From NCBI GenBank assembly GCA_000972765.1, contig CP011265.1:3221001-3285000 (forward strand): a stretch of DNA of 64,000 bases, written 5' to 3'. Shown piece by piece: positions 1-64,000 of the stretch (position 1 is the first letter of the stretch; each line of letters opens with the position of its first letter). The notes beneath the pieces were generated by a model, which was not told the DNA's origin, did not search any database, and was given only the letters and a program-made list of their open reading frames with translations. A program made the position numbers and the translations under genes. Source of the stretch: Verrucomicrobia bacterium IMCC26134. GTDB taxonomy: Bacteria; Verrucomicrobiota; Verrucomicrobiia; Opitutales; Opitutaceae.

Positions 1-1
1 G

Positions 2-1192
2 TCGGCACCTCTAATTGCCTTTCTCGAAGCGCGTGCAGCGATGTTTCAAACCTCTGAGGAAGAAGGCCAGACATGGCTTGAAGCGACTACCGTGCAACTC
101 CGCCAAGCGTTGGTCACACGGGGGCTTCCTGCCAAACTTATCGAGGGTGTAGCGCCAATTCTTACACCCAACGCAGGAATCATTAAATTGCAGGGATCGA
201 AGGATCTTACTGTTCAGGCAGTGGAATCACGTGCGGACGAGATTTTCACTTCGGATGGAGTTAAAATCATTAACACCACGCCCGAATCCGGACGAGTTTC
301 AATCGCCGTGGAGCGTCCGAATCGGCAAATCCTACACACCGAGCCGGTGCTACTTGCCTACCTTCGTAGTTATGGCGAAGGGACGCTTGGAGAAAAGCTT
401 TGCGTCGGTATCCGCGAAGAGGATGGGAAGCCATTGCTACTGGATCCGTTCAACCAACCCCACACCCTAATTGCGGGGATCACGGGAAGCGGAAAGTCGG
501 TGTTGATGCAGAACCTCATCTTGAGCATCGCTGCAACTCGGTCACCGGAGGAGGCGCATATATACCTCATCGACCCGAAGTATGGGGTGGATTACCGCCC
601 GCTCGACGAACTTCCCCATGTCGAGGTTGGCTCAGGCGGGATAATTGATGATCCAGCAAGGGCTGTGCAAATTCTCGGTGGGCTAGTCGCGGAGATGAAT
701 GGGCGATACGAACTCTTCAAGCAGGCTAAGGTCGCCAACATCCACGCCTACCGCCGCGCCACCGGTAAGCCTCTGCCAACACTTTGGATCATACATGACG
801 AGTTCGCTGACTGGATGCAGACCGAGGACTACAAAGATTCTGTTCCCAGCATCGTAGGGCGCCTGAGTGTAAAGGCACGTGCCGCAGGGATTTTTCTTCT
901 GTTTGGCGCTCAGAGGCCAGACAAAGACGTGATGCCGATGCAGCTCCGTTCGCAGCTTGGAAACCGGTTAATCCTCAAGGTCGATAACGCCGGAACAGCG
1001 GAGATCGCAACGGGCAATAAGAACTCCGGCGCGGAGAGGTTACTCGGACGCGGGCACATGCTCGCCAAAACGGGTGACACGCCGGAGCCCGTGTTCGCGC
1101 AAGTCCCATTCATCGATATGGAGCAAACAATCCCGCAGATTGTGAGGCTCATACGTATTCAATACGGACGACCCGTTGAACCGCAGTCATGA
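2..1192 (+). CDS. HerA/FtsK-type ATPase, C-terminal part (DptH-like), truncated by window edge
   Basis: This is the C-terminal ATPase domain of a DNA translocase or helicase of the HerA/FtsK superfamily. The frame is open to the first base of the window, so the Met at 41 is probably internal and the gene starts further left. Counting from that Met, Walker A GITGSGKS lies near residues 146-153 and Walker B LWIIHDEFADW near 248-258. The FtsK-like sensor segment with GAQRPDKDV follows. The stop overlaps the next start (ATGA at 1189-1192), so translation is probably coupled to the cysteine desulfurase. An FtsK-like ATPase beside a cysteine desulfurase is what one expects from DptH, the putative motor of phosphorothioation-dependent restriction. 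That assignment rests on context and overall look, because the N-terminal part is not visible. A conjugative or plain HerA ATPase is the alternative. Confidence 0.75.
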   Translation, partial: SAPLIAFLEARAAMFQTSEEEGQTWLEATTVQLRQALVTRGLPAKLIEGVAPILTPNAGIIKLQGSKDLTVQAVESRADEIFTSDGVKIINTTPESGRVSIAVERPNRQILHTEPVLLAYLRSYGEGTLGEKLCVGIREEDGKPLLLDPFNQPHTLIAGITGSGKSVLMQNLILSIAATRSPEEAHIYLIDPKYGVDYRPLDELPHVEVGSGGIIDDPARAVQILGGLVAEMNGRYELFKQAKVANIHAYRRATGKPLPTLWIIHDEFADWMQTEDYKDSVPSIVGRLSVKARAAGIFLLFGAQRPDKDVMPMQLRSQLGNRLILKVDNAGTAEIATGNKNSGAERLLGRGHMLAKTGDTPEPVFAQVPFIDMEQTIPQIVRLIRIQYGRPVEPQS

Positions 1193-2358
1193 TCTTCCTC
1201 GACAACAACGCAACAACTCAGCCGACAGTGCGCGTTGTTGAGGCCATGCTGCCTTACCTTACCGATTGCTATTATAACGCTTCGGCTTCGACAGCCGCAT
1301 TTACCGGAGCCGATAGGCCGAGACACGAAGCGGCTTCAGCGATGGCTAGGCTGCTTAACGCTGAGGAGCCGAATTGCTTCACCTTCACGTCCGGCGCTAC
1401 AGAATCAAATAACTGGGTTTTTAAGTCGGTTGCCGGAGGACGCAAGATAGGGCGTGTTCTAGTTAGTAGTATCGAGCACGCTTCAGTTTCTGAGCCCGCC
1501 GCGGAACTTGCCCGTGCCGGGTTTGAGGTAGTTGAAGTTCCCGTGGACGCTCAGGGAGTTGTCCGACTGGATGCACTCCGCGATGCGCTGCGTGAGGATA
1601 CCGTTCTGGTTTCCATAATGGCCGCCAATAATGAAACGGGCGTATTAGAGCCCGTGGAGGAGATCGGGCGATTAATTCATGATCTTTGCCCGACGGCCCT
1701 ATTTCACACCGACGCCACTCAGGCAATCGGCAAGATTCCCGTCGACCTTCAGGGGGAATGGCAAAATGTGGATTTACTCTCGTTTTCTGCTCACAAGTTC
1801 CACGGCCCAAAGGGGATTGGGGGCCTCTACATTCGTCCTGGCCTAGAGCTTGAACCTTTGCTTTTGGGCGGTGGGCAGGAGGGCGGCCTCCGTGCTGGAA
1901 CATCTAATACACCAGCTCTGGCTGGACTGGCAGTCGCTGCTTTATCGCGTGAATTCCATGACGAATCTATCCGAAACTTGCGGGATAACCTTGAGATTAA
2001 ACTCTTAGAAGTAATTCCCGGAATATTAATTCATTCCCGAGATTCTGAACGCCTTCCCAACACAAGCTATTTTTCTTTGCCTGGGACTAATGCGGAAGAG
2101 CTGGTTGATAAACTTGCTTGTGCAGGATTCATAGTCGCTACGGGTGCCGCCTGTTCTTCCGGTTCCCTAAAAGCATCACAGACCTTGATTGCAATGGATG
2201 TTTCGCACGAATTAGCTTCTAGCGCTATCCGCGTTAGCATTTCTAAGCAAACGACATCAAATGAGATAAAGTCGTTTTTAGAGAAGCTCTTTTCACTCGT
2301 TTTGCCATCTAATCCCTCATTGTTATCGTCAGGGTGTTCTACAGTCACCGCACCTTGA
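1189..2358 (+). CDS. Cysteine desulfurase, DndA/IscS-like
   Basis: This 389-residue PLP enzyme takes sulfur from L-cysteine as an enzyme-bound persulfide. The start MIFLDNNATTQP is typical of NifS/IscS proteins. The family signatures are in order: TSGATESNN, the HTDATQAIGK segment, the PLP-lysine motif SFSAHKFHGPKG, and the active-site cysteine loop GAACSSGS near residue 325. It overlaps the upstream ATPase gene by 4 nt and the downstream exonuclease gene by one nucleotide (TGATG at 2356-2360), so all three form one operon. No iron-sulfur scaffold gene is next to it. Placement between a DNA-motor ATPase and a nuclease argues for a DndA-type role, supplying sulfur for DNA phosphorothioate modification, rather than housekeeping Fe-S assembly. 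The dndCDE genes would lie left of the window and are not seen. Confidence 0.85.
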   Translation: MIFLDNNATTQPTVRVVEAMLPYLTDCYYNASASTAAFTGADRPRHEAASAMARLLNAEEPNCFTFTSGATESNNWVFKSVAGGRKIGRVLVSSIEHASVSEPAAELARAGFEVVEVPVDAQGVVRLDALRDALREDTVLVSIMAANNETGVLEPVEEIGRLIHDLCPTALFHTDATQAIGKIPVDLQGEWQNVDLLSFSAHKFHGPKGIGGLYIRPGLELEPLLLGGGQEGGLRAGTSNTPALAGLAVAALSREFHDESIRNLRDNLEIKLLEVIPGILIHSRDSERLPNTSYFSLPGTNAEELVDKLACAGFIVATGAACSSGSLKASQTLIAMDVSHELASSAIRVSISKQTTSNEIKSFLEKLFSLVLPSNPSLLSSGCSTVTAP

Positions 2359-2939
2359 TGAATGATCGCTTACTCGTTCTTGATACTGAGACGGGGGGAC
2401 TGGATCCAAGTAGATTTAGTATCCTGTCTGTAGGAGGCGTTATTTGGGATGCCGGTGTTCTCGGCCCTGAAATCAACCTTCAAATTGCAGAAGACGTGAT
2501 TTGCACTGAGCCAGGTTCGCTAGCCATTAACCTTATAAATCCTGAAATACATCTGTCGACAGCTACTCCCGTTACGACCGCAATCAAGACTTTCACCAAT
2601 TACCTTAGCGTAAATTTCCCTGCTTTAGAAAAGGGTGAAAAGATCACGCTCGTCGGTCACAACATCGCGTTCGATGTAGGTTTCCTTCGTCGGTTCTTTC
2701 TTTTGGGAAACATGTGCTACGACGATTACTTTTCTCACCGCCTGGTGGATACGGCAGCCATATTGAAATTCCTCCAGCTTGCCGGCCGTATTTCGCTCGA
2801 TTCGCAAAGCTCCTCTGCCGCTTTTGCTTATTTCGATATCAAGTTTCAGCAATGTCAGCGCCACACAGCTCTTGCTGATGCAAGAGCGACTGCGGCCCTT
2901 TTTAATGAGATGCTAAGGTTGAGCAAGGCGCACGACTGA
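2358..2939 (+). CDS. DEDDh-family 3'-5' exonuclease (DNA Pol III epsilon-like)
   Basis: The product is a 193-residue exonuclease of the DnaQ/epsilon fold that would hydrolyse DNA or RNA from the 3' end using two metal ions. Exo I LDTETGG lies near residues 7-13, Exo II GHNIAFDVGF in the middle, and Exo III HTALADARAT near the C terminus, giving the complete D-E-D-D-h set. I chose the ATG at 2358 because it overlaps the upstream stop (TGATG) and places the Exo I motif close to the N terminus as usual. The ATG at 2334 in the same frame would add eight residues of no family resemblance. A stand-alone DEDDh nuclease as the last gene of a desulfurase operon is not a standard Dnd component and may be an accessory effector. 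Confidence 0.85.
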   Translation: MNDRLLVLDTETGGLDPSRFSILSVGGVIWDAGVLGPEINLQIAEDVICTEPGSLAINLINPEIHLSTATPVTTAIKTFTNYLSVNFPALEKGEKITLVGHNIAFDVGFLRRFFLLGNMCYDDYFSHRLVDTAAILKFLQLAGRISLDSQSSSAAFAYFDIKFQQCQRHTALADARATAALFNEMLRLSKAHD

Positions 2940-2975
2940 TCCTGATACAATGGCCTGCTTCCTAGAGAAGCATCC

Positions 2976-3254
2976 TTATTGCTGATATTCAAAGGCCATG
3001 ATGCCCGATGATGCTCGCCGGAGGCTCGAATTCTTCGTGCGTGGCCGTGCCCAGAGGGTGCCTTTAGGGTAGCACCTGCGACGGCTGGCGGTCTCCGCGC
3101 TGCGCACTCCGCCCGTCCACGCCTCTAGGTATTGCTCGCTGGCGGGCGCTGGCGACTGCGTCGTCCCACGTCCCGTCCCGCTGCGCTCCACCTTGCGCAG
3201 CCGGTGCTTCCCGTCGGCATCCCTCGGGGGCGGCCGTTTTTTCGGTTTGGCCAT
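2976..3254 (-). CDS. Possible small basic protein (92 aa)
   Basis: This is a doubtful minus-strand frame starting MAKPKKRPPPR and rich in Arg, Lys and Ser. It sits divergently upstream of the DUF6573 gene. I recognise no family. The frame stays open because the region is GC-rich, and part of its length is also open in other frames, so it may be chance. It is listed because the start is plausible and the 387-nt gap between the exonuclease and the DUF6573 gene is otherwise empty. Confidence 0.22.
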   Translation of the reverse strand: MAKPKKRPPPRDADGKHRLRKVERSGTGRGTTQSPAPASEQYLEAWTGGVRSAETASRRRCYPKGTLWARPRTKNSSLRRASSGIMAFEYQQ

Positions 3255-3326
3255 CTGAGGGCTCCGCGTAGCGCGGCCCGCTACACCCATCCGCGCCCTC
3301 GTTGGGGCGCACTCCTCCCACATCCC

Positions 3327-3776
3327 ATGCGTGACATCTCCCGTGATCCTACACCTCAGCCCGGCGACCAGATTCACCAGCCCGGCCACCCGTTCGACGG
3401 CTTCACCGTCATCAGCGTTTACACCCGCGCCCAGGCCATCGCCGACGGCGTCCTTGCCGACGCCTCCACCGGCGACCTCGCCGAGGTTTCAGCCCAGCAC
3501 TTCCCAAGCGTTCACGTCGCCATGACGGCGACGGTCTTCGCCCTCATCGAACAGGCGGTCGCGAGCCCGAAGCACGCGAACGACTGCCGCGGCGTCTGGC
3601 ATGACATTCTCTGGATGTCCCGCGTTTCTCCCGTGAAGGTCTGGCAGGGTGGGCGCCTGTTCCGCGTCATCATCACCGGCACCGGCCGCAAGCGCCTCCA
3701 CACCTTGAAGGCCATTTCCCACCCCGACGAGACCGGCCGCCCGTGTCTGACGATCATGCTCCCCGACGAGGACTGA
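3327..3776 (+). CDS. DUF6573-type protein of mobile elements
   Basis: This 149-residue cytoplasmic protein contains the segment VISVYTRAQAIADGVLAD near residues 30-50, typical of the DUF6573 family often found on plasmids and integrative elements. Its function is unknown. The ATG at 3327 is chosen because the family-like sequence begins right after it; the open frame back to 3132 reads as low-complexity Pro/Arg-rich sequence with no similarity. It ends 15 nt before a strong GC hairpin. Its place just inside a tRNA-end repeat supports the view that the left 4 kb is the end of a mobile island. Confidence 0.65.
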   Translation: MRDISRDPTPQPGDQIHQPGHPFDGFTVISVYTRAQAIADGVLADASTGDLAEVSAQHFPSVHVAMTATVFALIEQAVASPKHANDCRGVWHDILWMSRVSPVKVWQGGRLFRVIITGTGRKRLHTLKAISHPDETGRPCLTIMLPDED

Positions 3777-3793
3777 TTCACTATTCTTTGCAC

Positions 3794-3814
3794 CCCGCCC
3801 CTTGCTGGGGCGGG
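3794..3814 (+). terminator. Rho-independent terminator candidate after DUF6573 gene
   Basis: A perfect 8-bp GC stem, CCCGCCCC paired with GGGGCGGG, has a 5-nt loop TTGCT. It starts 18 nt after the stop codon and is followed by AATTTGTATTT, a moderate T-rich tail. Confidence 0.6.
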
Positions 3815-3985
3815 CCAATTTGTATTTGATACATGGATACGCTTTAGGTTGCCAGAAGGTTGCCACCAAACACAGAATTAGCTTCCACTTTAGGAAACTT
3901 TCTGCTTCTTTAAGTTCGTTCTAAACCACTAACCATCAACTAAGTCCGCGTTTATTAGCAACTTAGCTTCCGGCCGTCGCTGCGT

Positions 3986-4010
3986 TTCGAATCCCCGTGG
4001 GGACGCCAAT
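3986..4010 (+). repeat. tRNA-Glu 3'-end repeat, left copy (att-like)
   Basis: This 25-nt sequence runs from the T-loop TTCGAAT through the T-stem 3' strand CCCCG, acceptor strand TGGGGAC, discriminator G and CCA, plus AT. An identical 25 nt occurs at 27487-27511 in the same orientation. Bacterial tRNA-Glu genes end in GGGGACGCCA after this T-loop, so the source is probably tRNA-Glu. No acceptor 5' strand GTCCCCA is present upstream, so neither copy is a whole tRNA. Such 3'-end duplicates are left by tyrosine-recombinase integration. Confidence 0.65.
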
Positions 4011-4021
4011 CAGTGATTGAT

Positions 4022-4047
4022 ACCGAGCAACTTAACTGTTGCTCGGT
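4022..4047 (+). terminator. Hairpin just after the left tRNA-end repeat
   Basis: A perfect 10-bp stem, ACCGAGCAAC paired with GTTGCTCGGT, has a 6-nt loop TTAACT and is followed by TCTATATT. It sits 12 nt beyond the tRNA 3'-end copy, where a tRNA terminator would normally be, so it may be the terminator carried over from the original attachment site. Confidence 0.45.
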
Positions 4048-4119
4048 TCTATATTGGCCAGAATCAGCGAATCATCGATCGCGTTTGAGTCAGCTTACGA
4101 AGGTAAGAGCGCCCATGAA

Positions 4120-4695
4120 CTAAGTCTGATAACTCCTTCCTTTGAAGACTCTGGCATACCGGACATCCGGAATCCTCGCCGCTCCCAGCCCCTTCTGCCA
4201 GTCGTGTCCCACGGGCTCTTCGAACTTATCGGGATAGTCGGCCCATGTGAGCTCAATGCGGATGCGCTCGCCGAACTGCGACGGGATGTCGGACCTCAAA
4301 ACCGCCAAGTTGGTGTTCGTGGTTTTCGATTCTTTGAAACGCTATAAAACAGATGGTGACAGGTCGAGCGAGTGTGGGTGCAAGATGGCAATTTTGCGCC
4401 GGTGATAGACGCATCCGATAGCTCGTCGAATTCACCCGTCACGTAGGTAATGTCGGGCCGTTTGGGTTTGAGGGTGGTGCAGATCACTTCAGCTATTGCG
4501 CATCAAGTCCACCATCGCCGGTCCGTAACCTTCCCCATCTCCTGACAATTTCTGTCGAAGGAGATCCTCACCCTTCCCCGTCTCACGCTTGCCTCCACAG
4601 CAAACGAGCGCTTCGGCGCCATGCCGTGCGAGAGCATCCAGTTCAACGGTGAAAGGCTCTGTATCCGCGACGAGAATACCACCAGCGCCTACCAA
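4120..4695 (-). pseudogene. Possible decayed coding remnant downstream of LacI gene
   Basis: Reading the minus strand, protein-like segments such as GGILVADTEPFTVELDALAR and RIRIELTWADYP are separated by stops and frame changes. They lie directly downstream of, and co-directional with, the LacI gene. I cannot assign a family. It could be the 3' part of a truncated enzyme gene near the island junction, or chance open frames. Confidence 0.28.
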
Positions 4696-4857
4696 GCCTG
4701 CGACGACTTAATCATCGAACTTAACCACGGCGGACTCACCGACTACCGGCGCGAACTCGGTCTCGGCCGCGCCGTTCACCCCGTCAGATACTTCAGCGCG
4801 GGCGGGCGCCACCGCCTGCAGGCCTTTGCCAGCCATCCCGCCGGACTGGAACCTGGA

Positions 4858-5943
4858 TCAGGGTGCACCGGCCGCCGCGGGACTGCGTTCAATCACGCTG
4901 AGACCTGATTGCCAGGTGCCGGCCAACAAGAGTTGCAGCGGATGCCGAGGCACCCCGCGTTCGTTGCGCTGGATCATTCCAACCAGAAAATTCACCGCCG
5001 CCGCACCCACTGCCGCGCCTTCCTGGTTTATTCCGGCCAACAACTTTTCGCCTTCATGCACATTGCGAGAAACCAGGGCGATATCGCGGCCCGGTTTCAA
5101 CCCGAGCATCTCCAGTCCGGCGAGAATCACCGGCACATAATCCTCGATGATCATTCCGTCCGGCCGGAATTTCCGCACCCAGTCGGCAACCTTCGACGAC
5201 GTGAGCGGATTGTCGCGTTCATGGAAAAGCAAAGGCTCGATTCGCGAGCCCTTAGGGCGGCTGTGGTAAGCGTCCCACGCTCCCGATGTCCAGGCCCGCC
5301 GCACCCGGTCGTTGTTCTCTTCGTTGATTATCGCTCCGACTCGCTTGTAGCCGAATCGCTCCAACTGCTCGAATGCCTCTTGCATGGTCGCACGCTGGCC
5401 GTTGCTCACCCGGTGCAGCTCCGGACTAGCGAGGGAATAACCCAGCGCCACCGCCGAAAAATGCTCCCAGCCTAGATCCAGATGTCCGCCCGCCGCCGGC
5501 TGCGGGCCAATGATCAATCCGGCCACGTTTCGAGCCCGCAAAATCCGTGTCGCACTCTGCGGGGTCATATCCGGCGCCCGCATCCAAAACTCGTCCAGTG
5601 CATAGCCGATCGCTTCAGCCTGGCGTCGAGCCCCTTCCAGTCCCTCCTGATAACTGACCGTGGATCTCGGTGCATCAATCGAGACGTGGGAATTGATCCA
5701 CGCGATGGTCGCCTGAAATCGCGCACGGCGGTTGTTTCGCACTTGGGCCATGTGAATCCCGAGCAGTGGATTCAGGTGGTATCCCATTCGCACAGCGGCA
5801 GCGCGAATCCTCGCCGCGACTTCTTGCGAAACGCCAGGTTTCCCCCGCAACGCAACCGACACCGTCGCCTTGCTCACGCGCAAGCGCCGGGCCACGTCGG
5901 CAATGGTAACAGGATCACGCTGGGCCGGGTTTGAGGTTTTCAT
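4858..5943 (-). CDS. LacI-family transcriptional regulator
   Basis: This 361-residue DNA-binding regulator has an N-terminal LacI helix-turn-helix, TIADVARRLRVSKATVSVAL, near residues 13-32, a hinge helix region, and a periplasmic-binding-protein-like sugar-sensing domain to the C terminus (segments GLIIGPQP and FGYKRVGAIINEENNDRVR). I chose the ATG at 5943 (MKTSNPAQ) since the HTH then begins at the usual distance; the longer frame to 6045 adds 34 basic residues unlike the family. It is transcribed divergently from the prepilin-like gene and the polysaccharide lyase genes, so it most likely represses that cluster until a breakdown sugar binds. A paired AACGGGTT repeat lies 15-36 nt upstream of its start. 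Confidence 0.9.
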   Translation of the reverse strand: MKTSNPAQRDPVTIADVARRLRVSKATVSVALRGKPGVSQEVAARIRAAAVRMGYHLNPLLGIHMAQVRNNRRARFQATIAWINSHVSIDAPRSTVSYQEGLEGARRQAEAIGYALDEFWMRAPDMTPQSATRILRARNVAGLIIGPQPAAGGHLDLGWEHFSAVALGYSLASPELHRVSNGQRATMQEAFEQLERFGYKRVGAIINEENNDRVRRAWTSGAWDAYHSRPKGSRIEPLLFHERDNPLTSSKVADWVRKFRPDGMIIEDYVPVILAGLEMLGLKPGRDIALVSRNVHEGEKLLAGINQEGAAVGAAAVNFLVGMIQRNERGVPRHPLQLLLAGTWQSGLSVIERSPAAAGAP

Positions 5944-5957
5944 AAATGGCAAAAGAT

Positions 5958-5979
5958 AACGGGTTTTTCCAAACGGGTT
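5958..5979. promoter_or_regulatory. Direct repeat AACGGGTT x2 in the lacI leader
   Basis: AACGGGTT occurs at 5958-5965 and again at 5972-5979, 14 nt apart, immediately upstream of the LacI start on the minus strand. The related TTAACGGGAT occurs at 6075-6084 before the divergent gene. This may be an autoregulatory binding site; the evidence is only the repetition. Confidence 0.3.
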
Positions 5980-6071
5980 CGGCTGGCGGGGTAAAAATCT
6001 GGGCAAGCAAGCATGACAACCCTTGAGCCCCCTCCCTTTATGCATGCGTTTTAAGCTTCGTAATCAAACCA

Positions 6072-6101
6072 AACTTAACGGGATCGGCTTACAAGCTGTT
6101 G
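6072..6101 (+). promoter_or_regulatory. Conserved leader motif, copy A
   Basis: AACTTAACGGGATCG, then 10 nt, then TGTTG. It shares the core, the exact 10-nt spacing and TGTTG with copies at 20927-20956 and 23911-23941, and in part with the minus-strand copy at 20643-20673. It lies 46 nt before the prepilin-like start at 6148. Confidence 0.5.
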
Positions 6102-6147
6102 TGTTGGCTGCCCAGCGCTTCGATAAGTCAGTCGGCGTCTATACCCC

Positions 6148-6894
6148 ATGAATTACCTCAGCCCCAGCCCTCCCCGTCCAAACTCCGGCTTCACTCTTAT
6201 CGAATTGCTCACGGTAATAGCCATTATCGGCATCCTTGCCGCCATTATCATTCCCACCGTCGGCAAGGTCCGCCAGTCCGCCAAGAGCGCCCAATGTCTT
6301 TCCAACCTTCGCCAGATCGGCATGGCGTTCAACCTGTATCCGACTGATAACAAGGGACGGTTGCCCCGCACAGGCCTGAACCCAAGGCCCAACGACCCCA
6401 GCAAGGTGGATGCCCTTTGGTATTCGGCCATCACGCCCTACATCCAAAACTCGGCCGTAGCAGCGACCAATGTAGTTTATCGGTGCCCTTCGGAAGAGGC
6501 TCAGGTCGATCCCGCACGGATCAATAGCACGGTTCAATACACCGCCTCCCGTGCGCTTGAACGCTCCGGTTCGGCCACGCTGGTCACCGGTCTCGGGGCC
6601 AAACCCGAGGAGATTCCCAATATCTCACAAACCTTCCTCGTGCTCGACTCCTGGGTAAACCAGACCGGAGCAAGCACCGGAATCAGCCCGCACGGCACAC
6701 TGACCTACGCCCAGCTCACGACGTCTATCTCCGGAACCCCGGATGCGAGCACCACGGTCTCCTACCGGCACAACTCCGGCGTTAACGTCGCGTTTGTGGA
6801 CGGGCACACTGCCCGTCTCTCGTTCGACGAGTTCAAGAGCCGCGTCGCCGACCCGATCACGGGCCGAAAACTCTGGGATCCATTTGGTCCCTGA
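6148..6894 (+). CDS. Prepilin-type N-terminal cleavage/methylation protein with H-X9-DG motif
   Basis: This 248-residue secreted pilin-like protein has the type IV prepilin signal [19 protein letters not shown] near residues 14-33, with the conserved Glu at position +5 after the processing Gly, followed by one hydrophobic helix. The C-terminal part has YRHNSGVNVAFVDGH, the H-X9-DG motif common in the very large prepilin-like families of Planctomycetes and Verrucomicrobia. Cleavage would need a prepilin peptidase, which is not in this window. It is first in a plus-strand run that continues into carbohydrate-binding and lyase genes, so it may be a surface pseudopilin used with the polysaccharide locus. 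The direct function is not known. Confidence 0.88.
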   Translation: MNYLSPSPPRPNSGFTLIELLTVIAIIGILAAIIIPTVGKVRQSAKSAQCLSNLRQIGMAFNLYPTDNKGRLPRTGLNPRPNDPSKVDALWYSAITPYIQNSAVAATNVVYRCPSEEAQVDPARINSTVQYTASRALERSGSATLVTGLGAKPEEIPNISQTFLVLDSWVNQTGASTGISPHGTLTYAQLTTSISGTPDASTTVSYRHNSGVNVAFVDGHTARLSFDEFKSRVADPITGRKLWDPFGP

Positions 6895-7009
6895 ACCTCG
6901 CAAAGATTTTCATCAAACGGCATCGCCGGAACTTCCTTCCGATCCACTCCCGTCGGGAGCTCTGAATACTCCGCAGGAAACTTTCGCGCCAAGTCGCGCA
7001 TCTCGTCAC

Positions 7010-7594
7010 ATGAACACCGCTTTCAAATATTTAGTGTTAACCCTTTTTTGCACCCTTTCGCTGTGCGCCGGAAACATTCTCGAAAACCCCGGGTTCGATC
7101 AGGGGGCCTCTCGCTGGGATTTCTTTGTGCCAGACAGCTCCAAGGACCATGGAGATACTTTCACTTTGGCCGACACTGAAGGAGTTGATGGAGGTGCCGC
7201 CGCCAAGCTTACCTCGACCGTTATCAGCCGTTTCGGAATTGCTCAAAAAAACATACCGGTCACCGGTTGGACCCGTTATCGCGTCACATTTTGGTTCAGG
7301 GCTGAACAAGGAGTTGAATACAAAAACGGCCCTCTTGTGAGGCTTAACTTTCGCACCTCGGGCGACAACAGCGACACTGATTTCTACGTCGGACTGGGCG
7401 GTCAGACTGCCACCGATTATAAACTGGTTAAACGCCCCAACTGGCTGCCCTCATCCTGGGAAAAATCAGAGGCCATCGTCGAATCTCCGATCAACGCCAA
7501 GGCCCTCTCGTTGTGTTTCTTCTCCTGGGGCATCAAGGGCGCGGTTTATTTCGATAATCTATCCGTGGAGGCCCTCCCATCAGCGTCGAAATGA
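7010..7594 (+). CDS. Secreted carbohydrate-binding-like protein (CBM4/9-type fold)
   Basis: This 194-residue protein is made of a signal peptide (MNTAFKYLVLTLFCTLSLCA) and one beta-sandwich domain. NILENPGFDQGASRWDFF right after the signal is the typical opening of CBM4/9/16-like modules, and VYFDNLSVE near the end is their typical closing strand. No catalytic domain is attached. The ATG at 7010 is chosen because the signal peptide begins there; the frame open to 6743 overlaps the upstream gene. It lies 31 nt before the lyase gene, whose own N-terminal domain is a paralogue of this one, so the two probably act on the same glycan. Confidence 0.75.
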   Translation: MNTAFKYLVLTLFCTLSLCAGNILENPGFDQGASRWDFFVPDSSKDHGDTFTLADTEGVDGGAAAKLTSTVISRFGIAQKNIPVTGWTRYRVTFWFRAEQGVEYKNGPLVRLNFRTSGDNSDTDFYVGLGGQTATDYKLVKRPNWLPSSWEKSEAIVESPINAKALSLCFFSWGIKGAVYFDNLSVEALPSASK

Positions 7595-7625
7595 TGCTCG
7601 CGCACGCTCCGACTTTGCCCACCCC

Positions 7626-10112
7626 ATGATCGTTCGTCTCCGTTTACTCGCCGCCCTCGTCTCAGCCTTTCTAGTGTCTGGCCATCTCGCTCCGCTACAG
7701 GCTCGCTCACTGGTTACAAATGGCGGTTTCGAAAAGGGAACGGAGGGCTGGAGTTTGTTTACGCCTGCAAATGCTCAAAACGCCGCGCCAGAGTTAAAGA
7801 TCGTCACCAGCGGAGCGCGCTCAGGTAAAAATTTCCTCCGTCTCACCTCTTTATCCTCCGCCCGCTTCGCGGCCGCCCACGCGCCCGTCGCCATCACCGG
7901 GGGAAAACTTTATCGCTTGTCGGTCTGGTTCAAGGCAGCCCCCGACGTCGATTCCTCCGTCGGCCCGGTTGTCCGCGTCATCTTCCGCAAGGCCTCGACG
8001 TCCGAGGTCGAGACTTCCGTCTACCTTGACTTCGAGAGCCGTGTTTCGGTCGGTGTCCCCCCCTCGCTCCCCCGGTCTCCAGCACTCCCCATCGTGTGGA
8101 AAAAAATCGATGCGGTCATCGAGGCTCCCGCCAACGCCGCCACCGTCAGCCCCGCCTTGTTCGCCTGGGGCACCCGCGGCTCGCTCGACTTCGACGACTT
8201 CATCATGGAATCCGTCCCTTCCTCCACCCCCCTTTCCGTCGTCAGCATCGATCCCGAAGCCCGTGAATCACAATCCCTCCCGCCGCTCTTCGCCGAGCGC
8301 GTGCGCGAAGTGGCCGCGATGCTCACCGCCCGACCGACCAATGTCGCCCCTCCGTGGACGGACCGCCCTTACTGGGAACGCGTCGAGCGTATGCCCGCCG
8401 CCGCTGAACTCCTCAAGTCCGCCGCCGAACTGCTCGGCACCGAGCCTCCGGTCCTCACCGAGGAGTTGTTCAACGATTTCTCCATCACCGGCAATCGCCG
8501 TCCCTACGAGGTGCCATACGGCATCCGCACCAGCCGTCTCGTCACTCTAGTGCTCGCCGAGTGCGTCGCCCCCGAACAGGTCAGGCTCGACCAAATCGTC
8601 AAAGAGTTGGACGGCATCATGGACGAGCCCACCTGGTCCGTCCCCGCCCATGTCAAACGTTATCCCGACTGGCACGCAGCCCGCGAATTCATCGATCTCG
8701 CCGCCAGCGCGCGCGGTTGGACGCTTTCAAACATAGACTGGCTCCTCGCCGACCGCCTCCCCGCCGCCACCCGCGCCCGCATTCGCAAGGAGGTCGGCGA
8801 GCGCATTCTCCGTCCTTGGATCACGCGCATCCGCGCGGGCAACTCGGGGCACTTTTGGTGGATGAAGGTCCCCATGAACTGGAGCGCGGTGTGCAACTCC
8901 GGCGTGCTCGGCTCCGCCCTTCTCCTGATTGAAGATCCCAGGGAGCGCGCCGAATACTTGGTCGCTTGGGAGCAGCTCAATCCTTTCTTTTTGGCCGGCT
9001 TCACCCCCGACGGCTACTGCGCCGAGGGCGTCGGTTATTGGGGCTACGGTTTCGGCCACTTCGTCATCGCCAGCGAACTAGTTAAACATGTCACCGGAGG
9101 CCGCGTCGATTCGCTAGCCAACGATCAGGTGCGACGCATCATGGCCTACGGACCCGGCTTTGAGATCGATAACCGGCAATTTCCAGCCTTTAGCGACACC
9201 GCCTTGGGCACCAAGCCGGATCTGCACCTGCTCGATTTTGCTGCGGTGCGTTTCGGCATCGGCAAGGTTCGCGGTCAGCCCACGCTCAAGGCCTCCTCCA
9301 TTCTCGGTGGCAGGATGCACGTGGCCCTTTTCGACCTCGCCATGGACCGGGCTATGGTCGCCGGCGACGTCCAACACGAACTCCCCTCGCGCACCTGGTT
9401 TCCAGATGGTGGTGCGCTGATATGTCGCGGCGCCCAGCCAGGCCGGGGCCTCTCGGTCGCGCTTAAGGGGGGCCACAACAACGAGCCTCACAATCACAAC
9501 GACCTCGGCTCCTTCGTCGTCGTCGCGGACGGTCAGGTCGCCCTGCCCGAGCTCGGCAAGGACGACTACGTCCGCGAGACTTTCGGCCCGCAGCGCTACA
9601 CCAGCGGCGTGATGAATTCCTTCGGCCACTCCGTGCCACGCGTGGCCGGCAAGCTCCAGTCCACTGGCGAGAAAGCCAGAGCCGTGACCGTCCGCACCGA
9701 GTTCACCCCTGAGCGCGACCTCTGGGAAATCGACCTAACCTCCGCCTACGCCGTGCCAGAGCTGACCCGTATCACCCGCACGTTCATTTTTGACCGCGCC
9801 GGCGTTGGGTCCCTTGAAATCATAGACCAGGCCAAGTTTACCTCGCCACAGGCTTTCGGCGTAGCCTTCTCCCTCCTTCCCGCCCAACGCTGGGTCGCGG
9901 ACGGTGACAACGGATACCTCGTCGAGGGCGACGCCGGCCGCGTCCGCGTGGTCGTCACGTCCGCCGTCGACCTAATCCGCGGTGAAGAGCCCATCCGCGG
10001 CATCGTTCCAGACCTGCCGCCTAAGGGACTGCGAGTCGGCTTCGACCTTGCCCGTCCCGCCTCGGCCGTCCGTATCCGCACACTAATTACACCCGCTCCG
10101 GCCGTTCCCTGA
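7626..10112 (+). CDS. Heparinase II/III-family polysaccharide lyase with N-terminal CBM-like domain
   Basis: This 828-residue secreted enzyme has a signal peptide to about residue 27, a CBM4/9-like sandwich (SLVTNGGFEKGTEGW to GSLDFDDFIME, about 28-200), an alpha/alpha toroid (about 240-560) and a C-terminal beta-sandwich. Around residue 615 is GGHNNEPHNHNDLGSFVV, the conserved His/Asn block of the heparinase_II_III fold. Related families (PL12, PL15, PL17, PL21) cut uronic-acid polysaccharides by beta-elimination. The substrate cannot be read from sequence; the neighbouring sulfatases and PL8 enzyme favour a sulfated uronate-containing glycan. The start is preceded by a C-rich run instead of a Shine-Dalgarno sequence. 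Confidence 0.8.
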   Translation: MIVRLRLLAALVSAFLVSGHLAPLQARSLVTNGGFEKGTEGWSLFTPANAQNAAPELKIVTSGARSGKNFLRLTSLSSARFAAAHAPVAITGGKLYRLSVWFKAAPDVDSSVGPVVRVIFRKASTSEVETSVYLDFESRVSVGVPPSLPRSPALPIVWKKIDAVIEAPANAATVSPALFAWGTRGSLDFDDFIMESVPSSTPLSVVSIDPEARESQSLPPLFAERVREVAAMLTARPTNVAPPWTDRPYWERVERMPAAAELLKSAAELLGTEPPVLTEELFNDFSITGNRRPYEVPYGIRTSRLVTLVLAECVAPEQVRLDQIVKELDGIMDEPTWSVPAHVKRYPDWHAAREFIDLAASARGWTLSNIDWLLADRLPAATRARIRKEVGERILRPWITRIRAGNSGHFWWMKVPMNWSAVCNSGVLGSALLLIEDPRERAEYLVAWEQLNPFFLAGFTPDGYCAEGVGYWGYGFGHFVIASELVKHVTGGRVDSLANDQVRRIMAYGPGFEIDNRQFPAFSDTALGTKPDLHLLDFAAVRFGIGKVRGQPTLKASSILGGRMHVALFDLAMDRAMVAGDVQHELPSRTWFPDGGALICRGAQPGRGLSVALKGGHNNEPHNHNDLGSFVVVADGQVALPELGKDDYVRETFGPQRYTSGVMNSFGHSVPRVAGKLQSTGEKARAVTVRTEFTPERDLWEIDLTSAYAVPELTRITRTFIFDRAGVGSLEIIDQAKFTSPQAFGVAFSLLPAQRWVADGDNGYLVEGDAGRVRVVVTSAVDLIRGEEPIRGIVPDLPPKGLRVGFDLARPASAVRIRTLITPAPAVP

Positions 10113-10136
10113 TCCAAACGCAACCTCCCGTTTCCC

Positions 10137-11699
10137 ATGATCTCGACCGCCCTAGGCTCCCTGCCGTGTCCGCAGTCCCGTGAAAAACGCGACCCCCGCG
10201 TGCTTCCGTGGCGCTTCGTCCGCCAGTCGGTCTACCGGCCCGCCTTCGATCCCCGCACGCAGCTGATCCTGGCCGAGATTGTCCCCGCCCGGGTCAACGA
10301 TCTCGACACCATGCATCCGGTGATCGGCCCCGGAACCACTGAATGGCAGCTGGCCGACGGCTGCTTCAAGCTGCGTGGCGGCGACGCCGGTTCCGGCCGC
10401 TGGATGTATGCCTTCAATGCCTTCTCCTGCCACGAGCTCACGCTGGGCAGGGTTCCGGTGGGAGCCTCGGTCTTCTGGAGCGCGCTCGCCGCCGATGACG
10501 AGGTCTCGCTCACGCTGGAGCTGCGTCGCACCGGACTGGATACATGGGCCTTCGAGTTGTCCGGCGTGGCCGGCGACTCGGTCTTGATCCGGCGCAGCGC
10601 CGTCCTCTCCGCCGGCAACGCCGCCGCTCTCGAACGTGTCATTCTTCAGGGCCAGGGATCCGGCATCATGGTTTTTGCCCAGTTCGGCGACACCCTTCCC
10701 CGCCACGTGCTCAGCGCGGATTATCCGGCCGCGCTCGATTTTCGCCGCGTCCGGCTCGCGCAAAACACCCAGGTCGTCGTCGGCGCTGTCGTCCCGCCGC
10801 AAGTTGCCGAGCCGGTCTGCCTGCGCGCCGTGCGCCACTATTTCAGCGCCGGAATCGGCATCGCGGATATCCGCGCCATCACAACGCCGGACGGCCTTCC
10901 TCTGGTGGAGCGCAACCGCGTCTTCGTCACCGCCTCCCTACGCGGACGCGGGTTGCCGCATTCGCTTCAGGGCGTGCTCAGCTTTGACCCCAGCCTCTGC
11001 GACCTGCGGCTGGAGGGCGTGATCGTCTTCGACTGCGACGACGGTTGCTGGCGCAACGAGATCGCGTCCCATCTCATGCACGATCCCGCCACCGGCGATT
11101 GGTTCGGATTGACCACCGGGTTTTCCGGCTTCGGCGACGATCCGCCGACCGCCAAGCTGATCCGCTCCTTCCGCACCCGGCGCGATCCGCGTTTTGGTTT
11201 CACCGTCATCCCCGCCAGCCCGTCCGGCATCGTCGGTGATTACGAAGATCCGGCCCTTTACCGGGACGCCGCCACCGGCAAATGGCGGCTCGCCGTCTGC
11301 ATCGGCCAAAAGCCGCTCTACCACGCCATGCTCTTCGAGTCCGATCACCCGGATCGCGATTTCCAGCATGTAGCCGGCCCCACCGCACCCGACGCCACCG
11401 GCATGCAGATCCTGAACCTTCACGGCCGACCGGTGGTTCTTTACGGCAGCGCCGAGCGCTGCCTCCACGTCGCGTCCGCCGAGGACCTTTCACTGCTCGA
11501 GACCATCCAGATGGATCTTCCGCCATGGCGCGAAGGCTCCGGTTCCCGCGTTTGGCCTGCAGTCATTCCTCTGCCCGCCGGGTCTTTAGTGCCGGCCGTG
11601 ATGCTTACGATGGACAGGCTCAACCATCCCGACATCCCGCACCACACCTGGACTTACGGCTCGGTATACTTTTACCACGCCGTGTCCGTATCGGCCTGA
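10137..11699 (+). CDS. Putative five-bladed beta-propeller glycosidase-like protein, cytoplasmic
   Basis: The product has 520 residues and no signal peptide, which is unusual among its secreted neighbours. The C-terminal half has blades with short sequences typical of the GH43/GH32/GH117/GH130 propellers: MHDPATGDWFGLTTG, GDYEDPALYRDAATGKWRL and a Trp-rich final blade. The N-terminal 250 residues look like a beta-sandwich (LRGGDAGSGRWMYAFNAF). I cannot assign a known family or name the catalytic acids with confidence. Its position between a lyase and a sugar transporter suggests intracellular processing of an imported oligosaccharide. It could also be a non-catalytic propeller. Confidence 0.5.
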   Translation: MISTALGSLPCPQSREKRDPRVLPWRFVRQSVYRPAFDPRTQLILAEIVPARVNDLDTMHPVIGPGTTEWQLADGCFKLRGGDAGSGRWMYAFNAFSCHELTLGRVPVGASVFWSALAADDEVSLTLELRRTGLDTWAFELSGVAGDSVLIRRSAVLSAGNAAALERVILQGQGSGIMVFAQFGDTLPRHVLSADYPAALDFRRVRLAQNTQVVVGAVVPPQVAEPVCLRAVRHYFSAGIGIADIRAITTPDGLPLVERNRVFVTASLRGRGLPHSLQGVLSFDPSLCDLRLEGVIVFDCDDGCWRNEIASHLMHDPATGDWFGLTTGFSGFGDDPPTAKLIRSFRTRRDPRFGFTVIPASPSGIVGDYEDPALYRDAATGKWRLAVCIGQKPLYHAMLFESDHPDRDFQHVAGPTAPDATGMQILNLHGRPVVLYGSAERCLHVASAEDLSLLETIQMDLPPWREGSGSRVWPAVIPLPAGSLVPAVMLTMDRLNHPDIPHHTWTYGSVYFYHAVSVSA

Positions 11700-11731
11700 T
11701 TCGGCCGACTACGGCTTCGTCTGTTTCCGCC

Positions 11732-13147
11732 ATGTCTCCACCTTTGCAGGATGCGCCTGCCTCCGTTCCTGCGGACGTAACGGCCACCGCGTCCCCCGCA
11801 CGCCAATGGACGGCCGGGACGCTGGTTTATTCCGCCGCCGGCATGGTCGTGCTCTTTTGCTGGCTTCTTTGGGGCGACTTTGCCTGGCAGATAAAGGAAC
11901 GTGCGGCCATACCGGTAGCGCAGCTGATGCTCAGGCAGCTTGAAGCAAGCGACTTTGTCGTAGGTTTGCTCGTGGGCTCCATTCCAGCCGCCATCGGTTT
12001 TATCATCACGCCGGTCATCAGCGTCGCGTCTGATCGTCATCGTGGCCGGCACGGGCGGCGTATCCCATACTTGCTCGTCCCCACACCGTTCATCGCGCTC
12101 GGGATGGTTGGAATGGCATTCACTCCGCAGCTTGGATCATGGCTCCATACCGTGCTTGGTGATCGCGCGCCTAGCCTGATCGTTTCCCGTCTCATTATAT
12201 TTAGCTTTTTCTGGGGGCTCTTTGAGATTTTCAGCACCATCGCAAACTCAGTCTTTGGCGGCCTGATCAACGATGTCGTGCCCGCCGCCTGGATCGGGCG
12301 ATTCTTCGGCTTTTTTCGCGCGGTGAGCCTGACGGCAGGAATCATCTTCAACTATTGGCTCATCGGCCACGCCGAGGAGCATTTCACCGCCATCTTCCTC
12401 GGCATCGGCCTGCTATACGGCATCGGCTTCACGCTCATGTGCCTGAATGTGCGCGAGGGCGAATATGCGCCAGCTCCGGTCACGCCTCCGGCCAGTCTGC
12501 GCAAGCGGATCTTTGGCGCGGTGAAAAGCTACGCGCGAGAGTGCTTCGCGAATCCATTTTATCTATGGGTCTTCGCCGCTATCACCTTCGGCAGCCAGGC
12601 TCAGGGCCCGGTCAATGCCTTCAGCGTCTACTACGCCAAGAGCCTCGGCATGCCGATGAAGGACTATGGCGTCTTGATCGTGATCACCTATTCTGTGTCG
12701 CTCGTGCTTTCGTTTTTTCTGGGGTGGCTTGCCGACAAGTTCCACCCGCTCCGCCTGGGAATGATCGCAGTGGGACTTTACGCGATCGTGCTGCTTACAG
12801 GTGGTTTCATCGCCACCGACACACGCAGCTTCAGCATCATCTTGGTGGCGCACGGCATCCTGAACGGGATCTTTATCACCGGCACCGCCTCGCTCGCGCA
12901 GAGACTTTTTCCGAGAGAGAAATTCGCCCAGTTCGCCTCCGCCGCCGGTCTCGCCGGAGCTCTCGTCCACATGATTTTCCCTCCCGCCGTGGGCTACTTG
13001 CTCGACTCATCTGGCAACATCTATCGTTACACCTTCATCATCAGCGGGGCGATGTCCTTGCTCAGGCTGGTGTGTTTCATAGAGGTCTACCGCCGCTTCC
13101 GCCGCCTCGGCGGGATAAACGGTTATCGTCCCCCCGGTGAGAACTGA
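11732..13147 (+). CDS. MFS / GPH-type sugar transporter
   Basis: This 471-residue inner-membrane transporter has about 12 predicted membrane helices. The loop between helices 2 and 3 reads SDRHRGRHGRRIPYL, the SDR-R-GRR-P signature of the GPH/SLC45-like branch of the major facilitator superfamily, whose members bring sugars in with a cation. The ATG at 11732 is chosen because the frame upstream overlaps the previous gene. It is the last gene of the plus-strand run and converges with the first sulfatase gene with an 18-nt gap and no obvious terminator. It probably imports the mono- or oligosaccharide released by the locus. Confidence 0.82.
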   Translation: MSPPLQDAPASVPADVTATASPARQWTAGTLVYSAAGMVVLFCWLLWGDFAWQIKERAAIPVAQLMLRQLEASDFVVGLLVGSIPAAIGFIITPVISVASDRHRGRHGRRIPYLLVPTPFIALGMVGMAFTPQLGSWLHTVLGDRAPSLIVSRLIIFSFFWGLFEIFSTIANSVFGGLINDVVPAAWIGRFFGFFRAVSLTAGIIFNYWLIGHAEEHFTAIFLGIGLLYGIGFTLMCLNVREGEYAPAPVTPPASLRKRIFGAVKSYARECFANPFYLWVFAAITFGSQAQGPVNAFSVYYAKSLGMPMKDYGVLIVITYSVSLVLSFFLGWLADKFHPLRLGMIAVGLYAIVLLTGGFIATDTRSFSIILVAHGILNGIFITGTASLAQRLFPREKFAQFASAAGLAGALVHMIFPPAVGYLLDSSGNIYRYTFIISGAMSLLRLVCFIEVYRRFRRLGGINGYRPPGEN

Positions 13148-13165
13148 GGCTATAGCCGTCGAAAG

Positions 13166-14572
13166 CTACTTGGTCGTCGCTTTCCAAGCCGGGCGCGCGG
13201 CCGCCGCGATGGCGGCGTCTTGCTCGTGCATCTTAGTCTTTAGGCGTTCCACAAGATCAGACCGTGCAGCGGCGAGGTTGGTCGTCTCGCCTAGATCGTC
13301 GGCCAAGTTGAAGAGGAGGATTTCCGGCTTCGCAGGGGCTTTATCTGCTGGTTTGGGGTCGGGGTTACGCACCAGCAATTTCCAGTCTCCCTCGCGGATG
13401 CCTTCGAGCCGTCCCCGCATCGTGTAGTAGAGAAAATCTTCCCTCACCGACTTCGCTTCGCCGGTCAGAAGTTTCGAAATATCCAAACCGTCGATTTCGC
13501 GGTCGTGGGGCAGCGGCGTCTCGGTGAGGGCCGCCATGGTAGGCAGAATATCCAAGGTGGAAGCGAGCGCGCCGCACTTCGTCCCGGCCGGGACGCGGCC
13601 CGGGGCCCAAACGATGCAGGGCACGCGATGGCCACCCTCAAAGACACTGGTCTTGCCGCCGCGCAGCGGGCCGGCGGAACCACCGTGATGCTTAAACGTC
13701 AGCCACGGGCCGTTGTCGCTGGTGAAGATCACATAGGTGCTCTCCGCCAGCTTGAGCTCGCGGAGTTTTTCAAAGAGGCGGCCCACCTCGGTATCGAGGT
13801 GCTCGATGGTGTTTATGTAGGCATGCTTTGGATTCGGGTCGCGGACATCGTCCGGCACATAAAGCGGGATGTGCGGCATCGAGTAGGGCAGATAAATAAA
13901 AAAGGGCCGCGTCCAGTTCTTCTCCACGAAGCCGATGGCCTTATCCGTGCAGCGCCGGGTGATGGTGCGTTGATCCACGGGAAGCTCGATGATTTTACCG
14001 TCCTCCATGAGCGGCGTCTTCCACTTGGTTAGAGTTGATTCCGGATCGTTCCAAAGGGCGTCCATTCCCGCCACGCCGCCGGGCGGTTTCCCTTTGTTGT
14101 CGGGATAATTCATGTCGTTGGAATACGGGATGCCGTAGTAGGTATCGAAGCCGTTGGCGGTCGGCAGCGTCTCCGGCTGATCTCCGAGGTGCCATTTTCC
14201 AAAACAGGCGGTCGCGTAACCAAGTTTTTTGAAGTGATCGGCGAGGGTGTATTCGGCCGGATTCAGCCCCTTTTGCGAATCGGGATAAAGCACTCCCTCG
14301 TGCATGCCGATCCGTTTGGGATAGGAACCGGTCAACAACGCCGCGCGAGAGGGCGAGCAGACCGACGAGGCGACCACGAAACTGGTGAACTTCCGGCCCT
14401 CGGCGGCGAGCCGATCTAGATTTGGAGTGCGAATGGTGGTGGAGCCAAAACCCCCGAGATCCCCGTAGCCGAGATCATCCGCCAAAATCACGATGACGTT
14501 CGGCGGAGGCGCGGCGAATACACGCGGCAGCGCCGACAGCAAAAAGGCGCAGATGAGGAGAAGCCGTTTCAT
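13166..14572 (-). CDS. Secreted sulfatase (type I, formylglycine-dependent)
   Basis: This 468-residue arylsulfatase-family enzyme would remove sulfate esters from a polysaccharide. It has a signal peptide (MKRLLLICAFLLSALPRVFA), the metal-binding start ILADDLGYGDLGGFG, and the signature VCSPSRAALLTG near residue 70, in which the Cys of C-x-P-S-R becomes formylglycine. Downstream blocks (FGKWHLGD, SDNGPW and HHGGSAGPLRGGKTS) match the family. Maturation needs a formylglycine-generating enzyme or anSME, neither of which is encoded here. It follows the second sulfatase gene by 22 nt on the same strand and probably shares its transcript. Confidence 0.93.
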   Translation of the reverse strand: MKRLLLICAFLLSALPRVFAAPPPNVIVILADDLGYGDLGGFGSTTIRTPNLDRLAAEGRKFTSFVVASSVCSPSRAALLTGSYPKRIGMHEGVLYPDSQKGLNPAEYTLADHFKKLGYATACFGKWHLGDQPETLPTANGFDTYYGIPYSNDMNYPDNKGKPPGGVAGMDALWNDPESTLTKWKTPLMEDGKIIELPVDQRTITRRCTDKAIGFVEKNWTRPFFIYLPYSMPHIPLYVPDDVRDPNPKHAYINTIEHLDTEVGRLFEKLRELKLAESTYVIFTSDNGPWLTFKHHGGSAGPLRGGKTSVFEGGHRVPCIVWAPGRVPAGTKCGALASTLDILPTMAALTETPLPHDREIDGLDISKLLTGEAKSVREDFLYYTMRGRLEGIREGDWKLLVRNPDPKPADKAPAKPEILLFNLADDLGETTNLAAARSDLVERLKTKMHEQDAAIAAAARPAWKATTK

Positions 14573-14594
14573 GATTTATCAGGGATGCTCGCCT

Positions 14595-16082
14595 TTACGT
14601 CACCGGACTCCGCCGGTCGCGGATCGCCTCCAGAAGCGCGCCCATTGCGCGGACACGTTCGGGGTGTGCGGCGGCGAGGTTTACCCGCTGCCCGACGTCG
14701 GCGGAAAGGTCATACAGCTGGGGCTCGGGCGCGGTGCCCGATTCCACCGCCTTGTTGGTCACGAACGGGCCGCCCGGATACGGCGGGATGAAAACCCAGT
14801 TGGCCTCGCGGACGAGCGTGTTGGAGCCGATGCCCTCAGTCACGAGGCTGTCGCGGCCCCGGTCGGTTTTCCCCAGGATGGCGTCGGTCAGTTCGAGGCT
14901 GTCCGCCCGCTCCGCCTCGGCCAAAGGCACGCCGGCGAGGCGGGAAAAACTGGCGAGAAAATCGAGCTGGCTGAGCAACGCGTGTGATTCTCCCGGGGTC
15001 ACCCGACCGGGGGCCCACACGATTGTGGGCACTCGCGTGCCGCCATCGAAAAGACTGTATTTACCGCCGCGCAAAGGACCGCAGGGGCGATGTTCGCCGG
15101 TGAGCTCGTCGGCGCGATCCTGGTAGCCGTCGAGCAGGATAGGGCCGTTATCGCTGGAGAAAACCACCACGGTGTTTTCAGCGACGCCGAGCGCTTCAAT
15201 GTGGGCGAGCACTTCGCCGACCATCCAGTCGAGTTCCATGATGACATCCCCTCGCGCGCCTTTTGCGGACGCACCCTTGAACCGTGCCGAGGGGATGCGC
15301 GGCACGTGTGGTTGGTGCAAGGCAAGGTAGAGGAAAAAGGGGCCCGCTTGCCGGCGGGTGATAAACTCCTTCGCACGCTCCAAAAACACGTCGGTCATCG
15401 TCGCGTCGTCCCAGGTGGCGGCTTTGCCCCCGCGACAAAAACCGATGCGCGGCACGCCGTTCACAATCGTGTCGAAATGCTGCTGGTCGCCATGGCGCAG
15501 GGTAAGCAGCTCGGGATGCGAGCGCCCGGTGGGCACTTCGGGGAAGGGATTTTCTTTCCCATAAACCACTTCAAGCGGATCGTCCGGGGCGAGGTTGTGG
15601 ACGTGTCGGTCCTTTACGAATACAGAAGGCACGCGGTCGTTAGTCGCGGCCATGACAAAGGACTCGTCGAAACCGACATCGACCGGCGCGGGACGGATCT
15701 CGCCATTCCAGTCGATTTTCCCATTACCCAGGCCGATGTGCCACTTGCCGACGACGGAGGTGGCGTAGCCGGCGCGCTTGAGTGCACCCGGCAAGGTCAG
15801 CTCGTCCGGACCGATGATGATAGGCGCATCGCCATCGAGAATACGGGCACGTGGATTGCGCCAGGGATAGCTGCCGGTGAGCAGGCTATAACGCGAAGGT
15901 GTGCACGTTGCCGCCGTTGCGTAGAAGTTTGTGAAACGCACGCCTTCCGCCGCCATTTTATCAAGGTGCGGCGTAGGAATCCCGTTCGCACCGTAACACC
16001 CGAGATCGCCGAACCCCAAGTCATCGGCGTAGATGATTACGATATTCGGAGGCGCGGAGGAAGCGGTTGAGGTTGACGGCAT
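14595..16082 (-). CDS. Sulfatase (type I) without a visible signal peptide
   Basis: This 495-residue family member has the metal-binding motif YADDLGFGDLGCYG, the formylglycine signature TCTPSRYSLLTG, VVGKWHIGLG, and SSDNGPILLDGYQ with the LRGGKYSLFDGG block. Unlike its neighbour it begins MPSTSTASSAPPNIVIIY with no hydrophobic signal segment. An in-frame TGA lies 8 codons upstream of the ATG and no start codon lies between, so a longer secreted form is not possible from this sequence. It may act on imported sulfated sugars in the cytoplasm, or leave by a route I cannot see. It lies 21 nt downstream of the PL8 gene. Confidence 0.9.
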   Translation of the reverse strand: MPSTSTASSAPPNIVIIYADDLGFGDLGCYGANGIPTPHLDKMAAEGVRFTNFYATAATCTPSRYSLLTGSYPWRNPRARILDGDAPIIIGPDELTLPGALKRAGYATSVVGKWHIGLGNGKIDWNGEIRPAPVDVGFDESFVMAATNDRVPSVFVKDRHVHNLAPDDPLEVVYGKENPFPEVPTGRSHPELLTLRHGDQQHFDTIVNGVPRIGFCRGGKAATWDDATMTDVFLERAKEFITRRQAGPFFLYLALHQPHVPRIPSARFKGASAKGARGDVIMELDWMVGEVLAHIEALGVAENTVVVFSSDNGPILLDGYQDRADELTGEHRPCGPLRGGKYSLFDGGTRVPTIVWAPGRVTPGESHALLSQLDFLASFSRLAGVPLAEAERADSLELTDAILGKTDRGRDSLVTEGIGSNTLVREANWVFIPPYPGGPFVTNKAVESGTAPEPQLYDLSADVGQRVNLAAAHPERVRAMGALLEAIRDRRSPVT

Positions 16083-16103
16083 CTGAGGACGGGAACCGGG
16101 TGA

Positions 16104-19100
16104 TCAGGGACGCGTTACCTTGAGCCGCACGAAGCGACGGCCGACCCCGGTGTCGTAGGGCACGGTGACTTTGATCTGCTGGGTGGTGCCATTGTCGCTT
16201 AGTATGATCGGCGCGGCGACGCCTGCGGTGCTCCAGTCGTTGGCGAGGGTATCGCTCCACTCGAGGGAGTAGGTCACATCGATGGCGGCTTTGTTCTTGG
16301 TGTAGACGAAGTCGAGTATGCTAGCGCTTTGCGTCGCGAAGCAGGACGATGGGTTGCTCGTGTTGGGATCGGTGCCGAAGGCGTATTCGAGGAGATTGGC
16401 TGTGCCGTCGTTGTCTTTGTCGGCGGTGTCGGCGTTGAGGCCGGTGTTGTTCGTGGTGCCGAAATTTTGCTGCCACCAAGTTTCAACGGGAGTGAGCACG
16501 GCGATGTTGACCGTGGCGCTCGCGCTTTGGCCGCCGAACCATTGCACGGGCGTGGTGGTGAGCTTGGTAATCTCGGCCGCGCTGAGCGGGGCGTTGAAAA
16601 TAGCGAGGTCGGCGAGGGATCCGTTAAACCAGCGATCGAGAACACTGGTGGAGTTCGCACCGCCCCATTTCACGGGCACGGTGGTGTCGAAATTAAGACT
16701 GAATGTCGAATCGCTGCCGGCCAGCGTGCCGTCCACATAAAGCGAGATCGTGGCGCCGCTGCGAACAATGGCGAAGTGGTGCCACGCAGCGGTGCTCACG
16801 CTGGTTCTGTTGATCGTGATGTCTTCCACGTTGGAGCTGTTCCAGTGGCGTAGCTGGAGTGTGGTGCCGTTTGAAAAGTAGCCGAAACTGAGCGAACTCG
16901 AACCGGCGTTGCCGAAGCCCGGGGAATTTCCCAGATGCGCAATAACGTCCATGTTCGTCGCGACCGTGCGCCTGAACCATCCGGCGAGAGTCCAATCGGC
17001 GGCGGCGAGATCGAGCTCGCTGTTGGCGCGGTCGAGGCGTGCCGCTCCGGCGGTGCCGTTCTCGGTGAGAGTGAGGCACCTGGTATAGTCGGGGAGAGGC
17101 GAGCTGGTGGCGAAAGTCGCCGCGCCGGTGCCTTGCACGGTGATCGTGGCATTGCGTCCCTGGCCGCTGCCATCGGTGTAGTCGCTGTTTTGAAACGTGT
17201 AGTTGAGAACTGTGCGTTCATCGCGCGTGGTATCCGTGACGGTGTAGATGAAGCTCGCGGGGCCGTTGTAGCCGGTCGCGGGGGTGAAGCGGGCGGTGCG
17301 TCCATCGGCGAGCAGGACCACGGTGCCGTTCGTGGCGAGGCCGAGCTGGAACTCCAGGCCGGAGAGAGGGGTTTCGATATCGCTGACGAGGGTGGAGAGG
17401 TCTATGTCCACGACGGTATTTCTTGGCGTGGTGCGCGAGCCCGGATTGGCCACGGGAGGGTAAGCTATGTCCACGCGGTTGATGAGGCTGGTGCGTGAGA
17501 GGCCGTTGGCCCCGGTCGCCACGGCACGGAGGAAGTGTGGGCCGCCGGCGAGCACAAGCGTGATGGAGTAGGGAGCGGAAGTATCCGTGCCGAGGAGGGT
17601 CGCCCCATCGTAAAAAGCCACGCTGGCGATAGCGCCATCGGTGGCGATGGCGCTGGCCGTAAGGGTGACGGCTCCCGCCTTCGCGATAGACGTGCCATCG
17701 CCAGGGGCATTCATGCTGACCTCTGGCGGCGTGCGACCGTAGGTCAGGCTGAGCTGCGGGATATTGGCAGTGGTGGTGTTTTCCTTGGAGCCATAGTAGA
17801 CGATGCCGTTGCTCGTCTCCGTAATGGCATAGACCTTGAACGACACGAGGCCGCTGGCTGGCACGGCGCTGGTGACATTGGCTCTGGAGGTGGCAGAAAG
17901 GACGGGCGTCCAGCTATCAAGCAAGGAGCCTGCGGCCGGTTTATTATTCCACGTGAGGGTGGTCTCGCCCCAACTGTTGTCATCCACTTTAGCCACGGCG
18001 TTCACGCCAGGAGTAGTCGTGGTGGTGCAGGTTAGATTCAACGATGCTCCGAGGAGCAACCCGTTGCTCACGGCGGGCACATCGAAACGCAGGTAGCTCT
18101 CGCGATTGAAGCCGCTGCCGGCTTTTTTGACGACCAGTTTATTCTCCGTGCCGTAGCTGGTATCGAGAAAAGCGGCGCCATCGTAGCCATAGGTGTCGGC
18201 GATGGGCGTGAGGTTCACGACTTGCGGCGTGAGCTTGTAGAAACGGGCCTTAAAAGTCTTCCCGCCCGCGCCGGCGGTGCTGACGCTCATGATGATGCTC
18301 GGCGTGATTTGGGTAACGGTGACGCCCGAATCGGCGCTGACGAGAGTGCCGCCATTGAGCGAAATCTGGAGGGCGATGGTGCCGGTGTTGAGCTGGGTGG
18401 GGTCGCTCACGCTAACGTCAATAAAAGTGCCGTCATCGCGCACGAGCACGCTGGCTTTTTTGTTCGAGGTGATGCCGCCGATGGTCTGCGAGGTGTCGGT
18501 CCAAAAGTTTGCCGCCGTGATGCCGAGGGTGGTTTCGGTGACAGCCTGCACGTTGCCGTTGTTCGCCAACACGGTGACCTGCGGCGCGGCGGCGTATTGG
18601 CCGGTGCGGGTCGCATTGCGGCCGGGGAGCAGGACGTATTGGTAGGTCGCGTTAGTGGGGTTGCTGCCATGCGCGAAGGTCATGCGCAGGTAGTTTCGCG
18701 TGATGGGTGTGGTGGAGCCGCTCTCATCGATGTCACTCCAGGCGCCGGTGCGGGCTTCGCGCAGCGCCGTCACGGTGGAACTGGCGGGGAAATAGTAGCC
18801 AATGTCGGAACCAGTCACATGACCGGCAAGATGCGCCCAGGAAGCGCCGGCCATCGTCTCTGTCCAACCGAGCGCGGTGGATTTGGCGGTGCCATTTACG
18901 GTGAAGGCGTTGCTACCAGTCGTATTGAGCTTCCGTTGCTCAATGGTGGTCTCGATGGGACGCGCGTCGGTGCTGGTGATGCCTGCGCCGAGGCAGACGA
19001 TTTCGTCGTCAAACATGAACCAGGATTTTTTGCCCGTAAGCGTGACACCCACTCCTTTGAACTGCATGCCTGCGGCACCAAAGTTGCCCAAGGTGGCGCC

Positions 19101-20552
19101 TCCGACCCACGAATGCGGTGAAAGCGTGGACTGACCTTGCCCGCGCGAGCCCAGACTCGAGGTCTGGTGCGGCAGCTTTACGTGGGTGACGTCGGCCGTG
19201 ACGCCGGGGAGCCGGTATTGATCCACGGTGGCCCAATACGAATCGGCGAAGGCAAAGAGATCGCCGTTGTAGAGCGTAGTCTGGCCGTCGCCGGTGAACC
19301 AGCCGCGCAGGTTCTCCCCGTTGATGGACTCGAAATTCGCGATTCGCGTGGAGCACATCGAGAGACCGAAGCCGTGACCGGCGCCGAGGTGGATAACGCG
19401 ATCCATTTCCGCAAACGTGTAGTGGGCGATCAACTCGCCCCGGCGGATGACGGCGGGGTCGTTGATGAGTTGCTTGGCAAGGGTGAGTGTGGGCAGGCCG
19501 CGACCGGCGACGAAGTTGCGAGTGTAGTCGGCGAGCGCCCACTCCTTGATCATGCTTTTCATGCGCGCGGCGTCCGCAGGCGGCGCAAACTGGGCGATCT
19601 GCAGGATCGAATCCATCATGGTGTTGCCATTGGGCGTGGCGGCGGCGCGGCCGGCTTCACGACCGCGCACGAGGTCGAAGACATTTCCGTTGTAAATGAT
19701 AGGCTCATACGAATCGAAGACCCACCGGAACAGATTGCTCTGGGCGGGATCAGTCACCGCCCACGTTGAGCCACTCAGCCAGGACAAGGTGGGCGCCATG
19801 GTGCCGATGAGCGAGGAGCCGTAGCCGGCGGTGTAGGGATGGTAGTCGTGCTGGATGAAACTGCCGTCGGTGTAGTAGCCGTCGCCCGTCGTCACGTAAG
19901 GAAACACGGAACTGAAGCCATCCCGGCAGAGCACGAGTTTGGCGCTGTCTTTCACCAGGCAACCGCGCATGCCGACGGCGCGGGCTTTCCAGACCTTGTT
20001 GGCCTGGGTCATGTCAGGGATGGGCACCTGGTAGTTCACCGCGTTCATGTAGTTGGTGAGCTGGGTGGAGTTGATCTGATCGTAAAGCAGCACGCAGATG
20101 TCTGTGAGTCGCATGGGCGATCCGATCTCCCAGTCCCACCAGTTGAAGTATTGCTTGGTGGTGGCGCCGTAACGGTTCGCATACATCCAATCCAGCCCGC
20201 TGACGATATCTGCGACGAGCGTGGCATTGCCAGCGAGCGAGCAACCCGGCGTCGCATACGCCAGCGCCATATCACGAAGTCGCTGGTATGAATCCGTGAT
20301 GTGCGAGGAGTCGGTCGTGCTCGCCAGATCACTCCACAAAAAAGTCCGCGTGGATGATTTATCCATGCTGGACCAGTTGGAATTAGCTGTGCCGGCAATG
20401 CTGATAAGCCGCGCCGCCACGTTGGAGTCCGCCGTGTCGTAGCCGGTGCCGACGAGAATATCCCGCCACTTTAGGCGCAGCACATCGTATTCGTCGGCAT
20501 GGACGAAGGGAACGATCAACAGAAGGGCAAAGCCCAGGATGAAGCGGAGCAT
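16104..20552 (-). CDS. Giant PL8-type polysaccharide lyase with DNRLRE, Ig-like and LamG domains
   Basis: This 1482-residue secreted lyase has a signal peptide (MLRFILGFALLLIVPFVHA). The alpha/alpha-toroid of hyaluronate/chondroitin/xanthan lyases covers about 20-740, with NWWDWEIGSP near 137, the His/Tyr active-site segment DGSFIQHDYHPYTAGYG near 229-245 and INGENLRGWFTGDGQTTLYN near 430-450. Then come a DNRLRE domain (about 780-935), an Ig-like domain and a cadherin-like segment (about 940-1090), a LamG/concanavalin-like domain (about 1120-1330), and a C-terminal DxDxDG...LEYAFG module ending RRFVRLKVTRP. Usual PL8 enzymes are 700-1000 residues, so the tail is an added binding and anchoring region. 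The start at 20552 is chosen for the signal peptide. The leader motif lies about 91 nt upstream, and the sulfatase genes follow within 21 nt. Confidence 0.85.
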   Translation of the reverse strand: MLRFILGFALLLIVPFVHADEYDVLRLKWRDILVGTGYDTADSNVAARLISIAGTANSNWSSMDKSSTRTFLWSDLASTTDSSHITDSYQRLRDMALAYATPGCSLAGNATLVADIVSGLDWMYANRYGATTKQYFNWWDWEIGSPMRLTDICVLLYDQINSTQLTNYMNAVNYQVPIPDMTQANKVWKARAVGMRGCLVKDSAKLVLCRDGFSSVFPYVTTGDGYYTDGSFIQHDYHPYTAGYGSSLIGTMAPTLSWLSGSTWAVTDPAQSNLFRWVFDSYEPIIYNGNVFDLVRGREAGRAAATPNGNTMMDSILQIAQFAPPADAARMKSMIKEWALADYTRNFVAGRGLPTLTLAKQLINDPAVIRRGELIAHYTFAEMDRVIHLGAGHGFGLSMCSTRIANFESINGENLRGWFTGDGQTTLYNGDLFAFADSYWATVDQYRLPGVTADVTHVKLPHQTSSLGSRGQGQSTLSPHSWVGGATLGNFGAAGMQFKGVGVTLTGKKSWFMFDDEIVCLGAGITSTDARPIETTIEQRKLNTTGSNAFTVNGTAKSTALGWTETMAGASWAHLAGHVTGSDIGYYFPASSTVTALREARTGAWSDIDESGSTTPITRNYLRMTFAHGSNPTNATYQYVLLPGRNATRTGQYAAAPQVTVLANNGNVQAVTETTLGITAANFWTDTSQTIGGITSNKKASVLVRDDGTFIDVSVSDPTQLNTGTIALQISLNGGTLVSADSGVTVTQITPSIIMSVSTAGAGGKTFKARFYKLTPQVVNLTPIADTYGYDGAAFLDTSYGTENKLVVKKAGSGFNRESYLRFDVPAVSNGLLLGASLNLTCTTTTTPGVNAVAKVDDNSWGETTLTWNNKPAAGSLLDSWTPVLSATSRANVTSAVPASGLVSFKVYAITETSNGIVYYGSKENTTTANIPQLSLTYGRTPPEVSMNAPGDGTSIAKAGAVTLTASAIATDGAIASVAFYDGATLLGTDTSAPYSITLVLAGGPHFLRAVATGANGLSRTSLINRVDIAYPPVANPGSRTTPRNTVVDIDLSTLVSDIETPLSGLEFQLGLATNGTVVLLADGRTARFTPATGYNGPASFIYTVTDTTRDERTVLNYTFQNSDYTDGSGQGRNATITVQGTGAATFATSSPLPDYTRCLTLTENGTAGAARLDRANSELDLAAADWTLAGWFRRTVATNMDVIAHLGNSPGFGNAGSSSLSFGYFSNGTTLQLRHWNSSNVEDITINRTSVSTAAWHHFAIVRSGATISLYVDGTLAGSDSTFSLNFDTTVPVKWGGANSTSVLDRWFNGSLADLAIFNAPLSAAEITKLTTTPVQWFGGQSASATVNIAVLTPVETWWQQNFGTTNNTGLNADTADKDNDGTANLLEYAFGTDPNTSNPSSCFATQSASILDFVYTKNKAAIDVTYSLEWSDTLANDWSTAGVAAPIILSDNGTTQQIKVTVPYDTGVGRRFVRLKVTRP

Positions 20553-20642
20553 GGTCTGAAAACGGAGCGGAAGGACCGGGGTAGGCGAGTTGCAGGGGTG
20601 AGGCGCGGCGCTGGAGAACGTTGGCGAGCGGTGGCCATAACA

Positions 20643-20673
20643 CAAACGCCGGCTAGCCGATTCCGTTAGGTTA
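20643..20673 (-). promoter_or_regulatory. Conserved leader motif, copy B (minus strand)
   Basis: Read on the minus strand: TAACCTAACGGAATCG, then 10 nt (GCTAGCCGGC), then GTTTG. The core is nearly identical to copies C and D and the spacing is the same. It lies about 91 nt before the PL8 start at 20552. Confidence 0.5.
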
Positions 20674-20892
20674 TACCGAATGCGCCTCGATTTTTAGCGG
20701 GAGTGCGAGCAGCTCATTCGGAGTTCGTGAGGGAGCCGCATCCACCAGGAAGCGCACTCGCCGTTCAACAGTGCCGGGGAAAGTGAAACTGCAGCCTTTA
20801 TCAAAATCGTTCACGGGCCGCATGCGCTTCGCCCACACCACCCCTTCGCCGCGAATCTGTTCCGCCCAAAATCGCGACGCGCCCGCAAATCT
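20671..20892 (-). pseudogene. Orphan C-terminal coding remnant (73 codons)
   Basis: The minus strand has an open frame with strongly protein-like content (RFWAEQIRGEGVVWAKR, RPVNDFDKG, SRTPNELLALPLKIEAHSV) ending in TAA at 20671. An in-frame stop lies just upstream at 20893-20895 and there is no good start, so it looks like the 3' end of a gene whose front is lost. Its stop codon touches leader motif B. I cannot name the family. It is co-oriented with the PL8 gene. Confidence 0.4.
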
Positions 20893-20926
20893 TTAACTCT
20901 AAATCAACGAGGGCGAAGCGGGACAT

Positions 20927-20956
20927 TACCTAACGAGATCGGCAACTATCCTGTTG
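20927..20956 (+). promoter_or_regulatory. Conserved leader motif, copy C
   Basis: TTACCTAACGAGATCG, then 10 nt, then TGTTG. It lies 82 nt before the start at 21039 and differs from copy D at two core positions. Confidence 0.5.
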
Positions 20957-21038
20957 CGCACGGGCCGCAACGAGCCGATTGCCAGCACAGCTCAACTACC
21001 CTTCGGCCGTCCGGCTCCAAACTACCCTGCCCAACACC

Positions 21039-23723
21039 ATGAATACCCACATTCCCTCGCGTCGCATTTCGTCCCACCCGTCGCCCGCCGCTTCATCCTC
21101 AGCGCGCCTCCTGCTGGCCCTCGCCGCCCTCGCCCCCGTCGCTCTTACGAGGCTAAACGCTCAATACAATACGTTCAACGGAACCAATCTGCTTAACACC
21201 CCCAATTGGTCCAATGGAAATCGGCCTGACGGGACCACCTCCCTCGGCGCTTACAATGACAACCTTCTAAACACCACAGGCCCGGTCCTCACCATTAACA
21301 CCACCGGACAGCCCAATTACTATACACGGTCCTGGAATGTCACCAACGGCGCCTCCCTGAGCATCACGGCAAATTCGACCAACGTAAGCAGTGGTGTTTT
21401 CCGACTGGGTAGCACAGGCACACCGGGCAATGCCACTGAAGTTCTGGCAACCTTCACCAACGGCGTCTCCGGTGTGGGGAACGACCTGATTTTCCTCTCC
21501 AACAACTCCAGCCTCACTTTTAACAACAACCTGGGCACGGCGCCGATAGGCGTAAGCATCCGGCAGGCCGGTAACCTTGCCGTCAACACCGGCTCTACGC
21601 TCACAATTAACAATGTCATCAGTAGTGCCAGCACCTCTGCTGCTATCAACATCAGCAGGAACGACGCAGGCACCGGCGGCACGGTGATTTTCAACGGAGC
21701 GAATACCTACACCAGCAACACCACTGTCACCAATGGCACGTTGAAACTGGGTAACTCCGCCGCACTTGGAACCACTGCTGGCGGAACCTTCGTGCTGAAT
21801 GGCGGCGCCTTGGATTTGAACGGACAGGTCATCGGCGCCGAAGCCATTCGCCTCAACGGCACCGGCACCGGTGCCGGGGCCTTGATCAACACGAGCGGCA
21901 CCTCCGCAAGTTTGAGTGGCGCGGTCACCTTAACCGGCACGGCTGCCATCGGTGCCGGCAATATCACCTTGTCGGGTGGCATTGGTGAGTCCGTCGCCTC
22001 CGGTCTTACCAAGACCGGCACCGGCACCTTAACACTTTCCGCTAACAGCACCTACTCCGGCACCACCACCGTCGGTGGCGGCGTGATGCGCTTGAATGCC
22101 GTGAATTCCCTGCCCGGTGGCGTCGGCACCACCGGCGGAACCAGCAGTCTTACTTTCGCCAACGGAGGTATCCTTGGGCTCACCGCCGCCAGTGGAGACT
22201 TTACTAGATCCGCTGGCAACGGCACGAACCAGTATCAAGCGCTCGCCGGCAACACCACCGGATTCGCGGCTTATGGCGGCAACCGTTCGGTGAACATTGG
22301 AGGCACCGGAGCCGGGATTTTTTTCAGCGGTAGCGGCGTCAACGGCAATGGCATGATTCTCTCAGCCGCCGACTCGGACAGCACCGTCACACTGGTAAAC
22401 GGAGTCGAATTTACCAACGCTACACGCACCATAACCGTGAACAACGGAAGCGCTGCAGTGGACGCGATCCTCGCGGGAAATCTGACCGGCGTGGGCGCCG
22501 CGGCGCGCCTTAACAAGACCGGAACGGGCACGCTCGCCTTGACCGGAACCAACACTCTCGGCGCCAATAATCCCACTGGCACCGCCATCAGCGCAGGCAC
22601 CCTGCAAATCGGCAATGGCGGCACATCCGGCTCGATCGCGGCCGGCTCCACCAGCGCAAACGGCGGCATCGCCATCTCTTCCGGTGCCACGCTCGCCGTT
22701 AACCGCAGCGATGCGCTTGAGATCTCCAACGCCGTATCCGGCGCCGGTAACTTGAATCAAATCGGCGCGGGCACCACGACGCTGAGCGGAAACAACACCT
22801 ACACCGGCACCACGACGATCAGCGGCGGCACTCTTCAGGTCGGCGCTGGCACCGATGCCGGCTCCATCTCCACCACCGGAGGAATCACCAACAACGGCGC
22901 TCTCGTTTTCAATGTCGGAGCAGGCACCCGCACATTAAGCGCCGTGATCACCGGCTCCGGTTCGCTGACCCAAAACAGTGCCGGCGGCTCCATCACCCTT
23001 TCCGGAAATAACTCTTTCGGCGGCGGCACGACCGTGAGCGCCGGCACCTTGATCGCCACTCACACCAATGCACTCGGCACGGGTGGCGTCACCGTGAGCA
23101 CGGGCGGCACATTGCGGGTCAATTCATCCATCGGCAACGCCATCACGCTGAGCGGAGGCACTCTCTCGGGTAACGCCATACTTGCCGTTGATCTGGGCCT
23201 GAATTCCACCGCCAGCATCATCAGCCCCGGCAACAGCCCCGGCGTCGCCAGCTTTAACACCACCCAAAACTGGACCGCCTACACCTACGATTGGGAGATC
23301 AATAACTTCACCGGCACTACCGTCGGGACCGACTTCGACGGAATCGCCATCACCTCGGGCAGCCTCAATCTGACCGGCGGCACGGCCTATGTCTTGAACG
23401 TGCTGTCTCTCGACGCAGGCAACGCGTCAGGTGCCGTTCCCAACTTCGGTGAAAACTCGATCAGCTGGTCGATCATCTCCACCCAAGCCGGAATCACCGC
23501 GTTTGATGCGGGCAAGTGGACGATTAACTCGACCGCTTTCGCGGCGCTTAATGGCTCAAGCGGCACCTTCTCGCTGGAACTTACCAACGGCAACAAAGAC
23601 CTGTCCCTCACCTACACCCCCATTCCTGAGCCGTCCGCCTTTGCGGCCCTGGCCGGTGCGGGTATGATCGGCTTGGTATTATACCGCCGCCGCCGTCGCC
23701 AGAGCTCATGTGCAACCGCCTGA
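21039..23723 (+). CDS. Autotransporter-type beta-strand-repeat protein with PEP-CTERM anchor
   Basis: This 894-residue exported protein has a signal peptide that probably ends at LTRLNA, and a long parallel beta-helix built from repeats of the kind G(A)GTTTLSGNNTYTGTTTISGGTLQV. The C-terminal end, PIPEPSAFAALAGAGMIGLVLYRRRRR, is a PEP-CTERM signal: PEP motif, one helix, Arg cluster. Exosortase would process it; no exosortase gene is in the window. The start at 21039 is chosen for the signal peptide, the longer frame to 20979 having none. It is a paralogue of the next gene over about 200 residues in the middle. It probably lies at the cell surface as an adhesin, sheath or glycan-holding protein; no enzyme motif is visible. 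Confidence 0.85.
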   Translation: MNTHIPSRRISSHPSPAASSSARLLLALAALAPVALTRLNAQYNTFNGTNLLNTPNWSNGNRPDGTTSLGAYNDNLLNTTGPVLTINTTGQPNYYTRSWNVTNGASLSITANSTNVSSGVFRLGSTGTPGNATEVLATFTNGVSGVGNDLIFLSNNSSLTFNNNLGTAPIGVSIRQAGNLAVNTGSTLTINNVISSASTSAAINISRNDAGTGGTVIFNGANTYTSNTTVTNGTLKLGNSAALGTTAGGTFVLNGGALDLNGQVIGAEAIRLNGTGTGAGALINTSGTSASLSGAVTLTGTAAIGAGNITLSGGIGESVASGLTKTGTGTLTLSANSTYSGTTTVGGGVMRLNAVNSLPGGVGTTGGTSSLTFANGGILGLTAASGDFTRSAGNGTNQYQALAGNTTGFAAYGGNRSVNIGGTGAGIFFSGSGVNGNGMILSAADSDSTVTLVNGVEFTNATRTITVNNGSAAVDAILAGNLTGVGAAARLNKTGTGTLALTGTNTLGANNPTGTAISAGTLQIGNGGTSGSIAAGSTSANGGIAISSGATLAVNRSDALEISNAVSGAGNLNQIGAGTTTLSGNNTYTGTTTISGGTLQVGAGTDAGSISTTGGITNNGALVFNVGAGTRTLSAVITGSGSLTQNSAGGSITLSGNNSFGGGTTVSAGTLIATHTNALGTGGVTVSTGGTLRVNSSIGNAITLSGGTLSGNAILAVDLGLNSTASIISPGNSPGVASFNTTQNWTAYTYDWEINNFTGTTVGTDFDGIAITSGSLNLTGGTAYVLNVLSLDAGNASGAVPNFGENSISWSIISTQAGITAFDAGKWTINSTAFAALNGSSGTFSLELTNGNKDLSLTYTPIPEPSAFAALAGAGMIGLVLYRRRRRQSSCATA

Positions 23724-23886
23724 ATCGTAGAGGAGCACTCATCAGGCTAGTGCCAGTGTCACTTTAAACACCCGCCCGCCCGCGTTTTCCGCAACCCAAC
23801 GCTCAACGTGCGCCAGTCCGGCTTGATTTTGTAATCAACCTGCTTACCTGAAAAACTAATCCATTAATAAAAAACACGTAGCCTAT

Positions 23887-23892
23887 TATAAT
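23887..23892 (+). promoter_or_regulatory. Possible -10 box upstream of second beta-strand-repeat gene
   Basis: TATAAT stands in a locally AT-rich stretch (23850-23905) in otherwise GC-rich DNA, 24 nt before leader motif D. If it is used, the motif lies inside the transcribed leader. No convincing -35 hexamer at 17 nt is seen. Confidence 0.3.
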
Positions 23893-23910
23893 ATAGCATT
23901 TAGCAGGCTT

Positions 23911-23941
23911 TTACCTAACGGAATCGCTTCCCGGCCTGTTG
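23911..23941 (+). promoter_or_regulatory. Conserved leader motif, copy D
   Basis: TTACCTAACGGAATCG, then 10 nt (CTTCCCGGCC), then TGTTG. It lies 78 nt before the start at 24020. Confidence 0.5.
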
Positions 23942-24019
23942 CCCTCTCCGCAAATCGGGCCGAAAGCATTCAACAACCCCTTCCCCGCTGCATCGTCCCC
24001 GCCCTGCCCCATTTTCCCC

Positions 24020-27000
24020 ATGCTACCCCTCAACTCGTCCCGTTCTTCCCGCACTTTTTCGCGTCCCTTCGCGAGCACTTCGTCATTGCTCGGTTTCGTT
24101 GAAAATTACGCCGCATTTGCAGCCGTCCTTGCCCTCGTTGCCTCCGTGGCGGCGGTGCCGCGCGCCAACGCCCAGGACATTATTTGGAGCGGCGCCAATA
24201 ACACGTGGACGGAACCCGGCGCATGGCTGGGTGCCGTCGTCCCGACCTCCTCGAACGTCACCGTGTTTAACAGCAACAACGCCGGCTTTCTTGCGCCAAA
24301 CATGGGCAATGGGACTCGAGCCGTCGGCGGGGTCGTCTTCGAAACAGGCGCCGGCTCCTACACGTTCACCAACGGCGGCACATCAGGACGCCTGAATCTG
24401 TCTGGCAATATCACCAACAACACAACCCTCACCCAAACGTTCGCCGTCGGCCTTCAAAACTCGGCCAACAACACTTACAGCACCGTGGCCGGCGGCTCTT
24501 TGGTGATGACTTCCAGCAACGGAATTTCCCTCAGCAACAACAGCACCAGCCGCACCCTGACCATCGCTGGCGCGGGAAATTTCACCACCACCACTTCGGC
24601 CCTTCTCGCGAATGGTGGAGGCTCCACTGCCGGTGTCGTCAACGTTACCTCCACCGGCACGACTATATTCAACGGCAACGACGACGTTGACGGTCTTCTC
24701 ACCATGAACGGCGTCGGCGGCGTCCTCACCCTCACCGGCAACCGTTCCCGCTCGGCCGGCGGCACCACGCTCACCAATGGCACACTCAACATCAACAACA
24801 AGGACGCCCTCGGCAACGGCACCCTTACGCTTGGCGCCGGCACGTTTAACAACACCAGCGGCGCGCCCATCACCAACCTTGGCAATAACACCATCTCTCT
24901 CGGCAGCACCAATGCCTACACTTTCGGCACAAACAACAGCACCAGCCTGAACAATCTCGATCTCGGCTTCGGCAACGTCACCTTTAGCAGCGATCGCAAT
25001 ATGCCGTTTGCAGGCAATGGCACCACCCTGACCATGGGCCGTCTTACCCCCGTCAGCGTGGCCGACGCCCTCAATGCAAGAAACGCTGCCGGCGGTGCCA
25101 ACAATACCCTCGTGGTCCGCGGCTTGTCCCTGTCGGGCAACGCTACGATCACGACCCCGTTCGAATTGCGCGGAAATGTAAGCGTGACGATCGATGGCGA
25201 GGTCAACAACGGTGCCGGCCCCGGCGGTTTCTGGATCACCAACACCGCCGGCGTCACCCTGAATGCAAACAACACCTACACCGGCAACACCACGATCAGC
25301 GGCCTGCTTCGTCTTAACGCCGCCAACGCCATCCCCGGCGGCATCGCCACCACCGGCGGCACCAGTCCCATCGTTTTCAACACCGGCGGCATCCTCGGGC
25401 TCACCGCAGCGAGTGGTGATTTCACCCGCTCTGTCGGCAATGGCACCGACCAGTATTTGGCCAACACGAACAACTCGACCGGCTTCGCCGCCTACGGAGG
25501 CAACCGTTCGGTCAATATCAGCGGCAACGGCACGGCTATTGTCCTCGGTAGTTTCTCCCAGAGTGGCACCGGCCTGATTCTCGGCGCAGCCAATTCAGAC
25601 AGCACCATAAAAGTAGTTAACAGCATCGAATTCAGCAACGCCTCCCGCACCCTGACGGTGAATGACGGGACCGCCACCGTGGACGCTATCATCTCTGGTG
25701 ACCTCACCGGAATCGGAAGCGCGGCGCGTTTCGTTAAAGCGGGAGCTGGAACCCTCGTTTTGACCGGCACCAACACCGTGGGCGTTACCAATCCCGGCAC
25801 CGGCACGCTCATCAGCGACGGCATCCTCCAGGTCGGCGATGGCGGCACCAGCGGCACGCTCGCCGGTAATGTCGGCAATAGCGCCAGTCTCGTCTTCAAC
25901 CGCAGCGACGCGCTTACCATCTCCGGAAACATCTCCGGCAACGGCACCGTGAAACAAATCGGCGCAGGCACTACGACGCTGGGCGGCAATAACACTTACA
26001 CCGGCAACACCACCGTGTCCTCCGGCACACTGGCTCTCACCGGCAGCCAGGCCTCCGCCCTTGCTCTGGCCGACGGCACCAAACTCCAGCTCGACGTCGC
26101 CTACCCGGTTGCATCGACCGCATCACTCAGCTTCGCCGGGAATGCATCCATCAGCGTCGTCGGCACTCCGACCCCTGCCACCACTTATAATCTCATATCC
26201 GCCCTCTCCATTTCGGGCGCACCCGCCTTAAGTGCGCCCGTCCCCGGCTTCTCGCTCACGAACACCGGCACCGCTCTTCAGCTCGTTCCTGATGTATCTG
26301 CTGACACGACCAAGCCGATCATCGTGCTTAATGGTAACGCCACCGTCATGGTGAACGCGGGCTCGACCTACACTGAACTAGGTGCCGTCGCCACGGATGA
26401 GACCGCCCCGACCGACCGCACCGTCATCATCACTGGCACGGTGAACACCGCTGTCCCCGGAGTCTACGTGCTCAGCTACAATGCGGTTGATGCGGCCGGC
26501 AATGCCGCGATCGCCGTAACCCGCACCGTGACCGTGGCAGATGTCACCGCCCCGGCCATTACTCTCAACGGTTCGGCCAGCGTCTCAGTGAATTGGGGTG
26601 CTACCTATGCCGAAGCAGGTGCGATCGCCGCGGATGAGTTCGCCCCTGCCAGCCCTGCCGTCATCATCACGGGTTCGGTGAACACCGCCAAGCCCGGCAC
26701 CTACACCCTCAGCTACAATGCCCATGATACCGCCGGCAACAATGCCGTGCAGGTTCAGCGCACGGTCACGGTTGCCATCGCCAATCCCACGACTGTCGGT
26801 GCGGATGGCTTAAGCCCGCTTATGAAGTATGCTCTCGGTGCCAACAGCCCGAGCGACACCGTGCAGGCTCCGGTGGTTAGTGCCACCTCCACAACCCTCG
26901 TGCTCACCGCCGTGGTCCGCACCGACGACCCCAAGCTCAGTGTGGTCGGCACAACGAAGACCGATCTCACCAGCGGCACTTGGACGACTACCGGCGTGAG

Positions 27001-27127
27001 TGGAAGTCCGGTAGGAAGTGGCACCATGGGTGACCAAACCGGTGTGATCACGGGCCAGCGCAGAGTTTTTACCGTCAATACCGGGTCCAAAACCTTCCTG
27101 CGTCTAGAGGCCACTCTCACCCCGTAA
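24020..27127 (+). CDS. Beta-strand-repeat surface protein with two DUF5011-like domains
   Basis: This 1035-residue exported protein has a long N-terminal signal region (to about RANAQ, residue 50), then an autotransporter-type beta-helix (about 55-750). Two tandem Ig-like domains of DUF5011/HYR type follow, starting near TTKPIIVLNGNATV and TAPAITLNGSASV and each ending in a TVTV strand. The C-terminal module begins DGLSPLMKYALGAN and ends TFLRLEATLTP, as in three other proteins of the window, instead of a PEP-CTERM. The start at 24020 is chosen because it is followed by the hydrophobic export segment. It shares the segment GGILGLTAASGDFTRS and FAAYGGNRSVNI with its upstream neighbour, so the pair arose by duplication. 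No catalytic residues are apparent; a role in surface binding is likely. Confidence 0.82.
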   Translation: MLPLNSSRSSRTFSRPFASTSSLLGFVENYAAFAAVLALVASVAAVPRANAQDIIWSGANNTWTEPGAWLGAVVPTSSNVTVFNSNNAGFLAPNMGNGTRAVGGVVFETGAGSYTFTNGGTSGRLNLSGNITNNTTLTQTFAVGLQNSANNTYSTVAGGSLVMTSSNGISLSNNSTSRTLTIAGAGNFTTTTSALLANGGGSTAGVVNVTSTGTTIFNGNDDVDGLLTMNGVGGVLTLTGNRSRSAGGTTLTNGTLNINNKDALGNGTLTLGAGTFNNTSGAPITNLGNNTISLGSTNAYTFGTNNSTSLNNLDLGFGNVTFSSDRNMPFAGNGTTLTMGRLTPVSVADALNARNAAGGANNTLVVRGLSLSGNATITTPFELRGNVSVTIDGEVNNGAGPGGFWITNTAGVTLNANNTYTGNTTISGLLRLNAANAIPGGIATTGGTSPIVFNTGGILGLTAASGDFTRSVGNGTDQYLANTNNSTGFAAYGGNRSVNISGNGTAIVLGSFSQSGTGLILGAANSDSTIKVVNSIEFSNASRTLTVNDGTATVDAIISGDLTGIGSAARFVKAGAGTLVLTGTNTVGVTNPGTGTLISDGILQVGDGGTSGTLAGNVGNSASLVFNRSDALTISGNISGNGTVKQIGAGTTTLGGNNTYTGNTTVSSGTLALTGSQASALALADGTKLQLDVAYPVASTASLSFAGNASISVVGTPTPATTYNLISALSISGAPALSAPVPGFSLTNTGTALQLVPDVSADTTKPIIVLNGNATVMVNAGSTYTELGAVATDETAPTDRTVIITGTVNTAVPGVYVLSYNAVDAAGNAAIAVTRTVTVADVTAPAITLNGSASVSVNWGATYAEAGAIAADEFAPASPAVIITGSVNTAKPGTYTLSYNAHDTAGNNAVQVQRTVTVAIANPTTVGADGLSPLMKYALGANSPSDTVQAPVVSATSTTLVLTAVVRTDDPKLSVVGTTKTDLTSGTWTTTGVSGSPVGSGTMGDQTGVITGQRRVFTVNTGSKTFLRLEATLTP

Positions 27128-27742
27128 CGTAAACATCAGCCGACATCCTGCGTCAGCCGGCCAAGTGCATAACGATGCCATGAAGGGCGGATCATCGGTG
27201 GTAGGGTGAGGTGGCCGGTGCTCACCCGCAACGCAGGCGGAGCACTGCCCGCTGCCGGTTGCCGGATCAGTGTGCCGATTGTGATGTAATCGCATGCGGA
27301 TTTGACATCGGCCAACAACCACTGGCGCCGCAAATCACCTAACTATATTGTCCTTATATTGGCCAAATTGAGTTCGTTAACGCCGCCCCTTGCATCTCTC
27401 TGCATCAAGAATGTATACATTAACTAGATCATGGATATGATATTTCAGAATAAATAGAGTGAAATCTCGTGTGCCTCAATTTGGGGTTCGAATCCCCGTG
27501 GGGACGCCAATTTAGCATGCTACTTAAGCAGCCAATTCAGAGGGAGATGGAGCATTTCAGCTTCTCTCCCTCTGCTGGTTTAGCGCAAATCCTTTTGTTG
27601 GTTCACTCACCTTCGACACCGGCTAAAAACCCAACCGAAAAGGGTTCCTGCCAGCGACTGCGGATCGAGCTCTCCTCCAAGAAACACCCGATCTCACCTT
27701 CTGCTATCGCATGCTCAGGATGTTGAAGCTAATTCCGTTTTT
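27128..27742. other. Intergenic stretch with att-like repeat and hairpin
   Basis: I see no gene. It contains a 7-bp hairpin GGGTGAG/CTCACCC at 27204-27227, which could end transcription of the upstream gene although it has no T-run. A TCACCTAAC core resembling the leader motif lies at 27335-27343, then an AT-rich segment (27360-27470) and the right tRNA-end repeat (27487-27511). After the repeat, 230 nt carry no recognisable feature. Confidence 0.55.
27487..27511 (+). repeat. tRNA-Glu 3'-end repeat, right copy (att-like)
   Basis: The 25 nt are identical to 3986-4010. Here the preceding bases TGGGG also complete the T-stem (pairing with CCCCG), so this copy preserves 29 or more nt of tRNA 3' end. 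No anticodon arm or acceptor 5' strand is found within 100 nt upstream, so it is not a functional tRNA. Confidence 0.65.
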
Positions 27743-29095
27743 ATGCCCCTTAAGCGTGCGAATCAGTTTTCATATCGGTTTTTGCGAACCGTTCTTCTGC
27801 TGGGAGCGTGTGCCTTATCCGATACGAATGCACAAGCAGTCGGCAGGAGCTTGAATACCGCAGGCGCTGTCGCCGTATCAGCCCGACAAAGAGTCGTCGT
27901 CTCGTCCGATATCGGCGGCACCGACTTCGACGACTTCCAGTCTTTTGTTCATCTCCTTGTTCATGCGGACGAGTTCGATCTGGAGGGGCTAGTTGCCTCG
28001 CCCTACGGCCCTGCCCGGAAGCGCGTTCAAAACATCCACAAGCTCGTCGATATTTACGCCCGGGACTATCCCAACCTCAAAAGCCAGTCGGCGCTATATC
28101 CGACACCGGAATACCTCCACTCCATCGCCAAACAAGGCGGAGCCGACGCCGCCGATCTTCGGGGTTGGGGAAAAGCGACAGAGGGCTCGAATTGGATCAT
28201 CCAATGCGCCCACCGTGACGACCCCCGCCCGCTGTGGCTGCTGGTCTGGGGGGGCATCGACGACCTGGCACAGGCGCTGCACGATGATCCCGCGATCAAA
28301 GCCAGACTCCGGGTCTATTATATCGGAGGGCCGAATAAAAAGTGGTCCGTATGCGCCTACGACTACATCACCCGCGAACACCCGGATCTCTGGATCATCG
28401 AGAACAACTCCACCTATCGCGGCTGGTTTACCGGGGGAAACCAGACCGGCGACTTTGAGAACACCGCCTTCGTGCAATCGCATATCCAAGGCCGTGGCGC
28501 ACTGGGCGACTACTTCGCCACCATCGCGCCGAAGATAAAAATGGGGGATACGCCATCGCTCGTATACCTCCTCGGCGCCAATCCAGCTGATCCATCGAAG
28601 GATTCCTGGGGAGGTCGCTTCGTCCGTGCCTGGGACCGGCCTCGCACTGTTTTCAAACAGCCGCCTGACTCCGAGGATGTGGTGGAGACCTACTCCGTCG
28701 TTGAGTTCCACTACAAACCATCCGGATCCTGCGATCCTGGGGTCACGCCAACTGCATCCCTCGTCGTGGACAAACAGGAGTTCCCCGGCTTCATCCAGGC
28801 AGACGGCGCATGGATTTTCATTTTCTCGCCCAAGGAAACCAAGACGTGGGTCTATGTCATCAAAAGCAACCTGCCTGGTCTCAATGGGAAAACGGGGAGC
28901 TTTACTTCGCTGAACCCGGATCCCGAACGTGCAGCCCATCCTTCATCCCGTTACCCCGATTGGTGGACCGACACCCCGGAGCAAGCCTGCGCCGACGATC
29001 GCTACCAAGGACTGAAAACCATCAGCATCCATCGCGAAGAATTCCTCGGCGACTTTGCAGCGCGCATGGAGCGTTGCCGCGAGAAGCAGCCCTGA
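27743..29095 (+). CDS. DUF1593 nucleoside-hydrolase-like secreted protein
   Basis: This 450-residue protein has a signal peptide ([15 protein letters not shown]) and an N-terminal domain like nucleoside hydrolases: [18 protein letters not shown] matches the metal-binding DxGxDDxxA site in modified form, and [13 protein letters not shown] and [12 protein letters not shown] are typical of DUF1593. The C-terminal 120 residues form a small beta-domain. Such proteins are common in polysaccharide-utilisation loci; the reaction is not established, though hydrolysis of a glycosidic or ribosyl bond is expected. It stands alone, starting 231 nt to the right of the att-like repeat, with its own 3' hairpin (29103-29125). 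Confidence 0.8.
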
Positions 29096-29102
29096 AAAGC
29101 TG

Positions 29103-29125
29103 GGTGAAGCCGGAGGGGCTTCATC
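29103..29125 (+). terminator. Hairpin after DUF1593 gene
   Basis: TGAAGCC (29105-29111) pairs with GGCTTCA (29117-29123), extendable by a G-T and a G-C pair, with loop GGAGG. It lies 8 nt after the stop codon. It lacks a T-run, so termination by it is uncertain. Confidence 0.3.
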
Positions 29126-29271
29126 CGCTGCATTTCGCCTTTGCGCTAAAGCCGGATCAACCGAACGAAACCGCATGCGTCAGAGCCGGAGTTTTCAGAC
29201 GCCAAGGCTGGCCGTGCTCCGATCATTCAAACCGGAGTTAACCCGCCCAGTAGCGCGAGCAGCCTAAAATC

Positions 29272-31152
29272 TCACTGCGCACTCTCACCCGCACCGATAG
29301 CGGCGTGAAAGTCTTCAAGGCTGGTCGTGGCGGCGAGTTTGGCCCGAGCCGCCGCGACACAGTCGGAGGTGGCCAGTCCGGTGTTCTCGGCGAGGAAAAG
29401 GAGATAGGCCGCAATATTTTTGGCAAAGCCCAGCCGGCCCTCCGCACTGATCGCGTAAAAACGCGCGCGCTGGCGGTAACCCAAGGCGGTGTGGTCGCCC
29501 AAAGCGGTCTTTTCCGCCCGTCCCCCTGCGGCGAGAACGTAGAGGAAATTGTATTCAAACCAGAACATGTGCTCCGGACTCGGCGGCAGGGCCTCGACGG
29601 CCACGCGCGCAGAAACGGCGGAGGCGAAGACGGACGACTCATTGGCCGGTGCTCCGGCTTTTGACAAAGCATCGATGATAAAACTCCGGGCCATCTTGCG
29701 CTCCGTGTCGTCCGCCGCGAAGGCACCGGCGAGCGCGAGCTCAACCGTGAAGCGATACCAGTCGCGCCAGAGCACCTGATCTTCGGAGGCGCTCGAAGCG
29801 AAGAGGGCGCGACCCATTTCATAGGTGTATCGCCCGCTGGTTTTGATCTCGAGCCGAGATCCGGTCACCTCGCCCATGATACGGTAGTTCTCGGCGGACT
29901 TGCCCGAACCTGAGTGGAAGCCGATGCCGGACTCAAACGCGCGACAGACCGCCCACTGCTTCTCGATCAACGCCCGCAACGCGGTGTTGTCGGGATAAGG
30001 CATGTTTTTCTGAAAGCCAAAGGCGGGGGCGACAAAGTGGATCTTCATCCCGAGGGCTTCGCACAGGGCAAGCATCACGGCGGTGGTGCCGGGCGTGGTG
30101 AGACCGGGCAACTCGTCGATGGATAACTCGCGCAGGTAGGCGCGGCCGGCGGCGGTGGTGAACGCGGCGGCGCGGGCGGCGGCATACTTCTCGTCGCGGC
30201 GCTTCATCTTGGTCATGGCAGGCCAAACTTGCTCAAGCAGCGCCACGAAAGCAGTCTCCTCGAGCACAACCCCGGCGGCGGCGACCCGAGTCCTCAGTCG
30301 GGCGACAAGAACGGGATCGATCCCGGCAAGGGACGCACGGGTGCCGGCGGCGAGCTCGGGCGATAGGTCGAAGGTGATGTAGCTCGCAAGCAGGCAACCG
30401 CGCACCAACGCGTCTTCTCGGATGTCGAACTTTCCACCGATGGGCTGGTGGTCGGCATTAAAACTCCATGCAATACGACGACGGTGAAATCCTGTCTTCA
30501 GCTTCGAAAGCACGCAGCCATGGCTCATGCCTTCGACGCTCTGGCCTTGATGCCCCTCCGGCACGTTGGTGCCGATGAAAGGAAAGGGAACGGTGTCGAG
30601 ACGGCCATCAAGCATGGCCTCCACGTCGTAGACGAGTTCACGCGGGATCGAGTTTTGATTGGCGGTCAGGCCGATTCCGAGTGCCGCCATGGTCCACTCG
30701 ACCGCCGGCCAGTGCAACGTGGTGAAACGGGCGCCGACACCGAGTGTCCCGCGGCCGAGGTTGCCACCGGCGGAGGGAAACACCGTGGAGTCGGGGTCGG
30801 CCTCGAGAATATGGTTTTTGAGCGCGAGAAGGTTGCCCCACGTGGCGGGGAAATAAACGCGGCGACCGTCGCCAGCGAAGCCTTGCGAAAGGGCGGCGAG
30901 TGCGCCGGCGGTTGCCAGCTCCGGATTCGCCTCAAGCCGCCAGGCACAGTCACCCGTCGCCGAATCCTCGAGCAATGTCCACACCCCGTGAGCCGTGCCG
31001 AAACTGCTTTGACTCCAGACCGTGAGCGAATCGCCAGCGAGAACCCGGGCGCGCAACGCCAGCCAATCCAGACAGAAATCGGGGCTCACGCATGGATTAT
31101 GCGCGATCCGGATATTATCCCTGAGCAGAACGGTGTTAAGGCGAACGAACAT
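29272..31152 (-). CDS. uxaE: Tagaturonate epimerase family protein (UxaE-like)
   Basis: This 626-residue cytoplasmic protein has no signal peptide and resembles UxaE, which interconverts D-tagaturonate and D-fructuronate in galacturonate catabolism. The supporting segments are FQKNMPYPDN and the glycine-rich GIGFHSGSGKSAENYRIMGE, which I recall as characteristic of that family. The N-terminal half (SSFGTAHGVWTLLEDS, FIGTNVPEGHQG) appears to be an added region, since Thermotoga UxaE is nearer 480 residues. I chose the ATG at 31152, 19 nt after the GH28 stop; the longer frame overlaps that gene. It is transcribed after a polygalacturonase, so released galacturonate could feed straight into it. 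An unrelated sugar-acid isomerase fold is the alternative. Confidence 0.6.
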   Translation of the reverse strand: MFVRLNTVLLRDNIRIAHNPCVSPDFCLDWLALRARVLAGDSLTVWSQSSFGTAHGVWTLLEDSATGDCAWRLEANPELATAGALAALSQGFAGDGRRVYFPATWGNLLALKNHILEADPDSTVFPSAGGNLGRGTLGVGARFTTLHWPAVEWTMAALGIGLTANQNSIPRELVYDVEAMLDGRLDTVPFPFIGTNVPEGHQGQSVEGMSHGCVLSKLKTGFHRRRIAWSFNADHQPIGGKFDIREDALVRGCLLASYITFDLSPELAAGTRASLAGIDPVLVARLRTRVAAAGVVLEETAFVALLEQVWPAMTKMKRRDEKYAAARAAAFTTAAGRAYLRELSIDELPGLTTPGTTAVMLALCEALGMKIHFVAPAFGFQKNMPYPDNTALRALIEKQWAVCRAFESGIGFHSGSGKSAENYRIMGEVTGSRLEIKTSGRYTYEMGRALFASSASEDQVLWRDWYRFTVELALAGAFAADDTERKMARSFIIDALSKAGAPANESSVFASAVSARVAVEALPPSPEHMFWFEYNFLYVLAAGGRAEKTALGDHTALGYRQRARFYAISAEGRLGFAKNIAAYLLFLAENTGLATSDCVAAARAKLAATTSLEDFHAAIGAGESAQ

Positions 31153-31171
31153 GATGGTTTGGCGGTAAAGA

Positions 31172-32518
31172 CTATTCCTTCGCGAAAGGAACTGTTGCGG
31201 GCAGGATCCGTGGAGTCTCGGCAGTGGATTCGACCAGCCAGGCATCGCCCTTTTCCGCTTTTATTTCGACGTTCTTGAGCGTAATTCCGCGGGCATTGAC
31301 GAGCCGAAGGCCGAGCGGGGCCTCGATGAGGACGTTTTCCATCGCGATGCCGGCGACAGGCTCCTCCGGCAGGCCGATGATGATGCCAGCCGTCTTGGTG
31401 CCTCCGGTGGAACGAACATCACGGATGATGACGTTTTTCCAAGCCGGAGTGCGCGGATCACGTGCGGCGGGCGCGAGGTCGATCACGCCAGGTTTCGGCG
31501 TCGTTTTGTTGGGATAGTAACTGGTGATCTGGATCGCCACCTCCACGTTGCGAAGCGTGAGATTTTCGTAGGTCAGATTCTCGGCCACCCCGCCGCGTCC
31601 ACGGCAGGACTTCATCCGGATGCCGGCCTCGGTTCCGTCGAAAACGCAATCGCGCACCGTGACATTGCGCACACCGCCGTTGGTCTCGCTGCCGATGGAC
31701 ATGCCGTGGCCGCCGAGGAAGGTGCATTTCTCGATCAACACGTCTTCGGTCGGGCCGTATTCAGGATTTCCCGACTTGATGGCGATGTTGTCGTCGCCGG
31801 TATCGATGGTGCAACCGGTGATCAAGACGCGCTTCGATGCGGCGGGATCGATGCCGTCGGTGTTGGGCGCGGTGTGCGGAGCGCGCACCGTGACATCACG
31901 GATGGTCACGTCCTCGCAACGGGACGGGATGAAGTGGAATTGAGGCGAGTTGGTCAGGGTGACGCCCGAGACGAGAATACGTTTGGACTTTTCGATGATC
32001 AACAACCGGGGGCGGCCGATTTCTTCCTGTGAATCTCCACGGGCGCGGGCAGCGTCCTTGAAGGCTCGGGCCTCCGTCCACCACGCCTGACCCTGGCCGT
32101 CGAGCACGCCTTCGCCGGTGATGGCGAGGTCCTCAACCGAGGAGGCCAGGACGAGCGGGCGGAACTTGCGGTCCTTGATGCGATAGGCCTCGGGGTCGGT
32201 GGAGAAGACAAGGCGGGCACCTTTTTCGAGGTGCAGATCAAGATGACTGACGAGAGCGAGATGCCCCGTCTGGTAGTCCCCAGGGGCGACCACGAGACGG
32301 CCGCCCCCGGCTTCGGTGACTGCCGCGAGGGCCTTGGTAAAGGCGGCGGTGTCGTCCAGTCCGTCATTGGGGACCGCGCCGAAATCCTTGAGATTAAAGC
32401 TGTGCGCGGGGATTACGGGCAACTCAGGCGAGAAGCCTGAAGCAGCATGGAGACTTGGCGCGGCCAGCAAACCAGTGAGGATGGCGAGCGCGAATGACGA
32501 AGAGCGGGGTAATGACAT
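31172..32518 (-). CDS. GH28 polygalacturonase-type hydrolase
   Basis: This 448-residue secreted right-handed beta-helix enzyme would hydrolyse alpha-1,4-galacturonosyl links in pectin. It has a signal peptide (SFALAILTGLLAAPSLHAA). The family motifs are complete: PNTDGID, the catalytic pair DTGDDNIAIKSG, GGHGMSIGSE, and RMKS in the RIK position. The N terminus has FNLKDFGAVPNDGLDDTAAF, the usual pectate-superfamily opening. The ATG at 32518 is chosen because the signal begins there. It forms a two-gene unit with the epimerase gene and lies 61 nt downstream of the prepilin-like gene. Endo versus exo action cannot be decided from this. Confidence 0.93.
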   Translation of the reverse strand: MSLPRSSSFALAILTGLLAAPSLHAASGFSPELPVIPAHSFNLKDFGAVPNDGLDDTAAFTKALAAVTEAGGGRLVVAPGDYQTGHLALVSHLDLHLEKGARLVFSTDPEAYRIKDRKFRPLVLASSVEDLAITGEGVLDGQGQAWWTEARAFKDAARARGDSQEEIGRPRLLIIEKSKRILVSGVTLTNSPQFHFIPSRCEDVTIRDVTVRAPHTAPNTDGIDPAASKRVLITGCTIDTGDDNIAIKSGNPEYGPTEDVLIEKCTFLGGHGMSIGSETNGGVRNVTVRDCVFDGTEAGIRMKSCRGRGGVAENLTYENLTLRNVEVAIQITSYYPNKTTPKPGVIDLAPAARDPRTPAWKNVIIRDVRSTGGTKTAGIIIGLPEEPVAGIAMENVLIEAPLGLRLVNARGITLKNVEIKAEKGDAWLVESTAETPRILPATVPFAKE

Positions 32519-32579
32519 ATGGGCTGGGCAAAAATTACGCGGCCCCGAACCTCGCCGGAGAGCAGCAAAAATCACAGGC

Positions 32580-33305
32580 TTACCTGAGGGTAACCCAGCT
32601 GGTCATGAGGGTTCTGTTCGCTGGATTGGTAAACATTGTATCCGCCGAACCGACAGTGCTCACGTGTCCGTCAAGCCATAGCATATTGGCACTTCCGCCG
32701 TGCCGCACCAAACTGGAATCCGCGTTGATCTGCATCGCCTGGACCGGAGATTGCAAGGCGCTGGCACCGGATGAGCAATCGATCACAAAGTGATCATTCG
32801 TAGGCGCAAAAATCTCGGCCATTAAAATAAGCCGGGAGGGACTGGCTGACTCGCTCAAATTGTAGGCATCGATGCCAGTTTCCAGCGGGAGACCGACCGA
32901 CGCGCCGATAATTTTCTTGTTCGATCCGACGGGCTTCACAAATGCGTAATCACGAGCGCGATAGTTCGCATCGGTTGTCGGCAGTTTTGCTGCCACCGCA
33001 ACTGGACATTGGGCCATCGCGACCTGGGCCATAACCTTATTACCGTATCCATCGACCATATACAGTTGCCCGAAATATTGGCTGTAGAGCAGCTGATCGG
33101 TGCCGCTCTTGTTGTAAAGGGCGACCATGCCCTTGTTATCGTTGGCAAATAGACGCACAGCCGTTCCCCACTGGCGCAGCCTGGCCACGCATTGCGCCCT
33201 GCGGGCGGTGGATCTTACTTTGCTGACCGTAGGAATAATGATCGCGGCCAGAATGCCGATAATGGCGATCACGGTGAGCAGTTCGATCAAGGTAAAGCCT
33301 CTCAT
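32580..33305 (-). CDS. Prepilin-type N-terminal cleavage/methylation protein (second copy)
   Basis: This 241-residue pilin-like protein starts [22 protein letters not shown], the prepilin peptidase site directly after a two-residue leader, and has [14 protein letters not shown] (H-X9-DG) near the C terminus. Alternative in-frame starts at 33356 and 33347 would give a longer basic leader; either is acceptable for prepilin peptidase. The start at 33305 puts a TTACCTAACG core (33369-33378, minus strand) 64 nt upstream, the same place as in copies A to D. It precedes GH28 and the epimerase gene on the same strand. The pairing of such a protein with a degradation cluster repeats the arrangement at 6148. 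Confidence 0.82.
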
Positions 33306-33837
33306 CAGAGACCTGGACTGAACACGAACTCCGCAGGAAGGGGGCATGATTTTCATAATACAAAACTACGTTAGGTAACCTTGGGTATTGGATAAAAAGC
33401 TCGCAAAAAAGGGGTGGAGCGAACGAAGGGCACAAGTTCATACCGATCTAAACTGGGGACAAACCCGGCTTTGCGCGCATCGTTGAGCTAGGAGGAGGAC
33501 TGCTGCATTTTAGGGCCGACGTTTCTGCCTTGGGAAATACCGGAAGGGTGATCTGGCTTACACACCGGATCGATAGCCCGATATCCCCTCGTTGCTCAAA
33601 CGTGCCTAGACCGGTGCCGACTCCGGTGCTCGCTTCACCTGCACTGCCCGCCAGTTCAACAATGCGCACGCCGTTGCATTTGTGAGTGCAGGTTGATTCC
33701 GGTGTTTTAAATCGAAACTTCAAGTTTCCCCTTCCCCTCACCCCCAAACCAAACCGTCCAACCAAGTCATCCAAGACAGGCGGGCTTTTTTAGTTTTACC
33801 CGACTGTCAGGTGGCTTCGGCGACACTGTTCATCCCC
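33306..33837. other. Divergent intergenic region
   Basis: I see no gene. It carries TTACCTAACG on the minus strand (33369-33378) for the prepilin-like gene and TTACCCGAC (33796-33804) 34 nt before the Ig-protein start. A short minus-strand open frame (33448-33774) has no family resemblance. CGGGCTTTTTT at 33781-33791 lacks a matching arm and is not a terminator. Confidence 0.45.
33369..33378 (-). promoter_or_regulatory. Partial leader motif, copy F
   Basis: TTACCTAACG on the minus strand matches the 5' half of copies C and D exactly. The ATCG and TGTTG parts are absent at the expected spacing. Confidence 0.35.
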
Positions 33838-36800
33838 ATGAGCCATAACCCAGAACCGTCTACCATTCGCAGGGGGCTATCCCTGCTTGCCGCCCTCGTC
33901 GCGTCTATACCCTTCACCGCTTCGGCGGAATCAGTGGCATTCAAAGCCGATTTCAACGGCTCTACGAATTCCGTAAAAATTAATCCAGCCGTCATCACGC
34001 CCACGGGTGCGACATGGAACGGTATGTGGAATAAGGCCAGCGGTGCACTCGCTGTAGATACCTATGGCATCACGCTTTCCTCCACGACGTCATCGACTTC
34101 CGCGGCCATAGAGCTCGCAGGTCGCGTCACGCAAGGTCCGATCTCCCTCGCAAACACCGGAGACTTCATCGAGGTGAGCGGTCAGGTATATGTAGCGGGC
34201 ATTCAAAACTTCGCGGTCGGTCTTTTCAATTCCGGCGGCGTTGACCCCCTGGTCACTCGTCCCGTCGATGGCGTGGCGATGTTGAACAACGGCTTAGTTG
34301 CCGTGGCCGGACAGGTCGCAACCGGTGGCACAACAGGATGGAAGGGCTATCGCGCCATGTCCCTGAACGCCGCCGTGACTGCCGACTTCAAGGCCCGAGC
34401 TGCTCAAACCGCCGGATCACCCTATGGCGCATGGGAACTCCTTACCATGGGAACGGGCGGATTCGCCACCCCTGGAGCGACAAACGCGGCAACGTCGGTT
34501 AACTCTCCCGCCGGCGTGACGGTCGGGTGGTCTGCGGAAACAGCCGTGACGGCCTACGACTTCGTCTACCGCATTCAACGGAGCGCGGGAGACGCATTGG
34601 CATTAACGTTCACCGTCACAAATCACGACACCAGCACCGTGATGTATTCCTCCAGCGGAACAGCCTCCTCCACGTCCGCCCCCAGTCTATTCACTTCAAC
34701 TTTCGATGCGATTGCCATCGGCGGCCGCGTGAGAGCGGCTCCTTACATACAGGTCACGGCATTAAAGCTCACCGCGTCCAACGCCGATATCACCAAGATT
34801 ACCGTCCAGCCGACCGACAAAAACATCCCCACCGGTGGCTCGGACAGCTTGAGCGTCACCGCCACCGGCACAGGCACGCTGGCGTATCAGTGGTATAAGG
34901 ACAGTGCAGCCATCGTGGGCGCGACTTCCGCCACCTATAATATTGCCGCAGCAAGCGGCGCCGACGCTGGAAGCTACTACGTCGTCGCCTCCAACGCCTA
35001 CGGCTCGGAGACCAGCTCGACCGTCACAGTTGCTTCGTCTGGTCTCTCCGCCCCGTCCTTTGCCACGCAGCCCACCGCCCAAAACGTGGACGCCGGCAGC
35101 ACCCTTACCTTGACCACCGCAGTCGGCGGAGCCCCCACCCCGACCTACCAGTGGCTCCATGACAACGTCGAGATTCCCGGCGCCACCAGCGCCATTTACA
35201 CCGTGGCAGCCTCCGCCGCCTCCGACGCAGGTAACTACAAGCTCGTCGCCACCAACAGCCAGGGCACCGCGACCAGCGATACCGTCGCCGTCACGATCAA
35301 CACCGCAGCACCCGTTATCACGGTCCAGCCGGCCCCGACCACCACGGTAAACGTCGGCACTGCGATCAACCTCTCCGTCACCGCCACCGGTCTCGCTCCG
35401 CCCACCTTTCAGTGGTATAAAGACACCGTTCTGATTCCCGGCGCCACTTCGTCAAGCTACAGCGTCCCGAACTCCACGACCGCGGATGCCGGCACACACA
35501 GCTACACCGTGACCGCCTCCAACTCGGTCAGCACGGCGACGAGCGATCCGGCGGCCGTGACCATCAATATCGTGAACCCCACGTTCACCACCCAGCCTCC
35601 GGCCGCTCTCACCATTAACTCTGGCGAGCGCATGCTGATCAACGCCGCCTACGCGGGCTCGGGCCCCCTCAGCTATCAGTGGTATAAGAATTCGACTCTC
35701 ATCCCCGGCGCGACGGGCTCCAGCTACACCATCGCGGCCGCATCCGGCACCGATGCCGGCAGCTACCACGTCGTCGTCACCAACGCGGGCGGCAATCTGA
35801 CCTCCATCGACACCGTCGTCACGGTTCAGAACGCGACCGAAACCAGCGTCTTCGCGACCGACTTCAGCACGGATACCCTCAATAACGCGACCACGCCGAT
35901 CACCTCTAACTCCACCAGCTGGTTCGTGCTAAGCCCTCGCGCAGCCAACAACTCCAGCATCGGTGACGACGCAGCGACGACGAGTGCAGTGGACCCCCGG
36001 CTCTTGCTCACCTGGAACACCACTTCCAGCTCGAGCACAGTCGAGACCGCCGCCCGTTTCGCCGCGACTCCGGTCGCACTGAGCACCACCGGCGAGTATA
36101 TCCGCCTGCGCGCCACCTTTAAGTCGACCAACCTCCGCATGCTCGCCTTTGGTCTCTACAACTCTGGCGGCGTCAGCCCGGTCGCTCTCGATAGCAGCGT
36201 CGGTGGCTCACTCATGGGCACCGGCTTCAGTGATGCAGTCAACGGCGGCACCCAAAATTGGGTGGGCTACCGCTCCGCCATGTCGGACGCCAGCTCCACG
36301 GGCGATGCTAGCACCCGCCCCGCCCAGGCGAGCACCACCACAAACAAGGGCCAGGACCTCGTATTCCCCGCAGGCAGCACCGGTTCCGCCTTCAGTGAGC
36401 CTGCTGGCGTGGTGATCGGTCTCCAGCCCGGCTTGACGGCTGCCGCGGCGTTCACGGCCAACACGACCTACACCCTCGTCTACACCGTGGCCCTCACTGC
36501 CAGCAATCAATACACCATCACCTACGGTCTCTACACCGGCGCCACCGCCAGTGGCACCCCGCTGTGCACCACCAGCATCACCACGAGCGTGGCCGCCGCG
36601 CTGCCCTCCGCCGTCACCACGAGCTTCGACGCCTTGGCGATCGGTCTCCGCAACGTCGACGGAACAACCGTCCCCACCCTCACCTTCACCTCCGTGTCGG
36701 TCGTCAAGGGTGCAGTGGTCACCTCTGTTGCGCCTGCCATCACCTCCCAGCCGACCGCCCAGTCCATCAGCGTGGGCGCATCGCTGACGCTCACCGCCGC

Positions 36801-37386
36801 CGCGTCCGGCACCCCGGCCCCCACCTATCAGTGGTATTTGGATAACATCCTCATCGCCGACGCCACCTCCGCCACCTACTCCGTGGTCTCGGCCTCCGCC
36901 GGTAACGCCGGCAGCTACAAGGTCATCGCCACCAACAGCGCCGGTTCCGCCACCAGTAACTCGGTCACGGTTGCAGTCACCACGCCGCTCACGCCCTTCC
37001 AGACGTGGTCAGCCAGCACAGGACTTACGGCCGGCGTAAATGACGGCTTGTCCCAAGATCCTGACGGAGACGGCATGAGCAACCTGCTCGAGTTCGCCCT
37101 CAATGGGAATCCCCTCGTGGCCAGCGCCTCTGTGCTGCCCGTCGCAACGGCCTCGGGTGGAAACGTAGCCCTGACCTACGACATTCAGGATGCCGCCCTC
37201 GCCTCCTATACGATCACCCCCGAGTCCTCGACCAACCTCTCCACCTGGAACACCGTGGTCCACGGTGTTGGCAGCGCCACGATCGTCCAAACCGTCGTCA
37301 ATGCCACCACCTCGCACGTGGTCGTCACCGTGCCCTCCAGCGGAACCCGCACCTTCCTCCGCGTGAAGGTCGCTCCCACGCCCTGA
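33838..37386 (+). CDS. Large secreted Ig-repeat protein with two copies of an unnamed beta-domain
   Basis: This 1182-residue protein has a signal peptide (LLAALVASIPFTASA). A beta-sandwich-like domain (about 30-310) is followed by four Ig-like repeats (about 317-665, each with YQWYKD or a close variant and a DAGSY strand). A second copy of the first domain covers 667-959 (TDFSTDTL, GLYNSGGVSPV, GGTQNWVGYR, RPAQ). Then come a fifth Ig repeat and the C-terminal DPDGDGMSNLLEFAL module ending TFLRVKVAPTP. The same unnamed domain is in the next gene, a pectate lyase, which suggests glycan binding. No catalytic motif is seen. The start at 33838 is preceded by ATCCCC and chosen for the signal peptide. 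A strong terminator follows at 37472-37500. Confidence 0.8.
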   Translation: MSHNPEPSTIRRGLSLLAALVASIPFTASAESVAFKADFNGSTNSVKINPAVITPTGATWNGMWNKASGALAVDTYGITLSSTTSSTSAAIELAGRVTQGPISLANTGDFIEVSGQVYVAGIQNFAVGLFNSGGVDPLVTRPVDGVAMLNNGLVAVAGQVATGGTTGWKGYRAMSLNAAVTADFKARAAQTAGSPYGAWELLTMGTGGFATPGATNAATSVNSPAGVTVGWSAETAVTAYDFVYRIQRSAGDALALTFTVTNHDTSTVMYSSSGTASSTSAPSLFTSTFDAIAIGGRVRAAPYIQVTALKLTASNADITKITVQPTDKNIPTGGSDSLSVTATGTGTLAYQWYKDSAAIVGATSATYNIAAASGADAGSYYVVASNAYGSETSSTVTVASSGLSAPSFATQPTAQNVDAGSTLTLTTAVGGAPTPTYQWLHDNVEIPGATSAIYTVAASAASDAGNYKLVATNSQGTATSDTVAVTINTAAPVITVQPAPTTTVNVGTAINLSVTATGLAPPTFQWYKDTVLIPGATSSSYSVPNSTTADAGTHSYTVTASNSVSTATSDPAAVTINIVNPTFTTQPPAALTINSGERMLINAAYAGSGPLSYQWYKNSTLIPGATGSSYTIAAASGTDAGSYHVVVTNAGGNLTSIDTVVTVQNATETSVFATDFSTDTLNNATTPITSNSTSWFVLSPRAANNSSIGDDAATTSAVDPRLLLTWNTTSSSSTVETAARFAATPVALSTTGEYIRLRATFKSTNLRMLAFGLYNSGGVSPVALDSSVGGSLMGTGFSDAVNGGTQNWVGYRSAMSDASSTGDASTRPAQASTTTNKGQDLVFPAGSTGSAFSEPAGVVIGLQPGLTAAAAFTANTTYTLVYTVALTASNQYTITYGLYTGATASGTPLCTTSITTSVAAALPSAVTTSFDALAIGLRNVDGTTVPTLTFTSVSVVKGAVVTSVAPAITSQPTAQSISVGASLTLTAAASGTPAPTYQWYLDNILIADATSATYSVVSASAGNAGSYKVIATNSAGSATSNSVTVAVTTPLTPFQTWSASTGLTAGVNDGLSQDPDGDGMSNLLEFALNGNPLVASASVLPVATASGGNVALTYDIQDAALASYTITPESSTNLSTWNTVVHGVGSATIVQTVVNATTSHVVVTVPSSGTRTFLRVKVAPTP

Positions 37387-37471
37387 GCACGGGGTTAACC
37401 CGACCGGGCCCACCGCGAGATCGGCGTGTCATATCGCCGCTCTCGCAACGGTCAGGCCCCCTCTTTTAGCC

Positions 37472-37504
37472 AAGCGTGGCGCATCCCGTGCGCCACGCTT
37501 TTTT
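37472..37504 (+). terminator. Strong rho-independent terminator
   Basis: A perfect 12-bp stem, AAGCGTGGCGCA paired with TGCGCCACGCTT, has loop TCCCG and is followed by TTTTATTTT. It ends the Ig-protein transcript 86 nt after its stop and separates it from the pectate lyase gene. Confidence 0.9.
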
Positions 37505-37600
37505 ATTTTCAAACCCCCAATATTGATCGGCCCAGCTGCATTGGCTTTCCTGAAGCAAAGGTCGCACCGTTTTCAGCGTCACCAGCTATCCCCCATCCCC

Positions 37601-40600
37601 ATGAACTCCTCCCAGAAAACCTTTGGAATGGTCGCGGCGGCAGGACGCGTTCTCGCGGTGGCGATGACCTTCGCGGCAAGTATCTCTCTGCGTGCCCAAC
37701 CCCTCGCCTTTCCCGGCGCGGAAGGCTACGGCCGCTTCTCGACCGGCGGACGCGGCGGGGTCGTTTATCACGTCACCAATCTCAACGACAGCGGACCCGG
37801 ATCGCTCCGCGCCGCCGTCATCAGCGCGGGGCCACGCACCGTCGTCTTCGACGTCTCGGGCACCATCTACCTCAGCTCCACCCTGCGCATCACCAACGGC
37901 AACCTCACCATCGCCGGCCAGACCGCGCCGGGCGACGGTATCTGCCTCGCCAACTATCCCATCGATCCGAGCAACTCGTCCAACGTCGTCATTCGCTTTA
38001 TTCGCTCCCGCCTCGGCGACGGAGCCAACCTCGAAAACGACGCCTTCTCCTGCCGCTACGCGACCGATGTGATCGTTGATCACTGCTCCTTCTCCTGGTC
38101 GATAGACGAGACCGCGACCGCCTACGACAACACCCGCTTCACCATGCAGTGGTGCTTCGCCACGGAGAGCCTCCGCGACTCCGTGCACAATAAAGGCGCC
38201 CACGGCTACGGAGGAATTTGGGGCGGCCTCGGCGCGACTTTTCATCACAACCTGCTCGCCCATCACGACAGCCGGAATCCGCGCTTCGGCGGAGCGCGTT
38301 ACCACGGGACCGATGGGGAATATTGCGACGTCCGAAACAACGTCATCTACAACTGGAAGGGCAACAGTTGCTACGGGGGCGAGCCCACCGACGCCGGCAT
38401 TCCCTCGCACCAGAACCTGATCAACAACTACTACAAACCCGGTCCCGCCACCGGCACCGGCACCATCCGTTACCGCATCCTGAATCCCTCCGCCAACGCG
38501 CTCAGCACCGGCTCGCTCTACGGCCTCTTTCACGTCGCCGGCAACGTCGCCGCCGCGAGCTCCACCGTCACCGCCGATAACTGGGCCGGCGGCGTGCAAG
38601 GCCCCACCGCCGCGCAATTGACCGCTATGCGCGCCGACACGCCGTTCACGGTCGCCCCTGTCTCGACCCAAACCGCGACGGCCGCGTATTCGTTCGTTCT
38701 CGCCTACGCTGGCTGCCGCCTGCCTGCCCGCGATTCCGTGGATGCTCGCGTTGCCTCCGAGGTGAGCAACGGCACGGTCACCTACTACGGCAGTAAAAAC
38801 GGCTACCCTGGAATCATCGATTCTCAAACCGATGTCGGCGGCTACCCGGTGCTCAACTCTCTCGCCGCCCCGACGGATACCGATCAGGACGGCATGCCCG
38901 ACGCTTGGGAAACCGCCCAGGGCTTGAACCCCGCCGACGCAAGCGACCGCAACCTCACCAACACCGAAAGCTACACCAAACTCGAAGTGTATCTGAACAG
39001 CCTCGCCGCACCTGCCTTTCCCTTGCCCAGCATCAGCACCCAGCCGGCGTCCGCCATGGTGGCACTCGGATCGGCCCTGAACCTGTCCGTGGCGGCGACC
39101 GGCACCGGCACGCTCGCCTATCAATGGTATAAAAACGGCAACGCTCTAGCCGGGGCGACGAACTCCAGCTACACGGTGGCGAGCACCTCATCCGGCGACG
39201 TCGGCACCTACCAGGTGATCGTCACCGGTGACTATGGCTCCACGTCATCCGCCACCGCCACGGTCACCATCACGGTCTCGCCACCCGCTATCACCACCCA
39301 GCCTGCCGCATTAGAACTGACAGTCGGGCAGGCCGCCAGTTTCAGCGTCGCCGCCACCGGCTCCGCTCCCTTGAGCTACCAATGGTATCGCGGCGCCGGC
39401 CAGCTCATCGCCGGCGCCACCTCGGCCACCTACCCCATCGCCGCCGTCGCGCTTAGCGACGCCGCCAGCTACTACGTGGTCGTAACCAACCCCAACGGCT
39501 CGACCACCAGCGCCGCGGCCGCGCTCAGCGTGAATGCGTTCAGCGCCGGCTACGTGTTCTCCACCGACTTCTCGACCAATACCATACACGCCGTTTCACC
39601 CCTGCTGACCGCCTCGACGACGAACTGGTATGTGATGTCGGCCAAGAACGCCACGACCTCAAGCGTGGGCGACGATCCCGCCACCAACGGCGTCATCGAG
39701 ACACGCCCCCTGGACCTCACGATGCCGCTCACGACTTCGGGTATCGTGGAGTCGGCCGCCTTCTTCGCCGCTTCGCCCAAAACCCTCGCCGCCCTGGGCG
39801 ATGTTCTGCGTGCGCGAATGGTTTTCCGACCGACCAATGTCAAAAACGTCGGCCTGGGATTATTCAAGTCGGGCGGCGTCCCCCCCTACACCGGTCTGAT
39901 CAACTCACAGCTCATCTCCACCTCCACCACCTTCGCCACCGGCGGCACTCAAAACTGGCTCGGCTACCGCGCCGTGGTCACCACCGCCACCGCCACCGCC
40001 AACCTTGAAGCCCGTCCCGCGCAGAACGGATTAAGCAACACGTCCCAGACACTGATCGTCCCGGGCACGGGTTCATCCGCGCCCACCATTATTAGCATCG
40101 GCAGCATCCCCGCCTCGGCAGGGTCCGTCACTTTCACCGACGGGCAAACCTACACGCTTACCGTCACCCTCACCCGGGCCAGCGAAACGACCTTCACGCT
40201 AGCCTGCACCGTCCACGCCGGCACGGATACCGCAGCCGCCGCGCTTTTTTCCACCAGCGCCACGACGACGACGGCGGGGACGCTGCCGGCGGATGTGACG
40301 AACGCCTTCGACGCCCTAGGCATTGGCTATCGCAACGCCGGCGGCGCCTCCGTTTCACACCTCACCGTCACGAGCCTGCGAGTAGACTATGAGCCCGTGC
40401 CGGTGCCGGATGCTTACTCCGCCTTGATCGCCGCCAGTGGCTTGTCGCTCGCGGGCAACGGCGCCCTTACCGCTGATCCCGACGGAGACGGCGTCCCCAA
40501 CGCCCTCGAATTCATCCAAGGCGGCAACCCGTCCTCCTCCGACAGCACGCCTCATCCGGCCTGCGTGGCCGAATCCGATACGACGGTGGCGTTCAGCTTT

Positions 40601-40804
40601 GCGCGACACCTCGATGCGACGTCCCTCTTCACCCTCACCGTCGAGCAATCCGCCGACCTCACCACCTGGAGCCCTCTCACGGAGGGCTCCGTCGGAGTAA
40701 CCATGACGACCGCTCCGCTCGATCCCGACCACGAACTCGTGACGGTGCGCGCCCCCCTGTCGCCGCCCCGCACTTTCTACCGCCTGCGCGCGACCTCGCG
40801 TTGA
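37601..40804 (+). CDS. PL1-type pectate lyase with Ig repeats, unnamed beta-domain and C-terminal module
   Basis: This 1067-residue secreted lyase would cleave polygalacturonate by beta-elimination. After the signal peptide (to SLRAQ) comes the parallel beta-helix (about 30-420) with AFPGAEGYGRFSTGGRGG, HVTNLNDSGPGSLRAAV, TIAGQTAPGDGI and the catalytic-face segment HHDSRNPRFGG, as in bacterial PL1-like lyases. A short DTDQDGMPDAWE thrombospondin-3-like linker is near 425. Two Ig-like repeats (about 475-645, YQWYKN and YQWYRG), the unnamed beta-domain shared with the upstream gene (about 648-930) and the C-terminal DPDGDGVPNALEF module ending TFYRLRATSR follow. The ATG at 37601 is chosen for the signal peptide and the usual C-rich leader. 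Calcium dependence is expected from the family. Confidence 0.87.
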   Translation: MNSSQKTFGMVAAAGRVLAVAMTFAASISLRAQPLAFPGAEGYGRFSTGGRGGVVYHVTNLNDSGPGSLRAAVISAGPRTVVFDVSGTIYLSSTLRITNGNLTIAGQTAPGDGICLANYPIDPSNSSNVVIRFIRSRLGDGANLENDAFSCRYATDVIVDHCSFSWSIDETATAYDNTRFTMQWCFATESLRDSVHNKGAHGYGGIWGGLGATFHHNLLAHHDSRNPRFGGARYHGTDGEYCDVRNNVIYNWKGNSCYGGEPTDAGIPSHQNLINNYYKPGPATGTGTIRYRILNPSANALSTGSLYGLFHVAGNVAAASSTVTADNWAGGVQGPTAAQLTAMRADTPFTVAPVSTQTATAAYSFVLAYAGCRLPARDSVDARVASEVSNGTVTYYGSKNGYPGIIDSQTDVGGYPVLNSLAAPTDTDQDGMPDAWETAQGLNPADASDRNLTNTESYTKLEVYLNSLAAPAFPLPSISTQPASAMVALGSALNLSVAATGTGTLAYQWYKNGNALAGATNSSYTVASTSSGDVGTYQVIVTGDYGSTSSATATVTITVSPPAITTQPAALELTVGQAASFSVAATGSAPLSYQWYRGAGQLIAGATSATYPIAAVALSDAASYYVVVTNPNGSTTSAAAALSVNAFSAGYVFSTDFSTNTIHAVSPLLTASTTNWYVMSAKNATTSSVGDDPATNGVIETRPLDLTMPLTTSGIVESAAFFAASPKTLAALGDVLRARMVFRPTNVKNVGLGLFKSGGVPPYTGLINSQLISTSTTFATGGTQNWLGYRAVVTTATATANLEARPAQNGLSNTSQTLIVPGTGSSAPTIISIGSIPASAGSVTFTDGQTYTLTVTLTRASETTFTLACTVHAGTDTAAAALFSTSATTTTAGTLPADVTNAFDALGIGYRNAGGASVSHLTVTSLRVDYEPVPVPDAYSALIAASGLSLAGNGALTADPDGDGVPNALEFIQGGNPSSSDSTPHPACVAESDTTVAFSFARHLDATSLFTLTVEQSADLTTWSPLTEGSVGVTMTTAPLDPDHELVTVRAPLSPPRTFYRLRATSR

Positions 40805-40995
40805 CCAGTCTTAACCTTCTTCACCGTGCGTCCTGCGCAACGATGGCAACATAAGGGGAATCGCTGATAACCTAGCAAAAGGCACAGCCTGGCGTCGTGC
40901 CCCGAGACAGGCTTTCAGCCCTTTGTCTCCGGTCTCATTACCCCGCTAGGCGAGTAGTTAGGTTCTGTATCCCAAAAAACAGTCACCTCCACTTG

Positions 40996-41178
40996 ATGAA
41001 TCTATACCGTCCCCTGCTGGCCGCGCTGGTGTTTGCTGTTTTCCAACTCACCACGACCACGCACGCCGCCGTGATGAACGACTTCACCACTGAAAAAATG
41101 TCGGCGCGAGGCCTTGGCTTTCAAGCCAAGGCATTAAACGGGCGATCCACTTCCCTCCCTCTCCGGGGGCGTCGATAG
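40996..41178 (+). pseudogene. Possible 5' remnant of a secreted-protein gene
   Basis: This short frame encodes a good signal peptide (MNLYRPLLAALVFAVFQ, then THAAVMNDF) and then runs antisense into the 3' end of the esterase gene, stopping after 60 codons with low-complexity sequence. It looks like the front of a gene cut off by a rearrangement at about 41080. A leader-motif-like TTACC stands 58 nt upstream. Confidence 0.35.
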
Positions 41179-41962
41179 TGAAGGCACCGTGTCCTCCGGT
41201 CGGGACGATCCAAAGATGGCTGGCGGCTCCGGCGTCCTGATAGGCTTTGCCGATGGCGCGGGCGAAATCAGCAGGCGCGGTCTTGTCATCCTCCGCCGAG
41301 CCGATGAAGGCGGCCGGCGCCTCGCGACGTATGGGATAATCCGCGATGGTGCGGCCTGCCGGCCAGGGACTGAGCAGGACGACAAAATCGGGACGACTGC
41401 TCCGGCGCTGCACCGGGTCGGCGGCGTCGGGGACGCCGGCGTCAAAATGGCTGGCGACGTTGAGGGCAAGATTCGCGCCGGCGGACCAGCCGACCATCCC
41501 GATCTTATCCGGAGCGATACCCCACTCGCGGGCGTGCTCGCGGACGAAACGGACCGCCCGCTCGCCGTCCGCCAGCGCGTCCGACGCGAGGTCGGCGGAG
41601 GGCGGGGAGGTGCGATATTTGAGCGAGATGATCGCGACGTTGCGCGGCAGGAAGGCGGCGACCGCGCCGTCTGCGCCGACGAGGCGGGTGAGGTGGGTGT
41701 AGCCGCCGCCGCAGCAAGCGATCAAGGCCATACGCCCGCCTTCGGGCGCGGGCCCCTCAGGCAGATAGAGCAGGAGGCCAGGCACGCCGACCCTCCAGTA
41801 GCGACCGGTGCCGTCGTCGGCCCCCGGCGTCGCGCCCGCGACCATGCCCGGCGGCTCGCCAGGCCAGAGAGGCAGCATCGGCGGTTCAGCCGACGCGGCG
41901 AGGCCCCGCGCAGCGACGAGACCGAGGAGCAGAAACGGAAGCGAACGGCGGAGGGTTTTCAT
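41084..41962 (-). CDS. Secreted alpha/beta-hydrolase esterase (pectin/xylan acetylesterase-like)
   Basis: This 292-residue serine hydrolase has a signal peptide (SLPFLLLGLVAARGLAASA). The nucleophile elbow is GWSAGAN, the oxyanion-hole segment is CCGGGYTHL, and the acid and His are probably in GSAEDDKTAP and PTGGHGAF. Proteins of this kind remove acetyl groups from plant polysaccharides. It is the last gene of the long minus-strand operon, 20 nt after the CE12-CE8 fusion, which suits a role on acetylated pectin. The start at 41962 gives the signal peptide directly; the frame to 42001 overlaps the upstream gene. Confidence 0.8.
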   Translation of the reverse strand: MKTLRRSLPFLLLGLVAARGLAASAEPPMLPLWPGEPPGMVAGATPGADDGTGRYWRVGVPGLLLYLPEGPAPEGGRMALIACCGGGYTHLTRLVGADGAVAAFLPRNVAIISLKYRTSPPSADLASDALADGERAVRFVREHAREWGIAPDKIGMVGWSAGANLALNVASHFDAGVPDAADPVQRRSSRPDFVVLLSPWPAGRTIADYPIRREAPAAFIGSAEDDKTAPADFARAIGKAYQDAGAASHLWIVPTGGHGAFTIDAPGEGGKWIARLMPWLESQGLAPTFFQW

Positions 41963-41982
41963 CAGGATCGGGCGCGGATAAC

Positions 41983-43665
41983 TCAGCGGGCCGGATTCCA
42001 TCCGTCGTTACCGCCGAGAATGTTTTTCACCGTGTAGTCGGCGGCTTCGGCGTCGGTCAACTGGCGCGCCCACGGAATGCGTTTGGTTGGGTCGGCACCG
42101 GGACCGGTGTTTTTATACTCGGCGTAGCGGGCGGTGTGCTCGTTGGTCTCCTTGCCCCAGTTGTGCCAACCTTCGGCCTGGATGTTCCCCTGAATGTCGC
42201 AGCGCAGAAACGCGGTCGCTGCGAAAGGACGCCAGGGCCGGCCAAGGAAGACGCCCTTCACGACATCGGCTCCAGTGGTGATTTTGCAGTCGAGAAACAC
42301 ATAGCCGTAGGGCGTGGTCTCGGGGGTGCTGGCGGCGGTGAGGTATCCGTCGGCCTTGCCATGGATATGGCAGTGGTCGAAGACGGCGGTGCCGGCGGCG
42401 TAGATGAAATCCACGTGGCCCTCGATGTAGCAGTCGGAAAAATACTGGCGCGCTGGCGCGCCCTTTTTTGCGTCAGCGCGCAGCGTGTCCTGCCAGCCGA
42501 GGAACCGGCAGCGGCGGAGCGCAGCGCGGTCACCGGTCACGTAAAAAGCCAGAGCCTGCACCTTGTCCTCGCGCGTGGTGGTGTTTTCAAAGGTGATATT
42601 TTCAGCGGTGAAATCGGGTGCGATCACCAGGACCGTGGCGCTTTCGGACGCACTCAAAAACTTGCCATCCGTGCCGCTAGGCGCGGGAGTTTTTAAATTG
42701 GTATTCATCGTGATGACCGTCGCGGCGGTGTCGCCTGCTTCGCCGAGCAGGGTGATGAAGGGCTTATCCGCTGGAACGATGATGTGTTCTTTGTAGACGC
42801 CGGATTTGACGAGAATGCGATACGGCCTGGCTGCGGTGGCGGTGCCGGGCGCGGCATCGATGGCCGCCTGCACAGTGAGGTGGGTGCCAGAGCCGTCAAA
42901 GGCGACAACGGCGGCGTATTTGGAGTCGGTGGCGACAGGTTTGGCATCGCGAGGAGCATTCAAAATTAGGGGCGCGAGAGCAGGCACGGCACGGCGCAGC
43001 TCGTCAGCGACAAGTGCGCCGAACATCACGTAACCCTCGACGTTGAGGTGGGTGCCGTCGAACTGACCCTTTTCCTTGGGCGGACTGAAGGCGAGGCACC
43101 CGTCTTTGCCGAGTTTTTCGCAGAGCGCCTTGCTGCGATCATGCAACTCGACCAGCGGAACGTTTTTCTCTCGGGCAATGGAGCGCACGATCTCGGCGCG
43201 GGAGCTGAGGCTGGAGGTGATCGTGTGCGGATCGGCGGGGTCCTTGAACTGACGGCGCACGAGTGACGTCACAAGCACGGGGATGGCGCCGACGGCGCGA
43301 GCCTCGGCGACATAGCGCTCCATGTAGGCACGATACTCCTCTTCGGTGGTGGAGCGCCCAGGTTTGCCGGGCTCGTCGTTATGGCCGAACTGAATCAGAT
43401 AATAGTCACCCTTGAGCGCGAGGGCTTTTTCCCACGAACCCTCCTTGATAAAACTCATCGAGCTGCGCCCGCCTCGGGAGGTATTGGTCAAGGTGGCGCC
43501 GTCGGCGAGGAATTGTTTAAAGCCCAGCCCCCAGCCGGCGTTGTCGGTGACGGTGGAGTCGCCGACGAGGACGATATGGACGGGGGCGCCACGCTGGGCG
43601 GATCCCAGCAAAAACAAGGCAGCCAAGATGGCGAAGATGCGGGTGATGGGGCGGGTAAATTTCAT
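41983..43665 (-). CDS. Fusion of rhamnogalacturonan acetylesterase (CE12) and pectin methylesterase (CE8)
   Basis: This 560-residue secreted protein has two catalytic domains. Residues about 25-240 are an SGNH hydrolase with GDSTVTDN (Ser block), GGRSS (Gly block), GHND (Asn block) and DGTHLN (Asp-His block), matching rhamnogalacturonan acetylesterases. Residues about 255-560 are a CE8 pectinesterase with GWQDTL, GHVDFIYA (catalytic Asp) and LGRPWRPF. It could remove both acetyl and methyl groups from pectin, exposing chains to the lyase and GH28 enzymes. The signal peptide is FAILAALFLLGSA. It sits between the lipoprotein GH43 and the esterase in the operon with gaps of 29 and 20 nt. Confidence 0.92.
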   Translation of the reverse strand: MKFTRPITRIFAILAALFLLGSAQRGAPVHIVLVGDSTVTDNAGWGLGFKQFLADGATLTNTSRGGRSSMSFIKEGSWEKALALKGDYYLIQFGHNDEPGKPGRSTTEEEYRAYMERYVAEARAVGAIPVLVTSLVRRQFKDPADPHTITSSLSSRAEIVRSIAREKNVPLVELHDRSKALCEKLGKDGCLAFSPPKEKGQFDGTHLNVEGYVMFGALVADELRRAVPALAPLILNAPRDAKPVATDSKYAAVVAFDGSGTHLTVQAAIDAAPGTATAARPYRILVKSGVYKEHIIVPADKPFITLLGEAGDTAATVITMNTNLKTPAPSGTDGKFLSASESATVLVIAPDFTAENITFENTTTREDKVQALAFYVTGDRAALRRCRFLGWQDTLRADAKKGAPARQYFSDCYIEGHVDFIYAAGTAVFDHCHIHGKADGYLTAASTPETTPYGYVFLDCKITTGADVVKGVFLGRPWRPFAATAFLRCDIQGNIQAEGWHNWGKETNEHTARYAEYKNTGPGADPTKRIPWARQLTDAEAADYTVKNILGGNDGWNPAR

Positions 43666-43694
43666 GAAGGGTGGAATGAGGAGGAGAAAAGCGA

Positions 43695-44765
43695 TTAGGG
43701 TGTGAGAAAGGGGTCGATAGCCTCGATGGTGCCGTCAGGCAGGTGGTGGAGTTCGGTGACCTTCACATTGCGAAGGTTGCTTTTACCGGAGAGCTGGGAG
43801 TCATGATAAAACAGATACCACTTGCCCTTGAAACGCACGACGGACTGGTGAGTGGTCCAGCCCTGGACGGGCTTTAACAACACGCCGCGATAGGTGAAGG
43901 GGCCGTAGGGTGAATGGCCAGTGGCGTAGCAAATCAGGTGGGTGGTGCCGGTGGAGTAGGTGAAATAGTAGGTGCCGGCGTGCTTGTGCATCCAGCAGCT
44001 CTCAAAGAAGCGGCGGGCTTCGTCGCCGCCGACGAGGATTTTTCCGGCGGGATCGAGGAGCTGAATTTCGCGGGCGGGCTCCGCCAGGCCGAGTAGGTCA
44101 GGCCGCAGGCGGGCGACGCGAGGTGCGGCCTCAGGCTCCTCGCCCTGGGGCACGGGGGCGGCGGGCGTGTAGGTGTTGCCCGGCCAGCGTTGCAACTGGC
44201 CGCCGGCGAGGCCGCCAAAATAGAGGTAAAACGCGCCGTCGTCGTCGCCGTAAACCGCCGGATCAATGCTGAACGCGCCCTCGAGGGGACTGGCCTCGGG
44301 CGTAAAGGGACCGGCGGGCGAGTCGCTGGTGGCGACACCGATGCGGAAGACGTCGGCTTTGTCACGGGCGGGGAAAAAGAGGTAGTAGCGGCCGTTCGCG
44401 TGCGCGGCGTCGGGGGCCCAGAGCTGGCGGCCCGCCCAGGGCACGTCCTCGATTTTCAGGGCCACGCCGTGGTCTTTGACCGGTCCGCCGACCGCGCCCA
44501 TCGAGAGGATGTGGTAGTCGCGCATGGCATAGTGATTGCCATCGGTCCGGTCGGTGACGCCGGCGTCGATATCATGGGAAGGATAGACATAGAGCCTGCC
44601 CGCGAACGCGTGGGCCGCCGGATCAGCGGTGTAGAGATGGGTGACGAGCGGTTCGGAAAGAAACTTCGAGGTAGTCGTGACGGGGGCATGAGTGCAACCG
44701 GAGGCGAGCGCCATGGCGGCAGACAGGCCGAGGGTGCGAAGGCTGCGACGGAACATGGGCGACAT
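43695..44765 (-). CDS. GH43-family glycosidase, lipoprotein
   Basis: This 356-residue five-bladed beta-propeller enzyme probably cuts arabinose- or xylose-containing side chains. The N terminus has a lipobox (MALASGC, Cys near residue 24), so it is likely an outer-membrane lipoprotein. Family features are the first-blade Asp in YVYPSHDID, WAPDAAHANGRYYLFFP, the second acid near FSIDPAVYGDDDGAFYLYFGG and the Glu region FFESCWMHKHAGTYYFTYS. The first ATG (44765) and the one at 44756 are both possible. It lies in the middle of the operon, 78 nt after a GH28 gene. Confidence 0.85.
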   Translation of the reverse strand: MSPMFRRSLRTLGLSAAMALASGCTHAPVTTTSKFLSEPLVTHLYTADPAAHAFAGRLYVYPSHDIDAGVTDRTDGNHYAMRDYHILSMGAVGGPVKDHGVALKIEDVPWAGRQLWAPDAAHANGRYYLFFPARDKADVFRIGVATSDSPAGPFTPEASPLEGAFSIDPAVYGDDDGAFYLYFGGLAGGQLQRWPGNTYTPAAPVPQGEEPEAAPRVARLRPDLLGLAEPAREIQLLDPAGKILVGGDEARRFFESCWMHKHAGTYYFTYSTGTTHLICYATGHSPYGPFTYRGVLLKPVQGWTTHQSVVRFKGKWYLFYHDSQLSGKSNLRNVKVTELHHLPDGTIEAIDPFLTP

Positions 44766-44843
44766 TAAAAGAGAGGGGGGGCGAGTCTTACACTGCCGTG
44801 GAGGCGGTTTTTTGGATATGCCAAAAGATGAAAGGGCGCGCGC

Positions 44844-46319
44844 TCAGGGCCGCAGCGATAGCTTGGAGTTGGTCACGTGCTCGGCGTGCAGCGGTTCGCC
44901 TGCCCGGGCGAGCACCTCGACCCGGTCAAATTCTATGCCGTCGCAATAGCCGAGTTCGGCGCCGCGGTCGGCGGAGATTGAGACGTTGCGCAAGGTGAGG
45001 TCGTGAAGCGGCATCTCGGGCAGGCCGCGCAGGGTAAAGGCTCCTTTGGCGCCACGGCAGATGATGTTTTCAAAAAGCATTTTCCCAAAGCGCGGCGTGC
45101 CCTCGTCGACTGCCTGGGCCGCAGGCTCGGCTTGCCCTTTGTTTGCATAGGAGAAGTTAAAATTGATGGCATCGTTCTCGATGTCGCGCATGCGGATATT
45201 GGAAACGTGGATATCCTCCACCACGCCGCCGCGACCGCGCGCGGTTTTAAAGCGGAGACCGATGGCGGTGCCGATGAAGATGCAGTTATCCACCCGCACA
45301 CGACGCACGCCGCCCGACATCTCGCTGCCGATGACGAAACCGCCGTGCGCGTCATATACCGTGCAGTTTTCAATCAGCACATCCTCGGTCGGAACGCCGA
45401 TGCGGCGGCCGACGGCATCCTTGCCGGACTTGAGGCAGATGCCGTCGTCGCCGGTGTCGATCACGCAACCGCGCACAAGCACACGGCGGCAGGACTCGAT
45501 GTCCATGGCATCGCTGTTTTGGGCGGATTTCGGATTGGAGATCTTCAGATCACGCAGGGTGACATCCTCGCAAAGCGCGGGATTGAGCGTCCAGTTGGGC
45601 GCATTCTGAAACGTCACCCCTTCGAGCAGCACGCGACGACAGTCCACCAGACGAAGCAGTTTAGGACGAAGATACTGATGCCACGGCTCATAATCGGCCG
45701 GATTGAGAGAGCTGATTTTTTCGACGGCTGCACGCCCGTCGAGCGCGGCCTGGCTGGGCCACCACTCGTCGCCCTTCGGGTTGAGCACGCCGCCGGATTT
45801 CACCAGCGCATCCCACGCACCCGGAGTGAGCTTGGCTTTTTTCACAATGCGCCAGGCATGGCCGCCGCCGTCGATGATGCCCGCGCCTGTGATGGCGACA
45901 TCTTCGATGTTTTGACCAAAGAGCGGCGAGCTGGAGTCGATAAAACGCTCGCCCCGGAAGTCATATAAGCGAAGCGGATAGAGGCTGTGATCAACCGAGA
46001 ACTGGATGAAAGCACCGGCCTCGAGGTGAAGACGCACATGACTGCGAAGTTGAACCGGCCCGGTCAGCCAGAAACCGGAGGGCACGAGAAGAGTGCCACC
46101 ACCTTTATCGGCAAGTGCGGTAAGCGCCCGGTCAAAGGCGGCGGTGTTGAGTGTTCGCCCATCGGGCACGCCGCCAAACTCAACCAAGCTGAGACGCAGC
46201 GCGGGGATCAACGGCTCGGCCGGGGCCAAGGGCACAAAGGGTTTGGTGAGGCCGGCGCGAGTCGGAACAACGGCGAGACCAAGCGCGAGAACGAGGGCAA
46301 GGAAGCGGGGGGTAGTCAT
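44844..46319 (-). CDS. GH28 family hydrolase with variant NSD motif
   Basis: This 491-residue secreted beta-helix enzyme has a signal peptide (LALVLALGLAVVPTRA). GH28 positions are present in variant form: QNSDAMDIE for NTD, DTGDDGICLKSG, AHGGFVIGSE for GHG and RFKT for RIK. The catalytic Asp residues and the His, Arg and Lys are kept. The changes and a long insertion (WRIVKKAKLTPGAW to NPADYEPWHQY) suggest an exo-acting or rhamnogalacturonan-type specificity rather than simple polygalacturonase, but this is inference. It is 11 nt downstream of the GH95 gene. Confidence 0.88.
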   Translation of the reverse strand: MTTPRFLALVLALGLAVVPTRAGLTKPFVPLAPAEPLIPALRLSLVEFGGVPDGRTLNTAAFDRALTALADKGGGTLLVPSGFWLTGPVQLRSHVRLHLEAGAFIQFSVDHSLYPLRLYDFRGERFIDSSSPLFGQNIEDVAITGAGIIDGGGHAWRIVKKAKLTPGAWDALVKSGGVLNPKGDEWWPSQAALDGRAAVEKISSLNPADYEPWHQYLRPKLLRLVDCRRVLLEGVTFQNAPNWTLNPALCEDVTLRDLKISNPKSAQNSDAMDIESCRRVLVRGCVIDTGDDGICLKSGKDAVGRRIGVPTEDVLIENCTVYDAHGGFVIGSEMSGGVRRVRVDNCIFIGTAIGLRFKTARGRGGVVEDIHVSNIRMRDIENDAINFNFSYANKGQAEPAAQAVDEGTPRFGKMLFENIICRGAKGAFTLRGLPEMPLHDLTLRNVSISADRGAELGYCDGIEFDRVEVLARAGEPLHAEHVTNSKLSLRP

Positions 46320-46330
46320 GGCAAAATGGG

Positions 46331-49273
46331 TCAACGGTTCCACGTATACGATTCTCCCGGTTTCATCGGGTGCATCGCAATCGAGTTGGCGTAACGAAAA
46401 AAAACGGGGTTGCCGAGTAGTGAACGGGCGGTGGCGGAGACGAGTTTCCCGTCGTGCCAGGTGATATCGACCTCGAACCCGCCACGCGCGCGCAGGCCCC
46501 TTACGCTGCCGGACGGCCAGGCGGTGGGAAGCGCTGGCAGAAGGTCGAGCGAGTTGCCCCGATGCGACTGGAGCAGCATCTCGGCGATGCCGGAGGTAGC
46601 GCCGAAGTTGCCGTCGATTTGGAAGGGCGGGTGCGCGTCGAAGAGATTTGGATACGCTCCTCCGCCCTGCGAGCCACCCTTGGGCGGAGTGAGCAGAAGG
46701 ACGAGAACCTGGTGGGCCTTCTCACCGTCGAGCGCGCGGGCCCAGAGATTGAGACGCCAGGCCATGCCCCAGCCGGTGCTCTGCAGTCCACGACCGATGA
46801 GGGACTTTTTCGCGGCGGCGAAAAGATCGGGCGTCTCCGGAGTGATCTGCGCCGAGGGGAAGAGCGGATAGAGGTGCGAGGTGTGACGGTGGCCGTCCTT
46901 CTCCTTGTCGCGATCTTCGAGCCATTCCTGCAGCTGGCCAAATTTTCCAATTTGATACGGAGCGAGTCTGTCCTGCGCGGCAAGCACCTGACCACGGAAA
47001 CCGGAATCGAGATTTAGAACCCTGGCGGCCTCGGCGGCCTGGGTGAACACGTCATTCACGATGCCAATGTCCATGGTGGGGCCGGCGACGGAGCCCTCGT
47101 GTTCGGGCGAGTGCGAGGGATTGGTGACGAGCCAGCCGTGCGCGGGTTCGGGCACGAGGGTATCGAGGAAAAACTCGGCCGCTCCCTTGAAAATGGGATA
47201 GACGCCGGCCAGGAACTTTTTGTCTCCGGTGAAGCGGTAGTGTTCCCAGAGATGAGTGGTGAGCCAGGCGCCGCCGGTGGGCCAGACGCCGGTGCCGGCG
47301 GAGTCCACCGGAGCGCTGGCGCGCCAGAGATCAGTGTTGTGGTGCGTCACCCAACCGTGCGCCTCATACATCACCTTGGCGGTGTGCGCGCCGGTCACGG
47401 AAATGTCGCGGACGAGCTGGAAGAGAGGTTCGGCGCATTCCGAGAGATTGGTGGTCTCGGCGGGCCAGTAATTCATCTCGGTGTTGATGTTGATGGTGTA
47501 TTTTCCACCCCAGGCGGCGGTGAGCGCGTAGTTCCACAGGCCCTGGAGATTGGCCGGTTGGGTTCCGGGGCGGGAGCAGGCAATGAGCAGGTAGCGACCG
47601 TATTGAAATTCGAGGGCGGACAGCGCCGGGTCGTTGGCGCCGGTAAATTTGCGAATGCGCTCGTCGGTAGGCAGGGCCGAGTCCGGCGTTCGCCCAAGAT
47701 CGAGCGTGACGCGGCGGAAAAGCGATTGGTGGTCGGCCACGTGCCGGGCGCGCAGGCCGGCATAAGGGATGCCGCAAGCCAGCTTAAGATCATCGGAGGC
47801 GCGCGCGGCGGGATCGGCGGAAAGATCGTGGTAGTTGACGAAGTTGGTGCCGCTGGCGACGAGCAGGGTCACGGAGTCGGCGGCGGTAACGATGAGGCGG
47901 TTATTTTCAATCCTGGTGGTGCCGCCTTCGTTTTGCGCGCGGAGCAGGGCCTTGAAACGGATGGCGCCGGGTTTGTTTTCAAAGTCCCCGCCCTGGCCGG
48001 AGAGCGTGAGCACGCCGTTTTCCGCGCCGAGAACGGCGCCGGGATGAGGAGTGCTCCAGCCGGCGGAGAAGGTGAGTTTACCGGGCTGGTCGGCGGTGAG
48101 ACGAATGGCGACGATCTGGGCGGGCGAGCTGGAGAATACCTCTCGGGTGTAGGCCACGCCGCCGCGCGTGAAGGTTGTGGTGACAACGGCGGAGTCGAGG
48201 TCGAGCGAGCGGCGGTAGCCGGTGACTGCGCGGTCGGGCTCATCGGCGAAATCAAGCAGGACGCTGCCGAGCGTCTGGTATTGCACCATGCGCGAAGGCA
48301 GGCCGAGCGCGCTCTTCGTGAGGACGGCCTCGGCTTCCTCGCGTTTGCCGGCGAAGATGAGTTCGCGGGCCTGACGGATGGCCGCAGGCGCGGCGGGATT
48401 GGCGGGATCGTAGGGCGCGCCGGACCAGATTGTGTCCTCATTGAGCTGAACGCGATCGGACTCAACGCCTCCGAAGACCATGCCGCCGAGGCGACCGTTG
48501 CCAAAGGGCAGGGCCTCGACGAATTCGCGGGCCGGTTGGCGATACCACAGTTGCAGCTCTCCGGCGGGCGCCTCGGTGGCACCGCTGACCGGCGGCGGTG
48601 CCACAAGTCTGCCCTTGCCCGAGCTGGCGGCGATGCGAATGCCGGCGTCTGGTTTAAAATCCCAGGATGCGGCGCGGCCGTCGGATGGGGCGGCGCCAGC
48701 AAAAGCCTGCGCGACTTCGGCGTCGGTGAGGACTCGCTTGTAAACGGAGAGCGAGTGAATGACACCGCGGAAACGGTTGCCGCCATCCTGATCGGCGGCG
48801 ATGCGAAGGGGCATGCCCTCGGTGGGGGCGAGGACCTTGTCTTTGGTGGGCGTGAAGGCGGCGACGCGTTTGCCGTTGATGTAGAGGGCGGCGATTTTAT
48901 CGGGGGAACTAAAGACGCCTACGATATGGCTGGGCCGGTCGGTGGGTAAGGGCCCGGGAGAGACGCAGAGAAAAGGAGCGGGGGTGTCGTATTCGACCAC
49001 GCCGCCCGTGCCCATGCGCAGGCGGGGGCCGACGAGGGTGGCGGGGCCGAAGGCATCCACGATCAGCGCGCCGGCCGGACAGTCGGCATCGGGAGTGAGC
49101 CAAAGTTCAAAACTCTGAGTGCGGGCGATACGCAACTCACCGGTGTTGATCTCGTAGCACGGGGAGCCTGCACCGAAGCGCAGGCCGGGACCGGCGGGCA
49201 CGGCGCGAAGCGGGGCGAGGCCGACGCCCGCCAGGAAGAAAAGAAGGGCGAAACGAGGCAGGAAAAAACGCAT
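46331..49273 (-). CDS. GH95 alpha-L-fucosidase/galactosidase with N-terminal LamG-like domain
   Basis: This 980-residue secreted enzyme has a signal peptide ([17 protein letters not shown]), a concanavalin/LamG-like domain (about 25-230, with [13 protein letters not shown] and [14 protein letters not shown]), then GH95 from about 240. Signatures are [36 protein letters not shown] with [10 protein letters not shown] (the Asn residues that position water), [19 protein letters not shown] and [14 protein letters not shown]. The fold inverts alpha-L-fucosides or alpha-L-galactosides, which occur in pectin and xyloglucan side chains. The ATG at 49273 is chosen for the signal peptide; a frame open to 49912 runs antisense-like through the CE8 gene. 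Gaps to its operon neighbours are 16 and 11 nt. Confidence 0.9.
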
Positions 49274-49289
49274 GGGGCCGGTGAAACGG

Positions 49290-50330
49290 TTAAAGGCCGG
49301 CGGGATTCCAGCGGTCGGTGCCGCCAAGAATCGTGGGCACGGTGCAGGCGGCGGCCTCGGCGTCGGTGAGTTGTTTCGACCACGGAGCGCGGGCGTCGGG
49401 CTTGGCGCCGGGGCCGGTGGATTTGTATTCGGAGTAGCGGGCGGTTTTCTCGTTTTCCGTCTTGCGCCAGTTATCCCAGCCCGAGGGGGCGATGTGGTCT
49501 CCCATCTCGCAATTGATAAAGCTGACGGCGGCATAGGGGCGCCAGGGACGTCCGAGCGTGGCGAGCGGGCGCCGGTATTTTTTGGCGGGATCAACGGGCT
49601 CCCAGGGGGTGTCGTCGCCGGTAAGGCGGCAGCGCAGGAAGACGTAGCCGAAGGGTTTTTCCGCGGGCGTGCTGGCGGCGGTAACATGGCCGCCGGCCTT
49701 GCTGTGGATTTCGCAATTTTCGAACACGGCGGTGGCGGAGCCGTAAATAAAATCCACCCGGCCCTCGATGTAGCAGTCGCGGAAGTAGTGGCGCCCGGTG
49801 TTGACCATGAGTGTGTCCTGCCAGCCGAGCAGGCGGCAGTTGCGCACGGTGGCGCGGTCTCCGTCGATGCGCAGGGCGAGGGCCTGACCGTGGTCGCCGG
49901 AGGTGTTTTCAAAAGTGAGGTTCTCGGCGCTAAAATCGTCGCCCAGCGCGATCAGCGTCGTTCCCTCGTAGCCCTCGATGCGGCGATCCTTGAGCGTCTC
50001 GTAGACATTGAGGTGGTAACTGATGAAGGTGGTGCGGGCGTCTTCACCCACGAGATGGATGAAACGCTTTGAACGGGGAATGAGGGTCTGCTGCCAGCGG
50101 TAGCGGCCCGGCTTGATGAGGATGACGTAAGGTTTGGATGCGCTTTCCGGCGCGGCGTCCACCGCCTCCTGGACGGTTTTGAATCGCGCGTCCTTGGCGG
50201 TGGAAACGACGGCGTCGCAACCAGCCGGGACCGAATCGACGGCCGGCGCGGGTGCTGTCTCCGCGCGGGAAGCGGTAATGGCCGTTGAAAAGGCGAGCAG
50301 AAGCGTGGCGAAAACAAAGGTTGGTTTCAT
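49290..50330 (-). CDS. Pectinesterase (CE8)
   Basis: This 346-residue secreted pectin methylesterase would release methanol from methyl-galacturonate. It has a signal peptide ([19 protein letters not shown]). CE8 motifs are in order: the QAL segment in [22 protein letters not shown] with the first Asp, [14 protein letters not shown] with the nucleophile Asp, and [12 protein letters not shown] with the Arg. The end [21 protein letters not shown] is nearly the same as the end of the CE12-CE8 fusion (LTDAEAADYTVKNILGG), so the two domains are recent paralogues. It lies 10 nt after the GH3 gene. Confidence 0.93.
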
Positions 50331-50340
50331 ATTCGAGAAG

Positions 50341-52995
50341 TTAGTCGGTGACGCGCAGCACGGATTGCAGCGACCGTTGATCGGAGGCGGGACCGGCGTC
50401 GAAAGCCCAGGCGCCGGGGTCTACCACGTAACGGTGGTTCACGTCGTCCCAACGGCGGAGGCGGGCCACGGGGACGGAGATCGAAACAGTTTTGGTTTCT
50501 CCGGCACGAAGTGCGACGCGCTGGAAACCTACGAGCTGGCGCAGGGGCATGGGCACGGGGGGCTTTTGGGCGGAGGCATAAAGCTGCACGACCTCATCGC
50601 CGTCGCACTTGCCGGTGTTTGTCACTGTGGCGGTCACCTGAAGCGTGTCGTCGCCGCGAGCCGTGGAGGCGGACAGCACGAGCTTTTTATAAGCGAAGGT
50701 GGTGTAACTCAGGCCGTGACCGAAGGCGTAGAGCGGCTTGCCCGTGTAGTAACGATAGGTGCGGTTCGCCATCGAGTAGTCGGCAAAGGGGGGCAGGTCC
50801 TCGGTGCCGCGGTAGAAGGTGATGGGCAGACGGCCGGCGGGGTTGGTCTCGCCGAGCAAGGCCTCGGCCACGGCGTCGGCGCCTCGCTGACCGTAATACC
50901 ACGCGAGGAGGACTGCGTTGGCCTGGGTGTCGTCGAGGTTGAGTGCACTGCCGGTGGTGAGAACAACGACGGTGGGCTTCTTGAGTTCGGCGACGCGGGC
51001 CAGGAGTTCGCGCTGGGTGGCGGGTAGATCGAGGGCAAGGCGGTCGCCGCCCTTAAACCCCTCGGCGGTCACGCTCATCTCTTCACCCTCAAGATCGGGG
51101 GTGATGCCAAGGGTGAGCACGATGTGATCGGCGGCACGGGCGGCGGCGAGAGCATCCTCAAGAGCGGTGTCCGCGCCCGGGGCAATCCAGCCGAACTGGA
51201 TGCGGCCCTTGCCCGTGACCTCGGCGTATTCAAGGCGCACGGAATAGGCCCGGTCTTTTTCGAGCTGGATAACCGTGCTCAGGGGGCGCTCGGGATCGCG
51301 ACGCCACGAATCAATCACGCGCTTATCATCAACGAAGAGACGGACCGCGCCTTCGGCCACGACACCAAGCACGTATTCACCGGAAGCGGGTGGCACCATG
51401 ACGCCGGTCCAGCGCACGGTGGCAGACTTTATCGGGATGCCTGCGACGGGCTGGGCCTCGTCCCACTGGAGATCCACCTGGGGGTCGGTGCGATTCGATG
51501 AAGGCGTGCCCTCGAGAACAGGTTTTTTGGTATCCTGCTTTTCGTGTGCGAAAACCTCGCCGGCAAGTCCGGGGCTGGTGCGCGAAGCATCGGTGAAGAG
51601 CACCCCCGCCGGGAAAGGCCGCCCGCTGACCCGGAAACCTTTCACGAGCGGGACACCGGGTTCAGCCAGGACTTTTATGCCGAGCGGCTCAAGCTTGGAG
51701 CGAATACCAGCCACGAGGGTGGTCTTGCGGCTGGGTTCTCCGCTGTAGTTGCCCAACAGGACCGAGACGGCAGAGCCGGTGGGACCGAGCACGGCGACGG
51801 TTTTGAGGTCCTGGGCTTTCCAGGGGAGCGTGCCGTCGTTTTTAAGGAGGACGAGGCTCTGGCGGGCGGCTTCAAGCGCAAGGCGGTCATGCTCCGGCGT
51901 ATTATTGGCGGAGGCGGGGATGGCGCGGAAGGGCACGCGCGCAGCGGGGTCGAACTCGCCCAAACGGAAACGCAAGGTGAAGAGCCGGCGCAGGGCGGTG
52001 TCGAGGTCGGCCTCGGTGATCAGGCCGCGTTTGAAGGCTTCGCCCAGGGCCTCGTAGGTCTTTCCGCTGCACAGATCGTTGCCGGTCTTGAGCGCGGCGG
52101 CGGAGGCCTCGGCGGCGTCCTTGGAGAAGTCGTGGCCGCCCTTGCGCCACAGGTCAGAGACGTTGTCCACATCGCCGACGACGGCGCCGGAGAAACCCCA
52201 TTCGGTGCGGAGGATTTGCTGAAGGAGTGTGGCGTTAGCCGGGGCCGGGATGCCGTTGACCGCGTTATAGGCACTCATGATCGACGTGGCGCCGCCCTCG
52301 CGTATGCCGGCTTCAAAGGCGGGCAGATAGGTTTCCCGCAGATCGCGTTCAGAGACTACGGCGTCGAAATGATGGCGGTCGGGCTCGGGACCGCTGTGCA
52401 CGGCAAAGTGTTTCAAGGTGGCAACGGTCTTGAGGTAGCGCGGATCGGCGCCTTGAAGGCCTTTGACGAAGGCGACGGCGAGGCGGCCGGTGAGGAAAGG
52501 ATCCTCGCCGTAGGTTTCCTGGCCGCGGCCCCAGCGCGGATCGCGGAAGATATTAATGTTAGGCGACCAGATGGTGAGGCCCTGGTAGCGCTTGGAGTAG
52601 CCCTGGGCGGCGAGGGCCTCGTTGTTTTTGGCGCGCGCCTCCGTGGCGATGGCCTCGGCGATGCGACCGTGAAGCTCGGGATTCCAGGTGGCGGCGAGAC
52701 CGATGGCCTGAGGGAAAACGGTGGCGATGCCGTTGCGCGCGACGCCGTGGAGGGCCTCGTTCCACCAGTCGTAGCGGGCGATGCCAAGCCGGGCGATCTC
52801 GGCTGACGCCATCATGGTCTGGCCGATTTTCTCCTCTACCGTGAGACGCGAGAGCAGGTTTTCGACCCGCTCGGCGACGGGAAGCTCGGGGTTGCGAAAC
52901 GGCGGCGCGGCCTCCTGAACCTGGGCAATCGCACCCGTGGCGACCCAGCAGGCGATGAAGAGAACTCGGAGGTAACAAAAATGAACAGGAGACAT
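50341..52995 (-). CDS. GH3 beta-glycosidase with PA14 domain
   Basis: This 884-residue secreted enzyme has a signal peptide (LFIACWVATGAIA). The N-terminal TIM barrel includes RFP-region sequence PNINIFRDPRWGRGQETYGEDP and KHFAVHSGPEPDRHH. The nucleophile segment GAVVGDVDNVSDLW has Gly-Asp instead of the more common Ser-Asp, with the Asp kept. A PA14 domain (about 455-600) interrupts the second domain, and a fibronectin-like C-terminal domain (QLVGFQRVALRAGETK) ends it. Family members with this layout are beta-xylosidases, beta-glucosidases or arabinosidases. It lies 10 nt after a GH28 gene, in the same operon. Confidence 0.92.
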   Translation of the reverse strand: MSPVHFCYLRVLFIACWVATGAIAQVQEAAPPFRNPELPVAERVENLLSRLTVEEKIGQTMMASAEIARLGIARYDWWNEALHGVARNGIATVFPQAIGLAATWNPELHGRIAEAIATEARAKNNEALAAQGYSKRYQGLTIWSPNINIFRDPRWGRGQETYGEDPFLTGRLAVAFVKGLQGADPRYLKTVATLKHFAVHSGPEPDRHHFDAVVSERDLRETYLPAFEAGIREGGATSIMSAYNAVNGIPAPANATLLQQILRTEWGFSGAVVGDVDNVSDLWRKGGHDFSKDAAEASAAALKTGNDLCSGKTYEALGEAFKRGLITEADLDTALRRLFTLRFRLGEFDPAARVPFRAIPASANNTPEHDRLALEAARQSLVLLKNDGTLPWKAQDLKTVAVLGPTGSAVSVLLGNYSGEPSRKTTLVAGIRSKLEPLGIKVLAEPGVPLVKGFRVSGRPFPAGVLFTDASRTSPGLAGEVFAHEKQDTKKPVLEGTPSSNRTDPQVDLQWDEAQPVAGIPIKSATVRWTGVMVPPASGEYVLGVVAEGAVRLFVDDKRVIDSWRRDPERPLSTVIQLEKDRAYSVRLEYAEVTGKGRIQFGWIAPGADTALEDALAAARAADHIVLTLGITPDLEGEEMSVTAEGFKGGDRLALDLPATQRELLARVAELKKPTVVVLTTGSALNLDDTQANAVLLAWYYGQRGADAVAEALLGETNPAGRLPITFYRGTEDLPPFADYSMANRTYRYYTGKPLYAFGHGLSYTTFAYKKLVLSASTARGDDTLQVTATVTNTGKCDGDEVVQLYASAQKPPVPMPLRQLVGFQRVALRAGETKTVSISVPVARLRRWDDVNHRYVVDPGAWAFDAGPASDQRSLQSVLRVTD

Positions 52996-53005
52996 AGTGC
53001 GGAGA

Positions 53006-54421
53006 TCAGGGAGTGAGCGGTTTCCCGTCCACGGTGAGGCCGGTGACGGATTTCAGTTCGAAGCGCTCGCCTTTGGCCTGGGTGATAGCGGTGCGGACGA
53101 AGGAGATGTCTTTTGCGAAGGACGCGATGACGCCGCGCTCGGCGACGATGGCCACATCCTCGAAGGACACGTTCTCGATGAAAGAGGTATCCATGCCGGT
53201 GATGCGAATGGCGACGGGCGCGCCGGAAGCGGCGACTTTTTTAACGTGGATATTCCGGAAAACGGGCGGATGGGTGTCGACGACGGCATTGGGATCGGAC
53301 GTGTAGTCCATGTTGAGGATGACGACCTCGCGCTGGAGGTCGCGGGCGGTGACGTTTTCGACCCAGACGTTCTCGACCACGCCTCCGCGGCCGGGGCGGG
53401 ATTTGATGCGGAGCACGCGGTCCGTGCCCTCGAAATCGCAATCGTGCATGTAGACATTGCGCACGGAGCCGGACATCTCGCTGCCGATGACGAGGCCGCC
53501 GTGGCCGCGTTTGCTGGAACTGTGGCGCATGACGACATTTTCGGTCGGGCGGCCGACGCGGCGGCCGTCCTGATCGTAACCGGATTTCAACACCACGCAG
53601 TCGTCGCCGGTGGAGAAGCTGCAGTATTCGATCAGCACATTGCGGCAGGAATCGGGGTCGAGACCGTCGTTGTTGGGGCCGTCGGTATCCACGTTGACCC
53701 GGCGCACGATGATATTTTCGGAGTAGATCGGATGGATGGTCCAGTTGGGTCCGCCTCCGATGGTGAAGCCCTCGAGCAGGATGTTTTTGCACTCCACCAA
53801 TCCGATGAAACTTGGACGGATGGCGGCCTCGCGAGTGCCGAAGACACGTTTCTCGACGGGCACGCCGGCCGAACCCATGGCGAAGGACTCGCGGGTCTCG
53901 CGCGACTTCCAGTTCCACCAGGCGGCGGCATTGCCATCGAGACGGCCGGGGCCGGTGATGGCGATATTTTCGCAGCCACGGGCGTAGATGAGCGGCGAGT
54001 AGTTGTAGAGCTCGATGCCGCCGACACGGACGAAAACAGGCGGCAGATAATCTTCCATGACATCGCTGAACTTGATCACCGCACCCTCGGCGAGGTGGAG
54101 GTCGATGTTGCTCACGAGGTGGATTGGGCCGGTGAGCCAGACGCCGGCCGGCACGAGGACGCGGCCGCCGCCGGCATCGGCGACGGCTTTGATGGCGGCG
54201 GCGAACGCGGCGGTATTTTTCACCTCGCCGCCGGGCAAGGCGCCGTGGTCGGCGATCGTGACCACCCGAGCAGGGAAGGCAGGCCGCTGGAGCTGCGGCA
54301 TCTGGAAGGGCGCCTTAATCGGTGCGATGGGCTCCGTCGGATCGTAGGCGGCAAAAACGCAGGTGGAAACCGGAGCCAGGCAGGCGACTAAGACAGCGAA
54401 GCGGGTGAGAAGAGGGTGCAT
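53006..54421 (-). CDS. GH28 family hydrolase
   Basis: This 471-residue secreted beta-helix enzyme has a signal peptide (FAVLVACLAPVSTCVFAA). The motifs are PNNDGLDPDSC (NTD variant NND), STGDDCVVLKSG, RGHGGLVIGSE and RIKS, all catalytic positions kept. The insertion YSPLIYARGCENIAITGPG followed by WWNWK is typical of longer bacterial exo-type GH28 members. The ATG at 54421 is chosen for the signal peptide and follows a long CT-rich run (CCCTCCCTCCCTC). It lies between the first GH28 gene of the operon and GH3. Confidence 0.92.
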   Translation of the reverse strand: MHPLLTRFAVLVACLAPVSTCVFAAYDPTEPIAPIKAPFQMPQLQRPAFPARVVTIADHGALPGGEVKNTAAFAAAIKAVADAGGGRVLVPAGVWLTGPIHLVSNIDLHLAEGAVIKFSDVMEDYLPPVFVRVGGIELYNYSPLIYARGCENIAITGPGRLDGNAAAWWNWKSRETRESFAMGSAGVPVEKRVFGTREAAIRPSFIGLVECKNILLEGFTIGGGPNWTIHPIYSENIIVRRVNVDTDGPNNDGLDPDSCRNVLIEYCSFSTGDDCVVLKSGYDQDGRRVGRPTENVVMRHSSSKRGHGGLVIGSEMSGSVRNVYMHDCDFEGTDRVLRIKSRPGRGGVVENVWVENVTARDLQREVVILNMDYTSDPNAVVDTHPPVFRNIHVKKVAASGAPVAIRITGMDTSFIENVSFEDVAIVAERGVIASFAKDISFVRTAITQAKGERFELKSVTGLTVDGKPLTP

Positions 54422-54458
54422 AGAGGAAGAGGGAGGGAGGGAAAAAGTCGAGGGTGCC

Positions 54459-55742
54459 TCAAGGCCGGGCCGCGCTCGGCGCCGGCCAGATATCCAGAGC
54501 GGGTTTGACGGCGGTCGCCAGAGTAAGGTCTTCAAGTTTTACGTCACCTGCATGGTAGAGTTTTCCGCCGAGTTCGCTGGCGATGCGGACGTGGCGCAGC
54601 GTGACAGCTTCAAGCGGAAGCTCAGGCAAACCCCAGAGAATGATCGAATTTTGGGCAGCGGAGGCATCCAGGTTCTCGATCAAAATAGCCCGCCAACGCG
54701 GACTCAACGCGTTGACTGGACGCGCGACATCGAGCGAGGGGGATTTGGGCTCCTTGGGATAATAGCTGGAGATAAAGACCGGGCTTTTCACGCCGCGCAT
54801 CACGAGATCGCGGTAAACGAGATGCTCGACCAGACCGCCGCGATTCCGATCCGCTTTCATGCGGATACCGCAAGTGGTGCCGTCGAAGGTGCAGCGCTCG
54901 ACCAACACGTCCCGAATCCCTCCGGAGGTGTAACTGCCGATGGACATTCCGTGGCCGACACCGAATGCGCAATCGCGCACGGTGTAAGACTCGCTCAGCG
55001 GAGCGGTCCCGTCGGAAGCCGAGGGCGTGAGGATGACGATGTTGTCGTCGCCGGTGCTGATGCGACAACCGGTGATCAGATAGTTTTTTCCGGACAGGTT
55101 GAGTCCATCCGTATTGGGCGAATCGCCAGGCGCCTCCAGCATCAGGTCACGAATGCGGACCTCGCGACAAAGGCGAAGCGACACATGGGTGTTGGGCGGG
55201 TTAAGAAAAGTGACGCCGGCCAGCTCGATACGTTCGCAGCTTTCCAAATAGAGCAGCTGAGGCCGGCGCAGCGTAAGCTCCTTGGCGCGAAAAGCCCGCC
55301 ACCAAGGCGCCCCCTGGCCATCGATTATTCCCTCTCCACTCAAACGAAAGTCCGTGAGGCCGGTGCCGCTCAGAAACCCCTGATAACGCTTACTGTCCGC
55401 GGGATAGTTTTCCTCGCGCGAGAGTATGCGCAAACGCACCCCCTTGGCGAGGTGCAGATCGAGTCGCGATGCCAGGCGCAAGGGTCCGGACAGATAGTCT
55501 CCGGCCGAGAGGACCAGGCGCCCGCCGCCCGCACCGGCGACCTCATCAATGGCGTGCTGAAGTTCGATCGTCACAGAACGGGGCTGATCAGCCACGACCC
55601 CCAGCTTTGCGGCCGAGAAATCGCGTTGCGGTATGCGCGGCGCCATGGGCGCAGCCCGCTCTTCGACCGCACGAAGCAAGATCGGCGTTACCCCGATAAA
55701 CAGAAGCGATAGCCAAAGCAGACGGGATAGGGTGGATAGCAT
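54459..55742 (-). CDS. GH28 family hydrolase, first gene of the pectin operon
   Basis: This 427-residue secreted enzyme has a hydrophobic N terminus (MLSTLSRLLWLSLLFIGVTPILLRA). GH28 motifs are SPNTDGLNLSG, STGDDNIVIL, VGHGMSIGSYTSGG and RMKAD, close to the enzyme at 31172. It heads the nine-gene minus-strand operon and is divergent from the hexuronate transporter. A 38-nt inverted repeat (55829-55866) stands 87 nt upstream. The ATG at 55742 is chosen because the membrane-type signal starts there; the frame to 55844 runs across the promoter region. Confidence 0.9.
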   Translation of the reverse strand: MLSTLSRLLWLSLLFIGVTPILLRAVEERAAPMAPRIPQRDFSAAKLGVVADQPRSVTIELQHAIDEVAGAGGGRLVLSAGDYLSGPLRLASRLDLHLAKGVRLRILSREENYPADSKRYQGFLSGTGLTDFRLSGEGIIDGQGAPWWRAFRAKELTLRRPQLLYLESCERIELAGVTFLNPPNTHVSLRLCREVRIRDLMLEAPGDSPNTDGLNLSGKNYLITGCRISTGDDNIVILTPSASDGTAPLSESYTVRDCAFGVGHGMSIGSYTSGGIRDVLVERCTFDGTTCGIRMKADRNRGGLVEHLVYRDLVMRGVKSPVFISSYYPKEPKSPSLDVARPVNALSPRWRAILIENLDASAAQNSIILWGLPELPLEAVTLRHVRIASELGGKLYHAGDVKLEDLTLATAVKPALDIWPAPSAARP

Positions 55743-55828
55743 AAGCTGAGGCGTCGCGGTAAGAGCTGACGCAGAAAGGGGTAAGCACACCCTCTGCAGT
55801 GTTTTTATAGATGGCAAAGAACCATCGC

Positions 55829-55866
55829 GCGCGCATCGTTGCACTATTCAGGGCAACGATGCGCGC
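55829..55866. promoter_or_regulatory. Large inverted repeat between divergent pectin genes
   Basis: GCGCGCATCGTTGC is repeated exactly in reverse (GCAACGATGCGCGC) with a 10-nt spacer, ACTATTCAGG. It lies 87 nt upstream of GH28 and 128 nt upstream of the MFS gene, so it could be an operator acting on both. It could also form a stem in the GH28 leader. Confidence 0.5.
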
Positions 55867-55993
55867 ATGGTTATATTTGATGCGTGGCCGGATGACTCCC
55901 CAAAGTCATTCGTTAACCCCGTCGCTGCCTATTGTGGTCCCGTCTTCACACGATTGTATTTTGTGAGGAGGACTGTCTCATAGAAATTCAAAC

Positions 55994-57409
55994 ATGCCTA
56001 CCCCCTCCATGTCCGCATCGCCCAAGCACTCGACCCAGCCCAACTCGGGAGGAAACTACCGGTGGACGATCTGCGCGCTGCTATTTTTCTCGGTTGCGGT
56101 AAACTACATCGACCGGCTCGTCATCGGAATCCTTAAGGGGCCGATGAGTGAAAAACTCGGCTGGAGCGATGCCGACTACGGTCACATCGCCGCAGCCTTC
56201 TCGTTTGCCTACGCCTTTGGCTATCTTTTCGGAGGGCGCTTGATGGATCGTTGGGGCGTGAAAAAGGGCCTGCCTATCTTCGTTCTTAGCTGGAGTGTGG
56301 CCGCCACCGCCCACGGCCTGTGCGGGCTCATCGACGTGCAGGCGCAGTTTCATTTGAACTATCCTTGGTTCTCCTGGGCGGAAAAAGGCCTGATCTGGGC
56401 TACTTTCGCCGCACCTCTGACCGTCGTTGGATTCATGGGGGCCCGCATCGTGCTGGGATTGACCGAAGGCGGAAACTTCCCCGGCGCGATCAAGACGGTC
56501 GCTGAATGGTTTCCGGTGCGCGAGCGGGCGCTGGCCACCGGCTGGTTTAATGCCGGCACCAATGTCGGCGCCATCATCTGTCCGCTCGTTGTGAAATGGA
56601 TGTATGACCAATGGGGTTGGGAGACCACCTTCTACGCCACGGGTGTCACAGGGTTTATCTGGGTCGCCGCCTGGTATTGGATCTACGAGACGCCGGAGAA
56701 GCACAAGCGGCTCTCGCCCGCCGAGCTCGCCTACATCAAGGAAGGCCGGGGCGAAGTTGCCGTCGAAAAACGAGTCGATGTCCCCTGGCTCTCGCTCCTG
56801 CGCTACCGCGCGGTTTGGGCCTACGTGCTGGCCAGTATCTTTGCGGGGCCGGCGTGGGGCTTCTATCAGTTCTTCCTGCCTGATTTTCTTAAAAAATCAT
56901 TCCATCTCGACCTCAACGCCATGGCCTGGTGGACAAGCGCGTTTTTCTTCATCGCGGCGATCGGCGGTGTGTTGGGTGGGTGGTTTGCCGGCAAATTGCT
57001 GGCGTGCGGCTGGAGCGTGAACGGGGCCCGAAAAATCGCCATGCTGGCGTGTGCCATCGCGGTGGTCCCCGTGTTCTTTGCCCCGTATGTCGACAGCGTG
57101 TGGATGGCGGTTTTGATCGTCGGCCTCGCCGGGTCCGCGCACCAGGGCTGGTCCGCCAATCTTTTCAGCATCGTTGCCGACACCATGCCCAGGCAGGCCA
57201 TCAGCTCAGTCGTGGGCTTGGGCGGCTTCGTGGCTTATTTCACCGGCGGCTTCGTGAACGAATTCACCGGCCAGATCCTCCAAAAGACAGGCAGCTACGT
57301 CACGGTCTTCGCCTATTTTTCAGGCATGTATCTGCTTTCCTTGCTGCTCATCCAAATACTCGTGCCCCGCATCGGCCAGTCGTCGGCCCCTGCACCGGCC
57401 GGAACCTGA
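55994..57409 (+). CDS. Hexuronate MFS transporter (ExuT-like)
   Basis: This 471-residue inner-membrane symporter of the anion:cation symporter branch of the major facilitator superfamily has about 12 helices. VNYIDRLVIGILKGPMSEKL in helix 1 and GRLMDRWGVKKGLP in the 2-3 loop are typical of ExuT/GudP proteins, as is GLTEGGNFPGAIKTVAEWFP in helices 4-5. It would import galacturonate or glucuronate released by the GH28 and lyase enzymes. It is the first gene of a plus-strand unit with an esterase and a GH43, divergent from the large pectin operon. Confidence 0.9.
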   Translation: MPTPSMSASPKHSTQPNSGGNYRWTICALLFFSVAVNYIDRLVIGILKGPMSEKLGWSDADYGHIAAAFSFAYAFGYLFGGRLMDRWGVKKGLPIFVLSWSVAATAHGLCGLIDVQAQFHLNYPWFSWAEKGLIWATFAAPLTVVGFMGARIVLGLTEGGNFPGAIKTVAEWFPVRERALATGWFNAGTNVGAIICPLVVKWMYDQWGWETTFYATGVTGFIWVAAWYWIYETPEKHKRLSPAELAYIKEGRGEVAVEKRVDVPWLSLLRYRAVWAYVLASIFAGPAWGFYQFFLPDFLKKSFHLDLNAMAWWTSAFFFIAAIGGVLGGWFAGKLLACGWSVNGARKIAMLACAIAVVPVFFAPYVDSVWMAVLIVGLAGSAHQGWSANLFSIVADTMPRQAISSVVGLGGFVAYFTGGFVNEFTGQILQKTGSYVTVFAYFSGMYLLSLLLIQILVPRIGQSSAPAPAGT

Positions 57410-57417
57410 AACCAACC

Positions 57418-58341
57418 ATGAAGCCAGTCTTAATTGGTGCCTTGATCGCTTTAGGCTTTGTCGCGTATTCACCTGCGGCCGAGGTGAGGCGAGATGTGGT
57501 TTACGGCGAGGCGGAGGGTCAAAAACTGCTCCTCGATGTGAGCGTGCCGGAGGGAAAGGGCCCCTTCCCGGTCGTGATCCTGGTTCACGGCGGCGGATGG
57601 TCTTCGGGAGACAAAGCCGGAGCTGAAAAACCCGGCTCAGGGGCCGATATCACGCCCTGGTTCGCACCGCTCACCGAGGCGGGTTTCGCCTGGGTTTCGA
57701 TCAACTATCGATTGGCACCGGCAAATCGCTGGCCGGCCTGCTTGGAAGACACCCGTATGGCGGCAAACTGGGTGCGGGCGCACGCACCTGAGTTTGGCGG
57801 CGACCCGAACCGGCTCGCCTTGATGGGGCACTCGGCGGGCGGGCATCTGGCCCTGCTGGCCGCGTTGCCGGGCGAGGACGGACGCCCCTCGCCGGTCCAG
57901 GCCGTGGTCGGCTGCGCGCCGGTCTCGGATTTTGTCGCCGACACCGAGCGGCGCGGCGGACTCAGCCGCTCCTTGCAAGATCTGCTCATGCTGCCGGCGG
58001 CGATGACCCCGGAGGCAGTCGAACGCCTGCGCACGCTCTCGCCGATCACGCGGCTCGCGGCCGGTTACCCCCCCACCCTGCTCCTGCACGGTGAAATCGA
58101 CAAGACCGTGCCCCTCGCACAATCGAGCGCGTTTCAGGCCCGGGCGCACGCACTGGGACTGGAGTGCGAACTTCACGTGCTGCCGGGGGCCCCCCACCGG
58201 CTCACCGAATGGACGGCGCACGATCCGGACTGGGCACGGGTTCTAACCGACTGGTTAAAAGCTCGCTTGGGTCCGCCAGTGGAAGCCGCGCCCTTGCAAG
58301 GCTCCACCACTCCCGCCTCGCCCGGCGTTGCCGCCCGGTAA
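57418..58341 (+). CDS. Secreted alpha/beta-hydrolase esterase (BD-FAE/acetyl esterase-like)
   Basis: This 307-residue serine esterase has a signal peptide (LIGALIALGFVAYSPAAE). It has HGGGWSSGD (oxyanion hole), GHSAGGHLAL (nucleophile elbow), GEIDKTVPL (acid) and GAPHRLTE (His), a complete triad. Its relatives remove acetyl or feruloyl groups from plant polysaccharides. It begins 8 nt after the transporter stop, so it is co-transcribed. The longer frame open to 56929 lies inside the transporter gene. The end is Pro/Ala-rich and probably disordered. Confidence 0.83.
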   Translation: MKPVLIGALIALGFVAYSPAAEVRRDVVYGEAEGQKLLLDVSVPEGKGPFPVVILVHGGGWSSGDKAGAEKPGSGADITPWFAPLTEAGFAWVSINYRLAPANRWPACLEDTRMAANWVRAHAPEFGGDPNRLALMGHSAGGHLALLAALPGEDGRPSPVQAVVGCAPVSDFVADTERRGGLSRSLQDLLMLPAAMTPEAVERLRTLSPITRLAAGYPPTLLLHGEIDKTVPLAQSSAFQARAHALGLECELHVLPGAPHRLTEWTAHDPDWARVLTDWLKARLGPPVEAAPLQGSTTPASPGVAAR

Positions 58342-58357
58342 CGGCCACACCCATACG

Positions 58358-60055
58358 ATGATTTCACGCACGCTGCACCCCTTCCACGCTTTCCTTCCCC
58401 TGCTCATGGCCTTTTCATCCTCCAGCGTTTTATCCGCATCACCCCTGCCGGCCGGTCCGGTGGCGACGAGCCCTGCGAAGACCGCCCCCAGCTCCCCCTG
58501 GGTGGCGGACCGGGGCGACGGCACCTACCGAAATCCAGTGCTGCACGCCGATTACTCGGATCCGGACGCGATCCGGGTCGGCGACGATTTCTGGATGACG
58601 GCGTCGAGCTTCAACCACGTTCCCGGCCTGCCCATCCTGCATTCCCGTGATCTGGTAAACTGGACGCTGGTCAACCACGCCCTGCCGGCGCTGGTGCCGG
58701 CGGAACACTTCACCAAGCCGCGCCACGGCGAAGGCGTATGGGCTCCGGCGATCCGTTACCATGACGGTCGTTTCTGGATCTTCTACCCCGACCCCGACTT
58801 CGGCCTCTACGTCATCACCGCGACCGATCCACGCGGACAATGGAGCGCACCGGCGATGCTGAAAGCCGGTCGCGGGCTGATCGACCCCTGCCCTTTCTGG
58901 GACGACGACGGCCGGGCCTGGCTGATCCACGGCTGGGCCAAGAGCCGCGCCGGGATATGCAACCGTCTTACCCTGAACGAAATGACACCCGACGGCACCC
59001 GCCTGCTCGACGAAGGCAAGGTCGTGATCGACGGCGACCTCCTCACCGGATGGCGCACCGTGGAGGGGCCCAAACTCTACAAGCGCGACGGCTGGTATTA
59101 CGTTTTCGCCCCGGCGGGTGGCGTGGGTGAAGGCTACCAGGCGGTGTTTCGGTCGCGCGATATCCGCGGACCCTACGAAAACCGCATCGTGCTCGCGCAA
59201 GGCGCCACGCCCATCAATGGCCCGCACCAAGGCGCGTGGGTGAGCACCCCAAGCGGACAGGACTGGTTCCTGCACTTTCAGGAAATGCCCGCCCATGGCC
59301 GCGTGGTGCATTTGCAACCCATGCGCTGGCTCAAAGACGGCTGGCCGGTCATGGGCGACGACACCGACGGCGACGGCACCGGAGAGCCCGTGCTCACGCA
59401 CGCCAAACCGGACACCGCCTCCCAACCGGCGTGCGAGCCCGCGACGGGCGACCGCTTCGACGGCGAAAAGCTCGGCCTGCAATGGCAGTGGCAGGGCAAT
59501 CCCGGCGCCGACTGGGCAAAGCTTCGCGGCGGAGCGTCTCCGTCGCTGCGCCTCCGCGCGGTGACGATGCCTCAGCCGGATTCGCTCTGGATGGCGACCA
59601 ATCTGTTGATGCAGAAGATACCCGCTCCGGCGTTTAGCGCGGAGGTGACGCTGCGCTTGCACGCCGACGAGTCCGGCCATCAGGCCGGCCTCATCGTATT
59701 CGGTTATGACTACGGCTGGATCGGCCTGAGACGCACTCAAACCGGCGGCACGGAACTCGTGCAGGTGATGTGCCCTCACGCAGACAAAGCAGGCAAGGAA
59801 ACCGTGATCGCAAAAACGGAGTGGGCGTCTGATCGTTCCGTGAACCTGCGCGTTTCCATGGACAAGACGCTGGCTTGCCGTTTCGCCTACCGCGATGCGG
59901 GCGCGACTGGTGCCTTTACGCCCTTTGGCGAAACATTCCAGGCCAGCTCAAGCCGTTGGGTAGGCGGGAAAGTCGGCCTGTTTTGCGCGGCATCCGCAGG
60001 CTCAAACCCCGACGGTGGATACGCCGATTTCGAGAGCTTCACCGTCAGCCGCTGA
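58358..60055 (+). CDS. GH43 beta-xylosidase/arabinofuranosidase-type enzyme with C-terminal beta-sandwich
   Basis: This 565-residue secreted enzyme has a signal peptide (FLPLLMAFSSSSVLSASP). The beta-propeller has YRNPVLHADYSDPDAIRVGDDFWM (base Asp), LIDPCPFWDDDG (pKa-modulating Asp) and TVEGPKLYKRDGWYY (acid Glu). The C-terminal part (about 365-565) is the GH43_C2 beta-sandwich typical of subfamilies that act as beta-xylosidase or alpha-L-arabinofuranosidase. The ATG at 58358 is chosen for the signal peptide. It is third in the hexuronate transporter unit and is followed by a 10-bp hairpin at 60064-60087. Confidence 0.92.
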   Translation: MISRTLHPFHAFLPLLMAFSSSSVLSASPLPAGPVATSPAKTAPSSPWVADRGDGTYRNPVLHADYSDPDAIRVGDDFWMTASSFNHVPGLPILHSRDLVNWTLVNHALPALVPAEHFTKPRHGEGVWAPAIRYHDGRFWIFYPDPDFGLYVITATDPRGQWSAPAMLKAGRGLIDPCPFWDDDGRAWLIHGWAKSRAGICNRLTLNEMTPDGTRLLDEGKVVIDGDLLTGWRTVEGPKLYKRDGWYYVFAPAGGVGEGYQAVFRSRDIRGPYENRIVLAQGATPINGPHQGAWVSTPSGQDWFLHFQEMPAHGRVVHLQPMRWLKDGWPVMGDDTDGDGTGEPVLTHAKPDTASQPACEPATGDRFDGEKLGLQWQWQGNPGADWAKLRGGASPSLRLRAVTMPQPDSLWMATNLLMQKIPAPAFSAEVTLRLHADESGHQAGLIVFGYDYGWIGLRRTQTGGTELVQVMCPHADKAGKETVIAKTEWASDRSVNLRVSMDKTLACRFAYRDAGATGAFTPFGETFQASSSRWVGGKVGLFCAASAGSNPDGGYADFESFTVSR

Positions 60056-60063
60056 GGCGCGGG

Positions 60064-60087
60064 CACCGGGAGCAAACGCTCCCGGTG
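60064..60087 (+). terminator. Hairpin after GH43 gene
   Basis: A perfect 10-bp stem, CACCGGGAGC paired with GCTCCCGGTG, has loop AAAC and lies 8 nt after the stop codon. No T-run follows, so it may act as an mRNA-end stabiliser instead of an intrinsic terminator. Confidence 0.45.
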
Positions 60088-60114
60088 AAACTGAATGCGC
60101 GTTCAACCCAAATG

Positions 60115-60195
60115 CATCTGTGAAACGACGGCTTCCCGGTGATCCCCCCGAGGGAGTTCCAGGCGGCTGATTTGATAAAACCCGGCCTGGCTCCT
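60115..60195 (+). repeat. Diverged direct repeat, copy 1
   Basis: About 80 nt are shared with 62104-62186 in the same orientation, including the identical core GATTTGATAAAACCCGGCCT (60168-60187). It lies between the GH43 and amidohydrolase genes. Confidence 0.7.
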
Positions 60196-60241
60196 TTGGC
60201 TTGGCGCCGAGAAATGTTGAAAAGTTTAAGTTGAAATTGAA

Positions 60242-62092
60242 ATGATGCCGATAATGAACCCACGGCTTCTTTTCCTGTTTCCAATCACAGTTTGCGCGCT
60301 GACGAATTTGGTTTACGCGCAAAAAGGCCCTAAAAAGCCTGTTTCCGCAGACGCCATCTATTCAGGGGGTAATATTCTCACCATGGTCGGCGACGAGCCG
60401 CACTATGCGGAGGCGCTGGCCGTGAAGAATGGACGGATTCTCATGGTGGGCACAAAGTCGGACGCGCAGCGATCCCAAGGCCCAGCGACCAAGGTGATCG
60501 ACCTGGGTGGAAAGACGCTGCTCCCCGGCTTTATTGACGCCCATGGACACATCGTCGATTACACCCTGCGGGGAAACTCACCCGACCTCAGCCCGCCCCC
60601 GGTCAGCGATGTCAGTTCTATTGAGCAACTCGTAGCCAAGATGAAGCCTTACGTCGCCGCGAACCCGCCGGCGGCAGGTAAAATAGCGTTCGGCTTGGGC
60701 TACGACGACAGCCTTTTGGCGGAACGGCGGCACCCCACGCGCGCCGATCTCGACCGCATCAGCCAGGAGATTCCGATTCTGGTCACGCACGTCTCCGGCC
60801 ACATTGTGGCGGTGAACAGCAAGGCGATGGAACTGGCCAAGATAACCAAGTCCACGCCCGATCCGATGGGTGGCCTTATCCAGAAGGATACGCAGACCGG
60901 CGAACCCAACGGCGTATTTGAGGAGCAAGCCGGCCAGATCTTCGTGCCCTTGCTTGCGGTGCCCTCGACAGACGCACGCGTCCAGTCGCTGGACGAGTTG
61001 ATGCGCTGGTATGCCAGCTTCGGCATCACCACGGCCGAGGATGCCATTTCCAGTCCCCAGAATATCGCCATCCTGCTTCAGAAACGGAAGCAGGCGGACA
61101 GGCCGCTGATTGACATCGTTTCCTATCCTATGTGGGCGATCTTCAACGATGTGCTCTCGGGGAAGAAAAAGTTGGATATCGATTACACGCCGCCGAATTT
61201 TGATGGTTGCGCCCACTGGGATGCCAGCGATCTGCCAAAGACCCGCGGCGGCGCAGACATCGACCGAAGCACCCGCGAAAAGGTTGGTGTGTATGTCAAC
61301 GGCATCAAGTTTGCCGGGATCAAGATCACTGGCGACGGAGCTCCCGTGGGCAAAACAGCGTATCTGACCAAGCCCTACCTCAACCCGCCCCATGGCCAGC
61401 CCGCCGATTATCGGGGCTACCCGACTTTGCCGCAGGAAGACCTGGATAAGTGGTTCGACGCCGCCTACCAAAACCACATCCAGATCGTCATGCACTGCAA
61501 CGGGGACGCCGCGGCGGACATGATGATAGCCGCTGTTCGCAAAGCGGTCACTCAATACGGGAAGAAAGATTTGCGGCCGGTGATGATCCACTCGCAGTTC
61601 ATCCGGCACGATCAGGTTGAGACGATGAAGGAGCTGGGCATCATCCCCAGCTTCTTCACTTCGCATACGTTTTATTGGGGGGATTGGCACCTCAACGAAA
61701 CCGTGGGGCGCGAGCGGGCCTTTGGGATGAGCCCCATGAACTACGCGCACTCGCTGGGCATGAAATTCACGAACGCCGCGGATAGTCCCATCGTGCCGCC
61801 GAGCATTCTGGACCTCGTCTGGACGGCCGTGAACCGGGTCAGTCGCAGCGGAGTGGTGGTGGGGCCGGATGAGCGAGTGTCACCCTACGTCGCCCTCAAG
61901 TCCGTCACTGACTACGCCGCCTTCCAGCACTTCGAGGAGCGTTCCAAGGGAACCCTTGAAGCAGGGAAAATGGCCGATCTGGTGATGCTCGAAAAGAATC
62001 CGCTGACGGTAGACCCGATGACGATCAAGGACATCAAAGTGATCGAAACCATCAAGGGTGGTAAGAGCATCTACAAAGCAACCTCACGCTGA
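60242..62092 (+). CDS. Secreted YtcJ-type amidohydrolase
   Basis: This 616-residue metal-dependent hydrolase of the amidohydrolase superfamily (YtcJ/exoenzyme regulatory AepA-like) has a signal peptide (LLFLFPITVCALTNLVYAQ). Metal and active-site blocks are GFIDAHGHIVD (H-x-H), THVSGH, IQIVMHCNGDAAAD, IHSQF and the late NAADSPI. The substrate is not predictable; some relatives hydrolyse amides or N-acyl compounds. Several ATGs stand close together (60242, 60245, 60254); I give the first. It is not obviously linked to pectin and is bracketed by two copies of an 80-nt repeat, so it may be a later insertion. No Shine-Dalgarno sequence is visible. Confidence 0.85.
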   Translation: MMPIMNPRLLFLFPITVCALTNLVYAQKGPKKPVSADAIYSGGNILTMVGDEPHYAEALAVKNGRILMVGTKSDAQRSQGPATKVIDLGGKTLLPGFIDAHGHIVDYTLRGNSPDLSPPPVSDVSSIEQLVAKMKPYVAANPPAAGKIAFGLGYDDSLLAERRHPTRADLDRISQEIPILVTHVSGHIVAVNSKAMELAKITKSTPDPMGGLIQKDTQTGEPNGVFEEQAGQIFVPLLAVPSTDARVQSLDELMRWYASFGITTAEDAISSPQNIAILLQKRKQADRPLIDIVSYPMWAIFNDVLSGKKKLDIDYTPPNFDGCAHWDASDLPKTRGGADIDRSTREKVGVYVNGIKFAGIKITGDGAPVGKTAYLTKPYLNPPHGQPADYRGYPTLPQEDLDKWFDAAYQNHIQIVMHCNGDAAADMMIAAVRKAVTQYGKKDLRPVMIHSQFIRHDQVETMKELGIIPSFFTSHTFYWGDWHLNETVGRERAFGMSPMNYAHSLGMKFTNAADSPIVPPSILDLVWTAVNRVSRSGVVVGPDERVSPYVALKSVTDYAAFQHFEERSKGTLEAGKMADLVMLEKNPLTVDPMTIKDIKVIETIKGGKSIYKATSR

Positions 62093-62103
62093 TGCGGCCA
62101 ATT

Positions 62104-62186
62104 CATCCGTGAAGCGGCGACTTCCTGGTGCTCACCCCGTGGGCGTTGCAGGCAGCCCCGATTTGATAAAACCCGGCCTGACTTCT
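62104..62186 (+). repeat. Diverged direct repeat, copy 2
   Basis: This copy matches 60115-60195 (about four bases in five by eye), starting 12 nt after the amidohydrolase stop. The core GATTTGATAAAACCCGGCCT is identical. Confidence 0.7.
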
Positions 62187-62331
62187 CTAGCATCAGGGCG
62201 GCCTAGCTCTTTCTCGGTGCGGCCTACTCACTCAGGCTAATTTATAAAACCGTTCACGTCACCACTCTTATAAGTCGACCTTTTTCAACGTTTCTCGGCC
62301 AGACCCCTTTGGGTTTGGGCTTGCGAGCGGA

Positions 62332-63677
62332 GGTATGATCCGGACCTAGGTTACAAACTGTCCGGAGACATAGGTGACACTTTATCGAGATAGATTTGGT
62401 AGTCGAGGCTGGTTGTGGTGGAGGTGGCGGAGCGATCCGGAGGTCGGGCGATGTAGGCCGGAGGCCGGAATCGCCCGACCTCCGGATCGAAGACAAGGTT
62501 GCCGAGGTGGACATTGGCAAAGTGAAGTTCAGTCGCACCTTCGCAGTTGTAGTGAAGAGCGACTTGTTTACCGGCAAAGACCTCTCCGACATGGTAGTTG
62601 TGGCCCTCGTGGTGAAGGTGGCCGCTAGTGGATACGGTCTTAACCAGCCAACCGGCGGGATAGACCAACGGTCTGTCATCCTCGTTGAGACGACGGACGC
62701 TGGGTTGGTAAAACGAGGCGGGAGTGCGTTGGCCAAGCGACTCGTGCGGACGCTCGTGGTTGAACTCATGGCGCCAACGCTCGAAGCGCCGTTGCTGGGC
62801 AGGGAGATTGACCGAGGGTGGCGTGGTGGCCTCGGCTTTGAGATCGCGGTGCATACGCTCATGCGAGCCGTTGTCTTGGGGGGAAGCGGGGCGGCTGAAC
62901 TCCACCTCGATGCCTTGCTCAACCCACCAGGCACTCAAAGCCGAAAGCCGGCCCAATCCATAGGAAGCAAAGGGTGAACCGAGGTCGCAGTGTATCACCT
63001 CCGGCAGCCCATGGTGGCGCATCAGGCCTCGAAACACTTGATGGGTTCCCTTGCATTGCTGATTGGGCAGGGCATCGACGCAGAAGATGTAGTGGCTGTA
63101 GCGGTCGCAGACGGTGAGCGGATCGCAACGCTGTCCGTTACCGAGTAAGAACCAGCCCTTGAAATCCGCCGTCCAGACGTGGTTCGGTTGGGTCGCCTCG
63201 GTGCAGCCATGCGCATCGACTTGGTAAACACCGGGACGACGGCGACGACGCACGCTCAGGCCGTGCCGGCGCAGCATCTCGGCAATCGTGCTGCACGCCG
63301 GCGGTGCTGAAATCCCGTGCTTGGTCTCCAGCACTACCCGCAGCTTCTTCGGGCCCCAGGTGCGATGCAACCTGCGCTCGGCCAGGATCAAAGCGGTGAT
63401 CGCCTCGTCGGTGCGCGCCGGACTGTGCAACGGTCGCGAGGTTCGTGGTGCGAGGGCCTTGAACCCGCCTGACGCGTAACGCTCAAGGTGCTTGTAGGCG
63501 GTCTTGCGACTGATGCAAAACTGGCCGCACAGCTCCGTCAGCGTAAAACGCTCGGTCTGGGCCAGGGTGACGAATCGGAGGGCTTCTTCCATCGGGGTGG
63601 TTGTTTTCCAGGGCATAGCCCAGAAAGTGTAACCTATGTCCCCGGACAATCTGTCACCTAGGTCTCCGGATCATACC
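62332..63677. mobile_element. IS481-type insertion sequence
   Basis: The element is about 1346 nt, bounded by the outer inverted repeat GGTATGATCCGGA (62332-62344) and TCCGGATCATACC (63665-63677). Inside it is a second inverted repeat, 62359-62383 against 63624-63648, 25 nt with two mismatches (TGTCCGG, GACATAGGT, ACACTTT). The left outer repeat continues with CCTAGGTTACA and the right with the complement of GACCTAGGTGACA, so outer and inner repeats resemble each other. It carries a single transposase gene. I see no clear target-site duplication. Confidence 0.85.
62351..63616 (-). CDS. IS481-family transposase (DDE integrase core)
   Basis: This 421-residue transposase has an N-terminal helix-turn-helix (FTLTELCGQFCISRKTAYKH near residues 25-45) and an rve-type catalytic core with WTADFKGWF (first Asp), VIHCDLGSPF (second Asp) and PQDNGSHERMHRDLK (Glu). 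FNHERPHESLGQRTPAS, typical of IS481/IS3-like enzymes, follows. The frame is intact, so the element may be active. The start at 63616 (MPWKTTTPMEEA) suits the family; the longer frame reaches the right terminal repeat. The reading frame ends through the left inner repeat (MSPDSL then TAA), so the IS end is also coding. Confidence 0.92.
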   Translation of the reverse strand: MPWKTTTPMEEALRFVTLAQTERFTLTELCGQFCISRKTAYKHLERYASGGFKALAPRTSRPLHSPARTDEAITALILAERRLHRTWGPKKLRVVLETKHGISAPPACSTIAEMLRRHGLSVRRRRRPGVYQVDAHGCTEATQPNHVWTADFKGWFLLGNGQRCDPLTVCDRYSHYIFCVDALPNQQCKGTHQVFRGLMRHHGLPEVIHCDLGSPFASYGLGRLSALSAWWVEQGIEVEFSRPASPQDNGSHERMHRDLKAEATTPPSVNLPAQQRRFERWRHEFNHERPHESLGQRTPASFYQPSVRRLNEDDRPLVYPAGWLVKTVSTSGHLHHEGHNYHVGEVFAGKQVALHYNCEGATELHFANVHLGNLVFDPEVGRFRPPAYIARPPDRSATSTTTSLDYQIYLDKVSPMSPDSL

Positions 63678-63720
63678 GGATTTAGAGGTGGTCTAAAGAA
63701 ATTATTAGCATCCACATCAT

Positions 63721-64000
63721 ATGTATAAATATCCTATTACCTTGCTGATCGCTTTAGCGTCTGTTGGCAGTGCCTTCGCCGGCGCTTTTACCACCGGGGA
63801 TTTGGTGGTCGAGCGTGTTGGCAGCGGTAACGCCACATTGTCGGGCGCGGCCACGGCCGTAGCGGTTCTTGAATTCAACACTTCTGGGACTGCCATTCAA
63901 ACCATTAACCTTCCCACATCGGGCACCAATCAGGTTACTGATTCCGGAGCGGCTGGGGGCCAAGGCTACCTTAATTACTACAATGGTAACATCGCGATCC
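63721..64000 (+). CDS. Start of a secreted protein, truncated by window edge
   Basis: An open frame of 93 codons without a stop runs to the end of the window. It has a signal peptide (MYKYPITLLIALASVGSAFA) followed by GAFTTGDLVVERVGSG and AVAVLEFNTSGTAIQT, which resembles the N terminus of secreted, often PEP-CTERM-anchored, beta-rich proteins of Verrucomicrobia. The start ATG (in CATATG) lies 43 nt right of the IS end, so the insertion may have affected its promoter. The family cannot be settled from the visible part. Confidence 0.75.
   Translation, partial: MYKYPITLLIALASVGSAFAGAFTTGDLVVERVGSGNATLSGAATAVAVLEFNTSGTAIQTINLPTSGTNQVTDSGAAGGQGYLNYYNGNIAI

Follow-up and report, generated by a model that had tools for sequence, protein, structure and literature searches.

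The segment at 4011–27486 of the window (the whole 64,000-nt stretch of DNA that was analysed) is probably an old site-specific element, of the integrase-less kind termed CIME, that stands in tandem behind a probably younger element at tRNA-Glu(TTC) and now holds a polysaccharide locus. We refer to this segment as element 2 and to its neighbour as element 1; the order in the array is tRNA-Glu(TTC), element 1 (37.1 kb), att1, element 2 (23.5 kb), and att2. The arrangement as such is known, and this sugar-degrading island stacked at a tRNA gene adds a new instance; it offers a worked case in which a locus for polysaccharide degradation sits in an integrase-less island whose two ends are defined and which can be compared with a neighbouring genus, and it illustrates one way in which such gene blocks come to sit in islands.

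tRNA-Glu Repeats and Layout of the Array

The original prediction started from a 25-nt repeat, TTCGAATCCCCGTGGGGACGCCAAT, in direct orientation at 3986–4010 (att1, the junction of elements 1 and 2) and 27487–27511 (att2, the right boundary of element 2), with no complete tRNA at either copy. Repeat searches of window and genome bore this out: both copies are on the + strand and are the only ones in the window, a window scan with a 23-mer (≤3 mismatches) returned the same two places only (100 shuffles gave 0), and a tRNA search of the window found none. Over the whole 4.0-Mb genome, the 23-mer (≤3 mismatches) is present at exactly three places, all on the + strand (3187857, 3224986, and 3248487, the last two being window 3986 and 27487); the reversed 23-mer, used as a control over the genome, gave 0 matches. 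In a separate search, matches reading GGTTCGATTCCCCGTGGGGGCGCCA (two mismatches) are probably another tRNA's and do not enter the counts of arrays. The repeat is thus not scattered through the genome, where many copies would have told against an island. The copy at 3187857 lies within an intact tRNA-Glu (anticodon TTC), 33.1 kb left of the window, and the gene for a 408-aa integrase was found there as well, as had been anticipated. The intact tRNA-Glu shares 32 nt (GGGG...ATTTA) with att2 and only 25 nt with att1 (counted on the sequences). The array therefore presents 3′-end direct repeats, an intact tRNA at one end, and an adjoining integrase, as do tRNA-targeted genomic islands.

In the history that we propose, a tyrosine integrase would recombine the 3′ end of the tRNA gene, and each element would have been inserted in that way; to judge from the anatomy, each insertion would rebuild the tRNA with the element's own 3′-end copy and push the earlier element outwards. 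By analogy, element 2 would have been inserted first and element 1 later; element 2, which retains the two att repeats together with arm-like motifs of a different specificity, would have lost its integrase, and the polysaccharide locus would have arrived as its cargo. A third, decayed element may follow att2, because 27483–27553 (core included) resembles the left end of an element in genome G003 (84.5% over 71 bp); no integrase was found in 27512–64000 by an HMM of 24 family integrases or by phmmer with seven other integrases of this genome.

Ends of Element 2

Both ends of 4011–27486 look, from their sequences, like true element ends. The left end (4011–4130, + strand) was delimited by similarity to G001 and G246; it matches the DNA right of the G001 tRNA-Glu (86% of 79 bp, 23 being core; 85% of 52 bp without the core) and the sequence right of the G246 core (81 identities). 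It contains a hairpin, CCGAGCAACTTAACTGTTGCTCGG (4023–4046, + strand), and an arm-like motif, ATATTGGCC (4051–4059, + strand), and a pattern search for the two together gave matches in 3/252 family genomes, always beside the tRNA-Glu core. The right end carries a direct pair, ATATTGTCC / ATATTGGCC (27345–27364, + strand), 11 bp apart. In 134 kb, ATATTGGCC has two copies, one at each end of element 2; recurrence of the left motif as an 11-bp-spaced right pair was seen in both elements and in 50 of 200,000 random segment pairs. The right-pair pattern of element 2 (≤2 mismatches) occurs at no other place in this genome; the hits in other genomes leave out nine two-mismatch places in eight genomes, and a control search gave one hit (G243). 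From these motifs we infer a predicted arm role, and they make the travel of glycan loci and defence genes in these bacteria testable.

An 8-mer pair 11 bp apart (≤1 mismatch) was present at all eight right ends examined, element 2 included, which are not a blind sample; such a pair occurred in 403 of 20,000 random 70-bp stretches, and the same test with 9-mers was positive for six of the eight. The first matching pair lies 139–144 bp before the core in 7/8 right ends, the core being placed in the G000 second copy and in G027 by matches of only 12 and 8 nt. The element 2 pair occupies the same position as that of element 1 (AGGTTGCCA, 11 bp apart, 3846–3865, + strand) and those of five other elements. 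In G246, from another genus, the right-end type, core, and left-end type of element 2 are abutted around one core; alignment of this right end with that of element 2 scored 57, moderately above the maximum of 46 in 1000 shuffles, its pair lies 122 bp from the core instead of about 140 bp, and ATATTGGCC is absent at the other end of the segment left of the junction. In G009, an integrase gene at tRNA-Glu is preceded by two inverted copies of ATATTGGCC.

Since all three repeats run in the same direction, and whole transfer of CIME–ICE tandems is known according to part of a published account (PMC5704250), the 60.6 kb from tRNA-Glu to att2 could be taken as one element with att1 as an internal relic. 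We consider this improbable: element 1 closes at att1 with an end gene and a right pair of its own, an arrangement shared by G013, G027, and this genome's second copy, the end after att1 has other arm letters, and G013 suggests that element 1 can stand alone at tRNA-Glu, though its two ends are on different contigs.

Element 1 and Its Defence Cargo

Element 1 (genome 3187880–3224985) begins with its integrase gene, 72 bp after the intact tRNA-Glu. The integrase matched phrog_1 (1.8e-23) and the Pfam central domain (0.00018, below its cut-off); this family is found in 139/252 family genomes, and an intact tRNA lies close in front of the integrase at 15 of 20 family loci, which were chosen by hand. 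Two frames after the integrase had no Pfam or PHROG match. Head and packaging genes encode a terminase, a Mu-type portal, a Mu-like protease, and a major head protein, and the head gene is followed by large frames that belong to the defence system; comparison of 10 proteins with PHROGs, small frames being outside the scan, yielded no tail family as the best or only match. Ssp is a single-strand phosphorothioate defence, and SspB, C, D, F, G, H, and SspA were all matched, so that the SspBCD core and SspFGH are present. The window opens within this cargo, with the 3′ part of sspH (1–1192, + strand; PADLOC SspH; gene start at genome 3216739), an sspA/dndA-type cysteine desulfurase gene (1189–2358, + strand; PADLOC SspA 7e-108, DndA 1e-107; Pfam Aminotran_5), and a DEDDh exonuclease gene (2334–2939, + strand; Pfam RNase_T, PADLOC DEDDh). 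A DUF6573 gene (3132–3776, + strand; PF20213) is the last gene of elements of this type; its homologues are last before the att core in G013 (69%), in this genome's second copy (95–97%), and in G027 (92%). The region left of the repeat had been read as a separate defence island; its defence genes instead prove to be cargo of element 1, within the same tRNA-Glu array.

By its gene content, element 1 is satellite-like: it encodes a head, has no detected tail genes, and carries Ssp defence cargo. Four elements of three genomes have this backbone (proteins 59–99% identical to those of element 1), each with different cargo directly behind the head gene; they were judged to be tail-less from their reading frames and from family searches that covered some of the cargo. 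Of 40 related head loci, 13 were read, six of them with a head protein at 92–99%; among these six, only L209 was family-searched downstream (one protein against PHROGs, two against Pfam), and the others were assessed by frames and tblastn. Element 1 has a phage-like portal, protease, terminase, and major head protein, and contigs with a 41–60% similar head protein showed tail families in two of five tested (L245 tape measure, L222 tail fibre), as a decayed tailed prophage might lead one to expect; among the eight proteins of related head loci tested, no match was obtained for the L221 protein, the L217 protein, or two of the three L245 proteins, and the best match of the L239 protein was a head decoration family. 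Such a prophage is nonetheless an unlikely origin for element 1, as one backbone with varied cargo in four elements of three genomes indicates a state that is kept and not random decay. The comparisons point to the existence, in Opitutaceae-like bacteria, of one family of elements that encode heads, have no tail genes, and switch integrase and tRNA target but retain a single slot for cargo, either defence or metal efflux.

Known satellites include capsid-forming PICIs (cfPICIs), which reportedly take only tails from helper phages. Element 1 is cfPICI-like in having its own head and packaging genes, an integrase, and defence cargo; it differs from cfPICIs in its Mu-type portal family, its 37-kb length with an Ssp system, and its presumed Opitutaceae-like host. 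Compared with Ssp defence as known, the system is here mobile-element cargo that stands after the major head gene and before the end gene. The cfPICIs are named as a satellite family, and satellites are described as carrying defence systems, in PMC11389934.

Polysaccharide Locus and Its Occurrence in Relatives

The locus inside element 2 comprises a LacI-family regulator gene (4858–6045, − strand; Pfam LacI), a gene for a DUF1559/N-methylation-motif protein (6148–6894, + strand; profile match), a heparinase II/III-like polysaccharide lyase gene (7626–10112, + strand; PF07940), a gene for a conserved 520-aa protein (10137–11699, + strand; no Pfam match, with frames of 518 and 520 aa in the corresponding position in G004 and G010), and an MFS transporter reading frame (11282–13147, + strand; Pfam MFS). 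Further right are two sulfatase genes (13166–14572 and 14595–16082, both − strand; PF00884), a gene for a polysaccharide lyase family 8 protein with CBM96 and LamG domains (16104–20645, − strand; PF08124, PF02278, PF02884), and, by domain scan, genes for two surface proteins, one with PATR repeats and a weak PEP-CTERM match (20979–23723, + strand) and one with PATR and Ig-like domains (23939–27127, + strand). The stretch 11707–13163 is extra here and missing from the G004 and G010 alignments. Judging from these families, the substrate is probably a sulfated, uronic-acid-containing (glycosaminoglycan-like) polymer.

The locus at 4.8–27.2 kb (block at about 4821–27241) is syntenic in same-genus genomes without the repeats, an outcome that had been set as speaking against an island. 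The island reading is not overturned, because those relatives have the locus elsewhere on the chromosome, and one such place is empty here: G004 and G010 hold it at different sites, and the G010 site (nth/tRNA-Val), the only one used for an empty-site comparison, lacks it in this genome. The same locus is thus present at three different chromosomal sites within one genus. As it is syntenic at such sites without the repeats, the locus is, from these comparisons, a roaming cluster of the genus and not island-specific cargo. Tandem integration at one tRNA gene, as originally proposed, is upheld by the tRNA, the integrase gene, and both ends of 4011–27486; the notion of a glycan locus specific to the island is not.

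A heparinase-like protein with 75–89% identity over nearly its full length was found in 5 of 14 other genus members (tblastn rows below 40% identity left out), with no att core beside the gene in the stretches read, as might be expected if the locus were an ordinary chromosomal cluster and the surrounding repeats coincidental relics. That explanation appears highly improbable, given the count of exactly three repeats in the genome, the single end type at both repeats, and locus sites that differ between G004 and G010, with that of G010 empty here.

A later arrival deserves more weight: the locus may have come into element 2, or taken the place of its middle, after that element had integrated and decayed, by the route used in relatives, which we regard as a real though lesser possibility. 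The conserved block stops inside both element 2 ends, and neither the att core nor ATATTGGCC was found in the G004 and G010 locus contigs read; the 810 bp left of the block contain fragments like other places, namely genome 1621124–1621419 (68%) and G002 (74%), as in decayed DNA; and the G+C content of element 2 (0.608) is native-like (flanks 0.634 and 0.625; Ssp cargo 0.528). However, two events would be needed instead of one, and in G034, from another genus, the integrase-match-free segment of a like array holds a sulfatase and a TonB-dependent receptor. Tentatively, the locus would have arrived as cargo of element 2. In relatives it changes place where these repeats are absent, so it can also be moved by other means.

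None of the genomes compared differs from this one only by 4011–27486. In G001, the nearest comparison, tRNA-Glu is followed by a left end resembling that of element 2 and, after about 1.4 kb, by a homologue of window 29272 (72.6%); the locus is absent there, part of an element is kept, and only one right-side gene is common to both genomes. G001 was not counted as an independent locus site because its 99.9% identity with G010 over 18.9 kb may be mis-binning. LacI genes right of tRNA-Glu in G010, G011, G007, and G014 were rejected as the same locus (about 30% identity only); the true locus in G010 is on another contig than tRNA-Glu. G004 was set aside as an empty-site comparison, only LpxH itself being common with this genome in that neighbourhood. 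The gene names LpxH, PilT, and Nth, as well as the conjugation-like frames, were recognised by eye and are presumed assignments.

Probable Integrase Loss and Known Systems

Six-frame searches of element 2 gave no match, at E values up to 1, to the HMM built from 24 family integrases and no phmmer match with seven other integrases of this genome; Pfam gave none either, on the main frames of element 2 or in a genome-wide search (PF00589) that overlooked the element 1 integrase too. No transfer genes were found by Pfam among the 10 main reading frames, small frames being outside the scan. Element 2 thus keeps both att sites with matching end motifs and shows no detected integration genes, and on sequence grounds fits a CIME that lost its integrase behind the probably younger element 1. 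A circular form is doubtful and may not arise today, because no integrase is detectable and the right-pair pattern is unique in the genome. As candidate movers, the element 1 integrase was rejected on its differing arm-like motifs (GGTTGCCA versus ATATTGGCC in element 2), and another family integrase (at 2804702) because it has GATTTGCC and not ATATTGGCC.

CIMEs are described, in part of PMC5704250, as lacking integration genes, keeping attL and attR, and standing in tandem with another element at the end of a tRNA or other gene; satellite prophages are also named there as tandem partners. Like element 2, the integrase-less elements in ICESt1-related CIME/ICE–IME accretions of Streptococcus keep their att sites in tandem. 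Element 2 differs in that its partner is a head-encoding, satellite-like element and not an ICE or IME, its cargo is a polysaccharide locus, and its arm-like motifs are unlike those of element 1, whose integrase is not an obvious mover.

Rather speculatively, and with low probability, elements of the element 2 type could form a non-autonomous lineage that uses an integrase in trans and ferries metabolic blocks into tRNA sites shared with defence-carrying satellites. Its ends would be a hairpin plus one ATATTGGCC to the left and, to the right, a direct pair. In the three species that show the left end, the DNA beside it is free of integrase matches over 23.5 kb in this genome, over 9 kb in G001, and, in G246, over the readable stretch of only 0.9 kb. 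Against this, the G246 segment with the matching right end, which we take by eye to hold cytochrome-like frames, has no ATATTGGCC at its own left end. The vinyl chloride reductase islands of Dehalococcoides at ssrA are, in the portion of the source that treats them, likewise metabolic cargo at an RNA gene (PMC3146451); they resemble element 2 in this, and differ from it in site and cargo.

Two Probable Elements in Tandem at tRNA-Glu

The predicted 25-nt direct repeat was found exactly at 3986–4010 (att1) and 27487–27511 (att2), and a tRNA search of the window found none, in agreement with the claim that neither copy forms part of a complete tRNA. The window corresponds to positions 3221001–3285000 of the genome (4.0 Mb, single contig). 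Across this genome, the 23-nt tRNA end is present in three places, all on one strand, even with ≤3 mismatches allowed; the reversed control gave 0 places in the whole genome. The leftmost of these three cores (i.e., tRNA-Glu 3′-end repeats), at genome position 3187857, is part of an intact tRNA-Glu(TTC), which had been expected left of the window; att1 follows 37129 bases further and att2 23501 bases beyond att1. The array thus delimits element 1 (genome 3187880–3224985; right end, window 1–3985) and element 2 (window 4011–27486), which carries the polysaccharide locus.

The integrase also expected left of the window was located in element 1 as a 408-aa frame that begins 72 bp past tRNA-Glu and matches a phage integrase family (phrog_1, 1.8e-23); its match to the Pfam central domain (0.00018) is under the family cut-off, and a genome-wide search with the Pfam catalytic integrase model did not list this frame. 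The backbone that follows encodes a Sak4-like annealing protein, a helicase, a primase, DUF3102, a terminase, a Mu-type portal, a protease, and the major head protein; none of the 10 element 1 proteins scanned against PHROGs matched a family of the kind "tail". We interpret element 1 as a satellite-type element that encodes a head but no tail, with putative helper dependence. Downstream of the head gene come SspB, C, D, F, G, H, and SspA, then a DEDDh exonuclease, and a DUF6573 gene is last; G+C drops from 0.665 in the backbone to 0.528 in the Ssp cargo. Placed between the head gene and the end gene of element 1, inside the segment from tRNA-Glu to att1, the defence genes are therefore cargo of this element, not the separate defence island of the original prediction. 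Relatives of the head protein at 92–99% identity are found in records titled Opitutus, Opitutaceae, and uncultured Verrucomicrobia, as well as in Akkermansia MAGs, a less plausible source; this suggests an Opitutaceae-like host. Two IMG/VR records from one genome, 2630968540_000001 and 2630968540_000002 (L226 and L225), encode head proteins that share 99% and 100% identity, respectively, with that of element 1; these are possibly the two element copies of this genome, already catalogued as viral contigs.

Relatives of Element 1

Members of the element 1 integrase family occur in 139 of the 252 genomes of the family set. Among 20 integrase loci hand-picked from the list of 139 genomes, an intact tRNA lies close upstream of the integrase in 15 (Glu, 8; Ser, 5; Leu, 1; His, 1). 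The reading covered four elements: besides element 1, these are a second copy at tRNA-Ser(CGA) of this genome (genome about 2768.7–2806.1 kb; L188 and L193), one in G241 at tRNA-Glu, and one in G027 at tRNA-Ser. The backbone proteins of the second copy (Sak4 to major head protein) are 77–99% identical to those of element 1, and its integrase differs (57%). All four carry cargo directly after the major head gene, as judged from family searches covering part of the frames in these stretches: Ssp in element 1; a helicase, DUF1156 methylase, and DUF499 set (Hma-like) with an oligonucleotide cyclase in the second copy; type I restriction and an AbiU-like gene in G241; and an RND efflux pump and P-type ATPase in G027. 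The end gene is last in three of the four and was not found in the G241 element. In G027 (L185, L186, and L197), a second integrase directly behind the first element marks another tandem, at tRNA-Ser; frames found with this integrase resemble conjugation genes by eye. Among five tested contigs with a 41–60% similar head protein, two gave matches to tail families, a tape measure (L245) and a tail fibre (L222), and the tested proteins of the other three presented none.

Most of 20 left ends inspected (tRNA to integrase) show an inverted pair by eye (e.g., AGGTTGCC...GGCAACCT or GATTTGCC...GGCAAATC). At right ends, a direct pair of 8-mers 11 bp apart (≤1 mismatch) is present in 8/8 examined, which include that of element 2 and are not a blind sample; 6/8 pass with 9-mers, and the 8-mer background is 403 of 20000 draws of 70-bp stretches from the region. 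The first match lies 139–144 bp ahead of the core in seven of the eight and 122 bp ahead in G246, whose end is of the element 2 type. These end pairs are predicted to be integrase arm sites.

Ends of Element 2

An HMM of 24 family integrases and seven other integrases of this genome gave no match in element 2. Its ends share ATATTGGCC, which has two copies in 134 kb, both strands counted: one at 4051, 42 bp past the att1 core, and one at 27356, 142 bp ahead of the att2 core and with a one-mismatch copy 11 bp upstream, at 27345. Recurrence of a left motif on the right as an 11-bp-spaced pair is present in both elements and was found in 50 of 200000 random segment pairs. In G246, of another genus, the right pair ATATTGGCCGAATATTGGCC, a core with two mismatches, and a left end with a hairpin and ATATTGGCC follow one another in one place; alignment to G246 gave 81 identities, 17 mismatches, and 8 gaps for the window left end (score 102; 1000 shuffles, ≤38) and 72 identities, 20 mismatches, and 20 gaps for the right end (score 57; 1000 shuffles, ≤46). 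Because ATATTGGCC stands at both ends and G246 has both end types abutting a core, the sequence starting at 4011 and that leading up to 27487 would most simply be opposite ends of a single type of element. The left-end pattern occurs in 3/252 genomes (this one, G001, and G246), each time beside a tRNA-Glu core, and the right pair (≤1 mismatch) in 2/252. The inverted pair of an integrase gene adjacent to tRNA-Glu in G009 reads ATATTGGCC. G009 also offers a parallel to the lack of an integrase match in element 2: integrase remnants adjoin an att copy there, and a LacI gene and a DUF1559-like gene come next. Near position 3346 of G246:C53 (L140), a right-end-like flank appears by eye to be joined at ATATTGGCC to a flank like the element 2 left end, resembling the outcome of recombination at this arm motif.

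At least two cores (≤1 mismatch) on one contig were found in 6 of 76 genomes searched: this one, G034 (three cores), G017, G021, G023, and G067. In the five other arrays, solely the first core in reading direction sits in an intact tRNA-Glu. The tRNA-proximal segment of G034 encodes an integrase along with a type I methylase; its distal segment (56 kb) encodes a sulfatase, a TonB-dependent receptor, and a sodium symporter, and presented no integrase match. Segments of G017, G021, and G067 contain integrase matches; for G023, the reading covered segment ends alone. A 16.1-kb segment between two cores in G246 presented no integrase match and no ATATTGGCC near its left end, and contains cytochrome-like frames by eye.

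One review defines a cis-mobilizable element (CIME) by loss of integration and transfer genes with attL and attR kept, describes accretion as a route to tandem elements, and lists satellite prophages among tandem partners (PMC5704250). Because satellite prophages are already named there as tandem partners, the arrangement here fits the known CIME/accretion kind. Capsid-forming PICIs (cfPICI) and defence cargo carried by satellites are described in PMC11389934. Literature searches for such islands or satellites in Opitutaceae or Verrucomicrobia, for Ssp with satellites, and for polysaccharide loci with integrative elements returned nothing relevant by title.

The Polysaccharide Locus in Related Genomes

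From left to right, the locus comprises LacI, a DUF1559 protein gene, a heparinase II/III-like lyase, a 520-aa unknown, an MFS frame, a pair of sulfatases, a PL8 lyase that carries CBM96 and LamG, and two surface proteins of the PATR kind. The presence of PL8 and heparinase-like lyases together with sulfatases suggests that the substrate may be a glycosaminoglycan-type polymer that is sulfated and contains uronic acid. Among the 14 other members of the genus, five (G004, G006, G010, G001, and G007) have near full-length relatives of the heparinase-like protein (75–89%); neither the att core nor ATATTGGCC was found in the retrieved parts of these five contigs. Block 4821–27241 is piecewise collinear in G004 (4821–11683 at 89.5%, 13163–21066 at 85.2%, and shorter pieces to 27241), and collinearity in G010 extends, with gaps, from 4888 to 20536. 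The MFS stretch (11707–13163) is missing from the otherwise collinear locus of G004 and G010, representing either a gain in this genome or a loss in those two.

The locus lies between LpxH and PilT-like genes (names recognised by eye) in G004 and between nth and tRNA-Val(CAC) in G010. Here, by contrast with G010, tRNA-Val lies 91 bp past nth (88% identical) and the gap is empty; no such locus stands beside LpxH (90%). Because the sites in G004 and G010 differ and the nth/tRNA-Val site is empty here, we read the locus, from these comparisons, as one that roams within the genus and is housed in element 2 in this genome. Next to tRNA-Glu, G001 has a left end resembling that of element 2 (86% of 79 bp, with the core counted in) and, after about 1.4 kb, a homologue (72.6% of 616 aa) of window 29272–31245, which here lies right of att2. 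This is suggestive of a near-empty site, not a clean junction, because just one right-hand gene is common to both.

An 18.9-kb stretch with the locus is 99.9% identical between G001:C46 (L125) and G010:C3 (L119 and L120), from two species-level genomes, reflecting either recent transfer or a mis-binned contig. Across tRNA-Val from the locus, G010:C3 (L120 and L121) contains an SspD-like gene (47%) and defence-like frames; a direct pair with 11-bp spacing is seen by eye soon after tRNA-Val in both G010 and this genome. Right of element 2, two inverted transposase copies (window 62351–63649 and genome 3286030–3287328; 99.2% identical, 1397 bp; rve core, weak IS481 match) lie on either side of a 397-aa reading frame that runs from window 63721 onward.
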